Of a stretch of 64,000 bases of DNA, positions 1-64,000 are shown piece by piece; within the stretch, counting starts at the first letter, position 1, and each line of letters begins with the position of its first letter. A program made the position numbers and the translations under genes. The stretch comes from Gammaproteobacteria bacterium (GTDB taxonomy: Bacteria > Pseudomonadota > Gammaproteobacteria > Pseudomonadales > Azotimanducaceae). Where the stretch lies: contig SYFY01000192.1 of assembly GCA_005799745.1 (NCBI GenBank), forward strand, positions 1 through 64,000, written 5' to 3'. The notes under the pieces are model-generated. The model was not told the origin of the DNA and ran no database searches. It worked only from the letters and a program-made list of their open reading frames with translations.

Positions 1-503
1 AGACGATGCACGCCCGTAGTGGTCTCTTCAGAGATGCCGTGCATGATGTCGAGCATCCGAGGATATTTGTTGTGGATGAGTTCGGTGAGATCGCCACCGT
101 CGTCGAGCAACATGTTGGCTGCCCAGGGCTGGCCATCCTTGAGGATGGTCTGCTCGATGCACCACCAGTATTCCTCTTCGGTTTCACCTTTCCACGCGAA
201 CACGGGAATGTTGGCTGCGGCGATTGCAGCTGCGGCGTGATCCTGCGTCGAGAAGATGTTGCATGAAGACCAGCGTACTTCTGCACCGAGCGCCGTCAAC
301 GTTTCGATCAGTACCGCAGTTTGTACGGTCATGTGAATACAACCGATGACCCGTGCACCTGCCAGCGGCTTGGTCTTTGAGTAACGCTTGCGCAACGCCA
401 TGAGTGCCGGCATCTCCGATTCCGCGAGGCGGATTTCTTTGCGGCCGAATTCTGCGAGACCCATATCGGCCACTTTAAAATCCTTAAAGGTGGACGTGCT
501 CAT
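1..503 (-). CDS. ahcY: Adenosylhomocysteinase, N-terminal part (truncated by window edge)
   Basis: Reverse-strand translation from ATG at 503: [95 protein letters not shown]..., characteristic SAH hydrolase N-terminus; open to window edge. Confidence 0.95.
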
Positions 504-1498
504 GGTTGCTCCTTTTTTGTAGATGAGTAGGAATAAGTGAGTATCTGGATGGAAAAACCGTTTTTCTGCGCCAGGAACTGACGCGGTCCGGGGGTAAGGC
601 CGCTGGTGCCAGCCCAATGATCAAGCTCTGCGGCGTCGAAACCGAGCCACAGATCACCACACGCCTCGCGCACCCATTCGTGCTCGTGGCGTTCGAGTTC
701 AGCGATGAAGAGGCGGCCGTTGTCGGCCAGCAGCTTCGACGTTTGGGTAAAGAAGGTTCGCGGCGACGGAAAGTGGTGCAGCACCATGGCTGCCACCACC
801 GCATCAAAGTGTTCGCGACTGCGAAAACGTGTGTATTCCTGTTCGACGAAGGTCACGTGTCGATTACGCGCGAAAGTTTGACGCACGGGTTCCAGCATGC
901 GTGCGACCTGATCCACGGCCGTCACCGAGCCAAAGTCGCGTGCAAGCAGCGACAGGATTTCACCGTCACCAGGTCCGATCTCAAGCGCACGCGCTTTGCG
1001 GCCTGCGCTCGGTTGCCACAGTTCTTCAAGCGAAGGCGCGTAGGTTCTGGTTTCGCTGATGAGCATGCGCTGGCTCTTGAGCGCATCTGCGTTGGAACGA
1101 AAAAACCGTTCAACCTGGTGTTCACGTGCTGCATGCAACTGGTCGATCCCCGAGACGAGGTCTTCGCGAAGATCGGACTCATCCAGTGCGGCAAAAAGAG
1201 CGGACTTGAAGGGCTGTGCGGAACTTTGGTCCCTTCGGTAGTACAAAGAGTTACCTTCGCGGCGGGAGACCACGAGACCCGCTTCACGCAGGATGCGCAG
1301 GTGATGACTGAGTGCAGTTTGCGCCATGTCGAGCAGTTGGGAGAGTTCTGAGGCGGCGAATGAATCATGTTGCAAAGCCCGCAAGATCGCTGCGCGCCGC
1401 GGGTCGCCGGCAGCAAAGGCGATAGCCACGACTTCGTCGGGCCCGGTACTTTGGGCAGTGGATTTACGCGCGGGAGAGGGCATGGCGACAGCGTGCAC
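500..1498 (-). CDS. sahR: ArsR-family regulator fused to SAM-methyltransferase-like effector domain (SahR type)
   Basis: N-terminal ArsR HTH ([43 protein letters not shown]), C-terminal methyltransferase fold ([27 protein letters not shown]). ATGA overlap with ahcY. Start may be the internal Met at 1483. Confidence 0.85.
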
Positions 1499-1547
1499 CA
1501 GCAGTGCAAATTGAAATGTGTGCGTAGTCTACCCGTTAGGAATATCT

Positions 1548-1567
1548 ATATCAAAATAATTTGATAT
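1548..1567. promoter_or_regulatory. Perfect inverted repeat ATATCAAA-ATAA-TTTGATAT, candidate SahR operator
   Basis: 8-bp perfect arms, 4-nt spacer, in the intergenic region between divergent sahR and the aminotransferase gene. Confidence 0.6.
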
Positions 1568-1630
1568 TGTTTGTAAGGCTCTTGTGCTAGGGTTCGGGAC
1601 CTCGGGTGCCAAGGGGATCTGGAGTCGATA

Positions 1631-2773
1631 ATGATGGTCAGCAAACTGCCCAGTGTGGGCACCACCATCTTCACCGTGATGAGTGAGCTCGCGCGTCAGA
1701 AAGGCGCCATCAACCTTTCTCAGGGGTTTCCAGATTTTGACGCACCGGCTCCCCTGCTCGACCGCGTTCAGCACTATTTGCGAAGTGGCCATAACCAATA
1801 CGCGCCGATGATGGGCGCCCCGACGCTGCGCCGGGCGCTCGCTGGAAAAGTCAAGGACTGCTACGGACTTTCGGTAGATGCAGATCGTGAGATCACCGTC
1901 ACAAGTGGTGCCACGGAAGCGTTGTTCTGCGCCGTTGCTGCTGTCGTGCATGCAGGTGATGAAGTTATCGTTTTCGATCCGGTATATGACTCCTATGAAC
2001 CCGCGATCACGCTGCAGAACGCCACCACCATTCACTTGCCTTTAAAGGGTCCGGATTACCTTCCGGACTGGCAGCAGGTTGAAAGTGCCATCACGTCCCG
2101 CACCCGCGCGATCATGATCAACACGCCTCACAATCCGACTGGCGCGGTGTGGAGCGCGGATGATCTCAAGGCACTGGATACGCTGGTGCAGCAGCACGGG
2201 CTCTATGTGATCGCCGATGAGGTTTATGAACACATCGTCTTCGATGGTCGGCGGCATGAGAGCGTTTGTCGTTATCCGGGTCTGTATGCGCGGAGTTTTG
2301 TCGTGTCTTCACTAGGTAAGACTTACCACGTGACTGGCTGGAAGATTGGTTACTGCGTGGCACCTCCTAATCTGACGCTTGAGTTCCGGCGCGTGCACCA
2401 GTTCGTGACGTTCACTTCGATTACACCGGTGCAGTTAGGGCTGGGAGATTTTCTCGCGGAACACCCTGAACATCACCGTGAGCTTGGTGCCTTCTATCAG
2501 CGGAAGCGGGACTATTTCATTCGTTTACTCAAAGGCTCTCGGTTTCGGTTGAAGCCTTCGAGCGGAACGTACTTCCAGTTGCTTGACTACAGCACGATCA
2601 CAGACGAGTTTGATGCAGATCTGGCAAAACGTTGGACCGCAGATGTAGGCGTGGCCAGTATTCCACTCTCGGTGTTTTACAACGTGGTCCCAGCGCAGAA
2701 GCTGCTGCGATTCTGTTTCGCAAAACATGACAGCACGCTTGAACAGGCGGCGGAGAAGTTATGTCGACTGTAA
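1631..2773 (+). CDS. PLP-dependent methionine aminotransferase (YbdL-like)
   Basis: Class I/II aminotransferase motifs: INLSQGFPDFD, NTPHNPTGAVW, SSLGKTYHVTGWKIGY. Confidence 0.88.
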   Translation: MMVSKLPSVGTTIFTVMSELARQKGAINLSQGFPDFDAPAPLLDRVQHYLRSGHNQYAPMMGAPTLRRALAGKVKDCYGLSVDADREITVTSGATEALFCAVAAVVHAGDEVIVFDPVYDSYEPAITLQNATTIHLPLKGPDYLPDWQQVESAITSRTRAIMINTPHNPTGAVWSADDLKALDTLVQQHGLYVIADEVYEHIVFDGRRHESVCRYPGLYARSFVVSSLGKTYHVTGWKIGYCVAPPNLTLEFRRVHQFVTFTSITPVQLGLGDFLAEHPEHHRELGAFYQRKRDYFIRLLKGSRFRLKPSSGTYFQLLDYSTITDEFDADLAKRWTADVGVASIPLSVFYNVVPAQKLLRFCFAKHDSTLEQAAEKLCRL

Positions 2774-3537
2774 CGGTCAGCTTCATTCAGACCGCGACGG
2801 TCTGGCATGACCCGGGTGCGAATCGACAGCTTTTCTCAAAGTGGTTCGGACAGATTCCCTCCAGCGCCGCAATGATTCTCCTGCCGGAAATGTTCTCCAC
2901 AGGCTTCACCATGAAACCTGAGCAGGTTGCCGAACGCATGCAAGGTCCTACGGTGTCATGGCTGCGAGATGAAGCCCAACGCCTCGATAAAACCCTGGGC
3001 GGAAGTGTGGTGATTGCGGAGGAGGGCGGCTACTTCAATCGTTTTGTATGGGCGACGCCTGACCACGGACTCGTGCACTACGACAAGCGGCACCTGTTTC
3101 GCATGGCCGGTGAACACAACCACTATGCGGCAGGCGGGGCGCGGCCTGTGTGGTCGCTCGGCGCGCTGCGCGTGCGTCCGATGGTTTGTTATGACCTGCG
3201 CTTCCCGGTATGGCTCAGACGCCAGGACGACTATGACCTGTTGGCCTGTGTTGCGAACTGGCCTGCGGCGAGACTCGATGCCTGGCGAACCCTGCTCAAG
3301 GCACGGGCCATCGAGAACCAGAGTTTTGTGATCGGCGTGAACATCCTCGGCAAGGATGGTGCGGGTGTTGAATATGCGGGAGGCAGTGTGGCGTTCGGGC
3401 CGGATGGACAGTGTCTCTGCGATGCCGGTGACTCCGAAGGTGTGTTTGCTGTCGACCTCGACCTCGATCACCTCGCCCGGTATCGTGCCGGCTTTCCCGC
3501 GTGGCAGGACGCGGATGAGTTCAACATCAATGAGTGA
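2761..3537 (+). CDS. Omega-amidase / nitrilase-family carbon-nitrogen hydrolase (YafV-like)
   Basis: Nitrilase E-K-C motifs: LLPEMFSTGF, YDKRHLFRMAGE, VCYDLRFPVW. Overlaps the upstream gene. Confidence 0.88.
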   Translation: MSTVTVSFIQTATVWHDPGANRQLFSKWFGQIPSSAAMILLPEMFSTGFTMKPEQVAERMQGPTVSWLRDEAQRLDKTLGGSVVIAEEGGYFNRFVWATPDHGLVHYDKRHLFRMAGEHNHYAAGGARPVWSLGALRVRPMVCYDLRFPVWLRRQDDYDLLACVANWPAARLDAWRTLLKARAIENQSFVIGVNILGKDGAGVEYAGGSVAFGPDGQCLCDAGDSEGVFAVDLDLDHLARYRAGFPAWQDADEFNINE

Positions 3538-3914
3538 AGCGAGGGAGATTCGATGTGCGAGGCGTGACAAGGCTGGTTGGAGCTGTGTTGTTGTGCCTCT
3601 GGATGTTTGGTTGCAGCAAAGAACAGGACGCGGCGCCGGTCCCTGAGCATCCCGGTAAGTCGATTTACCTCAAGAGCTGTTTTTCCTGTCATGCGAGCGG
3701 GTCAGCAGGTGCTCCCCGAACAGGTGACGTTGAGGCGTGGGGTCCACGAGCGGAGAAAGGTGCGGAGGCGCTCCTCGCAGCGACGATTGAAGGTATCCCA
3801 CCCGCGATGCCCGCAAAAGGACTGTGCATTGACTGCACGAACGAACAACTCGCGCAGGCCATCGACTACATGATCCAGGAGAGCCAGCCGGAGCCAGAAG
3901 CACCCGCCGAGTAG
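3534..3914 (+). CDS. Cytochrome c5-like lipoprotein
   Basis: N-terminal signal with LWMFGCS lipobox, CFSCH haem motif; ATGA overlap with upstream gene; stop TAG. Confidence 0.75.
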   Translation: MKRGRFDVRGVTRLVGAVLLCLWMFGCSKEQDAAPVPEHPGKSIYLKSCFSCHASGSAGAPRTGDVEAWGPRAEKGAEALLAATIEGIPPAMPAKGLCIDCTNEQLAQAIDYMIQESQPEPEAPAE

Positions 3915-4064
3915 CCGCTTTTGCCGAAATGTGGCGGCGTGGGCCTTGCTCGTTCACATAATCAGGCTGAAAGGCTGGCCTGGATCTTGCTGACTACGAA
4001 AGGCCTTGCAGGTATCGGACCTGCAAAGTTTGCAAAAGCTCCAACTGGATCGAGGTTTTCAAAC

Positions 4065-4370
4065 ATGTCCGCCCCACGCCCCGGTGACATCGTCTCCCGC
4101 CGTAAAGGTGTCGTGATGCACAAAGGTCTCGTTATGAGAGATGGATCAGTGCTGCACAACACCCCGTTTCGTGGTGAAACGCGTGTGTCGATGACTGAAT
4201 TCGCTGCCGGTAAAAGGGTCTACGTTGAACACCAGGAGACCGATGTGCGCACGGGCGCATTACGTCGTGCGGAATACCTCGACCCTCAGGGTTACGACCT
4301 GCTGCGCAACAACTGCGAACACACCGTATATCGTCTCACCCAGGGCAAGGCCGAGAGTCCCCAACTATAG
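4065..4370 (+). CDS. LRAT-like NC-domain protein, C-terminal tail cut off by in-frame TAG
   Basis: PGDIVSRRKGVVMHKGLVM...NNCEHTVYRLTQGK resembles LRAT/NlpC-type His and NCEH motifs. The same frame continues after the TAG to 4490 with a hydrophobic tail. ORF track starts at 3921; 4065 ATG chosen as start. Confidence 0.65.
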   Translation: MSAPRPGDIVSRRKGVVMHKGLVMRDGSVLHNTPFRGETRVSMTEFAAGKRVYVEHQETDVRTGALRRAEYLDPQGYDLLRNNCEHTVYRLTQGKAESPQL

Positions 4371-4464
4371 AGTTGGGTGGCAGCACTGGGTATTGCGGGT
4401 GCAGCGTTTGTATTGACTCGTCATCCTGGAATTGCCGCAGCGGGTTTTGCGCTCGGCAAAAAAC

Positions 4465-5130
4465 TCATGTCCAAGGCACGCGAGCGTTGAACGTGCCGAT
4501 GCCAGGAATAACCAATCGGTGACAGTGCAGTCGAAGCCGCGAATTCTTCTGATCGACCGCAGCGGGTTTGCCGTAGAGGTGATCACCGACGATGGCATGG
4601 CCTATCCACGCGAGATGGACACGCAGCTGATGGGTGCGGCCGGTGATGGGCGAAGCGAGAACGGTTGATCGTTCACCCTCACGCGTTAACAAACGCACCC
4701 GCGTGACAGCTTCGACACCTCCACCACTTTCCTTCCTGAGCTGAAACAACTTTCTTTCACGGACGATATCCGCTCGTTCACCCGCCACCCGATAACGACT
4801 CTTGCGACCGGGTTTGAGTGGAAGATTGATGATCAACGTGCCGTCCTCTGGAAACGCATCGACAACTTGCGCGACATAAAACTTGGAAATGTCACGACCA
4901 CTGAAGGCTTTTGTCAGCGCAGTCTGTACGGACTGTGACTTTGCGAGAACCAAGACGCCGCTTGTACCTTTGTCGATGCGATGGGCCGGGAAGTACCGGC
5001 CACGCTCAACCAGGAGTTTCCACAGATTGAACTCGCTCGTCCGATCTTCGAGTACGGAGAGACCTGATGGCTTGTTGATCACCAGCAGTCGATCATCTTC
5101 AAAGAGAATCCAGCCTTCCTGAAACTCCAT
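4465..5130 (-). CDS. RluA-family pseudouridine synthase
   Basis: HRIDKGTSGVLVLAKS catalytic motif, SPITGRTHQLRVHLAWIGHAIVGDHLYG. Confidence 0.88.
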   Translation of the reverse strand: MEFQEGWILFEDDRLLVINKPSGLSVLEDRTSEFNLWKLLVERGRYFPAHRIDKGTSGVLVLAKSQSVQTALTKAFSGRDISKFYVAQVVDAFPEDGTLIINLPLKPGRKSRYRVAGERADIVRERKLFQLRKESGGGVEAVTRVRLLTREGERSTVLASPITGRTHQLRVHLAWIGHAIVGDHLYGKPAAVDQKNSRLRLHCHRLVIPGIGTFNARVPWT

Positions 5131-6281
5131 CAGGTGTTGATCAGTGCGGGAATGCAGTCAAGGTAGGCGGCGACGATGGAGACACATCGCTCAAGATCCA
5201 CGCTGGTAGCCAGTCGATCTTCAGGATGGTGGAACCAGCGATTGCCGCCAAGCATGGAAACATAGCATCCTCCCTGTTCGTGAATGTTCTTCGCTTCACC
5301 GAGGGGCATCTGACCGAAAGGTGTGGTCTGGTAGTCGGTGATGCCTTGTTTTTTCAATGCTTCGATCAGTGGCGCAAGCCGCTCAGCGGTGTCCGCTTGC
5401 AACAACAAACGGCTGCCTTTCGTGGCGAAGTTGGCGCCGAGATGCACCCAGAATTCGGCTTTGAGCGCGAGCTCCGGATATTCAGCGAGGAAGCGACGCA
5501 TGCCAAGATGGCCGAGTTCGTGACCGCTGTTGGCGGTGAAATGCATGGTTGCTTGAGGTGGGTTCTTTGCGAAGTATCGCATGAGGGCAAGCCAGACCAC
5601 AAGACCGCCACCGCGTTCAGCGGTGCACGTCCACCAGGCGCTCTTGGGTGTGTAGATCACGACTGCAGGTGATTTTGGGTCGGTACCCTGGATGATCAGA
5701 TCAACGTTAGTAGCCCTGGCTTGTTCCCAGCGACTCGAAATCAGGAGACTGACACTTTCCCTGTTTTTCGCGGCTGTCTCCAGGACAGACCGGGATTCAC
5801 TCGCTACCTGCAACACAGGCGGCCCGAAAGGCGTGCCATAGTGGTCGGCGTTATGCAGCGCGAGGCCAGGAACCACCGTCTCGGCAGCAGACAGTGCGAT
5901 CAGTGCAGCATGTGAGGTCGATTTGCGAACGGCATCCAGCATCGTGTTGGGCGGCACGGCGCCTTGTGGGGTAAAACGGACAAGTCCGATGGGCGCGTCG
6001 CTGCCGGATTCGCCGAGTTGACCTTCGATGCCGTGAGAATGCGTATCTTGCGCGTCGAACAGCGGTACACCTTTGATGACCGCACCACCTTTAAGTTCAA
6101 GTCGTGCCACGCTGATTTCACGTCGCGCAAAAGGAAACTCGCGAAGTTGCGCAGTGAGGCCTGCGGACTTACACGCTTCGATCAACCAACGGGATGTCTC
6201 CAGATCTCCGGGTGCCGCAGTGCGGTGATTCAGAATCGAATCAAAGGCGGTGAGGTCAGCAAGGATTTGTTTAGCGCTCAT
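5130..6281 (-). CDS. M28-family peptidase-like protein
   Basis: ERGGGLVVWLALMRYF...TANSGHELGHLGMRRFL, consistent with an M28-like fold; start taken at MSAKQ. Confidence 0.6.
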   Translation of the reverse strand: MSAKQILADLTAFDSILNHRTAAPGDLETSRWLIEACKSAGLTAQLREFPFARREISVARLELKGGAVIKGVPLFDAQDTHSHGIEGQLGESGSDAPIGLVRFTPQGAVPPNTMLDAVRKSTSHAALIALSAAETVVPGLALHNADHYGTPFGPPVLQVASESRSVLETAAKNRESVSLLISSRWEQARATNVDLIIQGTDPKSPAVVIYTPKSAWWTCTAERGGGLVVWLALMRYFAKNPPQATMHFTANSGHELGHLGMRRFLAEYPELALKAEFWVHLGANFATKGSRLLLQADTAERLAPLIEALKKQGITDYQTTPFGQMPLGEAKNIHEQGGCYVSMLGGNRWFHHPEDRLATSVDLERCVSIVAAYLDCIPALINT

Positions 6282-6337
6282 GTCATCGTCTCCGGAATGC
6301 GCGCACGCTAACATCTTCGGCTTAAGGAGACGATTGA

Positions 6338-7237
6338 ATGAACATCCGTGATCTCAAATACCTGGTGGCAGTCGCAGAGTGCAGACACTTCGGCCACGCC
6401 GCTGAACTGTGCCACGTCAGTCAGCCGACCCTGTCGACGCAGCTGAAGAAACTCGAAGAAACGCTGGATGTAGTGTTGATCGAACGCACCAACCGGCAGG
6501 TGGTGTTGTCTTCAGTCGGTGAGAAAATCGTTGCGCAGGCCAAGAGGGTGTTGCGTGAAGTGGATGAACTGAATCGCATCGCGCAGCAACACCGCGATCC
6601 GTTTGGTGGTGACCTCCGACTAGGTGTCATTCCTACCGTTGCGCCGTATCTCTTGCCACGGATACTCGGTCCGATTCGCAAACACTTTCCGAAACTGCGC
6701 ATTCAGCTCAACGAAGGGCAGACGACGGACATCTCAGCACGTTTGCGGGCGGGCGAACTGGACGCGGTGATCCTCGCGCTGCCGATTTTTGATGATCGGG
6801 CTGAGGTCCGACCGCTTTACCGCGAGGCGTTTTATTTCACGACCTCGACTCAGCATGAACTCGCCAATCGCAAACAGGTCAACGAACGGGACATCGCGAG
6901 TGAGCAGATGTTGTTGCTGGAAGATGGCCACTGTCTGCGCGACCAGGCGTTGGCCGTGTGTGAAGGCGCGGGTGCCGTTGAGAATACGAACTTTCGGGCG
7001 ACGAGTCTTGAGACGCTTCGGCAGATGGTACGCGCCAATGTTGGTACAACGCTGATGCCGGAACTGGCGATCACCAAAATCCAGGGTGTGCGCTACATCC
7101 CGTTCAACAAACCCACACGTGCCGATGCACCGCATCGCGAAATCGGCCTGTGCTGGCGTCGCGCTTCCAGTCGAGGCGACTTGCTGGAGGCGATGACTGT
7201 GTTATTGAAGAGCGCTGTCGGCGAGGTCTTGCACTAG
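6338..7237 (+). CDS. oxyR: Hydrogen peroxide-sensing LysR regulator OxyR
   Basis: LysR HTH plus LLLEDGHCLRDQALAVC, which has the two redox cysteines with the OxyR spacing; stop TAG. Confidence 0.93.
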   Translation: MNIRDLKYLVAVAECRHFGHAAELCHVSQPTLSTQLKKLEETLDVVLIERTNRQVVLSSVGEKIVAQAKRVLREVDELNRIAQQHRDPFGGDLRLGVIPTVAPYLLPRILGPIRKHFPKLRIQLNEGQTTDISARLRAGELDAVILALPIFDDRAEVRPLYREAFYFTTSTQHELANRKQVNERDIASEQMLLLEDGHCLRDQALAVCEGAGAVENTNFRATSLETLRQMVRANVGTTLMPELAITKIQGVRYIPFNKPTRADAPHREIGLCWRRASSRGDLLEAMTVLLKSAVGEVLH

Positions 7238-7798
7238 GCAGTCGCGAATCGGTTGGGGTACTTCGATCTGGTACGGCAGCTTCGGATGATCGATCCCCAT
7301 GTGCAGCGCCGCGCCACGCTTGAGTGCACTGATAGAGGTTGCGTCCAGTTCGAAGCGAAGGAAGTGCACGGCAGCGGCCTTACCATCAGTGGTGCGGTCG
7401 AGGTCTTCATTGGCGATGGTCCAGATGCGTGAACCACCGTCGACCTGAATCCACACTTTGTGTTCAACACCTCCCAGACTCATCAAGGCGACCCGCCGCT
7501 CTTCCGCGTCGGGGTATTCGATCATGAACGTCGCTTTCCAGTTGGCTCCGTCGGGAATCAACGGGTTGTACGCTTCAAGTTCTTCTTCAATCGCGGCGCG
7601 CTCGAAGATGCGTTCTACACGCAACATTTCCTGCACCTGGTATTTGATGGTGAGGCGATCTTCGAAGTAGAGGGTCGCGTGCGGGCCGAGTGCGACTTGC
7701 CGGAGCTTCTTGTGTGCAATGACCTTGGCACGAAAGGTTGCGCGCGCCTCCGCGTAGTCTTCAAGGTTCCAGAGATCGTTGCGGGTCAGTCTTTTCAT
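7202..7798 (-). CDS. DUF3501 family protein
   Basis: MKRLTRNDLWNLEDYAEARATFRAKVIAHKKLRQVALGPHATLYFEDRLTIKYQVQEMLRVERIFE; located in a rubrerythrin / Fe-S operon. Confidence 0.85.
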   Translation of the reverse strand: MKRLTRNDLWNLEDYAEARATFRAKVIAHKKLRQVALGPHATLYFEDRLTIKYQVQEMLRVERIFERAAIEEELEAYNPLIPDGANWKATFMIEYPDAEERRVALMSLGGVEHKVWIQVDGGSRIWTIANEDLDRTTDGKAAAVHFLRFELDATSISALKRGAALHMGIDHPKLPYQIEVPQPIRDCLVQDLADSALQ

Positions 7799-9147
7799 TA
7801 TTCGATCCCATAGGCGCGTTTGATCATCGACAACGGATGTTCGGCGTGATGATCACCCTGCGCATCGGGTTGATCGAGACCGTGGGCGATGAGGCGTCCG
7901 GCCATCGGGCAATCAGAGCCGAAGGTCTCGGCCTTGGTTTCTTTCACTTTTCTGACAACAGGACGCACGATCTTCATCGCCTTGTCGTAGGTCTCCGACT
8001 TCACGGCATAGGTGCCGTCGTGACCTGAGCAACGTTCGATGGCCGTCACTTCGGTTCCTGGAACGATCTCGAGGAACTCCTTCGTCTTCATGCCAATGTT
8101 CTGCACACGCTGATGACAGGCCACGTGGTAGGCGACTTTGCCGAGGGTGTTCTTGAAATCGGTGCGAATGAGCCCAGCCTTGTGCCTGGACATCAAGTAC
8201 TCAAACGGGTCGAAGAACTTTGATTTCACCCGCGCGATGTCGGCATCATTCTGAAACATCAACGGCAACTCCTGCTTGTACATCAGCACACACGAAGGCA
8301 CCGGTGCGATGAGGTCATAACCGTCTTTAATGGCATCAAGAAACAGCGGCAGGTTCGCATCCTTGAGCGATTCCACTTTTTTGAGGTCGCCGAGTTCAAG
8401 CTTCGGCATGCCACAACATTTCGCATCCTTCAGCAGCTTCACCTGAATGCCGTTGTGAACGAGGACCTTGATCAGGTCTTCGACGACTTGCGGTTCGTTG
8501 TGATCGCCATAACAGGTGATGTAGATCGCGACCTTGCCGGTGGTGCGGCTGCAGGGTTTGACGATCTGATCGTCACCAAAGCTGTCGGGCTGAAAGCGGC
8601 TAATCGTTTTAGCGGTGAAATTCGGCAGTGGTGCGGCCGGATGAATGCCGACCATCTTGTCGCCCCATTCTCGCAACGTGGCATTGCCTGCGGCGAGGTT
8701 AGCCAGACGGTTAATGCCAGGGATGGAGACGGCATCAAAAATTGGATCTGTGCTGGTGATGATCCGGTCGCGCCACTTCGTATCGCCGTCACGAAATTTC
8801 TGCGCCTTGGCGCGAAGCATCAGGTGCGGGAAGTCCACCGCCCATTCGTGGGGGGGCAGGTAAGGGCATTTGGTTTCCGCGCACAGATCACACAAGAAAC
8901 ACTGATCGACCACTTTCATGTAGTCGGCCTTGTTCACGCCGTCGACTTCCATCGTCGGTGATTCATCAACGAGGTCGAAGAGTGTGGGAAAACTGTCGCA
9001 GAGGTTCACGCAGCGGCGGCAGCCGTGACAGATATCAAAGACACGCTCGAGTTCATGGTTGAGTTTGTCTTTATCCCAGAACTCCGGTTTGTCCTGGCCG
9101 AGGGGATGTCGGTCCGGTGCGCTCAGGTTGCCTTCGCGAGTGGCCAT
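7798..9147 (-). CDS. GlpC/HdrD-like Fe-S oxidoreductase with CCG domains
   Basis: CHGCRRCVNLCDSFP and CFLCDLCAETKCPY ferredoxin clusters; CCGMPKLELGD and HVACHQRVQNIGMKT cysteine-rich motifs. Confidence 0.88.
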   Translation of the reverse strand: MATREGNLSAPDRHPLGQDKPEFWDKDKLNHELERVFDICHGCRRCVNLCDSFPTLFDLVDESPTMEVDGVNKADYMKVVDQCFLCDLCAETKCPYLPPHEWAVDFPHLMLRAKAQKFRDGDTKWRDRIITSTDPIFDAVSIPGINRLANLAAGNATLREWGDKMVGIHPAAPLPNFTAKTISRFQPDSFGDDQIVKPCSRTTGKVAIYITCYGDHNEPQVVEDLIKVLVHNGIQVKLLKDAKCCGMPKLELGDLKKVESLKDANLPLFLDAIKDGYDLIAPVPSCVLMYKQELPLMFQNDADIARVKSKFFDPFEYLMSRHKAGLIRTDFKNTLGKVAYHVACHQRVQNIGMKTKEFLEIVPGTEVTAIERCSGHDGTYAVKSETYDKAMKIVRPVVRKVKETKAETFGSDCPMAGRLIAHGLDQPDAQGDHHAEHPLSMIKRAYGIE

Positions 9148-9213
9148 CGCGGAATCCTCATTGCTGCTGATGTCATGGTTAAGAGTGCGTGGTCTGGAAT
9201 CAGGTGACCATCT

Positions 9214-9244
9214 GAAAAAAGGGGCCGCAAGCGGCCCCTTTTCC
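9214..9244 (-). terminator. Intrinsic terminator or attenuator between rubrerythrin and the Fe-S gene
   Basis: AAAAAAGGGGCCGC-AA-GCGGCCCCTTTT: 8-bp perfect GC stem with a 6-nt U tract on the minus-strand transcript. Confidence 0.8.
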
Positions 9245-9260
9245 TGCCTCAGCTGAATGA

Positions 9261-9677
9261 TCAGGCGAGTGCGTCGAGTGCCTTCTGGAAGCGGTTGGCG
9301 TGGGAACGCTCAGCCTTGGCCAGAGTCTCGAACCAGTCGGCGATTTCGTCAAAACCTTCAGTACGTGCGGTCTTGGCCATACCCGGGTACATGTCGGTGT
9401 ACTCATGGGTCTCGCCTGCAATCGCGGCCTTCAGGTTATTGCGGGTGCTGCCGATGGGCAGGCCCGTTGCCGGGTCGCCGACACCTTCCATGTATTCGAG
9501 GTGACCATGCGCGTGTCCCGTTTCGCCTTCAGCGGTGGAACGGAATACGGCGGCCACATCGTTTTCGCCTTCGACGTCAGCCTTGGCAGCGAAGTACAGG
9601 TAACGGCGGTTAGCCTGGGATTCGCCGGCGAAGGCATCCTTCAGATGCTGCAAAGTTTTGCTGGACTTCAGGTCCAT
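9261..9677 (-). CDS. Rubrerythrin (no rubredoxin domain)
   Basis: [36 protein letters not shown]: diiron ferritin-like motifs. Confidence 0.92.
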
Positions 9678-9879
9678 GGGAGGTCCTCCTCTAAATCGTT
9701 AACGGGTGCATGCATGCGGGGGGGAGTATACGGCTGATCGACACATCAGCCATTCGAAAGGTTCGATTATTCCCATAGACGGTTTCTATGAGAGACGGCT
9801 TCTATGGAGGGTAGGTCGGGCCATACACTGGCTGAGGCCAAGAACCCTGGTCCAACTTCACCCAACTCGGATACTTGCC

Positions 9880-11244
9880 GTGCGTTCAGAACTCGGCGTC
9901 CTGCTCAGGCTGGCCGCACCCCTTATCCTCGCCCAGCTTTCGCAGATGTTTATGGGCGTTGCAGATGTCGTCATGGTCAGTCGCGTCAGTGCAACAGACG
10001 TGGCAGGTGTGACGCTCGGTGGCAATCTCTACTTCCCCACCCAGTTCCTGGTAGCCGGCGTCATCATGGCAGTGACACCGACCATCGCGCAGCTCCATGG
10101 TGCAGGTCGAATCGGCGAAATGGGTGAGGTGGTTCGCCAGGCTTTTTTTATCGCCATTCCCGCAGGTGTTCTGCTCGTCATCCTCTTCAACAACGTTGAA
10201 CCCCTTTATCACTGGATCGGCGTCGATGCGCGCGCGATTCCGGTTTCAGTGGGTTATCTGCATGCACTCTCCTTTGGCGTGATGCCACTCCTGTGTTTCT
10301 TTGCCATGCGGTATCTCTGCGAGGGCAACTCGTGGACGAAACCGGCGATGGTGTTATCACTCCTGTCGCTACCGACGAAGGTGCTGCTCAACTACGGTTT
10401 CATCTATGGCAACTTTGGCTTGCCGGAACTGGGTGGTGTTGGTTGTGGGTATTCCTCCGCGACCATCGCCTGGGGTCAGTTCATCGCGATGGTTTTCATC
10501 ATTCGTCACTCGCGCATGCAGAAAGCCGGGGTGTTTAATCGTTTCTCCCGTCCTGATTTCTCCGCCATTGGCCGGTTGATTCGTTTGGGGGTGCCCATCG
10601 GGCTGTCGAATTTTCTGGAAATGGCGGTCTTTTCCGCAGCGACGTTGTTGATTGGTCGCATCAGCGTTGAAGCCGTCGCTGCGCACCAGATCGCGATGAA
10701 CATTGGCGGACTCACCTTCATGATCCCTATGGGCATTGGAATGGCTGCGGCAATTCGGGTGGGCTTCAACACCGGAGCTGGTGATCTTGAAGCAGCACGG
10801 CGTAGTGGTTGGCTTGCTATTGGTGTGGCCACCGCCTTTGCTGTGGTTGCCGCCATTGCCGTATTGGTCGGTCGTCACTGGATCGTATCGCTCTATACAC
10901 CGGACGTTGCAGTGGCGACGATGGCGGCGACGCTGCTTATGTACGTTGCCTTGTTTCAGTTGTTTGATGACGCGCAGGTCACTGCGCTCGGCTCGCTGCG
11001 AGGCTACAAGGACACCACCAAGCCGATGTATATCGCGCTGTTTGCTTATTGGGGCGTGGGTTTTCCGGTCGCTGTGGTGCTCGGCTATGGCTACTTCGGT
11101 TTCGACGAATACGGTTTACCAGGGTTCTGGATGGGACTCACAGCGGGACTTGGTGTTGCAGCGGTCGGGCTCGTTTGGCGATTTTGGTGGTTATCCATCA
11201 ACCACGCGCGCATTCACGAGTTGACGCGACAGGCTCACGCGTAG
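9880..11244 (+). CDS. MATE-family efflux transporter
   Basis: Multi-TM protein, LILAQLSQMFMGVADVVMVSRVSATDVAGV, MIPMGIGMAAAIRVG; GTG start at 9880 more likely than 9706; stop TAG. Confidence 0.88.
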   Translation: MRSELGVLLRLAAPLILAQLSQMFMGVADVVMVSRVSATDVAGVTLGGNLYFPTQFLVAGVIMAVTPTIAQLHGAGRIGEMGEVVRQAFFIAIPAGVLLVILFNNVEPLYHWIGVDARAIPVSVGYLHALSFGVMPLLCFFAMRYLCEGNSWTKPAMVLSLLSLPTKVLLNYGFIYGNFGLPELGGVGCGYSSATIAWGQFIAMVFIIRHSRMQKAGVFNRFSRPDFSAIGRLIRLGVPIGLSNFLEMAVFSAATLLIGRISVEAVAAHQIAMNIGGLTFMIPMGIGMAAAIRVGFNTGAGDLEAARRSGWLAIGVATAFAVVAAIAVLVGRHWIVSLYTPDVAVATMAATLLMYVALFQLFDDAQVTALGSLRGYKDTTKPMYIALFAYWGVGFPVAVVLGYGYFGFDEYGLPGFWMGLTAGLGVAAVGLVWRFWWLSINHARIHELTRQAHA

Positions 11245-11254
11245 GTATCGCAGC

Positions 11255-12142
11255 GTGGAACTCTGGGCAGTCATTACCGTCGCTGCAGCGTTTCTGCAGA
11301 ACCTCCGCTCTTACTTACAACGCCGCCTTACCGGCAAGCTCTCGGTCAATGGCGCGAGTTTTGTCCGGTTTATTTATGCGTTGCCGTTTGCCGCCATCTA
11401 TATCGGGCTGATTGCAACGACGATCGAGTTACCCGAACCCGATTTCGAGTTCTTCTTCTATTGCCTGGTGGGTGGAGTGGCACAAATTCTTGCCACCATG
11501 GCCCTGGTGGCGTCACTAGTCGGCAGTAATTTCGCTGTCGGCACGGCGCTCTCCAAAACCGAAACCCTGCAAGCCGCGCTGTTTGGATTTTTGTTACTCG
11601 GCGAAACGTTGACGATGCCTATGTGGCTCGGGGTGGTGATCTCCTTTGTCGGTGTGTTGATGTTGTCCGGCCTGTTATCAGGAAAGGCGCCCCTCAAAAG
11701 TCTTGTCAGTGGTGATCGCGGGGTGATCCTGGGGTTACTCGCAGGAACTGGTTTTGCGATCTCGGCGGTGGCTTTTCGAGGCGCTTCCTTGTCGCTGCCG
11801 GAAGGCGAGCCCATGGTTCGGGCAGCAATGACGCTGGTAGTGAGTTTGGTCTTGCAGGTGAGCTCGATGGGCAGCTTCCTGCGTTTCACCGAACCTCACG
11901 AAATGGGTCGGGTCTGGCAACAGCGCAAGATCGGTGTGCTTGTCGGTCTTGCAGGAGCTTGTGCCTCGGCGGGTTGGTTCACCGCCATGACTCTCACCCA
12001 AGCGGCTCTTGTACGGGCGGTCGGTCAAGTGGAACTGCTGTTTACCTTTATCACCGCCGTCTGGATACTTCGGGAGAGGGTCACATCACAAGAAATCATC
12101 GGCGCGGTCTTGATCCTTTGCGGCATCCTGCTGCTCATCTGA
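11255..12142 (+). CDS. EamA/DMT-family membrane transporter
   Basis: Ten hydrophobic segments, two EamA repeats (e.g. ALSKTETLQAALFGFLLLGE; VELLFTFITAVWILRERVT). Confidence 0.82.
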   Translation: MELWAVITVAAAFLQNLRSYLQRRLTGKLSVNGASFVRFIYALPFAAIYIGLIATTIELPEPDFEFFFYCLVGGVAQILATMALVASLVGSNFAVGTALSKTETLQAALFGFLLLGETLTMPMWLGVVISFVGVLMLSGLLSGKAPLKSLVSGDRGVILGLLAGTGFAISAVAFRGASLSLPEGEPMVRAAMTLVVSLVLQVSSMGSFLRFTEPHEMGRVWQQRKIGVLVGLAGACASAGWFTAMTLTQAALVRAVGQVELLFTFITAVWILRERVTSQEIIGAVLILCGILLLI

Positions 12143-12168
12143 CGCGCCGGCTAAGCGGAGGCAACACG

Positions 12169-12972
12169 ATGGCTGATAAAAGAGCTTATGAAACCATCCT
12201 CGCGGAAAACCGCGGCGACGTCTGTTTGATCACACTCAATCGTCCCGAGCGTCTTAATGCCTGGACGTACACCATGGCCGAAGAGCTCACCGACGCGGTG
12301 ATGGCGGCCAATGCAGACGACAACATCGGCGCCATGGTCATGACCGGTGCGGGGCGTGGTTTCTGCGCAGGTGCTGACATCCAGGATGTGTTTAAGGCGC
12401 AATCTGAAGGCGCAAAACTCGGTCGATCCACAAGAGCCACCGACTGGGTTGGTTTGATGCGTGAATCGAAACCGATTGTCGCCGCCGTTAACGGCGCAGC
12501 CATTGGTCTCGGTACAACCTTGATTCTGCCCATGGACTACATGGTGGCGAGCACCAGCGCGAAGCTCTCCCTGCGCTTTGTGAAGATGGGTTTAGTGCCT
12601 GAACTCGCGAGCTCGCGCTTTCTGTTCGCGCGCGTTGGCTTTGGTAAAGCCAATGAACTCATGCTCACCGGTCGCACGGTTGAAGCGGGGGAAGCCCTTG
12701 AGCTCGGCCTTGTGGATCGTGTCGTCGCGCCAGACGCGTTGATCGATACGGCGATTTCGGTGGCGCGCTCCATGGGTGAAAACCCGTCTGTTGCGCTCCG
12801 GATGATCAAACAGTTGGCCACGCAGAACGCGGCGGAGACCGATCTCAAAGCGGTGCAACTGCGCGAAGGAAAAGGGCTCAAAGTCGCTTATACGTCACCT
12901 GAGCACAAAGAAGCGATCGCTGCGTTCCTCGAAAAACGTACCCCCGACTTCAAGGGCGCTCGTAAGCGCTGA
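12169..12972 (+). CDS. Enoyl-CoA hydratase/isomerase family protein
   Basis: VCLITLNRPERLNAWT, GAGRGFCAGADIQD, PIVAAVNGAAIGLGTTL crotonase motifs; start MADKRAYE. Confidence 0.9.
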   Translation: MADKRAYETILAENRGDVCLITLNRPERLNAWTYTMAEELTDAVMAANADDNIGAMVMTGAGRGFCAGADIQDVFKAQSEGAKLGRSTRATDWVGLMRESKPIVAAVNGAAIGLGTTLILPMDYMVASTSAKLSLRFVKMGLVPELASSRFLFARVGFGKANELMLTGRTVEAGEALELGLVDRVVAPDALIDTAISVARSMGENPSVALRMIKQLATQNAAETDLKAVQLREGKGLKVAYTSPEHKEAIAAFLEKRTPDFKGARKR

Positions 12973-13128
12973 TCTCCCTGACAGATTGCAACCGTCGGCC
13001 ATTTGACGCCGGTTCCTGTGCAATCCGCCTGACCGTCGTCTCGTAACAGTGACGGCGGTCACGGGCCAAATCCGTGACCTTGCCTATGCTTTCCGGTGGA
13101 GCAGGTATCAGGCTTTCAGGAAGCGCGT

Positions 13129-13491
13129 GTGAGCAACCACAGGGAACCGTCGACGGGTGGAGAGGCCTTTCCATCCCGCCTCGTGATCACCTATATGAAC
13201 CGGGAGTACGTCGTTACGCCCGAGCGTCCGTTTGTGTTCGGATCATCACCCGATGCGGATTTGCAGGTCACCGGCGCATGGATCTCCGGGTTACATGCAC
13301 GTATTGAGTGCGCGGGCCCCAATCGGCGCTTCGAGCTTGTCGACCATTCCACCAACGGCACGTTGATGCAGACCGAAGACGATGTGGTGCGTCGCATCCA
13401 TCGTGACCGGATCCCAATGTGGGGCGAAGGCTGGCTGGGTCTCGGTGCACCTCTCGATGCAGATACAGCACTGCGGTATAGCCATGTCTGA
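13129..13491 (+). CDS. FHA-domain protein
   Basis: FVFGSSPDADLQVTGAWISGLHARIECAGPNRRFELVDHSTNGTLM matches the FHA core. Confidence 0.85.
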   Translation: MSNHREPSTGGEAFPSRLVITYMNREYVVTPERPFVFGSSPDADLQVTGAWISGLHARIECAGPNRRFELVDHSTNGTLMQTEDDVVRRIHRDRIPMWGEGWLGLGAPLDADTALRYSHV

Positions 13492-14236
13492 AGCCACTAA
13501 TCTTCAGCACTATCCGCTGATCTTCGCCAGCGCCGTCCGGACGGATCGGGGTAATGTGCGCCGGGTGAACGAAGATGCCGTGCTCGCCGATTCAGTCGGT
13601 GGGCTCTGGGTGGTTGCTGACGGTATGTGTGGCCATGAAGCCGGCGATCACGCCAGCAAGACTGTGGTTGAGGCGATGGCGTCGTTGAAGTTTCGTGCCG
13701 GTCATTCGCTGATCGACCGAATTGAGTCTATCGAAGACCGATTGCTTGCCGTGAACGATGAGCTACAGGCATGGAGCCGCGAGAAATTTTCTGGCGGTAC
13801 CGTGGGTACGACGGTGGTCGTCTTCCTCGCCTGTGATCGCCATGGTGTCGCCTTGTGGGCGGGAGATTCCCGCCTCTATCGATTGCGTGGTGGCAAACTC
13901 GAACAGATCACCCGCGATCACAATCCCATGTCGGATCTTCTGGATGTCGGCGAAATCACCGAAGCCGAAGCACTGACTGCAGATACAAATGTCATCACCC
14001 GCGCAGTGGGCGGGCATGGTTCCCTGTACCTCGATCTCATTTTGTTCGACATCGAGCCCAGTGACCTTTTTCTACTGTGTTCGGATGGCCTCTATCGCGA
14101 GCTTTCGCATGCGGACATCGAAGGACACCTGAGCGGCACCACGGAACGGATTGCCGATCGCCTCATGACCAGCTGTCTTGCGGGCGTGGCACAGGACAAC
14201 GTGTCGTGTGTGGTCGTTCAGGCCACACCCGCATGA
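13484..14236 (+). CDS. PP2C-family protein phosphatase
   Basis: TDRGNVRRVNEDAVLAD, WVVADGMCGHEAGDHAS, GDSRLYRLRGG, LLCSDGLY, DNVSCVVV; overlaps the FHA gene by 8 bp. Confidence 0.93.
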   Translation: MSEATNLQHYPLIFASAVRTDRGNVRRVNEDAVLADSVGGLWVVADGMCGHEAGDHASKTVVEAMASLKFRAGHSLIDRIESIEDRLLAVNDELQAWSREKFSGGTVGTTVVVFLACDRHGVALWAGDSRLYRLRGGKLEQITRDHNPMSDLLDVGEITEAEALTADTNVITRAVGGHGSLYLDLILFDIEPSDLFLLCSDGLYRELSHADIEGHLSGTTERIADRLMTSCLAGVAQDNVSCVVVQATPA

Positions 14237-14409
14237 AGCCCCACTGACACGGGTATGTCGTTTAAGTGCCAAAACCAATCGATTAAAAAACCTCGTAGAA
14301 CGTCATGGATGAACTAGAACCACGAGATCTGACGCTGCTGCAGCCGCGCAGCCGCAATCGATAACAAGCGACACCAGATGAGGACATTCCCGAAGGCGTC
14401 ATCCCTCGT

Positions 14410-16833
14410 GTGCTGAAATCGCAGTTTGTGCTCGATGATCGACTTGGCGTCGGCGGCATGGGTACGGTTTACCGCGCCAAGGACTTGCGTAAGGTGGAAG
14501 CGCATGACCGATTCCCTTACGTCGCGGTCAAAGTGCTGAACGCCGATATCCGTCGTCACCCCGAAGCGTTTATAGCACTCGAGCGAGAGGCCTCCCGCTC
14601 GCAACTCCTGTGGCATCACAACATCGTCTCGATATACGACTTCGACAAGGATGGCGATGTGCCGTTCATGACGATGGAGCTCTTGCAGGGGCGAGAACTC
14701 GCCACGATGTTGAATGCCTATCCCCATGGTTTGCCGATGAACATGGTGTGGCCAGTCATCGAAGGCATGTGTGATGGTCTTGCCTATGCCCACGCCAATG
14801 GTGTGGTGCATGCGGATTTCAAACCCGGCAACGTCTTTGTCACTGACCAGAATGTCGTAAAAATCCTCGACTTTGGCCTCGCCCGCGCAGTGCGCTCACA
14901 CCACGAGAGTGGTGAGGAGACCGCGTTTGATCCAGCGGAACTCGCGGCAAGGACGCCAGTGTATGCGAGTCTCGAGATGATCGCGGGCGAAGTCCCCGAA
15001 GCACGCGACGATCTTTATTCGCTCGCCGTTGTGGTCTATATGACGCTCACAGGTCGCGACCCCTTTAACCGCCTGCCAGCGGATGAAGCACAAGCGCAGA
15101 ACATGGTTCCAGAGCGGCCGACGCAGCTGTCCATGTCGCAATGGCGAGCGTTGCGCCAAGCGCTGGCGTTAAAACGAAGCGACCGGTTAGAGAGCGTCGC
15201 GGCCTTGCGCAAGGCGTTGACCCTCAAATATCCATGGCGCAATGTGGCGATGTCCGCTTCAGCTGCCGCGTTACTCATCGCCGTCACTGGTTTCTATGTG
15301 ATGGAAGGCGCAGAGATCGACGAAGTTCGCGACGAAGTTCGCCAAGTTACGTTGCTCGACATGCAATCAGCGCGAGTCAGTAGTTTGATCGAAGAACCTG
15401 CTTTGGATGCCATGTGGTTCCAGCTGTTGGGTGCTGAGCTCACCAGCTTGTCCGCGGTCGACTCCGGTGGCGCGACCTTTCAGATCTACAAAGATCAGGC
15501 CGCCGAAGTGATTGCGGTATCGATCACAAGCTCGGAGGAGATCGAGCCCGCGGTGCAGCGCTATCTTGATGCCCAATTCCTGTCGCCGGCTGAGGGGATG
15601 GATAAGGCGCTGCTCGAACGAGTAACTGCTCACATCGCGCGCGCCATGGCGGATGCCAGCCAAGCTAATCGCGAATCGGTGATCAGTGCGGCACATCAGT
15701 TGGCTTATCTACAGAACGTGCAGGAGCGTATTGGTGCTTTGCTCGCACCTGCGTTTGCAGAAGCACTCGATACCGAGCGCACACGTTTGCTGGAGGCCGT
15801 AACCGAAGCAGTTCTGAAGCTTCGCAAGCGCGGTGATGTGGCTGGTGTTCGACAAGTCGTGAACGTGCTGCGACCCATGCCTTTCGCGGCGGAGGCAGTC
15901 AAAAAACTGCAACCCCAGGTGGTTACGGTGAACGCGCAAAAAGCCAAGGTGGTCGCCAAGACTGAAGCACCTAAGGCGAAACCCATTTCGGCCGAAGCGA
16001 TGGGTCAACTTCGCCGCGTTCTGGATGTTTCCTGCTTACGCTTTGATCTGATGGCGCTCGCCGATGTGCTTCGCGCGCATACCACGGATACGAAGTTTCG
16101 CAAGGTGGCCGGTGAGCACAGCAATAAACGCATTGCCACCTGTATCGAAGAGCTCAGTGCTGTCGATGCAGAACTGGCCCGCAGCCTCTCGCGAGACGCT
16201 CAAGTGGTGCTGGAAGGGTTGGTTGACGTTGAGAAGCATGAGCCGGATCCCTGCCTGGCGCCGGGACCTGCGGGCGTTTCGCCGCAGATCTGCCGGGACC
16301 AAGCGTCTTTCGGCCTGGCACCTGAAGTGATCGTGCTCGAAGACCCGATGAATAAGTCCCGTCTCGCGGTGACCCGTGAAGAAATCAGTGCCAAGGACTT
16401 TGCCGCATTCTGTGCCGCCACAGGTGCTTGTGCTATCGAACCCAGTAACTACCCCGTCACGGGCGTACCCTTAAATGTCGTGCGCCGTTATGCCAGCTGG
16501 TTGTCTGCGGCCACGGGTGAAACTTACCGACTACCGACACGTGATGAGTGGGCGCAGCTCGCGGCCAACGGCGCGGGCGGCACGCGCCACTGCCGCGGCA
16601 AGGTCATGGAGCTCAAGCGGCCCATGGTGACCTCCGCCGGTCTCGCGGGGCAGAACGGCCTCTTACATGTCTTCGGCAACGTCAGTGAGTTGGTCGTTGA
16701 CGATGGCAGCATCGTTGCCGCTGGCGGCAGTTGGAAAGATGCGATGGATAATTGTGGGGCAGAGAGCCTGAAGGCCCTCGACTCGAGCGCCGATGACTCG
16801 ACTGGATTTCGATTTGTACGGGAGCTCTCGTGA
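14410..16833 (+). CDS. Membrane-anchored Ser/Thr protein kinase with C-terminal FGE/SUMF1-like domain
   Basis: LGVGGMGTVYRAKD, VAVKVL, HADFKPGNVFV, KILDFGLAR; central TM (VAMSASAAALLIAVTGFYVM); C-terminus TREEISAKDFAAFCAATG...YRLPTRDEWAQLA...FGNVSELVV...TGFRFVREL. Confidence 0.9.
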   Translation: MLKSQFVLDDRLGVGGMGTVYRAKDLRKVEAHDRFPYVAVKVLNADIRRHPEAFIALEREASRSQLLWHHNIVSIYDFDKDGDVPFMTMELLQGRELATMLNAYPHGLPMNMVWPVIEGMCDGLAYAHANGVVHADFKPGNVFVTDQNVVKILDFGLARAVRSHHESGEETAFDPAELAARTPVYASLEMIAGEVPEARDDLYSLAVVVYMTLTGRDPFNRLPADEAQAQNMVPERPTQLSMSQWRALRQALALKRSDRLESVAALRKALTLKYPWRNVAMSASAAALLIAVTGFYVMEGAEIDEVRDEVRQVTLLDMQSARVSSLIEEPALDAMWFQLLGAELTSLSAVDSGGATFQIYKDQAAEVIAVSITSSEEIEPAVQRYLDAQFLSPAEGMDKALLERVTAHIARAMADASQANRESVISAAHQLAYLQNVQERIGALLAPAFAEALDTERTRLLEAVTEAVLKLRKRGDVAGVRQVVNVLRPMPFAAEAVKKLQPQVVTVNAQKAKVVAKTEAPKAKPISAEAMGQLRRVLDVSCLRFDLMALADVLRAHTTDTKFRKVAGEHSNKRIATCIEELSAVDAELARSLSRDAQVVLEGLVDVEKHEPDPCLAPGPAGVSPQICRDQASFGLAPEVIVLEDPMNKSRLAVTREEISAKDFAAFCAATGACAIEPSNYPVTGVPLNVVRRYASWLSAATGETYRLPTRDEWAQLAANGAGGTRHCRGKVMELKRPMVTSAGLAGQNGLLHVFGNVSELVVDDGSIVAAGGSWKDAMDNCGAESLKALDSSADDSTGFRFVRELS

Positions 16834-17213
16834 AACTGATACGCCTTTCACCGCTATCACAGCGGCTGCGACGTGTAGCCAAGGCCCACGCTGCCGGCGA
16901 AACCTCGTTGATTGACTACCGCCACGCGCGCCGGCAACTGCTCGCGGAAGTGGTTCCTTTGCCCGTTCGAAAAGTTGACGACACTCATCGTCGTGGCCAA
17001 ATGGAGGCAAAGGGAGCGGCGGTAAAAGGATCAGACAACGTATCTGACATCACGCAGCGATCCGCTGATGGCCTGCGAAGTGCGCAAAGGGTGTCCAAAG
17101 CGTCTGTAGAGGCCGAAACCACACGTCAACGGGTGAAGCGGGTGCAGCATCGATGGATGATCGGAGCGTTGGCTTTAGTGGTTGCGGCGTTGTGGGCGTT
17201 GCTTCGCGCCTAA
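16830..17213 (+). CDS. Small tail-anchored protein of unknown function, coupled to kinase gene
   Basis: GTGA overlap with kinase stop; charged body, single C-terminal TM MIGALALVVAALWALLRA. Confidence 0.65.
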   Translation: MKLIRLSPLSQRLRRVAKAHAAGETSLIDYRHARRQLLAEVVPLPVRKVDDTHRRGQMEAKGAAVKGSDNVSDITQRSADGLRSAQRVSKASVEAETTRQRVKRVQHRWMIGALALVVAALWALLRA

Positions 17214-17220
17214 GTCATCC

Positions 17221-17240
17221 TGTCAGCGCTTGAGCTGACA
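17221..17240 (+). terminator. Hairpin downstream of the kinase operon (weak terminator candidate)
   Basis: TGTCAGC-GCTTGA-GCTGACA perfect 7-bp stem just after the stop; no clear U tract. Confidence 0.3.
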
Positions 17241-17714
17241 ATAGGGTTTCGTTGCAAAACCATGACAACCCCGACCCGGATTACAGCGTTCTTCTTGCTC
17301 GACAGGTGAGCAACCGCTAACCGGACGGTGCTGACGGTTTATGCACACTTGCCTTGTTAGCACGTTTGGCGTGGGAAGATGCACGCACTCTCTCGTGTTT
17401 GTTAGTTCATTAATCTCGTAACACTTTGAATTTAAAGATCATATTTTTTTTTCAGTGCGGATCATTTCGGAACCTCATCGGCGGCTGTACCGCAAAAATC
17501 GTCGTCTGATTCAGACTTATCCCCGTAGTTATCCACAGATTTGTGAACACTCGGTTTGTTCCTCCGATTGCCATCGCCCGCTCTGCTGTGCCTGCAGATG
17601 TGGGCAGCAGGCGGCTTAACCCGGCGTGTTGGACTGTCAGGAAATTACATGACTGGCCAGCGGCCTCGGCTTTGGCGATGATCTGCGGGCCCTGTTTATC
17701 TCCGTGAGGCCCTC

Positions 17715-18407
17715 GTGCGGGTCCTGCTCCTGCAAACCGATAACGTACTCGAGCCTTTTCAGGCGGATCACGGCGATTATCCGGCTATGTTCGGGGCACT
17801 CCTGTCTGCGCCTGACGTTCAGCTTTCCGTGCTGGACGTGCGGCATGGAACACCTATACCTGGAGCGGGTGATGCTTACGTCATCACTGGCAGTCGGCAC
17901 AGCGTCTACGACGATCTGCCTTGGATACGCAATCTCGCGGACTTTTTGAAAACTGAGATCCATGCAGGCCGGAAGGTGGTCGGCATCTGTTTTGGTCATC
18001 AGCTGCTCGCGCATTTTTTTGGGGGTGAAGTTCGACCCGCCCCAGTGGGCTGGGAAGTAGGGGTTAAAGAAACCGAGGTCTGTGCGGCACCTGCCTGGAT
18101 GGATCCTCGTGCGTCGTCGTTCAACCTGATCTCCAGCCACAAAGACCAGGTGCAGCGGCTCCCTGAAGGTGCGACGGTTATCGCCCGGTCGGCGAACTGT
18201 CCCGTCGCCGGGTTTGTCGTGGGGGAAAACGTCATCACCTTCCAAGGGCACCCTGAATTCCACAAAGGATATTCCCGGGCGTTGATGAACCATCGACGAG
18301 AGATTCTTGGCGACGAGAAATTTGCGCAAGGCGTTCAGTCATTAGATCAACCGACAGACCAGGAACTGGTCGGCCGTTGGATCACGCGATTCCTGCGCGC
18401 CGGATGA
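17715..18407 (+). CDS. Class I glutamine amidotransferase
   Basis: VVGICFGHQLLAHFFGG nucleophile motif and FQGHPEF; GTG start. Confidence 0.9.
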   Translation: MRVLLLQTDNVLEPFQADHGDYPAMFGALLSAPDVQLSVLDVRHGTPIPGAGDAYVITGSRHSVYDDLPWIRNLADFLKTEIHAGRKVVGICFGHQLLAHFFGGEVRPAPVGWEVGVKETEVCAAPAWMDPRASSFNLISSHKDQVQRLPEGATVIARSANCPVAGFVVGENVITFQGHPEFHKGYSRALMNHRREILGDEKFAQGVQSLDQPTDQELVGRWITRFLRAG

Positions 18408-18446
18408 CGATGCTGCGCATGAAGTCGATAGGTTGACCGGGAGCAA

Positions 18447-18905
18447 TTGATGAGCAAGCCGTGGCAGATCGTTCGTTACTTACGCCTCGCTGAGAAGGTC
18501 ATCCGTGATCGGCGAGCCGAGGGTCTGGGAGCAGACGCCAGCAACAAACTCGCCGGTGTTGGTGGTGCACTGCGAGGCATCCGAGAGGATGTTAAGACGC
18601 TCATTGAGTTGGTCCTGGCCTGGACCCGCGGCGACTATCGCGACGTGCCGCTCAAGTCCATCGTCACGATTATTGCGGGTGTGCTGTATTTCGTCACCCC
18701 GCTCGATTTCATCCCGGACTTTTTGTTCGGGTTGGGCTTCCTCGACGACATCACCGTGTTGACCTGGGTTATTGGTGTCGTGCGGGGAGAAATCGACCGG
18801 TTCCGTCAACGCCCTATTGCTGGCGAGGTTATTGCCCCGGCGGAGGTCGCTCACCGCGATGGCGATGCTGCTTCACTGCCTGTCTACAACGGGAAATCAA
18901 CATGA
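18447..18905 (+). CDS. YkvA-family (DUF1232) protein
   Basis: VPLKSIVTIIAGVLYFVTPLDFIPDFLFGLGFLDDITVL: DUF1232 core. Confidence 0.88.
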   Translation: MMSKPWQIVRYLRLAEKVIRDRRAEGLGADASNKLAGVGGALRGIREDVKTLIELVLAWTRGDYRDVPLKSIVTIIAGVLYFVTPLDFIPDFLFGLGFLDDITVLTWVIGVVRGEIDRFRQRPIAGEVIAPAEVAHRDGDAASLPVYNGKST

Positions 18906-19822
18906 AGTTGAGCCGCACTGCTCTGTTGATTGTCGTACTGGCCAGCTTGCTGGCGGGTTGCTCGATCAAGGCGGCCTACAACAACTTTGATCGATTTGCG
19001 CGATGGCAAGTGAGCGACTATGTAGACTTCGATGATCGTCAATCGGCCTACTTCGATGCAGAAATCGCGCGGCTCCTGTACTGGCATCGCACCAGCGAAC
19101 TGCCGCGTTATGCAACCTGGCTTGAATCTTTAGCCCGAGCGACAGAAGAAGAGCGGATCGAAGGTACGCTCGATGAAGTGGTACGTGAGGCCATTGCAGC
19201 AGCAGAGCTCATCGAACAGAAAGCCATGCCGATGACCGTTGAGCTCATGTTGTCACTCACTGATGCACAACTGGCTGAGTTGCCAGAAAAAATGGCACGG
19301 GACAATCAGGAGTTCATGGAAGAGGAGGCTGAACTTGAGCTTTCCGAAGCTCAGGCGCAGTGGCTCGAAAACATGGAAGACGCCACAAAACGATTCATGG
19401 GCAGACTCACTCAAGCGCAACGCGAATACCTGAAGACTCAAAGCCTGCGTTATCAGCCTGAACAGAAGCTGTGGGTGGAGTACCGGGCGCGTTGGCAGTC
19501 GGAACTGATCAAGGCACTGGCGGGTCGACGTGATGTCGAGGGCTTTGTCCGCACTTATGAACAGCTCATTGCGACCCGGGAGAGCTTTTACGGCGCAGAG
19601 TTTGCGGAAGTGTCGAAAGCCAACGAGAAGCTCAGGCGCAACGTGACGCTTGGACTGCTCACCCAAGCGACGGATGAACAGCGACTTCGTCTAGTTGAAA
19701 CGATGCGGGATTTTGCGAAGGATTTTCGAGAGCTGAAAGCGGAAGCGGAACCCGCAGCCCCGGGCAGCGGAGGCTGTCTGGTTCGATGTAAGACGGCTAC
19801 GCCCTCAGGGGATAGCGCCTGA
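18902..19822 (+). CDS. DUF6279-like lipoprotein
   Basis: Lipobox LLAGCS; SIKAAYNNFDRFARWQVSDYVDFDDRQ, helical charged body. Confidence 0.75.
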   Translation: MKLSRTALLIVVLASLLAGCSIKAAYNNFDRFARWQVSDYVDFDDRQSAYFDAEIARLLYWHRTSELPRYATWLESLARATEEERIEGTLDEVVREAIAAAELIEQKAMPMTVELMLSLTDAQLAELPEKMARDNQEFMEEEAELELSEAQAQWLENMEDATKRFMGRLTQAQREYLKTQSLRYQPEQKLWVEYRARWQSELIKALAGRRDVEGFVRTYEQLIATRESFYGAEFAEVSKANEKLRRNVTLGLLTQATDEQRLRLVETMRDFAKDFRELKAEAEPAAPGSGGCLVRCKTATPSGDSA

Positions 19823-19836
19823 TTCTGTAGGACTCG

Positions 19837-20049
19837 TCAACGATCTCCAGGCTGCCGGCGATCCAGGATCAGCCAGCAGACGAGATATGCAGCGATCACG
19901 AGTTTCGGAATGAAAAGTGCTGTGATCACGGTGGCCACGCGAATGATGTCCGGGTCCATGGAGAGCGTCCGACCGATTCCGGCGCAAACGCCGGCCAGCC
20001 AACCGCGTTGTTTGTCGAGTTTGAGTTCAGCACGAAGGTAACGACGCAT
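19837..20049 (-). CDS. PspC-domain protein
   Basis: RGWLAGVCAGIGRTLSMDPDIIRVATVITALF. Confidence 0.85.
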   Translation of the reverse strand: MRRYLRAELKLDKQRGWLAGVCAGIGRTLSMDPDIIRVATVITALFIPKLVIAAYLVCWLILDRRQPGDR

Positions 20050-20064
20050 CTTGGGGTGCTCCGC

Positions 20065-20328
20065 TTATCGGGTTGAAATGAGCCGGCTAGAGATCACCGG
20101 CTGACTCAGAGAAGAATTGATGACCGCTGGACGCGCATCAAGGCTCTGGCATTGGCCACACAACATGACCCACGCATCCGCCCGACCCGCACGTGCACTG
20201 AAGTCTGCGAGGGCGAACAAGGTGATCGACAGGATCAACAGCAAAGCGACGGTGGCTGGGCTTGGATTTTCGAGGAGCTGGAGGCGTTGAAAGTTCACGT
20301 CGTATTTCCTGGCTTTTTTTGAGTGCAT
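20065..20328 (-). CDS. Small hypothetical membrane protein upstream of pspC-like gene
   Basis: One hydrophobic segment TVALLLILSITLFALADFSARA; same strand as the next gene. Confidence 0.35.
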   Translation of the reverse strand: MHSKKARKYDVNFQRLQLLENPSPATVALLLILSITLFALADFSARAGRADAWVMLCGQCQSLDARPAVINSSLSQPVISSRLISTR

Positions 20329-20503
20329 TGGGGTAATCAATCTTCGTGCCAGCTTTTACAGCCTGTTTACGAGGGGAAGTTGGCGTTAATCGTCTGTTCA
20401 GACAGGAGAGTGGTGGTGAAGTTCGCCACCGGTTGGTCAGAAGTACGTTTTTTTCACGCCGGGCATCTGTTTCGGAAAACGCTGAGTGAACTTAGGGGGA
20501 TGT

Positions 20504-22123
20504 GTGGATTTTCATTTCGCAACGTTGTTTGAAGCCATCGCCGATGCGCAGCCGGAGCGAACGGCATTGATCGGAGACGGCAAACGCCGCACCTGGCGGG
20601 AGTTCGATGACCGTGCTGCACGTATTGCCACCATTCTGATGGCTCACGGTCTCGGCCAGGACAGCAAGGTCGGGATCTACCTGCACAACTCACCGGAATA
20701 CCTCGAGACGCACCACAGCGTGTTCAAGATTCGTGGTTGCCCGATCAACGTGAACTACCGCTACAAGACCGACGAGCTGGTGTATCTGCTCGACAACGCG
20801 GATGTGGAAGCGGTGGTGTTCCAGGCGCAATACGCCGCACGCATTTGGGAGATTCGCAATCGGCTTCCGAAAGTGAAGCTGTATCTGCAAATCGACGATG
20901 GCACGGAGTCGTTGCTCAAGGGTGCTGTGGATTTTGAGCGGGGTATTCTCTCGGCAACGGCCATGCCACGAATCGAACGCAGTGGCGATGACGTCTACAT
21001 GCTCTATACCGGAGGGACCACCGGTATGCCTAAGGGGGTGATGTATCCCGGCGGTGGTTTCTGCCAGTTTTTTATCGCCATGGGGGCAGGTGGGCGGGGC
21101 TTGCCGGTGCCTGCGACCATCGGCGGTGCGATAGAACTCCTGCCAAAGATCGATCCTCGCCCGGTGAGTCTGCCGGCTTGTCCGCTCATGCACGGCACAG
21201 GCATTTGGCTCGGCGCACTCATGCCGCTCGCCATGGGAGGGACCGTGGTGACGACTTCCAGACTTGGCCTTGACCCGGATTTTCTTTGGGAACTTTGCGA
21301 GACCCACCGCGTGAGTGACCTTGTGATCGTGGGTGATGCATTCGCCAAAACGTTGTTATCAGCGCTCGATCAAGCAGCCACGCGGGGGAATCCTTACGAC
21401 GTGTCCAGCGTGAAGCAGATCATCTCGAGCGGGGTGATGTGGAGTGCTGAAACCAAGACTGCGCTGCTGCGTCATGGTGATTTTGCGCTGCTGGATGTGA
21501 TGGGCTCTACGGAAGGCGGCATGAGTTCTTCCCTGACCACCCGCGCTGCCGTTGCAAAGACAGCGAAGTTCACGCTGAACGAAGGCGTACGTGTATTCAC
21601 CGATGAAGGGCAACCTGTCAAAGCCGGATCGGGTGAAATCGGTCGTGTGGCGACTTCGGGGTTTGTGCCGCTCGGCTATTTCAAAGATCCAGATAAATCC
21701 GCTGCTACGTTTAAAGAAATCGACGGTGTTCGCTACAGCTTCCCAGGCGACTACGCCACCGTCGAAGCTGACGGCAGTATTACGCTGCTCGGGCGGGGCA
21801 GCGTCTGCATCAATACCGGTGGGGAGAAGGTGTTTCCCGAAGAAGTTGAAGAAGCGGTGAAACGTCATCCACACATTTTCGACTGCCTTGTTGTCGGCGT
21901 GCCCGATGATCGATTCGGCCAACGTATCCTTGCCGTGGTGTCCTATCGAGACGACGCGCCGGACGCATCCCGCGGTGATGCATCCGGGTTAATTGAATTC
22001 ACGCGCGATCACCTTTCGGGATACAACGTCCCTCGTTCGGTGGTGTTCGTGGATCAGGTTCGGTGCGCGCCGAATGGCAAGGCGGACTACAAATGGGCGA
22101 AGCAGGTAGCGTTGCAAGCCTGA
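20504..22123 (+). CDS. Acyl-CoA synthetase (AMP-dependent, FadD-like)
   Basis: YTGGTTGMPKGVMY, MGSTEGG, GRGSVCINTGGEKVFPEEVE, PNGKADYKWAK; GTG start with AGGGGG RBS. Confidence 0.9.
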   Translation: MDFHFATLFEAIADAQPERTALIGDGKRRTWREFDDRAARIATILMAHGLGQDSKVGIYLHNSPEYLETHHSVFKIRGCPINVNYRYKTDELVYLLDNADVEAVVFQAQYAARIWEIRNRLPKVKLYLQIDDGTESLLKGAVDFERGILSATAMPRIERSGDDVYMLYTGGTTGMPKGVMYPGGGFCQFFIAMGAGGRGLPVPATIGGAIELLPKIDPRPVSLPACPLMHGTGIWLGALMPLAMGGTVVTTSRLGLDPDFLWELCETHRVSDLVIVGDAFAKTLLSALDQAATRGNPYDVSSVKQIISSGVMWSAETKTALLRHGDFALLDVMGSTEGGMSSSLTTRAAVAKTAKFTLNEGVRVFTDEGQPVKAGSGEIGRVATSGFVPLGYFKDPDKSAATFKEIDGVRYSFPGDYATVEADGSITLLGRGSVCINTGGEKVFPEEVEEAVKRHPHIFDCLVVGVPDDRFGQRILAVVSYRDDAPDASRGDASGLIEFTRDHLSGYNVPRSVVFVDQVRCAPNGKADYKWAKQVALQA

Positions 22124-22217
22124 TCTTGGCGCGAACTTGAACTGAGTTGTAGGCACGCAGAGCGGCAATTTCTAAATCCTGTACTAGCTTTAGGGGTGAG
22201 TAGAAGGAAAAGCCCCT

Positions 22218-23243
22218 ATGCCGACTCATTTTGATATCTCTGTAGACGAATCCGTTCAACTGCTGAAACGTGTGCTGCCGATCAGGAGCCAGCAGCGTGT
22301 TCCAACCATTCCGGAGAACTACGCCGTTTGGTTCGAATACATCAGCAACCGCGATGACCAGCTAAGCCAGGAAGTAGAAGAGCACATCAAGGGTGGGCTC
22401 ACGTTTTCTGCAGACGTGTGCCAGCGATTGTATGAAAAGTACTTCGTCGATGAAGTCGCAAGCGAAGTGGATGGCATCCAATGTGCGGTTCGCGAAGCCG
22501 TCAACTCGGTGCTGCAAGAGGTAGGTGCTCTCGGCTCAGACATGTCGGGATATTCGGATATTCTGGCGTCTGCGGGCCTCACCCTCAATGACAACCCGAC
22601 TCAGGATGACCTGAACAACCTGGTTGTACAGCTTGTGAGGGAAACGACGAAGACTCGCGGGCGAGCTAAAGAAGTGGAGTCGTCGCTGACGACGATGGCA
22701 GCTGAACTCACGGAAATGCGGTCGCAGATCAATACGCTGAACCGCGATTCACGAACCGATGCGTTGACCGGTGTCGCCAATCGACGTGCGTTCGACGAGG
22801 CCATGGTTCGGATGACCACGGAGTCCCAAGCAGAAGGCACCGATTTGTGTCTGGTGTTGATCGATATCGATCACTTCAAGAAGTTCAACGATACACATGG
22901 TCATCTGGTCGGCGACCAGGTGTTGCGATTTGTCGGCCAGGAAATGCAATAGTGCGTGAAAGGCCGCGATCTTTTGGCACGTTATGGTGGCGAAGATTTT
23001 GCGATTTTACTGCCTTCTACGCCCATCGATGGCGCATCAATATTGGCAGAGAGCATCCGCGCCATCATCGAGGCACAGCGGGTTCATTCCGAAAACTCGA
23101 CGGAGCCCCTCAAGGTTACGGTGTCGATGGGTGTCTCTCGCTATTGCGCCGGTGAAACCGCGTCAGACTTCATCGAACGTTCCGACACCACACTCTACGA
23201 ATCGAAGAAAGCCGGCCGCAATCGCGTGACACGCGAATCTTAA
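22218..23243 (+). pseudogene. GGDEF diguanylate cyclase interrupted by in-frame TAG at 22950-22952
   Basis: N-terminal part ends ...LVGDQVLRFVGQEMQ*; the same frame continues [22 protein letters not shown]...[17 protein letters not shown], so the GGEDF signature lies after the stop. Confidence 0.85.
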
Positions 23244-23251
23244 TCAACCTG

Positions 23252-23281
23252 TCAGCACCATCCTGTCGATGGTGGTGCTGA
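23252..23281 (+). terminator. Hairpin downstream of the GGDEF gene
   Basis: TCAGCACCA...TGGTGCTGA 9-bp perfect stem; weak T content after it. Confidence 0.35.
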
Positions 23282-23339
23282 TTTGAGTTGTCACACTAGG
23301 CTGGCACAATCACGGGTCTGCCGACTGAATGCTTCTGTG

Positions 23340-24320
23340 ATGCGCAAGACAGCCTTTTCTCTACTCTTTCTACTCATTACCTCCGTTCACTCGGCTGAAC
23401 CCATCGATCCACTTCTTGTTCGCAACACTTCACCGGTGGCGCAGTTGTTCGGAGTGCCCACGTTTGTTGGAAATCGAGAGGGGCAGCGCTTTACGATCGA
23501 TCACGGCAACATCTTCAGCGGAACCTCGAAGGATGGTGTTGAAGCGGTATTCGACGGTGAAACCACAGTTGCAACGTTGGCCTGGAATCATACGTCGACG
23601 AACGGCTGGAATGCAGGAGTCGAAGTGCCGTGGGTTCGACATACAGGTGGTGCGCTCGACGGTTTCATTGAGGGCTATCACGACGTCTTTGGTTTTCCCG
23701 ATGCAGGTCGCAGTCGCGCGCCCGAGGATCGATTGTTGTATGGCATCGTGGTGGATGGCGTTACACGCCTTCGCATGGATGATCCACAAAGTGGGCTTGG
23801 CGATCTTCGTCTGCAGGTCGGCAAGACGCTCTACTCAGGTGACCGTCATCAGCTGGCTGTGCGTGGACTTGTCAAACTTCCCACAGGTGAGGTAGATCGA
23901 CTCACCGGTTCGGAAGGGACTGATGTGGGTTTGTGGATGGAGTACCGACATGCTGATTTGTTCGGCGTTGAACGCTTGAGCGCCAGCGTTCTGGGCGGAG
24001 CTCTCCACCTCGGCAAGAGCGAGTTGCTTCCTGACTACCAACGCGACGTGATGGCCTTTGGGCACCTCGGCTTTGGTTTTCGATTCAATTCGAGGATTGA
24101 GCTTCTGGTGCAAGCCGATGTCCGCAGTGCCGCGTATGACATTGAATCCGACATCCTGGGCCGAGCAGCTTTGCAAGGTACGCTCGGTGGCCGGGTGCGT
24201 TTGTGGGGCGACATCTGGCTTGATCTCGCGGTTGCCGAGGATCTCTTCAGCAAGAGTTCTCCCGATGTGATCTTTCATGTGTCCCTGGAGCGTCGCGTGC
24301 CCAATCGCCAGTCGCAATGA
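23340..24320 (+). CDS. DUF3187-like outer-membrane protein
   Basis: Signal peptide MRKTAFSLLFLLITSVHSAEP, beta-rich alternating sequence; GVPTFVGNREGQRFTIDHGN. Confidence 0.7.
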   Translation: MRKTAFSLLFLLITSVHSAEPIDPLLVRNTSPVAQLFGVPTFVGNREGQRFTIDHGNIFSGTSKDGVEAVFDGETTVATLAWNHTSTNGWNAGVEVPWVRHTGGALDGFIEGYHDVFGFPDAGRSRAPEDRLLYGIVVDGVTRLRMDDPQSGLGDLRLQVGKTLYSGDRHQLAVRGLVKLPTGEVDRLTGSEGTDVGLWMEYRHADLFGVERLSASVLGGALHLGKSELLPDYQRDVMAFGHLGFGFRFNSRIELLVQADVRSAAYDIESDILGRAALQGTLGGRVRLWGDIWLDLAVAEDLFSKSSPDVIFHVSLERRVPNRQSQ

Positions 24321-24378
24321 CAGTAGAGGCGGCAGGCTTGTAAACTCGCCGCCCGGAAGTTCAGGGGGGATAGACCAA

Positions 24379-26019
24379 ATGGCCATGCAACATTCGCCGC
24401 TTTTAATGTCGCGGCTGCTTGACCGTGGCGCACGACTTGCGCCCAACGAAGAAATCGTTACCGCGACCGCCACAGGTACCCGGCGGCAGTCAGTACGCGA
24501 AACCCGTTATCGGGCTCACCAATTGGCGCACGCCCTCGCGAGCGCAGGCATCCGCGTGGGTGATCGAGTCGGCACGTTTATGTGGAACGGCTCGAGGCAT
24601 CTTGAGGCCTATCACGCTACCGCAGGCATGGGTGCAGTGCTGCACACCCTGAATCTGCGTCTCTCCGACAAAGACCTCGAGTACATCATCAATCATGCGA
24701 GGGACCGCATCATCATCGCCGATGCGGACACGTTGCCCCTGCTCGAAGTATTGAAAGGCCGCATGCCTTCCGTTGAACGCATCGTTGTTGCGACCGAAGA
24801 CGATTCCAAAGGCTGGAAGACATCACTGCCCAACGCGGTGGACTACGAAGACTTCATCAAAGGCCTGCCGACAACGTTCGACTGGCCCGAGATCGACGAG
24901 AACTCAGCGCTTGGACTCTGTTACACCAGCGGCACCACGGGCAACCCGAAAGGCGTCGAGTACGAACATCGCTCCCAGTACCTGCACACTATGGCGCAGT
25001 GCATGACGGACTCCATGGGGCTGTCAGCTACCGATACGCTCTGCGGCATCGTGCCGATGTTTCACGCCATGGGTTGGGGATTGCCGTGGTCAGCCATGAT
25101 GCTCGGCTGCAAACAGGTCATGCCCCATCGTTTTATGGGCATGGAAAAGATCGCGGAACTCATCTCGATGGAAGGCGTCACCGTTTCTGCGGGTGTGCCG
25201 ACGATCTGGCAAGGCATCAAAGGTCTGATTGAAGCGAGCCCTGGAAAATACGACTTCAGCAACTTGAGCCGACTCACCTGTGGTGGTTCAGCACCACCCC
25301 CTTCGTTGATCCGTTGGTATTGGGATGAACTGGGTGTAGAGATGATTCAGGGTTGGGGCATGACGGAAACGTCACCACTCGCCACCTTGTCTCGTCGCGT
25401 GATGAAACGATCGCAGCTGGCACTCTCGGAGGATGACAAGTTCCGCAACGTTGCCAAGGCGGGTCTCCTGATGCCGGGTCTTGAGCTTGACATCTTTGAT
25501 TCGAACTTCAATCGTCTGCCTCACGATGGCGAAACCGTAGGTGAAATCCTTGTGCGTGGGCCATGGATCTGTTCCGAGTACTACAACAATCCACAGCCTG
25601 AAAAATTCCATGACGGTTGGCTCGTTACAGGTGATGTCGGCAAGATCGACCCCGAGGAATACCTCATCATCAGTGATCGATCGAAGGACCTCGTGAAGAG
25701 TGGTGGTGAGTGGATTTCATCCGTAGACCTCGAGAATCATATTGTCGCGATGCCGGGCGTCGCCTCAGCCTGTGTCGTCGCTCAGCCCCATCCCAAGTGG
25801 GATGAGCGCCCCGTGGCACTCGTCGTTATGCGAGACGGTGCAACCCTCGACAAAACAGCCGTGCTTGCACACTGCGCGAAGGCGTTCGCCAAGTGGCAGT
25901 TGCCTGACGACGTGCTTGAGGTGAAGACCATTCCGCTCACGTCTACCGGCAAGATGGATAAGAAGGTCGTGCGTGCTGATCTTCAAGATCGTGGTTACGT
26001 GTTGCCGGATTTGCGGTAA
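24379..26019 (+). CDS. Medium/long-chain acyl-CoA synthetase
   Basis: YTSGTTGNPKGVEYEHRSQYLH, GWGMTETSP, DRSKDLVKSGGEWISS, TSTGKMDKK. Confidence 0.92.
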   Translation: MAMQHSPLLMSRLLDRGARLAPNEEIVTATATGTRRQSVRETRYRAHQLAHALASAGIRVGDRVGTFMWNGSRHLEAYHATAGMGAVLHTLNLRLSDKDLEYIINHARDRIIIADADTLPLLEVLKGRMPSVERIVVATEDDSKGWKTSLPNAVDYEDFIKGLPTTFDWPEIDENSALGLCYTSGTTGNPKGVEYEHRSQYLHTMAQCMTDSMGLSATDTLCGIVPMFHAMGWGLPWSAMMLGCKQVMPHRFMGMEKIAELISMEGVTVSAGVPTIWQGIKGLIEASPGKYDFSNLSRLTCGGSAPPPSLIRWYWDELGVEMIQGWGMTETSPLATLSRRVMKRSQLALSEDDKFRNVAKAGLLMPGLELDIFDSNFNRLPHDGETVGEILVRGPWICSEYYNNPQPEKFHDGWLVTGDVGKIDPEEYLIISDRSKDLVKSGGEWISSVDLENHIVAMPGVASACVVAQPHPKWDERPVALVVMRDGATLDKTAVLAHCAKAFAKWQLPDDVLEVKTIPLTSTGKMDKKVVRADLQDRGYVLPDLR

Positions 26020-26052
26020 CCCGATGGAAACCACCCCTGAGAAAAGCACACG

Positions 26053-26805
26053 ATGACCGACTACACCTCGATTGAAAGCATCCGCTTGGCCTCCGGGCTG
26101 CGAATGGCTTGTTTGCGTGGCATTCCCTCACCCTGGAGCGAAGCAGCCAAGGGCATCTTTCGCGTAAAGCGGTTGAGTTGCCTCTATGGCGCGCAATTTG
26201 ACGGTGACTCTGATAACGCCATCGCGCACTATTACGGCAATTCCTCCGTACCCGTTGTGCTCTATAACGATGAGAAGCCACGCACTGGCTGGGCGGAGAT
26301 TCTGGTCCTCGCCGAGCGCCTGACCGACTCGATGCCGCTGATCCCTGACGATGCCGATGAGCGGGCCGACCTTTTTGGAATCGCTCACGAAATCTGCGGT
26401 GAAATGGGTCTCGGTTGGTCCTACCGTCTGGTGATGGTGGGTGATGGTCAAGGCGGCGCATTTCCCTCAGGAGTGACACGTTATCTGGCAGGGAAATATG
26501 GACACAATCCCGTTCACGCGAGCGCAGCACTGAAACGTGTGATCTCGATCCTGCGGATGCTCAGCCAACGCCTCGAAGCGTCGGAATTTCTCACGGGCAG
26601 CCAGCTCACAGCTGCTGACATCTATTGGGCGACCTTCGCCAACCTGATCATTCCGCTGCCGGAGGATCTGATGCCGACGGTGCCCATGATCCGCAAAGCC
26701 TATGAGTGCAAGGACGAACGCGTGCTCGAAGCAATTTCACCGCGACTTGCCGCCCATCAGCGTCGCATCTATGAAGAATTCCTGGAACTCCCGGTACAAC
26801 TTTAG
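26053..26805 (+). CDS. Glutathione S-transferase-like protein
   Basis: NSSVPVVLYNDEKPRTGWAEILVLAERL; LTGSQLTAADIYWATFANLI C-terminal GST motif; stop TAG. Confidence 0.75.
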   Translation: MTDYTSIESIRLASGLRMACLRGIPSPWSEAAKGIFRVKRLSCLYGAQFDGDSDNAIAHYYGNSSVPVVLYNDEKPRTGWAEILVLAERLTDSMPLIPDDADERADLFGIAHEICGEMGLGWSYRLVMVGDGQGGAFPSGVTRYLAGKYGHNPVHASAALKRVISILRMLSQRLEASEFLTGSQLTAADIYWATFANLIIPLPEDLMPTVPMIRKAYECKDERVLEAISPRLAAHQRRIYEEFLELPVQL

Positions 26806-26813
26806 GAACCCCT

Positions 26814-27752
26814 ATGAAATTCGATAATCGTGTTACCCGTCATCTGGGTGTAGAAACCCCTATTGTGCAGGCACCGATGGGTTGGATTGCCCGTTCGCAG
26901 CTGGCTTCAGCCGTTAGCAACTCCGGCGCATTCGGGATCATCGAAACGTCGTCCGGTGAGCTGGATGCGGTTCGTGAAGAAATCCGCAAGATGCGCAAGC
27001 TCACCGATAAGCCCTTTGGTGTGAACATCGCGCAAGCCTTCGTGCGTGACCCCAACATCGTGCAGTTCGTGATCGACGAAGGTGTGAAGTTCGTGACCAC
27101 TTCTGCGGGGAATCCTGAGCGATACACCGAAGAGCTTAAAAAAGCGGGGCTCACCGTTTATCACGTGGTACCCAGCCTTTCGGCTGCAAAAAAGGCGGTG
27201 GAGGTCGGTGTTGACGGCCTTGTTGTTGAAGGTGGTGAAGGTGGTGGATTCAAGAACCCGAGAGATGTCGCCACCATGGTGCTGCTGCCACTGGTACGTT
27301 CACAGGTGAAGGTGCCGATCATCGCTGCAGGTGGATTTGTCGATGGCGCGACGATGGCGGCTGCATTTGCTCTGGGTGCCGAGGGAATTCAAATGGGTAC
27401 CCGAATGGTCTCAGCTGCAGAATCTCCGGTCCATGCCAACTGGAAACAGGCCATCATCAACGCCAAAGAAACCGACACCGTTTTCCTCAATCGTAAGTTC
27501 TCTCCAGCACTGCGTGCTTTGCGTACTGAAAAAACCTCGCGGCTTGAGTTCGACACTGAAAAGAACGTCATGGGCGAGTTCGGTCGCGCGATCGATCTGT
27601 ATTTTGGCGGTGACATGGAAGCGGCGATTGCACTGACCGGTCAGGTCGCCGGGCGCATCGATTCAGTCCGGCCCGTCGGCGAGATCATTGCCGAAGTGCG
27701 TAATGACTTCTTCAAGGTCATCAGCGAACTGAACCATACCTACGCGAGCTGA
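26814..27752 (+). CDS. Nitronate monooxygenase family protein
   Basis: TPIVQAPMGWIARSQLASAVSNSGAFGII, VEGGEGGGFKN, PIIAAGGFVDGATMAAAFALGAEGIQMGTR. Confidence 0.9.
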   Translation: MKFDNRVTRHLGVETPIVQAPMGWIARSQLASAVSNSGAFGIIETSSGELDAVREEIRKMRKLTDKPFGVNIAQAFVRDPNIVQFVIDEGVKFVTTSAGNPERYTEELKKAGLTVYHVVPSLSAAKKAVEVGVDGLVVEGGEGGGFKNPRDVATMVLLPLVRSQVKVPIIAAGGFVDGATMAAAFALGAEGIQMGTRMVSAAESPVHANWKQAIINAKETDTVFLNRKFSPALRALRTEKTSRLEFDTEKNVMGEFGRAIDLYFGGDMEAAIALTGQVAGRIDSVRPVGEIIAEVRNDFFKVISELNHTYAS

Positions 27753-27763
27753 TCTTTTTTTGT

Positions 27764-29098
27764 TTAGCGCGAAATCCAGGGTCGCTGCCAAGTCAGCGCC
27801 TTGGCGTTACGCGCACCTGTAAGCTGCCCTTCGCGATAAACGTGTGCACCATTGACGAAGGTGTGGTGGATCTCGTGGCTGAAGTGAACACCGGTAAACG
27901 GTGACCAACTACATTTCGACAACACACCCGGATTACCGTAGCGCGGGTTGCCCACGACCACGAGGTCTGCGAAATAACCCTCTCGCAAATATCCTCGTTC
28001 GGCGACCCCGAATCGAATCGCTGGTGCGTGGGCTGTCTTGTGAACGACACGTTCGATGCTGAATGTGCCGTCATTCACGCGCTCAAACAACGACAACAAA
28101 GCGTGTTGCACGAGTGGCAAACCCGAAGGTGCACTCAGGTAACCCCGTGCCTTTTCTTCGATGGTGTGCGGCGCATGGTCCGTGGCGATGACATCGATGA
28201 CATCGCCATTCACTGCGGCTTGCAACGCCGCCCGATCTGCCGCGGTTTTGACAGCGGGGTTGCACTTGATGTCCGTGCCGCGGGTTGCATAGTCCTCAGC
28301 GCTGAAGAACAGGTGATGCGCACATACCTCTGCGCTGATCTGTTTGAATTCAACGGGACCGGGCTGAAAGAGCGACATCTCTTTGGCCGTGGTGAGATGC
28401 AACACGTGCAGACGCGTGCCGTGTTTTTTGGCGAGCCCTACCGCGAGTGTTGAAGACAACCAACAGGCTTCTTCCGACCGGATGATGTGATGTTCGCTGC
28501 AAGGCACATCGTCGCCCCATTTCTCGCGCGCGAGTTTTTCATTGCGGATGATGGTGGGCGTGTCTTCGCAGTGGGTTGCTACCAGGTGCGGCGTGTTGGC
28601 GAAGATGGCTTCAAGGGTTGCGGGATTGTCGACGAGCATGTTGCCGTTGCTCGCACCCATGAACACTTTTACACCGCAGGCGAGATCAGGATTGTGTGAC
28701 TTGATGTCTTCAAGGTTGTCGTTCGTTGCGCCGAGATAGAAGGCGTAGTTCCCCAACGACGAGACAGCGGCGCGCGCCAGTTTGTCTCGCAACGCTGGTT
28801 CATTGATGGTTTGTGGTGTGGTGTTCGGCATCTCCATGAAGCTGGTGATGCCACCAGCAATAGCAGCGCGGGATTCTGTTGCCATATCCCCTTTATGCTC
28901 GAACCCCGGCTCACGAAAGTGCACTTGCCCATCGATCATGCCAGGCAGCAACCACGCCCCACCAAGGTCAATGACGGCTGCGGTAGCCGGCGCAGCTACG
29001 TTGATACCGGCGATACGCTCACCGGTGATCAAGAGTTCCCCTTCGATGATGCGGCCTTCGTTCACCATGCGGGCGTTAATCAGGCGGGTGCTGCTCAT
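27764..29098 (-). CDS. pyrC: Dihydroorotase
   Basis: LLPGMIDGQVHFREPGFEHKGD, MPNTTP, HCED, IATDHAPHTIEEK; start MSSTRL. Confidence 0.9.
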   Translation of the reverse strand: MSSTRLINARMVNEGRIIEGELLITGERIAGINVAAPATAAVIDLGGAWLLPGMIDGQVHFREPGFEHKGDMATESRAAIAGGITSFMEMPNTTPQTINEPALRDKLARAAVSSLGNYAFYLGATNDNLEDIKSHNPDLACGVKVFMGASNGNMLVDNPATLEAIFANTPHLVATHCEDTPTIIRNEKLAREKWGDDVPCSEHHIIRSEEACWLSSTLAVGLAKKHGTRLHVLHLTTAKEMSLFQPGPVEFKQISAEVCAHHLFFSAEDYATRGTDIKCNPAVKTAADRAALQAAVNGDVIDVIATDHAPHTIEEKARGYLSAPSGLPLVQHALLSLFERVNDGTFSIERVVHKTAHAPAIRFGVAERGYLREGYFADLVVVGNPRYGNPGVLSKCSWSPFTGVHFSHEIHHTFVNGAHVYREGQLTGARNAKALTWQRPWISR

Positions 29099-29217
29099 GG
29101 GCAAAAATCCTTTGAAGTGCGCCAGTATACGGTCGGAAATGGCAGTGTGAACGTGTTCACAGCACATCTGGGATCACGATCTATACTGAGTCAAGAAGCC
29201 GACGAAGGACGTGTCGA

Positions 29218-29979
29218 ATGCACCCGATTTTCCGACTGATCAAGAATTCAGCTGCAATTGGCCTGCTGACCCTGGCTGGAACCGCCTCGGCAGAGACCCT
29301 TTTTGGTGTCTACGCCGGCGCCGGTGGATGGCACCAGGACCCCGATGGCCACCTCACCTCCAATGGCACGCAGGTGGACACCAAGGAAGATATGGCGCTG
29401 GGCGATGGCAACGACAACATGTTCTGGCTTGCCTTTGAACATCCCATTCCCTTTGTTCCCAACGTTCGGGTTCAGCAAACCGCCACCGATCTGCAAGGGC
29501 GCACCGAGCTGATCCGCGCGGTAGTGCTCGACGGTGTGAACTTTGCGCCGCCTGGAATCATCGAGAGTGGATTTGAATTCAAGGTGCAGGACGCAATCCT
29601 GTATTACAACGTCATCGATGGCGAAACGCTGAGCCTCGATCTCGGTATCGCGGGACGCAAGATCGACGGCAGTGCCTTCATCAACAGCGGCGTGCGGTTT
29701 TCCGAAATCGAATTTGATGGCACAGTGCCCATGCTCTACGCACGTGGTGAATGGAAAGTACTGAGTGGCTTCTGGTTCGGCGCTGGTGGTCAATACATCG
29801 AATACAAAGGCGACAGCTACATCGATGTAGATGGCGCCTTTGGCTGGCAGTCTGAATGGGGCGTGAGTGCCGAAATCGGTTATCGCTACATGCGCATGAA
29901 GGTAGAAGACCTTGGCGATATCGATAACGCGCGTCTCATGGTCGATGGTCCGTACGCCGCGTTGAACTACAAGTTCTGA
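29218..29979 (+). CDS. TIGR04219-like outer-membrane beta-barrel protein
   Basis: Signal peptide ending GTASAE; ETLFGVYAGAGGWHQDPDG; C-terminal aromatic strand ending in F. Confidence 0.78.
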   Translation: MHPIFRLIKNSAAIGLLTLAGTASAETLFGVYAGAGGWHQDPDGHLTSNGTQVDTKEDMALGDGNDNMFWLAFEHPIPFVPNVRVQQTATDLQGRTELIRAVVLDGVNFAPPGIIESGFEFKVQDAILYYNVIDGETLSLDLGIAGRKIDGSAFINSGVRFSEIEFDGTVPMLYARGEWKVLSGFWFGAGGQYIEYKGDSYIDVDGAFGWQSEWGVSAEIGYRYMRMKVEDLGDIDNARLMVDGPYAALNYKF

Positions 29980-29984
29980 TCCCT

Positions 29985-30566
29985 TTAGCCGCCCCACTCA
30001 TTTTGGGAGCGGCTTCCTCCCGTTAGCGCCCGCCATCCTTCCAGTCCCAGCTTCTGCATCGTCTCCAGATTCCTTCGATAGATCTCGTCGGTGTCCACCA
30101 TCGACTGCACCGCACGTTGAACACTGACTTCGCGCAAGAGATGGAGGATGGGGTAGGGCGATCGGTTGGTGTAGTTGCAGACATCACTGCTTGAAAGATC
30201 TGCAAACTGAAACTCCGGATGAAAGTTCGCGATCTGGATTACGCCACCCAGTTCCAGGGAATCGAGCAACCGGTCTGCTTTCTTCAGGAAACGATTGAAG
30301 TCGAGAAACTCGTCCAGGAAATAGGGGTAAATCAGTAGCGTCGTCTCGACTTCGTCAGGACTTACGCCTTCCAGGAATCGCAGCTCAGCCTGCAAGTCGT
30401 TCAGTAACTCAGCTGCCATTGTGGCAGTGCTGACGAAGTAACGCGCGCGATCCGCTTTGTGCACAGCGCGGGCGAAAGGGCACAGGTTTAAACCGATCAC
30501 GCAGGAGACCAACCAGCGTTTGGTGGCTTCAATGATCGCTGCTTGATCATCTGATTTGGACATCAT
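29985..30566 (-). CDS. DUF1415 family protein
   Basis: ATKRWLVSCVIGLNLCPFARAVHKADRARY; FHPEFQFADLSSSDVCNYTNRSPYPILHLLREVSV. Confidence 0.85.
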   Translation of the reverse strand: MMSKSDDQAAIIEATKRWLVSCVIGLNLCPFARAVHKADRARYFVSTATMAAELLNDLQAELRFLEGVSPDEVETTLLIYPYFLDEFLDFNRFLKKADRLLDSLELGGVIQIANFHPEFQFADLSSSDVCNYTNRSPYPILHLLREVSVQRAVQSMVDTDEIYRRNLETMQKLGLEGWRALTGGSRSQNEWGG

Positions 30567-30692
30567 GTCGCATAGTTGAACAAACACACCCAATAAGCCA
30601 GCTGCGACCCTATTTACCACTGCGAATTTTAGGGTGTGAATTCTGAGACGTAGATCGGTCAGAATGATCCGACCCGGCACAGCGGAGGGCAT

Positions 30693-31211
30693 ATGAATTG
30701 GGATGCGGTATCGAGTCTCGCAGAGCTGGTCGGCGCTATGGCAGTGGTGGTCTCGCTCGTCTACCTGATCCGGCAAATCAAATTGAATTCAGACCTGGTG
30801 CAACAAAATTCCAGGCACATCGAAGGCACGATCTACCACTCCACCAACTCCGTGTTTCTAAACTGGCATGCGTTGATTGCAGGGGACCGCGAGGTCGCTC
30901 CGATCTGGATGCGATTTCTCGGCAGCGATTCACTGGAGCCTGAAGAGCGAGTTCGTGCTCACGCACTCGTGACGATGCTGTTCTTGTCTTACGAAGCCGA
31001 CTTCGTCCAAGTGGGTCTCGGCGTCAGCAAACGGAATTCGTTGGACTACCCATCATTTAAGCTGATGCTCGAACGCGAGGCGGTGACGAATTGGTGGGAG
31101 AAGAACGGGCAGCGGATCTTCACGCAAGAATTTCGTGAAGCCGTGGACACCGTCAAAAACAGATTACAGCGCGATGCGCTCGTAAAGTCGAAATCTACAG
31201 CTGCAGCATAG
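30693..31211 (+). CDS. Conserved hypothetical protein with N-terminal TM
   Basis: MNWDAVSSLAELVGAMAVVVSLVYLIRQIKLNSDLVQQNSR; stop TAG. Confidence 0.6.
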   Translation: MNWDAVSSLAELVGAMAVVVSLVYLIRQIKLNSDLVQQNSRHIEGTIYHSTNSVFLNWHALIAGDREVAPIWMRFLGSDSLEPEERVRAHALVTMLFLSYEADFVQVGLGVSKRNSLDYPSFKLMLEREAVTNWWEKNGQRIFTQEFREAVDTVKNRLQRDALVKSKSTAAA

Positions 31212-31274
31212 GAACGATCTGCGAATCGCGAGCTGCGGGCGTTGTTCAAACGCTGTCGCGTAAGGCCGCAAGTC

Positions 31275-31705
31275 GTTGAAGCCGGCACACCGCCAAATGC
31301 CCCTCTTTCGTGGGCGTACTCTGTGAGGCACCAGTTCATGTTCGCCGTCAGCCTGGTTCGCCCCCAGGGCAACGGTGAGGAGATCTGGTCGCCGTGCATG
31401 CCCAGGTTTGGGCCATAACCGTACTCGCCCAGCCATTTGATGAAGGCATGGTGGCGCGAGAACCGTGAGTCACGTGCGCCGACCAGGAAACGAATGAGCG
31501 CAACTGCGACGGGATTGATGGCGAGATCACGGAACATGCGGTCGAGGCTTGAGAGTTTCTGAAAGATGAACTGGTTCGGTGGTCCGCCACCTCGGCCCAG
31601 GCGCGGTGCGTCGGCTGCAACATCGAGTTCGGCAACAGGCCCCTGTTCGTCATTCAGCGCGCAGTCACGGTCCGCACGCGCATACTCATCGTGTTTTGAA
31701 GAACC
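31275..31705 (-). pseudogene. Remnant of a phytanoyl-CoA dioxygenase (PhyH)-like gene
   Basis: Stop-free minus frame reading KHDEYARADRDCALNDEQGPVAELDVAADAPRLGRGGGPPNQFIFQKLSSLDRMFRDLAINPVAVALIRFLVGARDSRFSRHHAFIKW...LGMHGDQISSPLPWGRTRLTANMNWCLTEYAHERGAFGGVPAS, resembling the PhyH mid-domain. No Met-led N-terminus and no C-terminal half. Confidence 0.5.
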
Positions 31706-31773
31706 TCAGATCAACAAAGCAGCAGGTGTTGATGGTTGGGGTTTTTCGGGGTCCATCGCAACGGAATACGCGT

Positions 31774-33363
31774 ATGACGAACATGTCGCAGAGAACAGCA
31801 GTGACGCTTGGCACTTCAGCTTTCGTGGAAAGTACTTCCGGCCGCTTGCTGCCAGACCTTGAGATTATCGCGCTGAATCGAATGGGTTTCGGGCGGAGTC
31901 TGCAGGACCTAGAGGCGTGGCGCAGCTTACCGGGAGATTCGGCAGAAAAACTCTCTGCCTGGATAGAGCGACAACTCCACTCGGATCGCATCGATGACAG
32001 CGAGTGCGAAAAACGACTGGAGGGCTTATCGACGATCAACAAACCGATCGAACGACTCTGGCAGGATCATTACCGAAAAGCACCTGAGGGTGACAAGAAA
32101 TACGAGGCCATCTATCAGCCCGTTGAAGAAGTTAAAGCAGCGACTCTGCTCCGTGCGGTTTACAGCAAACGGCAACTGCAGGAAGTGCTGGCGGATTTCT
32201 GGCACAACCACTTCAACGTTTCACCCCATCGTAGTGAAGAAATCGCCCCGGTTTTTCCGAGTTATGACCGTGAAGTGATCCACCGCCATCCGCTCGGCAA
32301 TTTCCGGGAGATGCTGGAAGCCGTGGCGCAACACCCGGCCATGCTGTTTTACCTCGATAACGCCCAAAACTCGCGCAATGGTCCGAATGAGAATTGGGCG
32401 CGTGAACTCTTTGAGCTGTACACGCTGGGTGCGCTGAACTACCTGGGCGTCATGCGTCAAAAAGATGTGCCTGGTTTCGCCGACGGTCGTCCTGTGGGTT
32501 ATGTCGATGACGACATTTATGAAGCGACCCGTGCGTTCACCGGTTGGCGTGTCAACGACAATGAAGACGAGTGGCAACCCGGGATGGAAGATACCGGCAG
32601 CTTTCGTTATTACGACCTCTGGCACGACCGCTTTCAGAAGTCAGTTCTCGGTAAACAACTTTCGCCGGATCAACCACCGATGAAAGACGGACGCGACGTA
32701 TTGGATGCGTTAGCTGCACACCCAGGAACGGGGCGTCACATTGCGCGCAAACTCGCGCTGCGGTTGATTGGAGACCATCCACCCGAATCACTCGTCGAAC
32801 AGGCAGCCAGCCTCTTCACGTCTCAGTATCAGGCCCCCGACCAGATCAGGCAGGTGGTGCGATTGCTGCTTCTCTCCAACGCCTTTGCCACCACCTGGGG
32901 TGACAAGCTCAAACGCCCCTTTGAAATCCTTGCAGGCACGTTGCGTGCCTTGTCAGCGGACATCAAGGCAGCGCAACCGACTGTCGGCAAGTTATGGCAG
33001 ATGGGTCAACCGCTGTTTGGTCGCGTACCACCGGATGGATATCCCGATCACAAGGAAGCCTGGAGCGGGACGAGTTCGATGCTGGAACGCTGGCGACACG
33101 TTGAAGGCTTCGCCTAGAACTGGTGGAAGGATGAGGTGTTTGCTGATTTGCCGGGTCAAACGCCCTTGTCAGTGAGTATGCCGAAACAGATCGTCGAGTT
33201 TTGGTCGCAGCGGATTTTGGGCTATTCGATGCCCGCAACTATCCAGGAGATCGTTATTGCTGAGATCTACGCGCACCATGCCTTCGTGGACGAGGACCGG
33301 GTGTGGGCGATTCCACTCGCCGTTTCTGCGATCTTGATGTCTCCAGAATTTCAGTGGCGATAG
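31774..33363 (+). pseudogene. DUF1800 family protein interrupted by in-frame TAG at 33115-33117
   Basis: ALNRMGFGRSLQDLEAWR, LADFWHNHFNVSP, NWARELFELYTLG, AFTGWRVNDN...LERWRHVEGFA*NWWKDEVFADLPGQ...IAEIYAHHAFVDEDRVWAIPLAVSAILMSPEFQWR in one frame. Confidence 0.85.
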
Positions 33364-33395
33364 CACGTCCAGGAAAACGGAGCTGAGGAAGAAAA

Positions 33396-34643
33396 ATGCA
33401 CCGACGCGGGTTTCTGATCGGTTGTTCCGCCACCATCGCCTCGATGGCTGGCGCGAGTCTCAGCAACCTGAGCTTTGCAAAATCGGCCTCGGCTGACACG
33501 AGTGAAGGCACACTGGTCGTGGTTTATCTGCGCGGCGGCTGGGACGCGTTGAGTGTGTTGCCACCTTTGGGTGGAGAAGACCGGGGACACTACGAAGCGA
33601 TACGGCCTTGGCTGAAGATCCCGGTTGAAGGTGAGAGTGCCGCGGTTGCCTTGGATGATCACCTGGGTTTACATCCCGCCTTAAGTGACTTGTTGGAGCT
33701 TTACCAGAGCAAACACCTGGCCGTTATCCCGGCCACTGGACTGCCTCTGAATACACGCAGTCACTTTGATGCCATGCGGTTTATCGAAACCGGAACGCCA
33801 GGACAACGCGGAACCACGACAGGTTTGTTGAGCTGTCACCTTCAGTCCCTGCCAGAAGAAATTGATACACCGCTGCGAGCCGTCGCCTCGGATTTCGCCA
33901 TACCAACGTCGTTGTTGGGCAGTGGTGAAGCCGTAGCGATGCGCAATCCCGCCGACTTTTTGCTAGTGGATGATGCTGATCATCGCAAGAAGCTGACCCG
34001 GTTGCTGTCACGGCTTTATGAAGGTGAATCCTGGCTGCATCACGCAGGGCAACGCACCCTCGCGACGATTCGTGGGATGGAAAACCTCGGTGACGGTAAA
34101 ACTTCGTCAGCTGCAGACTATCCCGATGGGGAGTTGGGTGAGCGTCTCAAGATGGTAGCGCCCCTGCTTAAACGTGGACTGCCGCTACGAGTCGCCACCG
34201 TAGATTTCGGCGGATGGGATACTCACAAGTGGCAGGGGGAAGGATCGCAGGGATACTTCGCAGATTTGCTGTGTCAACTCGGTGCGAGTCTGTCGACGTT
34301 TTATCGTGACCTCGAGGCCCACAACCTAACGAGCCGTTTGAGTGTGGTGGTGATGAGTGAGTTCGGTCGTCGACTTTCAGAAAACGCGTCTCGTGGAACG
34401 GATCATGGTCATGGAAGTGCCATGTTCGTACTCGGCGGTAAGGTCAACGGTGGGCGACTCTATGGGCAATGGCCGGGTCTTGCGCGTGAACAACTCTATG
34501 ATCGCGCGGATCTTGCCGTCACCACCGACTATCGCCAGGTGATCGCGGAAGTTCTCACAACACAGACATGGAATCCGCAGCTGGATATGGTCTTTCCGGG
34601 GTATGTGCCAGTTCCGGCGATGGGACTATTTCGAATGGCATAA
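33396..34643 (+). CDS. DUF1501 family protein
   Basis: MHRRGFLIGCS; VVVYLRGGWDALSVLPP; VVVMSEFGRRLSENASRGTDHGHGSAMFVLGGKVNGGRLYGQWPGL. Confidence 0.92.
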   Translation: MHRRGFLIGCSATIASMAGASLSNLSFAKSASADTSEGTLVVVYLRGGWDALSVLPPLGGEDRGHYEAIRPWLKIPVEGESAAVALDDHLGLHPALSDLLELYQSKHLAVIPATGLPLNTRSHFDAMRFIETGTPGQRGTTTGLLSCHLQSLPEEIDTPLRAVASDFAIPTSLLGSGEAVAMRNPADFLLVDDADHRKKLTRLLSRLYEGESWLHHAGQRTLATIRGMENLGDGKTSSAADYPDGELGERLKMVAPLLKRGLPLRVATVDFGGWDTHKWQGEGSQGYFADLLCQLGASLSTFYRDLEAHNLTSRLSVVVMSEFGRRLSENASRGTDHGHGSAMFVLGGKVNGGRLYGQWPGLAREQLYDRADLAVTTDYRQVIAEVLTTQTWNPQLDMVFPGYVPVPAMGLFRMA

Positions 34644-34696
34644 TACCATACCGTTGCGGACCCCTTAGCTGATCGGGCTGGTACACTCCGTCTCCC

Positions 34697-36160
34697 ATGA
34701 CGCTCGAAGCCGCCCGCACTGAACTAATCAACTTCCTCGGACCGGATCTGATCCTTGATCCGGCGGGTAAACGTCCCTACGAGACGGACGGCCTGACTGC
34801 GATTCGCGAAGAGCCGTGGGCGGTTGCGCTACCGCGTACACGAGACGCGGTGCTGCGTGCTCTCGATATCTGCAAGCGCCATCAGGTTCCTCTCGTGCCA
34901 CGAGGTGCCGGTACGGGTCTCTCCGGTGGCGCACGGCCTATTAAAGAAGGCCTTCTGCTATCGCTTGCCCGCCTCAACCGCATTCTCGACATCGACCTCG
35001 CTAACGGCGTTGCACGCGTTGAACCCGGCGTTCGTAACCTCGCCATCAGTGAAGCTGTCGCCAAACACGGGCTCTTCTACGCGCCTGATCCTTCCTCGCA
35101 AATCGCTTGCAGCATCGGCGGCAATGTCGCTGAAAACGCGGGGGGTGTGCATTGCCTGAAGTACGGACTCACCGTCCACAACGTCACGGGCATCACCTTC
35201 GCAACACTCGATGGTGTGGTGCGAACTGTAGGAGGTCTTGGTACTGACCCGCTCGGTATCGATTTACGTGCGTTGCTTTGTGGTTCCGAGGGGTTGCTCG
35301 GCATCGTGCTGGAAGTGACGGTGCGGCTCACACCGCTGCCTGAAAACAAAGCGGTGATGCTGGGTGCATTCCATTCGCTTGCTGATGCAGGCAATGCAGT
35401 GGCGCACATCATCAGCTCGGGGCTGATTCCGGCAGGACTCGAGATGATGGATCGCCTCGCGATCAAAGCCGCTGAAGATTTTGTGCATGCCGGATATCCG
35501 CTCGATGCTGAGGCGCTCCTGATCTGTGAACTCGACGGCTTGGCCCTGGAAGTAGAGAGTGATCGTGAACGGGTTGAAGCCTGCATGCGCGCTGATGGCG
35601 CCTATCGTATCGATGTCGCCACGGACGCCGTGTCACAGCAACGCCTGTGGGCCGGCCGCAAAGCCGCGTTTCCAGCGGTAGGACGACTCGCGCCGGACTA
35701 CTACTGCATGGATGGCACAATTCCGCGAGTTCGACTCGCCGAAGTGCTCGACCATATCTCCGCGTTTTCGAAGGAATATGGTCTCCCCGTCGCCATCGTT
35801 TTCCTTGCTGGTGACGGCAATCTGCATCCCTTAATCCTCTACGACGCCAACGTTCCTGGAGAGCTTGAGAAAGTTGAAGAATTCGGTAGCCGAATCCTGT
35901 CTCAGTGTGTGGCGGTGGGAGGCGCGGTTTCGGGTGAACACGGTGTAGGTATTGAGAAACTCGGTCCTATGTGTGACCAGTTTACTTCTGCGGAGCTTGA
36001 ACAGTTCTTCCGTCTGAAGGCCGCGTTTGACCCGGAAAATTTGCTGAATCCGGGCAAGGCCATACCCACACTGCAGCGGTGTGTTGAAGCCGGTGGTATG
36101 CATGTCCATGGCGGACGAGAAGGTGGGCGAGAACCGTTTCATCATCTGGAGCGGTTTTAG
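34697..36160 (+). CDS. glcD: Glycolate oxidase FAD-linked subunit
   Basis: VPLVPRGAGTGLSGGARP, GGNVAENAGGVHCLKYGLT, GDGNLHPLILYD, GEHGVGIEKL; stop TAG. Confidence 0.93.
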   Translation: MTLEAARTELINFLGPDLILDPAGKRPYETDGLTAIREEPWAVALPRTRDAVLRALDICKRHQVPLVPRGAGTGLSGGARPIKEGLLLSLARLNRILDIDLANGVARVEPGVRNLAISEAVAKHGLFYAPDPSSQIACSIGGNVAENAGGVHCLKYGLTVHNVTGITFATLDGVVRTVGGLGTDPLGIDLRALLCGSEGLLGIVLEVTVRLTPLPENKAVMLGAFHSLADAGNAVAHIISSGLIPAGLEMMDRLAIKAAEDFVHAGYPLDAEALLICELDGLALEVESDRERVEACMRADGAYRIDVATDAVSQQRLWAGRKAAFPAVGRLAPDYYCMDGTIPRVRLAEVLDHISAFSKEYGLPVAIVFLAGDGNLHPLILYDANVPGELEKVEEFGSRILSQCVAVGGAVSGEHGVGIEKLGPMCDQFTSAELEQFFRLKAAFDPENLLNPGKAIPTLQRCVEAGGMHVHGGREGGREPFHHLERF

Positions 36161-37161
36161 TGAGGGATGCAGCGGCGCAGATCATTGATCGCATTCAACT
36201 CGCACGTGATTCGCGCACGACACTGCGCATTGCCGGGCAGGGCAGCAAAGCGGAGTTGTTAGGATCGAGGCGTGGAGATGTCCTGCTCGATCTGACCAGC
36301 CACTGCGGAGTCGAGCAATATCGACCCGAAGAACTGGTCATCACCGCACGTGCAGGTACTTCGCTGGATGAGGTTAACCAAACCCTCGCAGAAAAGGGTC
36401 AGTGCTTGGCCGCGGAACCACCTGGTTACAAGTCACGAGGCACTGTGGGTGGTGTGGTTGCTTCTGGTCTCTCCGGACCCTCCCGCCCGTTTCGAGGTTC
36501 TCTTCGAGACACGGTGCTGGGTGTTGTGATGGTCAATGGTCTCGGCGAACGGCTGAAGTTCGGTGGCGAAGTGTTCAAAAACGTCGCCGGGTTTGATGTG
36601 GCGCGGTTGATGGTGGGTTCGGAAGGCGCATTCGGTGTATTGCTTTCGGTCAGCCTCAGGGTTGCACCTTTAGATCCAGCGATTGGTTGTTTCCGAAAAG
36701 CCATGCCCGCATCGGATGCAGTGTCGTCCATGCGGGCGTGGGCGCTTAAGCCACTCCCGCTCACAGGCCTTGCGTGGGTGGACGGCGTTTTGCATTGGCG
36801 AATTGCAGGCGCACCCTCGGTGGTCGAGGCAACTCGCGTGAAGCTGGCTGGTGAGGAAGACGATCCCACGTTCTGGACGGCGCTTCGTGATCGTTCGTTA
36901 CCTTGTTTTTCAACACTGGTGAACTCCCGCGCGCTGGTACCCCCATCAACCCCGCCTGACGGTGACGACGTGTGCATCGACTGGGCGGGTAGCTTGCGTT
37001 GGCGACGTGGTGATTCCACTTCAATAAACAACGTGAGCAAGATCGGCGAATCACCTCTCTGTGGATCGGGAGTTGACCCACTGCTCATTCGCATCAAAGC
37101 AGCCTTCGACCCAGGACGTATCTTCAATCCGGATCTTCTGCATGCAGACATCACTGCCTGA
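36160..37161 (+). CDS. glcE: Glycolate oxidase FAD-binding subunit
   Basis: LRIAGQGSKAELLG, AAEPPGYKSRGTVGGVVASGLSGPSRPFRGSLRDTVLGV; overlaps glcD by 1 nt (TAGTG). Confidence 0.92.
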   Translation: MRDAAAQIIDRIQLARDSRTTLRIAGQGSKAELLGSRRGDVLLDLTSHCGVEQYRPEELVITARAGTSLDEVNQTLAEKGQCLAAEPPGYKSRGTVGGVVASGLSGPSRPFRGSLRDTVLGVVMVNGLGERLKFGGEVFKNVAGFDVARLMVGSEGAFGVLLSVSLRVAPLDPAIGCFRKAMPASDAVSSMRAWALKPLPLTGLAWVDGVLHWRIAGAPSVVEATRVKLAGEEDDPTFWTALRDRSLPCFSTLVNSRALVPPSTPPDGDDVCIDWAGSLRWRRGDSTSINNVSKIGESPLCGSGVDPLLIRIKAAFDPGRIFNPDLLHADITA

Positions 37162-38332
37162 AGCGTTGCTCGCCACCGACAAAGGACAACGCGCAGAGGC
37201 GATCTTGCGCTCGTGTGTCCATTGCGGTTTTTGCAACGCGACCTGTCCTACCTACCAGCTACTCGGTGATGAACTCGATGGTCCACGTGGTCGCATCTAT
37301 CAGATCAAGGAGTTCCTGGAGACGGGTGTCGCGTCGCCGCGCATCAATACCCACCTCGACCGTTGTCTGACTTGTCGTGCTTGCGAGACAACGTGTCCGT
37401 CCGGTGTCGAATATGCCGAGCTGCTCGAGATTGCCCGCGAAAAGCTCCCGAATGATCGTCCTTGGTGGAAGCGTCTGCTCATCGAAGGGTTAAAGTTTGC
37501 AGTACCGCGGCGTGGGCTTTTCCGCTTGGTTGTTGCGGCCGGAAATCTGACAAAGCCGCTTCTTCCAAATAGTCTCGCGCGCAAGGTTCCACCCCTGCGG
37601 ATGGCCGACCCGCTACGTACGGGCGAACACCCACGAAAGGTGATCGTGCTGCAGGGTTGTGTGCAATCCGTCAGCACCCCCGAGGTGAATGCGCATCTCG
37701 CGATGTTGTTGGATCGCAACGGTATCGAAGTGGTGATGCTGCCGGAGGAACAGTGTTGTGGTTCGCTCGCGCTGCATCTCAGTGATGATGATGCTATGAG
37801 ACAGGTGATGCAGCACAACTTGAAGGCACTCTCCCCATGGATGGACTCCGTTGAAGCGGTCATCTCAACGGCCAGTGGGTGTGGGGTGACCCTTCGTGAC
37901 TATGGGCGGCACCTCATCAACACAGCCGATGCGGAGGCAGCAGTGCGAATGGCCTCAAAAACAGTTGATGTCGCGACCTATCTCGCACAATGCGGCATCA
38001 CCTTTCAGGCCTCTCGCGAAGAACGACGCATCGCCTGGCATGCACCCTGTACGTTGCAACACGGCCAACGCTCCCGAGGTACGGTCGAATCGCTCCTCAT
38101 CGGTGCCGGTTATGAGTTAACCGAAGTCGCTGATCGGCACCTTTGCTGCGGTTCAGCGGGGACGTATTCGATTCTTCAGTCCGAACTCGGCACGCAGTTG
38201 CGTGATAACAAGGTCGCTGCACTCGAGGCCGGTCAGCCTGACCTCATCGCCACCGCCAACATCGGTTGTCAGTTGCATCTGGCTTCCGCTGCTGGAGTGC
38301 CGGTCGTACACTGGGTACAACTGTTGAGATAA
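37142..38332 (+). CDS. glcF: Glycolate oxidase iron-sulfur subunit
   Basis: CVHCGFCNATCPTY, CLTCRACETTCPSGV, QCCGSLALH, CCGSAGTYSI. Confidence 0.94.
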   Translation: MQTSLPEALLATDKGQRAEAILRSCVHCGFCNATCPTYQLLGDELDGPRGRIYQIKEFLETGVASPRINTHLDRCLTCRACETTCPSGVEYAELLEIAREKLPNDRPWWKRLLIEGLKFAVPRRGLFRLVVAAGNLTKPLLPNSLARKVPPLRMADPLRTGEHPRKVIVLQGCVQSVSTPEVNAHLAMLLDRNGIEVVMLPEEQCCGSLALHLSDDDAMRQVMQHNLKALSPWMDSVEAVISTASGCGVTLRDYGRHLINTADAEAAVRMASKTVDVATYLAQCGITFQASREERRIAWHAPCTLQHGQRSRGTVESLLIGAGYELTEVADRHLCCGSAGTYSILQSELGTQLRDNKVAALEAGQPDLIATANIGCQLHLASAAGVPVVHWVQLLR

Positions 38333-38335
38333 CTA

Positions 38336-38363
38336 GCCCGCATTCTTCATGAAGAATGCGGGC
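38336..38363. repeat. 28-bp perfect palindrome between glcF and MFS gene
   Basis: GCCCGCATTCTTCA|TGAAGAATGCGGGC, 14-bp arms, no spacer; no U tract on either side. Confidence 0.8.
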
Positions 38364-38403
38364 ACGAACTCATTCGGCACCGCACGCCAACTGGGGAGGA
38401 AAC

Positions 38404-39711
38404 GTGCAACAATCAGATGAACGCGTCACAGCGGGTAGCGTCGGCTTTCTCGCATTTCTAACGCTGCTCAACGTTATGAACTTCGTTGACCGGCAGCTGC
38501 TTGCCAGTTTCGCGAACTTCATCGTTCCGGATCTGGGCCTCACCAATACTCAATTCGGCTTGCTCACAGGACTTGTCTTCCTGGTCTTCTATTCGACGAT
38601 GGGGCTTTTCATGGGTGCGCTGGCGGACGTCTATAACCGCACCAGGCTCATAGCCATTGGACTTGCGGCATGGAGTGCACTGACAGCGATCTCAGGCTTG
38701 GCGAAAGGGTTTGTGTCTCTGGCCATCCCCCGCATGTTCATCGGCGTTGGTGAGTCGATCATGACGCCGACAGCGATGTCGTTGCTCGGCGACAAGTTTC
38801 CCAGTCGCCACCTGGGTCTTGCCTCGGGAATCTACTACATGGGTGTACCCATCGGGACTGGCTTGAGCCTCCTCATCGTGGGCTATCTTGGACCGGCCAT
38901 TGGCTGGCGGAACTGCTTCTACCTTCTCGGTGCATTGGGCATCTTGCTCGCCATCGTCATGTTGTTCTTCCGTGAACCCCCCCGAAGGCAAGTTAAAGGA
39001 GATGCCGCAGACGCACCTCGTCAGTCATTCAAACAACTCGCCGATCAACTGAAGTTCGCCCTTAAGAATTGCCCTGCGCTGGTCCTCACTATTTCAGGAG
39101 GCGTGTGTTTCCACTTCATCCTCGGTGCAGCGACCTTTGACCAACTCTGGTATGTCGAAGAACGTGGTTTTGACCGCGCAGAGATCGCCCGCATGACCGG
39201 ATGGATCGGTATGGCCGGTGGCATTCTCGGCAATCTCTTTGGTGGTGCCGGTGGTGATTACTTCCTGCGCCGCACAGGACTTGGCCGGCCGATGTTCCTG
39301 TTTTTCATCATGTTGATTCTTGCACCGATCAACGTCGCCTATCGCCTCGTCGATGGCGACAGCATCTGGTTCTGGATCGGTGTGTTCACCGGTTTCTTCC
39401 AGCTGGGATGTTTCTATGGGCCGACATTCTCCACGGTGCAGGAACTCGCGCCGGTGAAGATTCGTGCCACGGTCGTTGCCTTCCTGATCCTCACACTCAA
39501 CTTCGTTGGGCTCGGTGTGGGCGTCACGACGGGAGGGTTTACGGTCGATCTCATGGCCGAGCGTGGTGTGGCCGAGCCTTACACCTGGACGCTTTTGACG
39601 TTCACCTTGTTGTCGTTGATCGCGATTCCGTTGTTCTATGTTGCGGGCCGACGATTCAAGGCCGATAAGGCGCGTATTGAAGCACTGATTGAAGCCCGCT
39701 CCGTTGGGTAA
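38404..39711 (+). CDS. MFS transporter (Spinster-like)
   Basis: FVDRQLLASFANFIVPDLGLTNTQFGLLTGLVFLVFYSTMGLFMGALADVYNRTRLIAIG; GTG start preceded by GGGAGG RBS. Confidence 0.88.
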   Translation: MQQSDERVTAGSVGFLAFLTLLNVMNFVDRQLLASFANFIVPDLGLTNTQFGLLTGLVFLVFYSTMGLFMGALADVYNRTRLIAIGLAAWSALTAISGLAKGFVSLAIPRMFIGVGESIMTPTAMSLLGDKFPSRHLGLASGIYYMGVPIGTGLSLLIVGYLGPAIGWRNCFYLLGALGILLAIVMLFFREPPRRQVKGDAADAPRQSFKQLADQLKFALKNCPALVLTISGGVCFHFILGAATFDQLWYVEERGFDRAEIARMTGWIGMAGGILGNLFGGAGGDYFLRRTGLGRPMFLFFIMLILAPINVAYRLVDGDSIWFWIGVFTGFFQLGCFYGPTFSTVQELAPVKIRATVVAFLILTLNFVGLGVGVTTGGFTVDLMAERGVAEPYTWTLLTFTLLSLIAIPLFYVAGRRFKADKARIEALIEARSVG

Positions 39712-39756
39712 AAGGCAGCGCAAAAGTTGGCGCAGAAGTTGGCATAGACGATTGGC

Positions 39757-40608
39757 GTGAACATTGTTCGCTTAACGTCGGCGCTCACTACCCGAGGACA
39801 CGTGGAATCCCTCGGTGAAGTGTTCGCCGTGTTCGATGCTCGCACCCAGGACTCCGGTAACGTGTCCTTCGGTGTGCAACAGGGTGATCAACGCTGGTTT
39901 GCCAAGTCGGCGGGTGATCCGAAGATCGACGTAGTCGGATCAACGTTTGTCGAACGTGTTGAGCGCTTAAGAAACGCCATCGTTGTCTCTGAATCGGCTC
40001 AGCATGCCACTCGACCACGTCTTCAGCAGTTGATCGAATGTGCCGATGGACCGCTCTTGATCAGTGAGTGGGTGCAGGGTGAGTTGATCCGTGTGCCTTC
40101 ATCAGAACGAGCGAATCCTGCAGGTCCTTTCGCTCGTTTCCGCGCGCTCCCGCCCAAAGAGATCGAATTGGCACTGGATGCACTCTTTGATCTTCATCTT
40201 CAGCTCGCAGCAGCCGGATGGATCGCCGAAGACTTCTACGACGGTTGCCTGATCTACGACTTCGCGCAGATGCGTCTTCACGTGATCGACCTCGATGGTT
40301 ATCACCACGGGCCGATCACCAACACCACGGGTCGCAGGTTTGGATCTTCGCGATTCATGGCACCGGAAGAATTCGAACTGGGGGCGCTCATCAATGAACG
40401 CACAACGGTTTTCAATCTTGGACGGATGATCTCTGAGCTCTATCCAGGTGCTTCGGATGCGATACGCGAGACTGCGTCGACCGCGTGCGAACCTTTACCA
40501 AAGAACCGATTCGCAAGCGTTGGCGCGTTTGTTAGAGCGTGGAGAACGGCGATAGGATCTAACGACCCTCAGGGGAATAACGGCCTTCAGGGGAATAGAG
40601 CGCTCTGA
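39757..40608 (+). CDS. Protein kinase-like protein with degenerate catalytic motifs
   Basis: EDFYDGCLIYDFAQMRLHVIDLDGYHHGP (in place of HRD/DFG) and RFGSSRFMAPEEFELGA (APE-like). Confidence 0.6.
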   Translation: MNIVRLTSALTTRGHVESLGEVFAVFDARTQDSGNVSFGVQQGDQRWFAKSAGDPKIDVVGSTFVERVERLRNAIVVSESAQHATRPRLQQLIECADGPLLISEWVQGELIRVPSSERANPAGPFARFRALPPKEIELALDALFDLHLQLAAAGWIAEDFYDGCLIYDFAQMRLHVIDLDGYHHGPITNTTGRRFGSSRFMAPEEFELGALINERTTVFNLGRMISELYPGASDAIRETASTACEPLPKNRFASVGAFVRAWRTAIGSNDPQGNNGLQGNRAL

Positions 40609-41086
40609 TCCGCTCTGCCTCGGCGTGATTCCCGACCTGTTCCTCAAAAGCCGCCACTGCGAGCCACGCGGACCGTTGCCAATCGGGTCGGTTGCCGGCC
40701 AGTGCAGTCGCGCGGTTCGCGTATTGCCGGGCGGGATTCACACGCCCGTCTCGAAGGTAGGCCACCGACAATCGAGCCCACAGATCAGCGTTTCGACCAT
40801 CAATGCGAATGGCGCGTTCGAGCGCCGCGATGGCATTACGATGATCACCCTTAAGCGACGCTTTCTGGCTCCCTTCAACCAAGGCTTGTGTGGCCTCGCT
40901 TAAGGGGGGTGGCGTGGGTTGAGGGGGAACCACCGGCAAGGCGGGTGGTGCCGTTTCTGGTGTTGATCGTTCCGTAATCGGTGGCGGCGTTGTTACCTGC
41001 GGACGATTCGGTGCCTGCGGCTGAGGCGAAGGTGCGATCATGCATCCAGTGAGCAGAAACAATACGAACAGGAGCAAGTAGTTCAT
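40559..41086 (-). CDS. TPR lipoprotein adjacent to PBP1B (LpoP-like candidate)
   Basis: Lipobox LLTGC, Pro-rich linker, TPR units (HRNAIAALERAIRIDGRNADLWARLSVAYLRDGRVNPARQYANRATAL); ATGA overlap with the PBP1B gene. Confidence 0.8.
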   Translation of the reverse strand: MNYLLLFVLFLLTGCMIAPSPQPQAPNRPQVTTPPPITERSTPETAPPALPVVPPQPTPPPLSEATQALVEGSQKASLKGDHRNAIAALERAIRIDGRNADLWARLSVAYLRDGRVNPARQYANRATALAGNRPDWQRSAWLAVAAFEEQVGNHAEAERIRALYSPEGRYSPEGR

Positions 41087-43407
41087 CGATTGTCCCAAAA
41101 TGGCCAACGCCAACCTTCTTCCGATTGGCTTTCAGGTGCTTCGATACCACAGCCTTCCTTGTACGGCAAAGTTTCTGGTTCGGTAACAGGAATACGCACG
41201 GTGACCGCGCAATGCGGCGCTGCGAGTAGACCACTGTTGTACTCTACATAACGAACCTGTGAATCATCCTCGTGGGTGATTGCTTCGACACCGAGGTCAG
41301 CGAAGATCGGGTCCCACAACGTGAGTGCACCGTTGGCGCCGGCGAGTCCGGTCGCCTTATTGTCATCCCGTCCGATCCAGACGATTCCCACCTTGCGGGC
41401 GTCGAAGCCGGCAAACCAACTGTCACGAAAATCGTTGGTGGTGCCCGTTTTCCCCGCCACACCTTTGCCCGCATGGCGTGAACCACGTCCGGTGCCGAGC
41501 GTCATGCCGGCTTGCAATACCCACGTCATTGCATCGGCATGCGCAGGCTCAAGGGCTTTCTCCAGTTCAAAGGGTTGCTGATACAGCGTCTCACCTTCTT
41601 CGGTGACGACGGATGTCACCGCTTTAACTTGCGTGCGGAATCCGCCGTTGGCGATGGACGCATACAAGCGTGCTACGTCGAGAGGTGACATGGATTCCGC
41701 GCCAAGCACAAACGATGGGTTGGGATTCGTCGCTTTGATGCCCGTCATACGGCCGTAGAGATTGAGAATGCGGTCCATGCCGACGTGTTGTGAAAGTCGA
41801 ACGGTGCCGAGGTTCAAAGAGTTGCCGAGCATCTTCACGATCGGCACTGGACCGTGGACCTTGCCGTCGTAGTTCTTCGGCGTCCAGCTCTTGTTGCGAG
41901 AGAGGGGCACAGTGATCGGTGCATCATCGATCACTTCAACCAATTGCCAACCCTCTTCGAGTGCACCGAGTACAACCAGTGGTTTCATCAAGGAACCCAC
42001 GGGACGTGTTCCGTTGGTGGCTCTGTTAAAACCTTCGAAGCCGGCTTCGCGTCCACCGGCGAGTGCCAGGAGTTCACCGGTCTGCACATCAAGGATGACC
42101 ACGGCGGCTTCGAGCTTCTCGATCTTGCGGTTCTTTTCCAGCGTGGTAAGTCGTTCAGCGATGTGGCGTTGGATGCTCTCCTGCAAGCGTGGTTGGAGTG
42201 TCGAAAAAACACGCAGCCCTTTTGAGGCGAGGTCTTCACGGCTGTAGTTCTGCACCAGTGAAGCGCGGACCACGTCCATAAATGCGGGGTAATAACGTCC
42301 GCCGCGGCGTTGTTTACGCGTCACACCGAGGGGTTCAGCAATTTCCTCAGCAGCGGTGGTGGCATCGATCAAACCGTCTTGGAGAAACGTATCGAGCACA
42401 CGGTTACGTCGCTCGAGCGCGCGGTCTGGAAAACGGAACGGGTCGTAATAGGAGGGCCCACGAATGATGGCGATGAGTGTGGCGATCTCGTGTGGCGCGA
42501 GTTCGTTCAGTGGCCGGTTGAAGTAGAATTGGGCACCGAGGCCAAAGCCGTGAATTGCGCGATTGCCACTCTGCCCGAGGAAGATCTCATTGATGTAAGC
42601 GTTGAGCAGGTCTTCTTTGGAAAACCGTGCTTCGAGCACGATGGCCATGGCGAGTTCGTGCAACTTGCGTTTGATGGTGCGACTGTTGTCGAGGAAATAA
42701 CTCTTTACGAGTTGCTGGGTCAGGGTACTGCCACCTTGTGCGACTTCACCGGCGGTGATGTTGGCCCATACGGCGCGTGAGATGCCCTTGATGCTAAACC
42801 CGATGTGAGTATCAAACGACTTGTCTTCGACGGCCTTGAGCCCTTCCTTGAGCAGTGGCGGGACATCTTCCGGGTTCAAGACGACGCGGTCTTCTCCATG
42901 AGAGGGGAAGAAGCTGCCGATGAGGGGTGGGTCGAGGCGAACCAATGGAACGGCATGACCTCCGCCCGTGGTGATATCGACGATGCCGTGAGTGCGAAAC
43001 TGCACTTCAATGCGATCTGCGGCGCGTAGTTCATCATCAAAGCGGAATTCACGCAGAAACACCGCGACAGTCTCCCCTGTGACAGTGAACGAACCCGGCA
43101 GTCGCGGACTGCGAGCGCTCATATAACCGCTGCGCTCGAGCTCGGCGAGGAACTCCCTCTGCGTCAACGGGCTGCCTGTGTAAAGCTCAACAGGTGCGGC
43201 ATAAACCTGCGCCGGCAGCGACCAACGCCGCCCCTCAAAGACGTCGGTTAGCGTGCGGTCGAGGTACCAGAGGTAGCCCAGCGCAAGAGCCGCGAGCACC
43301 AGGCCAACTACGGCAAACAACCAGAAGAGGCGTTTAAGCCAACCCATGGGTGCAGGTTGACGCGCGCGACCTGTGCCGTAGCGATTGGCGTTACGGCGAG
43401 GTGGCAT
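41083..43407 (-). CDS. mrcB: Penicillin-binding protein 1B (bifunctional transglycosylase/transpeptidase)
   Basis: EDKSFDTHIGFSIKGISRAVWANITAGEVAQGGSTLTQQLVKSYFL glycosyltransferase; GSLMKPLV, KTGTTNDFRDSWFAGF transpeptidase motifs. Confidence 0.94.
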   Translation of the reverse strand: MPPRRNANRYGTGRARQPAPMGWLKRLFWLFAVVGLVLAALALGYLWYLDRTLTDVFEGRRWSLPAQVYAAPVELYTGSPLTQREFLAELERSGYMSARSPRLPGSFTVTGETVAVFLREFRFDDELRAADRIEVQFRTHGIVDITTGGGHAVPLVRLDPPLIGSFFPSHGEDRVVLNPEDVPPLLKEGLKAVEDKSFDTHIGFSIKGISRAVWANITAGEVAQGGSTLTQQLVKSYFLDNSRTIKRKLHELAMAIVLEARFSKEDLLNAYINEIFLGQSGNRAIHGFGLGAQFYFNRPLNELAPHEIATLIAIIRGPSYYDPFRFPDRALERRNRVLDTFLQDGLIDATTAAEEIAEPLGVTRKQRRGGRYYPAFMDVVRASLVQNYSREDLASKGLRVFSTLQPRLQESIQRHIAERLTTLEKNRKIEKLEAAVVILDVQTGELLALAGGREAGFEGFNRATNGTRPVGSLMKPLVVLGALEEGWQLVEVIDDAPITVPLSRNKSWTPKNYDGKVHGPVPIVKMLGNSLNLGTVRLSQHVGMDRILNLYGRMTGIKATNPNPSFVLGAESMSPLDVARLYASIANGGFRTQVKAVTSVVTEEGETLYQQPFELEKALEPAHADAMTWVLQAGMTLGTGRGSRHAGKGVAGKTGTTNDFRDSWFAGFDARKVGIVWIGRDDNKATGLAGANGALTLWDPIFADLGVEAITHEDDSQVRYVEYNSGLLAAPHCAVTVRIPVTEPETLPYKEGCGIEAPESQSEEGWRWPFWDNR

Positions 43408-43469
43408 AGGCTCCCGTTGGGCAGGTAGGGATTGGTTTCATTATTGTCCGACGATAAACGGAAGGTGGG

Positions 43470-44120
43470 TCAGACTCGGGTCTGTTCCGATGGCTTTGAT
43501 TGGGTCATGCCAAACCAACTACCGATGCGGCGGAGCACTGTGCGGATGCCTCGAATCAGTTTTGGCAACAGCAGGCAGGCGATCAGGATGAAAACCGCAA
43601 AAACCCCCAGGAACACCACAGGATACTGGAAAACCGTCCACAAACCGCCGAGCACCATGGCGTCTTCGGTGAACGAAGCGGCCCAGTTGGAGAGCGGCTC
43701 GGGAGATGTGTTGATCATCGCCCTGGAACTCGCCTTGGTGGCATGAGTTGCTGCAGTGATCGTGCCGCCGATGATGCCCGCTGCGACCATCAGTGCAGGA
43801 TCGACTTCGCCAACAGCACCTGCGGCGAGCACGGCTCCAGCGGGAATGCGGATGAAGGTGTGCAGCGCGTCCCAGAAACTGTCGACGCCTGGAATCTTGT
43901 CCATGAAGAACTGCACGACAAACATGACCAGGGATGCGCCAATGACCATCGGGTCCTGCACGACTTCAAGGGTGGAGGGCAGATCGACATAGCCGAACGA
44001 GCCCGCGAGACCGAGTGCCGCGAGCACCGCGTAGACGTTGATACCACTTGCCCAGGCGACGCCGGCCGAAAGGGCTAAGGTTTGTAGAAGATCCTGGATT
44101 TCCAACGTATAGCTCCACAA
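43470..44120 (-). CDS. DUF4126 membrane protein
   Basis: GINVYAVLAALGLAGSFGYVDLP, FMDKIPGVDSFWDALHTFIRIPAGAVLAAGAVG. Confidence 0.85.
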   Translation of the reverse strand: MWSYTLEIQDLLQTLALSAGVAWASGINVYAVLAALGLAGSFGYVDLPSTLEVVQDPMVIGASLVMFVVQFFMDKIPGVDSFWDALHTFIRIPAGAVLAAGAVGEVDPALMVAAGIIGGTITAATHATKASSRAMINTSPEPLSNWAASFTEDAMVLGGLWTVFQYPVVFLGVFAVFILIACLLLPKLIRGIRTVLRRIGSWFGMTQSKPSEQTRV

Positions 44121-44230
44121 GTTGCGGGTGGTCCTTCACGACCACTCACACTGTCCCATCTTCATGCTCTTGTCAGACCGATGAACGAATCCTGAAGACA
44201 TTGTACGAGCAGGCTCGTATACTTTCTCCC

Positions 44231-44312
44231 GCCTAAGGGGTGGCCAACTGGCCTGAGACGCATCTGCGGACCCTTTGAACCTGATCCGGTTGACACCGGC
44301 GTAGGGATAGGT
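44231..44312 (+). promoter_or_regulatory. TPP riboswitch (THI element) aptamer
   Basis: GCCTAAGGGGTGGCC..GGCCTGAGACGC..ACCCTTTGAACCTGATCCGGTTGACACCGGCGTAGGGATAGGT contains the conserved GGGGTG, CTGAGA, ACCC..GAACCTGATC and GCGTAGGGA blocks. Confidence 0.95.
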
Positions 44313-44356
44313 GATGTGAGTCGACTCCTTAGGCCCCATTTCGCTGGAGCCGATTC

Positions 44357-46405
44357 ATGAGAATGTCCCGCCCCTTTGTCTGTTTTACGTGTTTCCTCAC
44401 GACGTCTTTTTCACCTGCTTTTGCGGTTGAAGAAGACATTGAGGAGATCGTCGTGCGCGCCGAACTGCGCGATGTTGAACTCATGAATCTCGCCGCCAGC
44501 GTGTCCGTGCTCCGTCCCGATGACCGTCGCGATGTCGTTGAACACCTCGAGCAGACGCTCGGCCGCATCGCCAATGTCAATTTTTCATCAGGCTCCTCGC
44601 GTGCCCGATATCTGCAGATTCGTGGCATCGGCGAAACTGGGCAGTTTGCTGAGCCCCTGAATGCGTCCGTTGGCATCGTACTCGATGGTGTGGATCTTTC
44701 CGGCGTAGGCGGCGCGGTGACGACTTACGATATCGAACAGATCGAAGTGTTCCGTGGGCCTCAAGGCACCTTGTACGGGGCCAATGCCCTATCCGGTCTC
44801 GTGAACGTTGTGAGTGCCGCGCCTACGGAGACGTTCTTAATGCGAGTGGATGCTGACGCGGGCAACAAAGGCGCTTGGGGTCTCGGAGGAGTCCTTTCCG
44901 GACCGTTAACGGATAACGTCGGCGTTCGCCTCTCCGTGCATCAACACAACGATGATGGCTTCCTGCGTAATGATTTCCTTGATCGCGACGATACCAACCG
45001 TCGAAAGGAGACGACAGTCCGAGGGCGGCTCGCCTGGTCTATGGAAAACACTGACGTTCATCTCACCGGCGGCCTCGTGGATATCGACAACCGCTACGAC
45101 GCCTTTTCACTCGACAATGACCGCCACACGTTTTCCGATCAACCCGGCGAAGACACACAGGAGTCCGCATTCGGGAGCATCCGCCTACAACATCAATTCG
45201 ATGACGATGTGACCTTCGAAACTACGGTTGCCCACGTTGGTTCAGAGATCGGTTACGGCTACGACGAAGATTGGACGTTTGAGGGGTTTCATCCGGATGG
45301 CTATTCCTCCACAGATCACTACGCCCGTGATTGGGACACGACGACGTTGGATCTACGGGTGTTGTCGCAAGCTGATGATCGCGGCGTTGGCTGGGTGGTT
45401 GGTCTATATGCGCTTTCTCAGGAAGTGGATCTGGTTCGCACTTACACGTTTCTTGCCGCGCCCTATGCGAGTACCTACGAAATGGAGCGATATGCGGGTT
45501 ATGGGGAGCTGACGTTTGATCTCACCGAACGATTGCGACTGGTCACGGGTTTACGCGCCGAGAGCCACAACTCAGAGTTCCAGGATTCGGAAGGTGTTGA
45601 GTTCGCGCCTGGCAATTCCATGCTCGGTGGGCGGTTGGTGCTGGAGTATCAAGGCGAATCAGCGCTTTTCTATGCGGGCCTCAATCGCGGCTACAAAGCA
45701 GGCGGCTTCAACACCAGCGGCACGCTCGATCAAGACCTTCGCACGTTTCAACCCGAGGTGCTGTGGAACCTTGAAGCTGGCATCAAGGGCGATCTTCTGG
45801 ATGACCGGTTGAGCTTGCGCTTGGCGGTGTTTCAGATGGAGCGCAGGGATGTACAAGTCAGCACGTCCATTACACGTGTTCGCCCCGATGGCAGCGCGGA
45901 GTTCATTGATTTCATTGGTAATGCAGCGGAAGGGTTCAACCGCGGCGTTGAGATGGATTTCGAGTGGTCGCTGCATCCGCAGATCACGATGGATGGCTCC
46001 ATTGGCCTCCTCGACACGGAATACCAGGATTTCATCAACGCGGAGGGCGAAATCCTTGATGGTCGTAAACAAGCCCATGCACCGGGTTGGCAGTTCCATG
46101 CCGGTATCGAGTATCAACCGCTCGACCGCTGGTTCATTCGCGTCGATACAGAAGGCAAGGACGAATTCTATTTTTCAGACAGCCACCGTGTGCGATCTGA
46201 CGACTATGTTCTGTTGCACGCCTCAGCTGGGTATGTTGCAGAAAACTGGAAGCTGAGCGTCTGGGCCCGCAATCTCACCAACGAAGATGTACTCACGCGG
46301 GGGTTCTTCTTCGGCAATGATCCACGCGACGGCTACACCGCGAAGCGATATACCCAGCTCGGTGAACCTCGGCGGTATGGACTCACGTTTTCCTGGAGTC
46401 TGTGA
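44357..46405 (+). CDS. TonB-dependent receptor under TPP riboswitch
   Basis: Signal peptide, plug motif (IEQIEVFRGPQGTLYGANALSGLVNVVS), barrel with C-terminal RYGLTFSWSL. Confidence 0.93.
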   Translation: MRMSRPFVCFTCFLTTSFSPAFAVEEDIEEIVVRAELRDVELMNLAASVSVLRPDDRRDVVEHLEQTLGRIANVNFSSGSSRARYLQIRGIGETGQFAEPLNASVGIVLDGVDLSGVGGAVTTYDIEQIEVFRGPQGTLYGANALSGLVNVVSAAPTETFLMRVDADAGNKGAWGLGGVLSGPLTDNVGVRLSVHQHNDDGFLRNDFLDRDDTNRRKETTVRGRLAWSMENTDVHLTGGLVDIDNRYDAFSLDNDRHTFSDQPGEDTQESAFGSIRLQHQFDDDVTFETTVAHVGSEIGYGYDEDWTFEGFHPDGYSSTDHYARDWDTTTLDLRVLSQADDRGVGWVVGLYALSQEVDLVRTYTFLAAPYASTYEMERYAGYGELTFDLTERLRLVTGLRAESHNSEFQDSEGVEFAPGNSMLGGRLVLEYQGESALFYAGLNRGYKAGGFNTSGTLDQDLRTFQPEVLWNLEAGIKGDLLDDRLSLRLAVFQMERRDVQVSTSITRVRPDGSAEFIDFIGNAAEGFNRGVEMDFEWSLHPQITMDGSIGLLDTEYQDFINAEGEILDGRKQAHAPGWQFHAGIEYQPLDRWFIRVDTEGKDEFYFSDSHRVRSDDYVLLHASAGYVAENWKLSVWARNLTNEDVLTRGFFFGNDPRDGYTAKRYTQLGEPRRYGLTFSWSL

Positions 46406-46416
46406 AGGGCCGCCGC

Positions 46417-47127
46417 TTACTGAGCTGCGGCGCCTTTCAGTTCCTTCTCAAGAAGGTGATCAACGACATCAAGCGCGATCTTCCGCGGTACGTCCGACTT
46501 GATCACGTATTTTCCGGCAACCACGATGGTCGGCACTGCCTGCACTTCATAACGGAGTTGCATGCGCTCCATTTGGCCGGCGGACCGGCGTATCGCAGAT
46601 GAGTTAAAAGCTCTGGTGAATTCTTCAGCACTTACTCCCTTGCCATCAACGAACTCAGCCATCTCTTCGATGGAAAGGAACTGGCGATTCTGTTCGTGAA
46701 TCGCCTTGAAGATACGCATGTGGTTTTGGTCGAGGACGCCGAGATCGGCGAGGGTGAGATAGGCTTGACCCAGCAATGCCCAAGAGGGGCTGAATGACAC
46801 GGGTTGTCGACGGAAGTTGACGCCGGGAGGAAGACCATCCTCTACCCAATCGACGATCTGTGGATCGAAGTTGAAACAGTGGATACAGCCGTAGGAAAAG
46901 AACTCGATGACTTCGATGGTCTCCCCTGAATCGGCTTCAACGGGATCCTTCAACAATACGTAGTGTTCCCCCTCGGTAAATTCGCCTTCCGTGAGTCCGG
47001 TCGTGTAAACCATTCCATAGAGGACCAGGGCGAGCGCAATCGCACCGACGAATGCGGCAACGCCGATTTGAATCTTGCGGATGTGGGTCGGGGTGGGTTC
47101 GTTTTTCTTCTTCATGGCGACCATTGG
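46417..47127 (-). CDS. Membrane-anchored DsbA-like thiol:disulfide oxidoreductase
   Basis: N-terminal TM, EFFSYGCIHCFNFDP (CxxC), AVPTIVVAGKYVI; ORF track start 47139, alternative MVAMKK start nearby. Confidence 0.85.
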   Translation of the reverse strand, partial: PMVAMKKKNEPTPTHIRKIQIGVAAFVGAIALALVLYGMVYTTGLTEGEFTEGEHYVLLKDPVEADSGETIEVIEFFSYGCIHCFNFDPQIVDWVEDGLPPGVNFRRQPVSFSPSWALLGQAYLTLADLGVLDQNHMRIFKAIHEQNRQFLSIEEMAEFVDGKGVSAEEFTRAFNSSAIRRSAGQMERMQLRYEVQAVPTIVVAGKYVIKSDVPRKIALDVVDHLLEKELKGAAAQ

Positions 47128-47192
47128 CGACCTTTTCACGTGTCAAAAAATGCGGAGTGCTGTGTTATCCGCGCCGCCGTTATACTTCCTGC

Positions 47193-47447
47193 ATGAGCGA
47201 ACGATATCAACTCTTCAAATACGACAGCTGCCCATTCTGCCGGCGCGTCATGCGGTTTCTTGAAGGAACGAGCATCGACGTGACCCTGCGGGACATTCAC
47301 CGTGAATCCGGCGCGATGCAGGAATTGATGCATGGTGGTGGCCGGACCATGGTGCCGTGCCTGCAGATCGAGCGGGAGACCGGTGTCGAGTGGATGTATG
47401 AATCTCTCGACATCATCGCCTATCTCGAGGCGAAACAGGCCTCCTGA
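47193..47447 (+). CDS. Glutaredoxin
   Basis: LFKYDSCPFCRRVMRFLEG, TMVPCLQI. Confidence 0.88.
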   Translation: MSERYQLFKYDSCPFCRRVMRFLEGTSIDVTLRDIHRESGAMQELMHGGGRTMVPCLQIERETGVEWMYESLDIIAYLEAKQAS

Positions 47448-47453
47448 CCCGCT

Positions 47454-47840
47454 TCAGCAGACGATGTCTGCGCCGGAATTCAGCACATGACCTGCCGGGG
47501 TCTTGCTGATCGATCCGCGCAGCAGTACTTCCTTCCCATGACAGGCCTTGATGCGCTCGCGATCTGAATCCACGGGAAACGCCACTGGAAGCGCAAAGCG
47601 CTCGCCTCGTCGCGTGGCGTGATCTGCGTGGAAGAACAACGTGGCGCCAGGTCCTGCGGGATCAACCATCAGGTGTCCGTAGCTGGTGATTGACTTGTTC
47701 ACATAGAGGTTGCCAAACATGACAAGGTCGATCACGGAGACTCGACCGTCGGCGACAGGAACGTAGCCAGGTACACAGGCGGTGAGTAGAAGCAGTAGGG
47801 CGGCGGTGACGAATCCGCGAGGAGAAGTGGGGTAGTGCAT
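47454..47840 (-). CDS. Hypothetical lipoprotein
   Basis: Lipobox LLLTACVPGYVPVADG; secreted-type composition. Start uncertain. Confidence 0.55.
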   Translation of the reverse strand: MHYPTSPRGFVTAALLLLLTACVPGYVPVADGRVSVIDLVMFGNLYVNKSITSYGHLMVDPAGPGATLFFHADHATRRGERFALPVAFPVDSDRERIKACHGKEVLLRGSISKTPAGHVLNSGADIVC

Positions 47841-47933
47841 CGCTTTCAAGTCCATGTGTTTGGAGGCCCAGTCTTTGAGGGTCAGGCAAGCTTCGCATGT
47901 CGCGGAAGCATGAGTCACTGGGGCCTTGCAGGT

Positions 47934-48515
47934 TCAGCCGCGACGTTGATGCCAAGCCTCGTCCGTCAGCTCGAAGCGAATGTCCTCTCCTGGCCACAAC
48001 TCGCCTGTACCACTGACGAAAGTACCGGGGGACGACACTTCACTCGTGGTGTACCGGAACCGTTCGATCTCGACAAACCCCAGACGGCCCAGAAGTGCTC
48101 GTGATCCACGGTTGGCTTCGTAAGTGGTTGCTGCGATGAGGGTCACGCCCTCCGATTGAAACGCTGCACCAAGGATTGCCGAGCCCGCTTCCACGCCGAA
48201 ACCCTGTTTCCAAACGTGTTGTTTCAGTCGCAGGCCAAATGTGGGCGCAGCGCCTGGTATATCACCCGGAAAGATGCTGACCCAGCCGATGTCTTTGAGG
48301 TTGGAACGATCTTGTATCACCCAGACACCGAGATACGGCGGCCGCTCGGCAGCACGCAGCATCGTCGGCAGAACAGAATCGATCAGCGTCGCGCGGCTGA
48401 CAGGTAGACCGCCGTTCAACCAGCGCATCACCTCGGGGTCATTGTCGAGTGCAAACAACAACTCCACATCTTCAGCGCGCAGCGGCCGCAGGATCAGCCG
48501 CGGTGTTTCAATCAC
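47934..48515 (-). CDS. GNAT-family (RimJ/RimL-like) N-acetyltransferase
   Basis: ETPRLILRPLRAEDVELLFALDNDPEVMRWL; KQGFGVEAGSAILGAAFQ; NRGSRALLGRLGFVEIE. Confidence 0.9.
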   Translation of the reverse strand: MIETPRLILRPLRAEDVELLFALDNDPEVMRWLNGGLPVSRATLIDSVLPTMLRAAERPPYLGVWVIQDRSNLKDIGWVSIFPGDIPGAAPTFGLRLKQHVWKQGFGVEAGSAILGAAFQSEGVTLIAATTYEANRGSRALLGRLGFVEIERFRYTTSEVSSPGTFVSGTGELWPGEDIRFELTDEAWHQRRG

Positions 48516-49921
48516 ACCGCATCCTCGTGGGCTGTCACCTGCTCTTCTCGGACGAAGAACAACATGAAAAAGCCGATGGTCAACAGGATCAGGAGTGAGG
48601 AATAACCCGCACGCTGACTTTCAAACGCCCGCGTGAACACACCGACGAGAAATGGTGCGAGGAAGGCGGTTGCCGTTCCCGACAACGCATAGAGCCCGAA
48701 GAACTGGGTCATCATCGACGGCGGTGCAATCCTCGCCATCATCGTTCGTGACGCCGCGAAACCCACAGTGATGAACATGGCGAAAAACTGGTTGTTGATG
48801 AAAAACACGAGTTCCGGAAGGGTTGCGAAGAAAGGTGAGTCCCATACCGGCCCCGTGTTCACGAGGGGCATGAACAGAATGGAATCCGGCCGAATCGTCA
48901 CCGCAAATGCGAGTAAGGCTGCTGTACCACCAATCGCCAGTAACAAGGTTTTGCGTGAACCCAGCAGATCGTCCAACCAACCGCCGATCACGGCGCCAAT
49001 CGCCGCCGAGAATGACGAGATAATGCCGAAGATCAACATCGTCGTGGTGTCCCAACCAAACGTTCCTGCTGCGAAGACACCGCCGAAGATCAGAACACCG
49101 ACCATGCCGTCGTTGAAAAGCATGCGTGAGATTAGATACAGCGCGACGTTGCGATAGTGTTTGAGTCGGCGCAGCGTCGACACCACCGCACCCAGACCTT
49201 CGCGAACCGCAGAGCCAATGGAACCACTGGCATTTTTGCCATCGGGTGTGAACAACAAGAGCGGCAGTGTGAAGAGCAACATCCACATCGCCGAGAGTGG
49301 CGCGACGATGCGGTCATCCTCGGAGGCGCCTTGATCTATACCGAACAGCGGCTCACTTGGGATGAACGAGAAGTCGCTGTTGCCGGGCCAGGCGAAGGCA
49401 TAGAGCACCAGCACCATCAGCAAGAGCCCGGCAATGTTGCCGTAGGCGAGGGCATATCCGGAGATGGCACCGACCTTGGTGACCGGCGCAATGCTCGGCA
49501 ACATCGCGTTGTGAAAAACTGCCGAGTATTCGAAGGCGATGCTGACGATCACCATCAGCACCAGCGTCATGGTGACACCGATGCCTTCGCCACCGGGCAG
49601 TGACCACCACAAGAGATAAGCGGCTGGAACCATGATGCCAACGAAGGTGGCGATCCAGGGTTTGCGGCGTCCACGTCGATCGGCAATCGCACCGAGGAAA
49701 GGAGCCGTGATCGCGATAATGAAACCCGAAATTGTATTGGTGAACCCGAGCATGCTCTGACCCTCCACCGGGTTCGGAGCAACTGTGGTCGTGAAGTACG
49801 GAGCGAAGATGTAGATAGTCACCAGAATGACGTAGGGGTTGCGCGCCCATTCAAACAACGCCCAGCTGTGATAGCCCAATGGTCCCGCGGCACGATCGCC
49901 CGTGAGTGATAAGGCATGCAC
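48512..49921 (-). CDS. MFS transporter (UMF1-like)
   Basis: SWALFEWARNPYVILVTIYIFAPYF; APFLGAIADRRGRRKPW. Confidence 0.87.
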   Translation of the reverse strand: MHALSLTGDRAAGPLGYHSWALFEWARNPYVILVTIYIFAPYFTTTVAPNPVEGQSMLGFTNTISGFIIAITAPFLGAIADRRGRRKPWIATFVGIMVPAAYLLWWSLPGGEGIGVTMTLVLMVIVSIAFEYSAVFHNAMLPSIAPVTKVGAISGYALAYGNIAGLLLMVLVLYAFAWPGNSDFSFIPSEPLFGIDQGASEDDRIVAPLSAMWMLLFTLPLLLFTPDGKNASGSIGSAVREGLGAVVSTLRRLKHYRNVALYLISRMLFNDGMVGVLIFGGVFAAGTFGWDTTTMLIFGIISSFSAAIGAVIGGWLDDLLGSRKTLLLAIGGTAALLAFAVTIRPDSILFMPLVNTGPVWDSPFFATLPELVFFINNQFFAMFITVGFAASRTMMARIAPPSMMTQFFGLYALSGTATAFLAPFLVGVFTRAFESQRAGYSSLLILLTIGFFMLFFVREEQVTAHEDAV

Positions 49922-50054
49922 TGTGGAACCCGACCTTGATTGGTGAACAAGCCGGCGATTGTGGGGGCAAAGGGTATGAGGTTAATAGGGGTAGCATGCG
50001 TACAACGATGCGTTGCAGTGATACGCTCTTCCCCGTTCTGGTGGGAGGAACAAT

Positions 50055-51497
50055 ATGGTGAGTGAAACACCTGGCGGCAGTGTGGTGCTGGCCGGTGGTC
50101 GAAGTGCATCGGAGATTTTGTATGGTGCGCTGGACGACGCCGTTCGCACTTGTGCGACGCCATCCAAGTCGTTTTCGCTTCCCAATAAAGGACAAGTATT
50201 TAAGCGCGCCTATCCCGACATCCTTCCTGTATTCGAAGCTGCGCGACTTGGGAGTACTCAGCGTCTGGAAATGGCGCGACACATCGTCGATACGTTGCGA
50301 CGCGAGCTGGTGTGGCAATGGGGTAGCGAGGCGATGCCTGTCGCAGGCGTGCTGCGAGATGCCGCCGAACCCCTCGCACTTGAAGTGAAGGATTTTGGTG
50401 CAGGGCAGGGGTGGACGCCTGAGCTGACTGATCGAGGTACGATCTGGAAAGCTGACTCACTGGCACTTGTCGGTGAAGTACTTTGCGGCCGCCAAGTGAT
50501 TACAAGCGCCGCCGCAGAGGCGCTTGCATGGATCAGCAAGCACTTGTTGGAACAAGGCCGCGTTCACCTCGGTGGTCGGCGAATCGCGATGCTTGGTGCG
50601 GGTGCGGAGATGGCGCCGACACGCGCGTGGCTTCAGGCAGGAGCGGACGTATTGTGGCTTGATGCCGCACCACCACCTCAAGCGTGGTTTGATTCGGGTG
50701 ACTTGAAAGGGCGCTTGTACACTCCATCTCTTCCGGTGGATCTCCTGTCGCGTCCGCAGGAAGTACTCGCCACCTTGTTGGCCTTCAGCAACGGTGAGCC
50801 ACTCGATCTCGGACTCTACGCTTATGCACCTGGGAAAGCACGGGAGATCAGACTTACTGCGGTGATGAATGCTCTTGTTGAAGCCATGCCATGTGATCTT
50901 GTCCGGAGTGTCACGCTGCTCGTATCTCCGACCACGCCGACAGCAATCGGAGAAGATGACGTAGCTACGATGCAAACAAGACGACACACGCGGCCGGCTT
51001 GGGAGACGATTCTTTCTGGCCTTGGGCTCTTGTCCCGACAAAATGGCTGCGTGGAAACCTCGAGCGGTGCTGTAAGCCGGACGGTCATCGGCATTCAAGG
51101 TGCGAGTTATCAGGCGGCACAGTACGTTGGTAAAATACTGACGGCGGAATGTTGGTACCAGGACAGCATCGCTTCGGGAGAAAGTGGTCCTCGCATCTCT
51201 GCCAACACCGCAGCCATTACACGGACTCGCTCGTTGGAGCATCCTGTGTTTACCGCAGCCTTTGCAGGAGCGTCAGCATTCGGTGTGGAGACGCTAGAGC
51301 CTGAGCAATCGCGTTGTCTGAACGGGCTTCTCGCATTGCACGACTGGTTTCATCCGGAACCTCCGGTGCCAGGTCGAATCCGCGTGCATGGTGGAATTCA
51401 CACGTTGCCTTATCCGTTGGAGTCTGCGCTTCAGGTGGCCGCGGCGATTGGATTTGCGAGACGACCCAAGCTATTTCGTGGTCTTCTGAGTCGGTGA
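50055..51497 (+). CDS. Large protein of unknown family with Rossmann-like glycine motif
   Basis: Internal GGRRIAMLGAGAEMAPTRAWLQAGADVLWLDAAPP resembles a nucleotide-binding beta-alpha-beta; no other motif recognised. Confidence 0.6.
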   Translation: MVSETPGGSVVLAGGRSASEILYGALDDAVRTCATPSKSFSLPNKGQVFKRAYPDILPVFEAARLGSTQRLEMARHIVDTLRRELVWQWGSEAMPVAGVLRDAAEPLALEVKDFGAGQGWTPELTDRGTIWKADSLALVGEVLCGRQVITSAAAEALAWISKHLLEQGRVHLGGRRIAMLGAGAEMAPTRAWLQAGADVLWLDAAPPPQAWFDSGDLKGRLYTPSLPVDLLSRPQEVLATLLAFSNGEPLDLGLYAYAPGKAREIRLTAVMNALVEAMPCDLVRSVTLLVSPTTPTAIGEDDVATMQTRRHTRPAWETILSGLGLLSRQNGCVETSSGAVSRTVIGIQGASYQAAQYVGKILTAECWYQDSIASGESGPRISANTAAITRTRSLEHPVFTAAFAGASAFGVETLEPEQSRCLNGLLALHDWFHPEPPVPGRIRVHGGIHTLPYPLESALQVAAAIGFARRPKLFRGLLSR

Positions 51498-51539
51498 TAT
51501 CGTGCGGGTAAGGTTGGAATTGCAGTTACTTGAGGGGAA

Positions 51540-53867
51540 ATGACGGTGCAAGCGCTGCAAGGTGTTCGAGTACTGGATCTCACGATTGGACCTGTCGGTG
51601 GCATGGTCATGACTGTGTTCGCAGACTTCGGTGCTGAAGTTCTACGGCTCAAGCGTGGTGATCGTTTTGAGCAACTGCCCGCAGCACCGATGTGGCGGCG
51701 AGGCACTGCAGCGACTCAGCTCGATGTGCAACAAGACCGCACACGCTTCCACGCGCTCTGCGCGGCAGCAGATGTGTTGGTGATTAATTGGCGCCCTGCG
51801 ACACGTAGCGCTGCTGGTATAGACGTCCAGACACTTCGACAGAAGTTCCCGCACCTTGTGATCTGTTCGATTACGTCATTTGGTGCGGAAGATCCACGTT
51901 CGAACTTGCCGGGTTATGAACATGTGGTCGCTGCAGCCATTGGTCGTATGTTGTGTTTTACCGGTTGTCCAGATCGTGACGGCCCTGCATTTTCTGCACT
52001 GCAGGTCGGGGTGCATGCCTGCACACAGTCGGTGATCAGTGGTGTGCTGGCTGCGTTGGTAGCACGTTCGCAACAGGGCCAGGGTTCACTGGTCGAAACC
52101 AGCATGCTGCAGGGTTTTCTGGCTTTTGAACAAGGCGCAATGCTGGGTGAGCAGTTCCGTGCGCGCTTGGGTGATGTGGTTGATGGTGTTGCTGGCTCGG
52201 CGGCCCAGGCAGGCATACCCACGCTTCACTACCTGCCGACACAAGCTGGCGACGGTCGATGGGTGCAACTCGGCAATCTCCTACCACACCTGTTCGATAA
52301 TTTCCTCGTTGCCACGGAACTCGTCGATATCCTCGCGGACCCCGATTACGACACCACGCAGATGAATCTGCCGGAAGAAAAACGTGAGCGCTTCCGTGAC
52401 CTCATGTTCCGTCGCATGCAGGAGAAAAGTGCAGCCGAGTGGATGGACGTCTTCATCGACAACGGCAGTGTGGTAGCCGGGCTTGTGCAGACCACACAGG
52501 ATGCCCTTCGCGACGTTGACATGTTGGCCAACGGGCACGTCATTGATCTGGGCGGGAGTATTCAGCTGGGTCCTCTCGCTAAGTTGTCTGAGACGCCGGC
52601 ATCACCCCGTTTCGGAGTCGCGGATGGAGAGGCGCTTAGTCTTGAGTGGGCGAGCTCGCCACGTCCAACGACCCCATTTCGTGCGAACACCCACTTACCG
52701 CTTCAGGGAGTGCGGGTGGTTGAAATCGCAACGATCATCGCCGCGCCGTTTGGTGCTTCATTGCTAGCGGAACTTGGCGCCGATGTCATCAAGGTTGAAC
52801 CCATCGGTGGTGATCCTTATCGCGGGCTCGCTGCAGGCGTCGGTGCTTGTCGCGTCAATCTCGGTAAACGCAGCATTCGTGTAGATCTGAAAAGCCGCGA
52901 AGGGCAGTCGGTGGTGAGTGATCTGCTGCGCGATACAGATGTGTTGATCCATAACTTTCGGCCCGGTGTTCCCGAAAAACTCGGTATCGATTACGCGACC
53001 CTCAGCGCCATCAATCCACGGCTCGTGTATCTGCAGAGCAACGGTTATGGTCCTGAAGGTCCGGGTGCACATCGACCGAGTACCCATCCGATTCCGGGAG
53101 CAGGGATGGGTGGTGTGCATTTACAGATGGGCGGGGAATTGCCGTCGCAACTGCTTGATCTCGACCAGCTGCGGGTATGGTCACGCCGATTGATGCGCGC
53201 CAATGAAGTGAATCCCGATCCGAATACGGCGCTTGTGATCGCCTCGTCTGCCTTGCTGGGCTTGGCAGCACGTGAACGTACCGGACAGGGGCAAGTGGTG
53301 TTTGTGGACATGTTCGGTGCCAACGCCTGGGCGAATGCTGACGATTTCATTTCGTATCCCGGCAAAGTCGACCGTGCCTACCCCGACGAAGGCCAACACG
53401 GGCTTTCTTCGGTCTATCGGCTCTACCGTTGTGCGGGTGACAGCTGGGTCTTTCTGGCGCTGGGGACAGCAGCTGATCATTCCTGCGCAAGTGAGGTGTT
53501 TGAGGCTGCAGGTGTGGGTCGACCTGTTCTCAAACAATCGGGGGCACTTGAGGTCGCCTTCGCTCAACGATCAGCAGCAGAGTGGGAGTCCCGCTTTTTT
53601 GTCGCTGGTCTCGCCTGTGTACGTGCCGACAAGGCGATGCCCAAATTCTTCTGGCGATTACCCGAACAAGCGGCGTTCCGCACATCGAGCCAATACGCGG
53701 AGTGGGGTGGATTTGTGCGCCCGGGTTCACTGTGTCGGTTCGACCGGTTGCCACAGGCTGAGTTGAATCCACCGCTGGCCGGCGAACACTCGCGGACGCT
53801 TTTGGTTCTGATCGGACGGTCGGATGCTGAGATTGATTCACTCCTCGCTGCCGGTGTGGTCGCCTGA
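51540..53867 (+). CDS. Tandem-domain CaiB/BaiF (family III) CoA-transferase
   Basis: Two CaiB/BaiF N-terminal signatures: LQGVRVLDLTIGPVGGMVMTVFADFGAEVLRLKR and LQGVRVVEIATIIAAPFGASLLAELGADVIKVEPIGGDPYR. Confidence 0.88.
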   Translation: MTVQALQGVRVLDLTIGPVGGMVMTVFADFGAEVLRLKRGDRFEQLPAAPMWRRGTAATQLDVQQDRTRFHALCAAADVLVINWRPATRSAAGIDVQTLRQKFPHLVICSITSFGAEDPRSNLPGYEHVVAAAIGRMLCFTGCPDRDGPAFSALQVGVHACTQSVISGVLAALVARSQQGQGSLVETSMLQGFLAFEQGAMLGEQFRARLGDVVDGVAGSAAQAGIPTLHYLPTQAGDGRWVQLGNLLPHLFDNFLVATELVDILADPDYDTTQMNLPEEKRERFRDLMFRRMQEKSAAEWMDVFIDNGSVVAGLVQTTQDALRDVDMLANGHVIDLGGSIQLGPLAKLSETPASPRFGVADGEALSLEWASSPRPTTPFRANTHLPLQGVRVVEIATIIAAPFGASLLAELGADVIKVEPIGGDPYRGLAAGVGACRVNLGKRSIRVDLKSREGQSVVSDLLRDTDVLIHNFRPGVPEKLGIDYATLSAINPRLVYLQSNGYGPEGPGAHRPSTHPIPGAGMGGVHLQMGGELPSQLLDLDQLRVWSRRLMRANEVNPDPNTALVIASSALLGLAARERTGQGQVVFVDMFGANAWANADDFISYPGKVDRAYPDEGQHGLSSVYRLYRCAGDSWVFLALGTAADHSCASEVFEAAGVGRPVLKQSGALEVAFAQRSAAEWESRFFVAGLACVRADKAMPKFFWRLPEQAAFRTSSQYAEWGGFVRPGSLCRFDRLPQAELNPPLAGEHSRTLLVLIGRSDAEIDSLLAAGVVA

Positions 53868-53927
53868 GCGTGTAAAAGTGCTCAACGTGCTTCCAGCCGC
53901 TCACCCGTCGAGGTGTAGAATTGGGTC

Positions 53928-54863
53928 ATGAACGCCCAGACCGGCCCCCTACAGAAACCTCGCGATTTCCTCACCCCTCAGGAAATCCGTTCACTACGTG
54001 CGGTTAACCCACTGGCTTCCTGGTGGGCCATTGTGCACTGCTGGGGCGTGATCATCGGTACGTGGGTGGTCGTGACGGTATGGACGAATCCCCTCACGAT
54101 TCTGCTCGGCATCCTGATCATTGGCACGCGACAGTTAGGTCTCGGCGTTTTGAGTCACGACGCTGCGCATTTCACGCTGTTTGGCAACAAAGAGCTCAAC
54201 GATTGGACTGCAGAGTGGTTGATGAACCGGCCGCTGCTCGGCGCGTCGGTACTGAGTTATCGCAAATACCATCTCGGCCATCACAAGTTTACGCAACAAA
54301 CTAACGACCCTGACCTCTATCTTTCGAAACCGTTTCCGATTAACCGCGAGAGTCTGCAACGGAAGATCTTTCGCGACCTGACCGGGCAGACCGGCTTCAA
54401 ACAATACGGCGGTAGTTTCCGTGAAGCGTTTAAGGGCGATACGTTCTCAGAAGCTCTTTTTCGTGGCATGCAAAGGCTTGGCCCAAACATCGCCATTAAT
54501 CTGATATTCCTCACGTCGTTTGCACTGGCCGGTAAGTGGTATCTGTACTTTCTGCTCTGGTGGGCGCCAGCACTGACGTGGAACCGTTTCGTCACGCGCC
54601 TGCGCAACATCGCTGAACACGGAGCAGTGCCGGATAACGATGATCGATTGCGCAATACCCGCACTGTGGTGGCGAACTGGATTGAACGCGCGTTCATCGC
54701 GCCCTACCGGGTCAACTATCACCTTGAACACCATCTCCTTGTCAGCTGCCCGTTCTATCGATTACCCACGATGCACAAGCTGCTGATTGAACGTGGCTTC
54801 GGTGATCGCATGGAAGTCCGCTACGGATATCGGGACATGCTGCGGCAGGTGGTGCGTGCGTGA
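53928..54863 (+). CDS. Membrane fatty acid desaturase
   Basis: Histidine boxes HDAAH, HLGHH, HLEHH. Confidence 0.92.
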   Translation: MNAQTGPLQKPRDFLTPQEIRSLRAVNPLASWWAIVHCWGVIIGTWVVVTVWTNPLTILLGILIIGTRQLGLGVLSHDAAHFTLFGNKELNDWTAEWLMNRPLLGASVLSYRKYHLGHHKFTQQTNDPDLYLSKPFPINRESLQRKIFRDLTGQTGFKQYGGSFREAFKGDTFSEALFRGMQRLGPNIAINLIFLTSFALAGKWYLYFLLWWAPALTWNRFVTRLRNIAEHGAVPDNDDRLRNTRTVVANWIERAFIAPYRVNYHLEHHLLVSCPFYRLPTMHKLLIERGFGDRMEVRYGYRDMLRQVVRA

Positions 54864-54893
54864 GCCCGTTTGTAAATTTCCAGGAGCCATGAC

Positions 54894-55394
54894 ATGCCGC
54901 TGTTAACCGATATCGAACGTGACGCGTTCTTGAATGAGCGAGGTGTGCTTATGCGCATCGCGGTGGTGCGTCCAGATGGTCGTCCACTCGTCACACCCAT
55001 CTGGTTTCTCTACGAAGAAGGTGCCATCTGGTTTACCCCGCGTGGTAAATCGGAGTGGTTTGCCTGTCTAAGGCGTGATCCGCGCGTCGCGCTATGTATC
55101 GATGAACAACCACTGCCGTATCGCAAGGTGCTGGTCGAAGGGAAAGCGGAACTCACTCACGACGTCGGCAACGATGCCGTCTGGCGTGAACGGTACAGAC
55201 GCATCGCAAGGCGCTATGTGGATGATGCAGGTGCGGATGGCTACATCCAGAACACCATCAATCAGCCGCGTGGGCTTTTTTGTGTGAAACTCGCGAACGC
55301 CGATGTGAAGACGTGGCGCATGCCGCTGCCCGGTGAAGATGGCATGGGCATCTGGCACGATCGTTACTACACGCCAGGGACATCCTTCGGATGA
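54894..55394 (+). CDS. Pyridoxamine 5'-phosphate oxidase-fold protein
   Basis: RGVLMRIAVVRPDGRPLVTPIWFLYEEGAIWFTPRGKSEWFACLRRDPRVALCID. Confidence 0.82.
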   Translation: MPLLTDIERDAFLNERGVLMRIAVVRPDGRPLVTPIWFLYEEGAIWFTPRGKSEWFACLRRDPRVALCIDEQPLPYRKVLVEGKAELTHDVGNDAVWRERYRRIARRYVDDAGADGYIQNTINQPRGLFCVKLANADVKTWRMPLPGEDGMGIWHDRYYTPGTSFG

Positions 55395-55902
55395 GCACGC
55401 TCAGCTTGGTTCTGCTCGCCAAGGTGGTGGCATCAGCCCCGGATGGATTTGTCTCCGAACACGTACTCGACATCGAAGCGCCGCCGGCGCAGGTTTACAC
55501 AGCGCTGACAGAAGATGTGGGCTGTTGGTGGGATGCGGATCACTCCTATACTGGTGATGCGCACAACTTCTCCATGGATGCGCGTGCAGGAGGGTGTTTC
55601 TGCGAGGACTTCCCTAATGGCGGCAGCATCGAGCATTTGCGTGTGCTCTATGCTGATCCAGGCAAGTTCCTGCGGATGCAAGGTGGTCTAGGTCCACTGC
55701 AATCCATGCCCGTCAGCGGTGTTATGGATTTTGAATTCACCGCCACCGAAAAGGCACGCGACTCACTTATCGCTACAGCGTGCATGGACCTGTCAGTGCT
55801 GGATTGGAAGGGATGGCTGGGCCTGTGGATGCCGTTCAACTCGGTCAGTTGAAAAGACTGCAAGCCTATGTCGAAGGCGACGACTCCCAACGTGCGCGCT
55901 GA
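55391..55902 (+). pseudogene. SRPBCC/AHSA1-like protein with 1-nt frameshift near 55750
   Basis: Frame 1: DIEAPPAQVYTALTEDVGCWWDADHSYTGD...SGVMDFEFTATEK. The -1 frame then continues GTRLTYRYSVHGPVSAGLEGMAGPVDAVQLGQLKRLQAYVEGDDSQRAR to TGA at 55902. Confidence 0.75.
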
Positions 55903-56380
55903 GGCGCTGTTTCAAAAGCACCCGGGTTGGCGGCCGACGCTGACGGCGTTGTATCAGATTCTGCGAAACTCAGAACTTGAAGAAACGGTTCGCTGGGGTG
56001 TGCCGACGTGGACACATAAGGGCTCAATCGTTGTTTCGCTCGTTGCCTTCAAACCCTACGCAGGTCTTTGGTTTCATCAAGGCGCATTGTTGGATGATCC
56101 ACTCGGTGTTCTGGCGAAGCCGGAAGGCAGCAACATCAAGGCGCAGCGTCAGTGGCGGTTCAAAGCCGAAGATAAATTGAGCGCGCGGAAGGTGAATGAC
56201 TATCTGCGGGGCGCGATCCGTCTTGCAGAGCAAGGCATCAAAGTGGCGCCCGAGAAAGGCCGGCCAGTGGAAATTCCACCCGTCCTGGCTGCGCAGTTTC
56301 GCTTTGATGAAACCCTTAAGGCGTCTTTCGAAGCACTCTCGTTGTCCAAGCGTCGCGAGTATGCAGAGTACGTCGCTTAG
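55868..56380 (+). CDS. YdeI/DUF1801-like protein, C-terminus cut off by in-frame TAG
   Basis: LFQKHPGWRPTLTALYQILRNSELEETVRWGVPTWTHKGSIVV...SLSKRREYAEYVA*; frame continues AKQEETVMRRLEKIIPMIRSSVGLNDKYR to TGA at 56470. Confidence 0.82.
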   Translation: MSKATTPNVRAEALFQKHPGWRPTLTALYQILRNSELEETVRWGVPTWTHKGSIVVSLVAFKPYAGLWFHQGALLDDPLGVLAKPEGSNIKAQRQWRFKAEDKLSARKVNDYLRGAIRLAEQGIKVAPEKGRPVEIPPVLAAQFRFDETLKASFEALSLSKRREYAEYVA

Positions 56381-56496
56381 GCAAAGCAAGAAGAGACGGT
56401 GATGCGACGGCTGGAAAAGATTATTCCCATGATTCGCTCAAGCGTGGGGTTGAACGACAAGTACCGTTGATCCATGGTCGCACCGTCTAGTCGGAA

Positions 56497-57141
56497 TCAG
56501 CGCACCACTGCCCAAACCGCATACAGCGGATCTCCACCTGCGCCCTGAGGCGTACGTAGTTGTATCAGCGGCTGGTGATACCCCCCCGCATACTCAAAGT
56601 ACTGTCCGACCACCGCACAACGCTGCTCTTCACTGATCATCAGCCACCCACGAATGACCTTCGTTGGGAAACACCGGTTGGAAAACGTACACACAACCAC
56701 GCCGCCCGGACGAACGATTCGGGCAGCGTCGCGTAACACATCAATCGGTCGGACGAGGTAGTCGATGGATACACAACAGGTGGCGGCATCGAAGGACTTG
56801 TCAGGAAATGGAAACACCGGATCGACGTTCAGATCGTGAACGGTGAACTCATCCGCTTGTTCGTTGGCGGCGAGTTCCCGTTGATTCATGCCGAGCGCCA
56901 CCAGTTCTTTGGGTGGGGTGGTGAAGTGAGAAATCCACGACGACATGAAGTCGAGCACCCGTTTGGCAGGACCTTCCCCATCGATTCCGAGTTCACGATA
57001 CAGCGCGCGTACGGCTTGGATCGCACTGGCATCGATGTGTGTGACGAAACGGTCGTAGACGTAGAAGGCTGGGTCCGGAGACTCGTCGGAGCGACTGAAA
57101 AATCCTGCCGGGAAGTGGTCGTAGGGGTCGAGCGGATCCAT
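56497..57141 (-). CDS. SAM-dependent methyltransferase (class I)
   Basis: KRVLDFMSSWISH, FTVHDLNVDPVFPFPDKSFDAATCCVSIDYLVRPIDVLRDAARIVRPGGVVVCTFSNRCF; start MDPLD. Confidence 0.82.
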   Translation of the reverse strand: MDPLDPYDHFPAGFFSRSDESPDPAFYVYDRFVTHIDASAIQAVRALYRELGIDGEGPAKRVLDFMSSWISHFTTPPKELVALGMNQRELAANEQADEFTVHDLNVDPVFPFPDKSFDAATCCVSIDYLVRPIDVLRDAARIVRPGGVVVCTFSNRCFPTKVIRGWLMISEEQRCAVVGQYFEYAGGYHQPLIQLRTPQGAGGDPLYAVWAVVR

Positions 57142-57160
57142 GGCCTTCCTCGAGGTCGCG

Positions 57161-58342
57161 TTAGATGAAGAGGTTTTCAAATGTCCGAGGTTCGTTGCTC
57201 CCTCGCGCCTCTTTCAACAGCCGCGCAAGAATGGGTACACCAGCTGCGATTTGCTCGCGTGTGAGGTGACCGAAAGCGAGACGCAGATATGGTGCGTTTA
57301 CTGCTTTGTAGTGGAACGACGTACCGGTAATGTAGTTCACGCCAGCGGCCTGAGTTGTCTTCCAGAGCTTCCCCCGATCCACATCGTCAGGGAAGCGCAC
57401 CCAGATAAAGAGACCACCGACGGGATTCGACCATACGCAGATGTCATCGAGGTGTTCTTTGAGCATCGCGACCGTTAGATCGCGTTTGTCTTTGAGCACG
57501 GGATTGGCCACGGCTGCGTGACTGGCGATGCCATCGCGATAAAACTCCGCCACGACAGCAGCGGCAAAGGTATTGCTCCCCGCATCAAAACGTCGTGCCA
57601 GTATTTTTTCCAGCATCGGAGGCCGGGCGAGGATGTAACCGAGGCGCATGCCTGGCGCGAGAATCTTGGACAACGAACACATGTAGATGTGGTTCGGATC
57701 GCCATCGAGTGCATAGATCGCCGGTTCGATAGGGCCGTCGTAGTGCACATCGCCATAACAGTTGTCTTCGACGATAGGCACACCAAATCGCCGTGCGAGA
57801 TTGATCATTTCCAGGCGGCGAGCCTTCGGCATCACAAAGCCAGTCGGATTCTGGTAGGTGCTGATGGCGTAGATGAATCGCGGCAGGCGATTTTCATTTT
57901 GCAGGCGTTTGAGCTCATCTTCGAGATGATCGATACGCATCCCACCTTCATCGAGCTTGATACCAACCATGTCGTATTTAAGTCCGCGATAGGCAGACAG
58001 GGTGCCCGGATAACAGAACTCTTCGACGATGACAGTATCGCCGTGATTGACCTGTAGTGCTTCAGCGGTGAGGGTGACGGCCTGCATGGAACCGTTGCAG
58101 AGAATGAGATGTGCAGGGTCAACGGGCACGCCTTCACGTTCACTCTCACGACGTGCCATGGCCTTGCGTAGCCCTTCGTGGCCGAGATTTCCGGGGTATT
58201 TCGTGAGTTCGAGCCCTTCGCGGTCGAGCACCCGCGATACAGCGTTTTTTAGTGCTTCTTTCGGAAAGGTTTCAGGGTCAGAACGGCCGGAGCCGAAGTC
58301 GTAGAGGATCTCAGGCATGTTGTCCTGCCGGTTTGTGGTCAA
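57161..58342 (-). CDS. PLP-dependent aminotransferase (2-aminoadipate / MocR-like fold)
   Basis: YPGNLGHEGLRKAMARR, STYQNPTGFVMPKARRLEMI, MCSLSKILAPGMRLGYILA. Confidence 0.9.
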   Translation of the reverse strand: MTTNRQDNMPEILYDFGSGRSDPETFPKEALKNAVSRVLDREGLELTKYPGNLGHEGLRKAMARRESEREGVPVDPAHLILCNGSMQAVTLTAEALQVNHGDTVIVEEFCYPGTLSAYRGLKYDMVGIKLDEGGMRIDHLEDELKRLQNENRLPRFIYAISTYQNPTGFVMPKARRLEMINLARRFGVPIVEDNCYGDVHYDGPIEPAIYALDGDPNHIYMCSLSKILAPGMRLGYILARPPMLEKILARRFDAGSNTFAAAVVAEFYRDGIASHAAVANPVLKDKRDLTVAMLKEHLDDICVWSNPVGGLFIWVRFPDDVDRGKLWKTTQAAGVNYITGTSFHYKAVNAPYLRLAFGHLTREQIAAGVPILARLLKEARGSNEPRTFENLFI

Positions 58343-59066
58343 CGAGAAAGTTAAGGCTCTCTTTCACCGCGGTCATCATGTCCGTCGCACAGGCGTCGAG
58401 TTCGACGATGACCCATTCGAGCACCTCAGGATCCGCAGCGTTCAGAATTGCGTGCATGTTCTGTTTACCTTCGCCAAGGGCAACCATGGGGTCGCCTTTG
58501 GTTAGAGGCCCATCTTTCAGATGGAGGAGGGGCGTGCGTGACCGTATGCGTTTGAGTTCCGTTGCCGGATCACATGCACCGAAGTTTGCAGCCCAGTAAG
58601 TATCGAGTTCGAATTGCACCTTCGGGACTGCATCCTGTAATGCGTGATATGCCGGTCGGCCATCGATGAGACCGTATTCCCACCAGTGGTTGTGCAGTGC
58701 CAGTGAAATTCCATGAGCGCCAAGATCGTCGACCAGCTGCTGTGTGGTCTCCATGGTTCGTTTCACTGCATCACGGTCCGCGAAGTCTGCGGGGGCATAT
58801 CCACCAATAGCGCGAGAAAGGCCAAGCGCGACGAGTGTATCCACGGTCTGTGCGACAGGTGTTCGATTGGCGAAGGGAAAGTGGCTCGAGGACACACGCA
58901 TGCCGAGGGACTCCACCCGACTTCTGAACTGCGTTGGTGTCATGCCGAACAGGCTGTAAGGTTCCACGCCCTGGAACCCAGCTTCAGCCAGCGCGCGGAG
59001 CACACCATCGAAGTCTTTTTCGCTTTCCGCACGCAGCGAATACAGCTGAACTGAAATGGGTATCAT
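58311..59066 (-). CDS. Sugar phosphate isomerase/epimerase family (xylose isomerase-like TIM barrel)
   Basis: VQLYSLRAESEKDFDGVLRALAEAGFQGVEPY; LALHNHWWEY; LHLKDGPLTKGDPMVALGEGKQN. Confidence 0.9.
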   Translation of the reverse strand: MIPISVQLYSLRAESEKDFDGVLRALAEAGFQGVEPYSLFGMTPTQFRSRVESLGMRVSSSHFPFANRTPVAQTVDTLVALGLSRAIGGYAPADFADRDAVKRTMETTQQLVDDLGAHGISLALHNHWWEYGLIDGRPAYHALQDAVPKVQFELDTYWAANFGACDPATELKRIRSRTPLLHLKDGPLTKGDPMVALGEGKQNMHAILNAADPEVLEWVIVELDACATDMMTAVKESLNFLVDHKPAGQHA

Positions 59067-59139
59067 GTCCCGCCCCCTTTTGATGGTTTATCCGCCCTGT
59101 GTTGGTTTATCTTTCTTTTTTTCGTCTATCTTAGCCTGC

Positions 59140-60285
59140 ATGGGGGAGTCACAGAAATTAAGATTCGGGCTGATCGGTGGCGGTGAAGGCGCGTTCATCG
59201 GCGCCGTGCATCGGCTCGCTGCCGAACTCGATGGCGAGGCTGAACTGGTCGCGACCTGCGCGGGCTCAAACCCAGAGAAAGCGCGAGCCTTTGGTGCGAA
59301 GCGTTATCGGGTTGACCCCTCCCGGTCGTACGGCTCGACACAAGAACTGAGTCGTGCAGAAGCCGCCTTGCCGGAATCGCAGCGCATTCACTACGTCATT
59401 ATCGCCACGCCTAATCACACCCACGTACCCATTGCGGCAGAAGCGCTGGATGCGGGCTTCCATGTGGTATCTGACAAACCGCTCGCAGCCGATCTGCAAA
59501 GTGCAGAAAACCTGCTGCAATGTCACCAGGGTTCGAACAGAAAAGTCGCTGTGACCTATAACTACACCGGCTATCCCATGGTGCGAGAAGCCCGTGCGCT
59601 AATCGCGTCAGGTGCTGTGGGAGCGATTCGCCGCGTGCAATGTGAGTATCTCCAAGGTTGGCTCGCGAACGCCATCGACGCGGATAACAAGCAGGCTAAC
59701 TGGCGCACCGATCCGGCGCGTGCAGGTGCAGCGGGGTGTTTTGGTGACATCGGCAGTCATGCGGAAAACCTGGTTCACTTCGTCACCGATCTTGAAATCG
59801 AATCGTTGTGTGCGGACCTCTCGACCTTTGTTCCAGGCCGACGTCTTGATGATGACGGCAATGTGTTGTTGCGTTTTGAAGGTGGTGCGAAAGGTGTGAT
59901 CAGCGCGAGTCAGGTTGCGTTTGGTGAAGAGAACGCACTCACCATTCGGGTTTATGGTGATCGCGGCAGCCTCACGTGGGCGCAGCAGGAACCGAATTCG
60001 CTGATTCTGCGTAGCATGGGCAAGGCGATGCAGATTCTGCGCACAGGCGGTGGTGATGTTGCACCGCCCACCGCAGCAGCAACCCGTTTACCCTCTGGCC
60101 ACCCAGAAGGGTTTCTTGAAGCGTTCGCGAATGTTTATCGCGGCTTTCATGCCGATATTCGCGGCGAAAAGACAGCGATCTACCCGAGGCTGGAAGATGG
60201 CGTCCGAGGCATGCGTTTTCTGGATCGTGTGGTTGCAAGCAGCGCAGCGGGTGGCGTGTGGCTGCAGATGGAGAAGTCTGCGTGA
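59140..60285 (+). CDS. Gfo/Idh/MocA-family oxidoreductase
   Basis: [71 protein letters not shown]. Confidence 0.93.
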
Positions 60286-61337
60286 AAACACTGAAAGGGC
60301 CTGCGATTTTCCTCGCGCAGTTCATGGCCGATGAAGAGCCTTTCAATAACATCGAGGCGATGGCCACATGGGCGAAGAGCCTCGGATTCGTCGGCATCCA
60401 GGTGCCGATTGGTAACCCTGCATTCATCGATGTTGCGATAGCCGCAGAAAGTCAGACGTATTGTGATGACCTCAGAGGGCGAATGGCTGCTTCCGGTGTG
60501 GAGATTACCGAGCTCTCCACCCACCTCGAAGGTCAGTTGGTTGCAGTGCATCCGGCCTACGATGAACTGTTTGATGCGTTCGCCGCGCCTGCTGTGCGTG
60601 GCAATCCATCAAAACGAACGGCCTGGGCGATTGAGCAGGTCAAACTCGCCCTAAAAGCGAGTGCACGACTTGGCCTGACGGAGCAGGTGTGTTTTCCAGG
60701 CGCGCTTCTCTGGCCTTATCTATACCCCTGGCCACAACGTCCCGCAGGACTCATCGACGCAGGCTTCAAGGAGCTTGCGAATCGTTGGCGGCCCATCCTG
60801 GACGTTGCCGAAGAGTGCGGAATCAACATCTGCTACGAGATTCATCCCGGCGAAGACCTGCATGATGGTGTGACCTTCGAACGTTTCCTCGAAGCGGTGA
60901 ACGGTCATGCGCGTTGCAACATCCTTTATGACCCGAGTCACCTGGTGTTGCAGCAGCTCGACTATCTCGGCTTTATCGATGCTTACCATGAACGTATTCG
61001 CATGTTTCATGTGAAGGACGCGGAGTTCAACGCCACAGCGTGGAGTGGTGTTTATGGCGGCTATCAGGATTGGCTAAACAGACCCGGGCGATTCCGTTCG
61101 CTCGGTGATGGCCAGATCGACTTCAAGGCCGTGTTCTCGAAGTTCGCCCAATATGATTACGCGGGCTGGGCGGTGCTCGAATGGGAATGTGCACTCAAAC
61201 ATCAGGAAGACGGCGCGCGGGAAGGCGCGAAGTTTATTCGCGACCACATCATTCGTGTGACAGATAAAGCCTTCGATGATTTTGCAGCGACAGGTGAGGA
61301 TGCCACGCGCAACCGACGCCTTCTCGGACTTGAATAG
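60282..61337 (+). CDS. Sugar phosphate isomerase/epimerase family protein
   Basis: MATWAKSLGFVGIQVPIG; NICYEIHPGEDLHDG; CNILYDPSHLVLQQLDY; MFHVKDAEF; GTGA overlap with upstream gene; stop TAG. Confidence 0.9.
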   Translation: MKTLKGPAIFLAQFMADEEPFNNIEAMATWAKSLGFVGIQVPIGNPAFIDVAIAAESQTYCDDLRGRMAASGVEITELSTHLEGQLVAVHPAYDELFDAFAAPAVRGNPSKRTAWAIEQVKLALKASARLGLTEQVCFPGALLWPYLYPWPQRPAGLIDAGFKELANRWRPILDVAEECGINICYEIHPGEDLHDGVTFERFLEAVNGHARCNILYDPSHLVLQQLDYLGFIDAYHERIRMFHVKDAEFNATAWSGVYGGYQDWLNRPGRFRSLGDGQIDFKAVFSKFAQYDYAGWAVLEWECALKHQEDGAREGAKFIRDHIIRVTDKAFDDFAATGEDATRNRRLLGLE

Positions 61338-61347
61338 CTGATAGGAG

Positions 61348-62955
61348 ATGGTGATGACGGAAAGATCAGTCGACGCTGTGATTGTCGGCGCGGGTTTTGG
61401 CGGGCTCTACATGTTGCATCGATTGCGCAAGCTCGGACTCACAGCTCAAGTGGTTGAAGCCGGTGATGGCGTGGGTGGTACGTGGTATTGGAACCGTTAT
61501 CCGGGCGCACGCTGCGATATTCAGAGCCTCGAGTATTCCTATCAGTTTTCCGATGAACTGCAGCAGCAGTGGGACTGGTCCGAGCGTTATGCCACACAAC
61601 CGGAAATCCTGCGTTACATCAACCACGTAGCGGATCGTTTCGAACTGCGTCGGGATGTGCGCTTCAATACTCGCGTGACGACAGCGGATTTTGGTGAAAC
61701 AAAGAACCGTTGGAAGGTGGGCACCGACACCGGTGATACGTTTGATACACGTTTTGTTGTGATGGCGACCGGTTGTCTGTCGTCCGCCAATCTGCCTCCG
61801 ATACCAGGTCTCGCCTCGTTTTCGGGGGATCGGTATCATACCGGTCGTTGGCCGCATGAGCCTGTCGATTTCACAGGTAAACGTGTCGCCGTGATCGGCA
61901 CGGGATCTTCGGCGATTCAGAGCATTCCACTCATCGCACAGCAGGCAAAAACTCTGACCGTCTTTCAGAGAACCGCCAACTACTCAGTTCCGGCGCACAA
62001 CAAACCACACGATCCAGAGAAAGTTGCCGAGCTCAAAGCACGATATCCCGAGTATCGTGCCCAAAACCGCCAAACGGCGTTTCACGCAGACTTTAATTAC
62101 AGTGAGATCAATGTACTGGATGTGAGCGCGGCCGAACGAAACGCGGAGTACGAGCAGCGCTGGACCCACGGCGGCCTCCCCTTCATGGCCTCGTTTGCCG
62201 ACCTCATGTTCGTTCCTGAAGCGAATCAAACCGCCGCTGAGTTTATTCGTGGAAAGATTCGGCAGATCGTCAAAGATCCAGCTACCGCGAAGAAGCTGAC
62301 ACCCTCAGGGCTCGTGGGCTGCAAGCGCCTCTGTGTCGATACAAACTACTACGCAACCTACAACCTGCCGCATGTATCGCTGGTGGATATCAACGAAGAG
62401 CCCATTGAAACCGTTACCACGGAGGGTATTCGTACCCGTCAACAGGACTACGGTTTTGACGCCATCGTCTTTGCGACGGGATTTGATGCCATGACCGGCT
62501 CGATGACACGTGTGGCCATCCGAGGGCGAGGTGGCCGAGCCATCCAGGATGCTTGGGCGGAAGGTCCGAAGACGTATCTTGGTCTCTCCGTGAACGGCTT
62601 TCCCAATCTCTTCATGATCACAGGTCCTGGTAGTCCTTCGGTACTCACCAACATGTTGCCATCCATCGAGCATCACGTGGACTGGATCGCCGACTGCATT
62701 GATTGGACCAATCAACAGAAAGTTGCGGCCATCGAGGCCGATGCACAAGCGCAGGAAAACTGGGTTACACACGTCAACGAAGTAGGTGATACCAGCGTCT
62801 ATCCACGCTGCAACTCGTGGTACCTCGGTTCCAACGTGCCAGGAAAACCGCGTGTCTTCATGCCCTACCTCGGCTTTCCTCCGTACGCCGAGAAGTGCCG
62901 ACAAGTGGTTGAGGCCGGTTATGACGGTTTCATCAAACAGCCGGAGGTTGCGTGA
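61348..62955 (+). CDS. Flavin-containing (Baeyer-Villiger type) monooxygenase
   Basis: VIVGAGFGGLYMLHRLRKLG, GGTWYWNRYPGARCDIQS, FTGKRVAVIGTGSSAIQSIP, FQRTANYSVPA. Confidence 0.92.
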   Translation: MVMTERSVDAVIVGAGFGGLYMLHRLRKLGLTAQVVEAGDGVGGTWYWNRYPGARCDIQSLEYSYQFSDELQQQWDWSERYATQPEILRYINHVADRFELRRDVRFNTRVTTADFGETKNRWKVGTDTGDTFDTRFVVMATGCLSSANLPPIPGLASFSGDRYHTGRWPHEPVDFTGKRVAVIGTGSSAIQSIPLIAQQAKTLTVFQRTANYSVPAHNKPHDPEKVAELKARYPEYRAQNRQTAFHADFNYSEINVLDVSAAERNAEYEQRWTHGGLPFMASFADLMFVPEANQTAAEFIRGKIRQIVKDPATAKKLTPSGLVGCKRLCVDTNYYATYNLPHVSLVDINEEPIETVTTEGIRTRQQDYGFDAIVFATGFDAMTGSMTRVAIRGRGGRAIQDAWAEGPKTYLGLSVNGFPNLFMITGPGSPSVLTNMLPSIEHHVDWIADCIDWTNQQKVAAIEADAQAQENWVTHVNEVGDTSVYPRCNSWYLGSNVPGKPRVFMPYLGFPPYAEKCRQVVEAGYDGFIKQPEVA

Positions 62956-63725
62956 GCCGCCGCATACAGGATCTGTTTGATCTCACCGGCCACGTCGCGG
63001 TTGTGACTGGAGGCGGCCGTGGCATTGGTGAAGGCATCGCCAATGGATTTTCACAAGCCGGGGCAGCGGTCGTCTTGGCTGCTCGACGCACGCAGGAGAT
63101 TGAAGCCGTAGCGAAGTCGATTCGTGATCAAGGTGGTCAGGCGATCGCAGTTACCACGGATGTCACGAAGGATGATCAGCTCGAAGCGTTAGCCCAGGCA
63201 ACGGTGAAGGCATTTGGGAAGGTCACCATCTGGGTGAACAACGCCGGTGGTTCACCGATGCGCATGCCGCTCAAGGACCTGCCGCGTGACGAGTGGGATC
63301 GCACCATAGCGCTCAATCTCACGTCCATCTACACCGGTTGCATAACCGCGGCCCGGCATATGGACACGGGAAGCATTATCAACATCACGTCCGGTGCAGG
63401 AACGGGCCCTGTTCCAGGAAGTGCGCACTACGGTGCGGCTAAAGCAGGTACCAATTCGTTGACGTGGACGCTGGCAGCGGAGTTCGCGCCGAATATCCGG
63501 GTAAATGCTGTGGCACCCGGTGCCATTCCCACCGAGGTGATGCTCAAGGCGATCGGCAAAACTGAAAAGCAGCTGGATGAAGTGCTTGCCGAGTGGAAAA
63601 TTCCGTTGGGACGCCTCGGTAGGCCGGAGGACATCGCAGCCGCTTGTGTTTATCTCGCGTCCGATGCGGCGAGCTGGGTGAGTGGCGAAATTATCCGCGT
63701 TGGGGGTGGTGCTCGGCCGCGCTGA
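62952..63725 (+). CDS. SDR-family oxidoreductase
   Basis: VAVVTGGGRGIGEGIANGF, NNAGGSPMRMPL, SAHYGAAKAGTNSLTWTLAAEFAPNIRVNAVAPGAIPTEV. Confidence 0.93.
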   Translation: MSRRIQDLFDLTGHVAVVTGGGRGIGEGIANGFSQAGAAVVLAARRTQEIEAVAKSIRDQGGQAIAVTTDVTKDDQLEALAQATVKAFGKVTIWVNNAGGSPMRMPLKDLPRDEWDRTIALNLTSIYTGCITAARHMDTGSIINITSGAGTGPVPGSAHYGAAKAGTNSLTWTLAAEFAPNIRVNAVAPGAIPTEVMLKAIGKTEKQLDEVLAEWKIPLGRLGRPEDIAAACVYLASDAASWVSGEIIRVGGGARPR

Positions 63726-64000
63726 GTCAGGCGTTCATCGGCTGGTGCTGAACATCGGTGTTCTGCGGCAGCTTTCTTGAGGGGTTATCCTGCCGCGCGG
63801 TGGTGGATCCCTGTTTTCGAAAGAAGACGGTCCAGAGCTGTTTTGACGTGACTAAGGAAGACGGTGAACTGGAACTTTCCGGAATCGATGAGCGTGTATA
63901 AAAGTCGAAGAATCTGCCTCTTGGCCTAACCTTGAACAGGCGCAGCGGCAGCGTCTTCAGTGATTTACGAAGGAAGAAAAATGCCGACACGTCCGTAGTG

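Follow-up and report, generated by a model that had tools for sequence, protein, structure and literature searches.

Ordinary nonsense mutation as the probable source of four in-frame TAG codons in a MAG contig

The window analysed here, meaning the whole stretch of 64 kb, is the first part of contig C174 (83.7 kb). The contig belongs to a MAG of 3.87 Mb in 218 contigs, for which completeness is estimated at 85.9% and contamination at 4.9%. Four genes of the window each carry one TAG codon in frame:

4065..4490, + strand: LRAT-like gene, TAG at 4368-4370, terminal TGA at 4488-4490
22218..23243, + strand: GGDEF-domain gene, TAG at 22950-22952
31876..33363, + strand: DUF1800 gene (domain part), TAG at 33115-33117, own terminus TAG at 33361-33363
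55868..56470, + strand: YdeI/OmdA-DUF1801 gene, TAG at 56378-56380

All four codons are where an earlier note on this DNA had read them, and each frame stays open beyond the stop, for 39 codons in the LRAT-like gene, 96 in the GGDEF gene, 81 in the DUF1800 gene and 29 in the YdeI/OmdA gene. The same note had proposed that the encoded domain continues past the TAG. For three genes this was borne out by Pfam matches that run across the stop when an X is placed there: GGDEF (180-336, E 3.8e-46), DUF1800 (98-593, E 1.8e-110) and OmdA (134-190, E 2.4e-15). In the LRAT-like gene the Pfam match reaches only to residue 96, short of the TAG at residue 102. Eleven relatives, however, have stop-free ortholog matches, which mostly cover nearly all 141 residues, and the continuation past the TAG is therefore regarded as real.

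Further departures from the usual pattern concern two of these genes or their homologs in a sister species. The signature of the GGDEF protein, whose closest named homolog (62% identical) comes from a Pseudomonadales MAG, reads GGEDF instead of GG[DE]EF. In G001, a sister species of the same genus represented by a separate bin, the GGDEF ortholog (L176) has RCGGEEC where RYGGEEF is usual, which suggests that the active site may be dead there too. The YdeI homolog of G001 has an in-frame TGA. Taken together, the altered signatures of the two species (GGEDF and GGEEC) and the TGA in the sister's YdeI gene are in keeping with relaxed selection.

TAG works as a normal terminator in this genome. 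Of 819 long ORFs, 128 (16%) end with it, and back-up in-frame stops are no commoner after TAG than after the other terminators (0.29 vs 0.26-0.27). Normal termination at TAG had also been reported within the window, for at least nine genes with shorter ones included; this holds in kind, DUF1800's own terminus among the cases, with a count of 7 among the approximately 50 ordinary long-frame termini. The gene for RF1, prfA, is represented by a C-terminal fragment at a contig edge, with no stop inside it. Neither depletion of TAG as a terminator nor loss of RF1, either of which would mark reassignment, was seen. The insertion of pyrrolysine at TAG has in its favor that an in-frame TAG with the protein going on is the outward sign of a pyrrolysine site. 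However, no match to pylS was found at E <= 0.001 in this 86% complete assembly, by a search whose score passes the cut-off in one control genome; the interrupted genes are not methylamine methyltransferases; and wherever a site can be read in the sister species, its codon is one for Gln or Trp. Pyrrolysine is accordingly an extremely improbable explanation.

In-frame stops were surveyed over 1.85 Mb (48% of the genome). A codon model was trained on 849 long ORFs, and stops with coding-like sequence in the same frame on both sides were listed. From the resulting 109 candidates about 28 were dropped by eye, the next gene plainly beginning straight after the stop; most of the 109 were compared with Pfam profiles after X had been put in place of the stop. 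The strict count comprises stops spanned by a Pfam match, and TAA and TGA cases called by eye were kept apart from it. A Viterbi count of 93 in-frame stops (TAG 32, TAA 32, TGA 29) is not taken as evidence and was set aside because it is contaminated by neighbouring genes in the same frame.

By the strict count, TAG interrupts domains 20 times (17 outside the window), TGA seven times without a selenocysteine context, and TAA twice. Outside the window, TAG falls in genes for molybdopterin, HATPase, CoA-transferase III, two HDOD, M1 (below the curated cut-off), ring hydroxylase, abhydrolase, LemA, DUF1631, PilM, amidohydrolase, EAL, FAD-binding/KstD, OmpR HTH, MFS and M81 domains. TGA is spanned in molybdopterin, two beta-lactamase, MgtE, asparagine synthase, PNPOx and acyltransferase domains, and TAA in PGM and DUF3857. 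Called by eye were, among others, TAA in ABC-F, M1 peptidase, acyltransferase, YegP-like and RND adaptor genes, and TGA in pilQ. The special status that the earlier note had suggested for TAG is not supported by the rest of the genome, where TGA or TAA splits asparagine synthase, MgtE, molybdopterin, beta-lactamase, PNPOx, PGM and DUF3857 domains; frameshifts occur as well, and the residues at TAG sites include Gln, Trp and probably Tyr.

Four further TGAs lie at active sites of the Cys/Sec type, in two CMD proteins (C-x-x-U), a redoxin (U-G-C) and a glutathione peroxidase. These are probably selenocysteine codons, since a gene for tRNA-SeC is present, on the contig of the redoxin; the candidates and the tRNA gene are found at L108:6878, L108:9836-9928, L032:5273, L123:16044 and L145:17267.

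Random nonsense mutation at this codon usage would give 44-47% TAG, depending on the mutation model; TAG leads the nonsense codons because both CAG and TGG are used frequently in this genome. With that expectation, four TAGs out of four have a chance probability of about 0.04-0.06, before allowing for the choice of window. TAG is over-represented in the strict count (20/29, one-sided p 0.008-0.03) and, with the window removed, amounts to 17/26 (p 0.03-0.08). The excess is mild, weakens once the TAA and TGA cases called by eye are added, and should not be leaned on because the dropping of about 28 candidates was done by eye. The overall mix of stops is roughly what codon usage predicts for pseudogenisation by nonsense mutation, with TAG mildly high. 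The earlier note had held that an equal mix of stops, with no CUA-anticodon tRNA, would point to error or ordinary pseudogenes, and this is only roughly the picture obtained: TAG is the most frequent stop, as codon usage predicts, and no CUA-anticodon tRNA is among the approximately 17 tRNA genes found, a set that is incomplete.

The mild TAG excess is what one might expect if a natural amber suppressor tRNA read TAG part of the time, for instance as Gln, and TAG built up where it was tolerated. With only some 17 tRNA genes found, the lack of a CUA tRNA among them is not proof of absence, and such a gene could be missing. In one version of this idea, a Gln-inserting suppressor whose gene escaped assembly would partly rescue CAG>TAG mutations and leave TAG slightly above the codon-usage expectation; we regard this version as very improbable.

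The residues replaced at the TAG sites bear directly on this point. At the LRAT site, the window sequence CAA CTA TAG AGT TGG is matched in G001 by CAG TTA CAA AGC TGG; the TAG thus corresponds to Gln (CAA) in G001, and it corresponds to Arg (CGT) in G013. The GGDEF site is Gln in the three closest orthologs (CAA or CAG), with CAA in G001. Outside the window, G001 has CAG at the pilM site and TGG at the EAL site. All four sister codons that can be read, two of them for window genes, are therefore sense codons (CAA, CAA, CAG and TGG), and all four comparisons fit C:G>T:A transitions, two of them with a synonymous third-base difference. Homologs of solved structure have Trp at the EAL site, mostly Trp at the OmpR site, Trp at the M1 peptidase site, Tyr or Leu at the KstD site and Gln at the alkylsulfatase site; the LemA site is Met in the PDB match. 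PDB searches with the YdeI and ring hydroxylase proteins gave no match. DUF1800 and YdeI lack a close ortholog from which the ancestral codon could be read, the relatives of DUF1800 being too distant. Because the sister has both Gln and Trp at these sites, no single amino acid explains TAG. Gln at three of the four sister codons would suit a suppressor of the Gln type, but such a tRNA would insert the wrong residue at Trp and Tyr sites. Moreover, genes are also broken by TGA, TAA and frameshifts, TAG is a normal terminator (16%) without extra back-up stops, no CUA tRNA is among those found, and TAG occurs in wrecked pilus genes next to TAA and frameshifts. Part-time suppression of TAG is consequently a most unlikely account of these codons.

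The pilus genes in question are the following:

L110:9378-13680 and L144:947-4916: broken type IV pilus genes (pilM, pilO/P, pilQ, pilB, pilC)

Here pilM has a TAA, a TAG and a frameshift, and pilQ a TGA and a frameshift. The middle of pilO/pilP is deleted; only a PilP profile match (53-146) is left, and the PilO profile has no match. The pilC frame is shifted, and the frameshift in pilB is confirmed by profile, TIGR02538 being split into 1-330 and 333-563. The pilN and prepilin peptidase genes look whole. Frameshifts, read as switches of the coding frame between two frames, affect genes for an RND pump, DUF4197 and CoA-transferase, among others. In the RND efflux locus (L140:2976 and L140:5927), the pump is frameshifted and the adaptor has a TAA, as read by eye. 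At least four genes have more than one in-frame stop, where uniform placement would give 0.5 such genes (P ~0.001); two of the four depend partly on calls made by eye. Two such arrangements may be described. A molybdopterin oxidoreductase gene (L021:2612-3688) has a TAG (3032) and a TGA (3266), both within the domain, and an M1 peptidase-like gene (L078:15253-17100) has TGA, TAG and TAA in the same frame, of which only the TAG is not a call by eye.

The sister species has one TAG and one TAA of its own in pilM. Since G001 reads CAG at the TAG site of the window species, its TAG is at another position; pilM is broken independently in the two sister species. In the 17 other relatives the top-scoring pilM match is free of stops, although G011 has only weak matches, which fall below the family cut-off (best E 8.6e-8). 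These observations also bear on the possibility that the organism's genes are intact and the stops stem from consensus or assembly error in a fragmented bin. In favor of error are the 218 contigs, the 85.9% completeness and 4.9% contamination, and the position of certain domain-internal stops within 300 bases of a contig end (ABC-F, C65:158; PGM, C98:257). The four window sites, however, are all more than 4 kb from both ends of their 83.7 kb contig, and a deletion is present in pilO/pilP. Lineage-specific gene decay is favored over random base errors because the lesions cluster by gene and in one pathway and because the sister, a separate bin, has pilM stops of its own. Consensus error is thus unlikely as the general cause, though less so than any reading of TAG as sense, and single sites, those of the window included, may still be errors. 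Of the explanations that the earlier note had left standing side by side, decay is the one that the genome-wide survey supports.

The four TAGs very probably arose by ordinary nonsense mutation, in genes that are decaying or dispensable, and do not represent a new reading of the code, because they join a genome-wide scatter that includes all three types of stop, frameshifts and a deletion. Under this interpretation, C:G>T:A transitions (CAG>TAG, TGG>TAG) would have made most of the TAGs, the mutational direction being deduced from the sister codons. Where this can be tested, the mutations would postdate the divergence of the two sister species. RF1 would be expected to read the TAGs as stops and truncated products to result; each of the four window genes would then be dead, and its TAG no consensus error. 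The present case removes one recoding candidate, and illustrates how samples of a few genes can mislead: at this codon usage, random nonsense mutation yields TAG more often than either other stop. The parallel decay of pilus genes in this species and its sister offers a modest ecological clue, and pili have likely been lost.

These properties invite comparison with three known systems. Bacteria and archaea that encode pyrrolysine share the in-frame TAG inside genes; they differ from the present case, in which no pylS was found in the 86% complete assembly, the sites derive from Gln and Trp codons, and TGA and TAA interrupt genes as well. Amber-suppressor strains of the supE type carry a Gln tRNA-CUA, and Gln would indeed rescue CAG>TAG sites. 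In contrast, no CUA tRNA is in the incomplete set found here, and the Trp and Tyr sites and the frameshifts would not be rescued. There is also a likeness to decaying bacterial genomes, such as those of recent symbionts, in which one also sees all kinds of nonsense codon, frameshifts, deletion, several lesions per gene and the loss of a whole appendage pathway. The present genome differs in that it still measures about 3.9 Mb, with about 85% of it coding.
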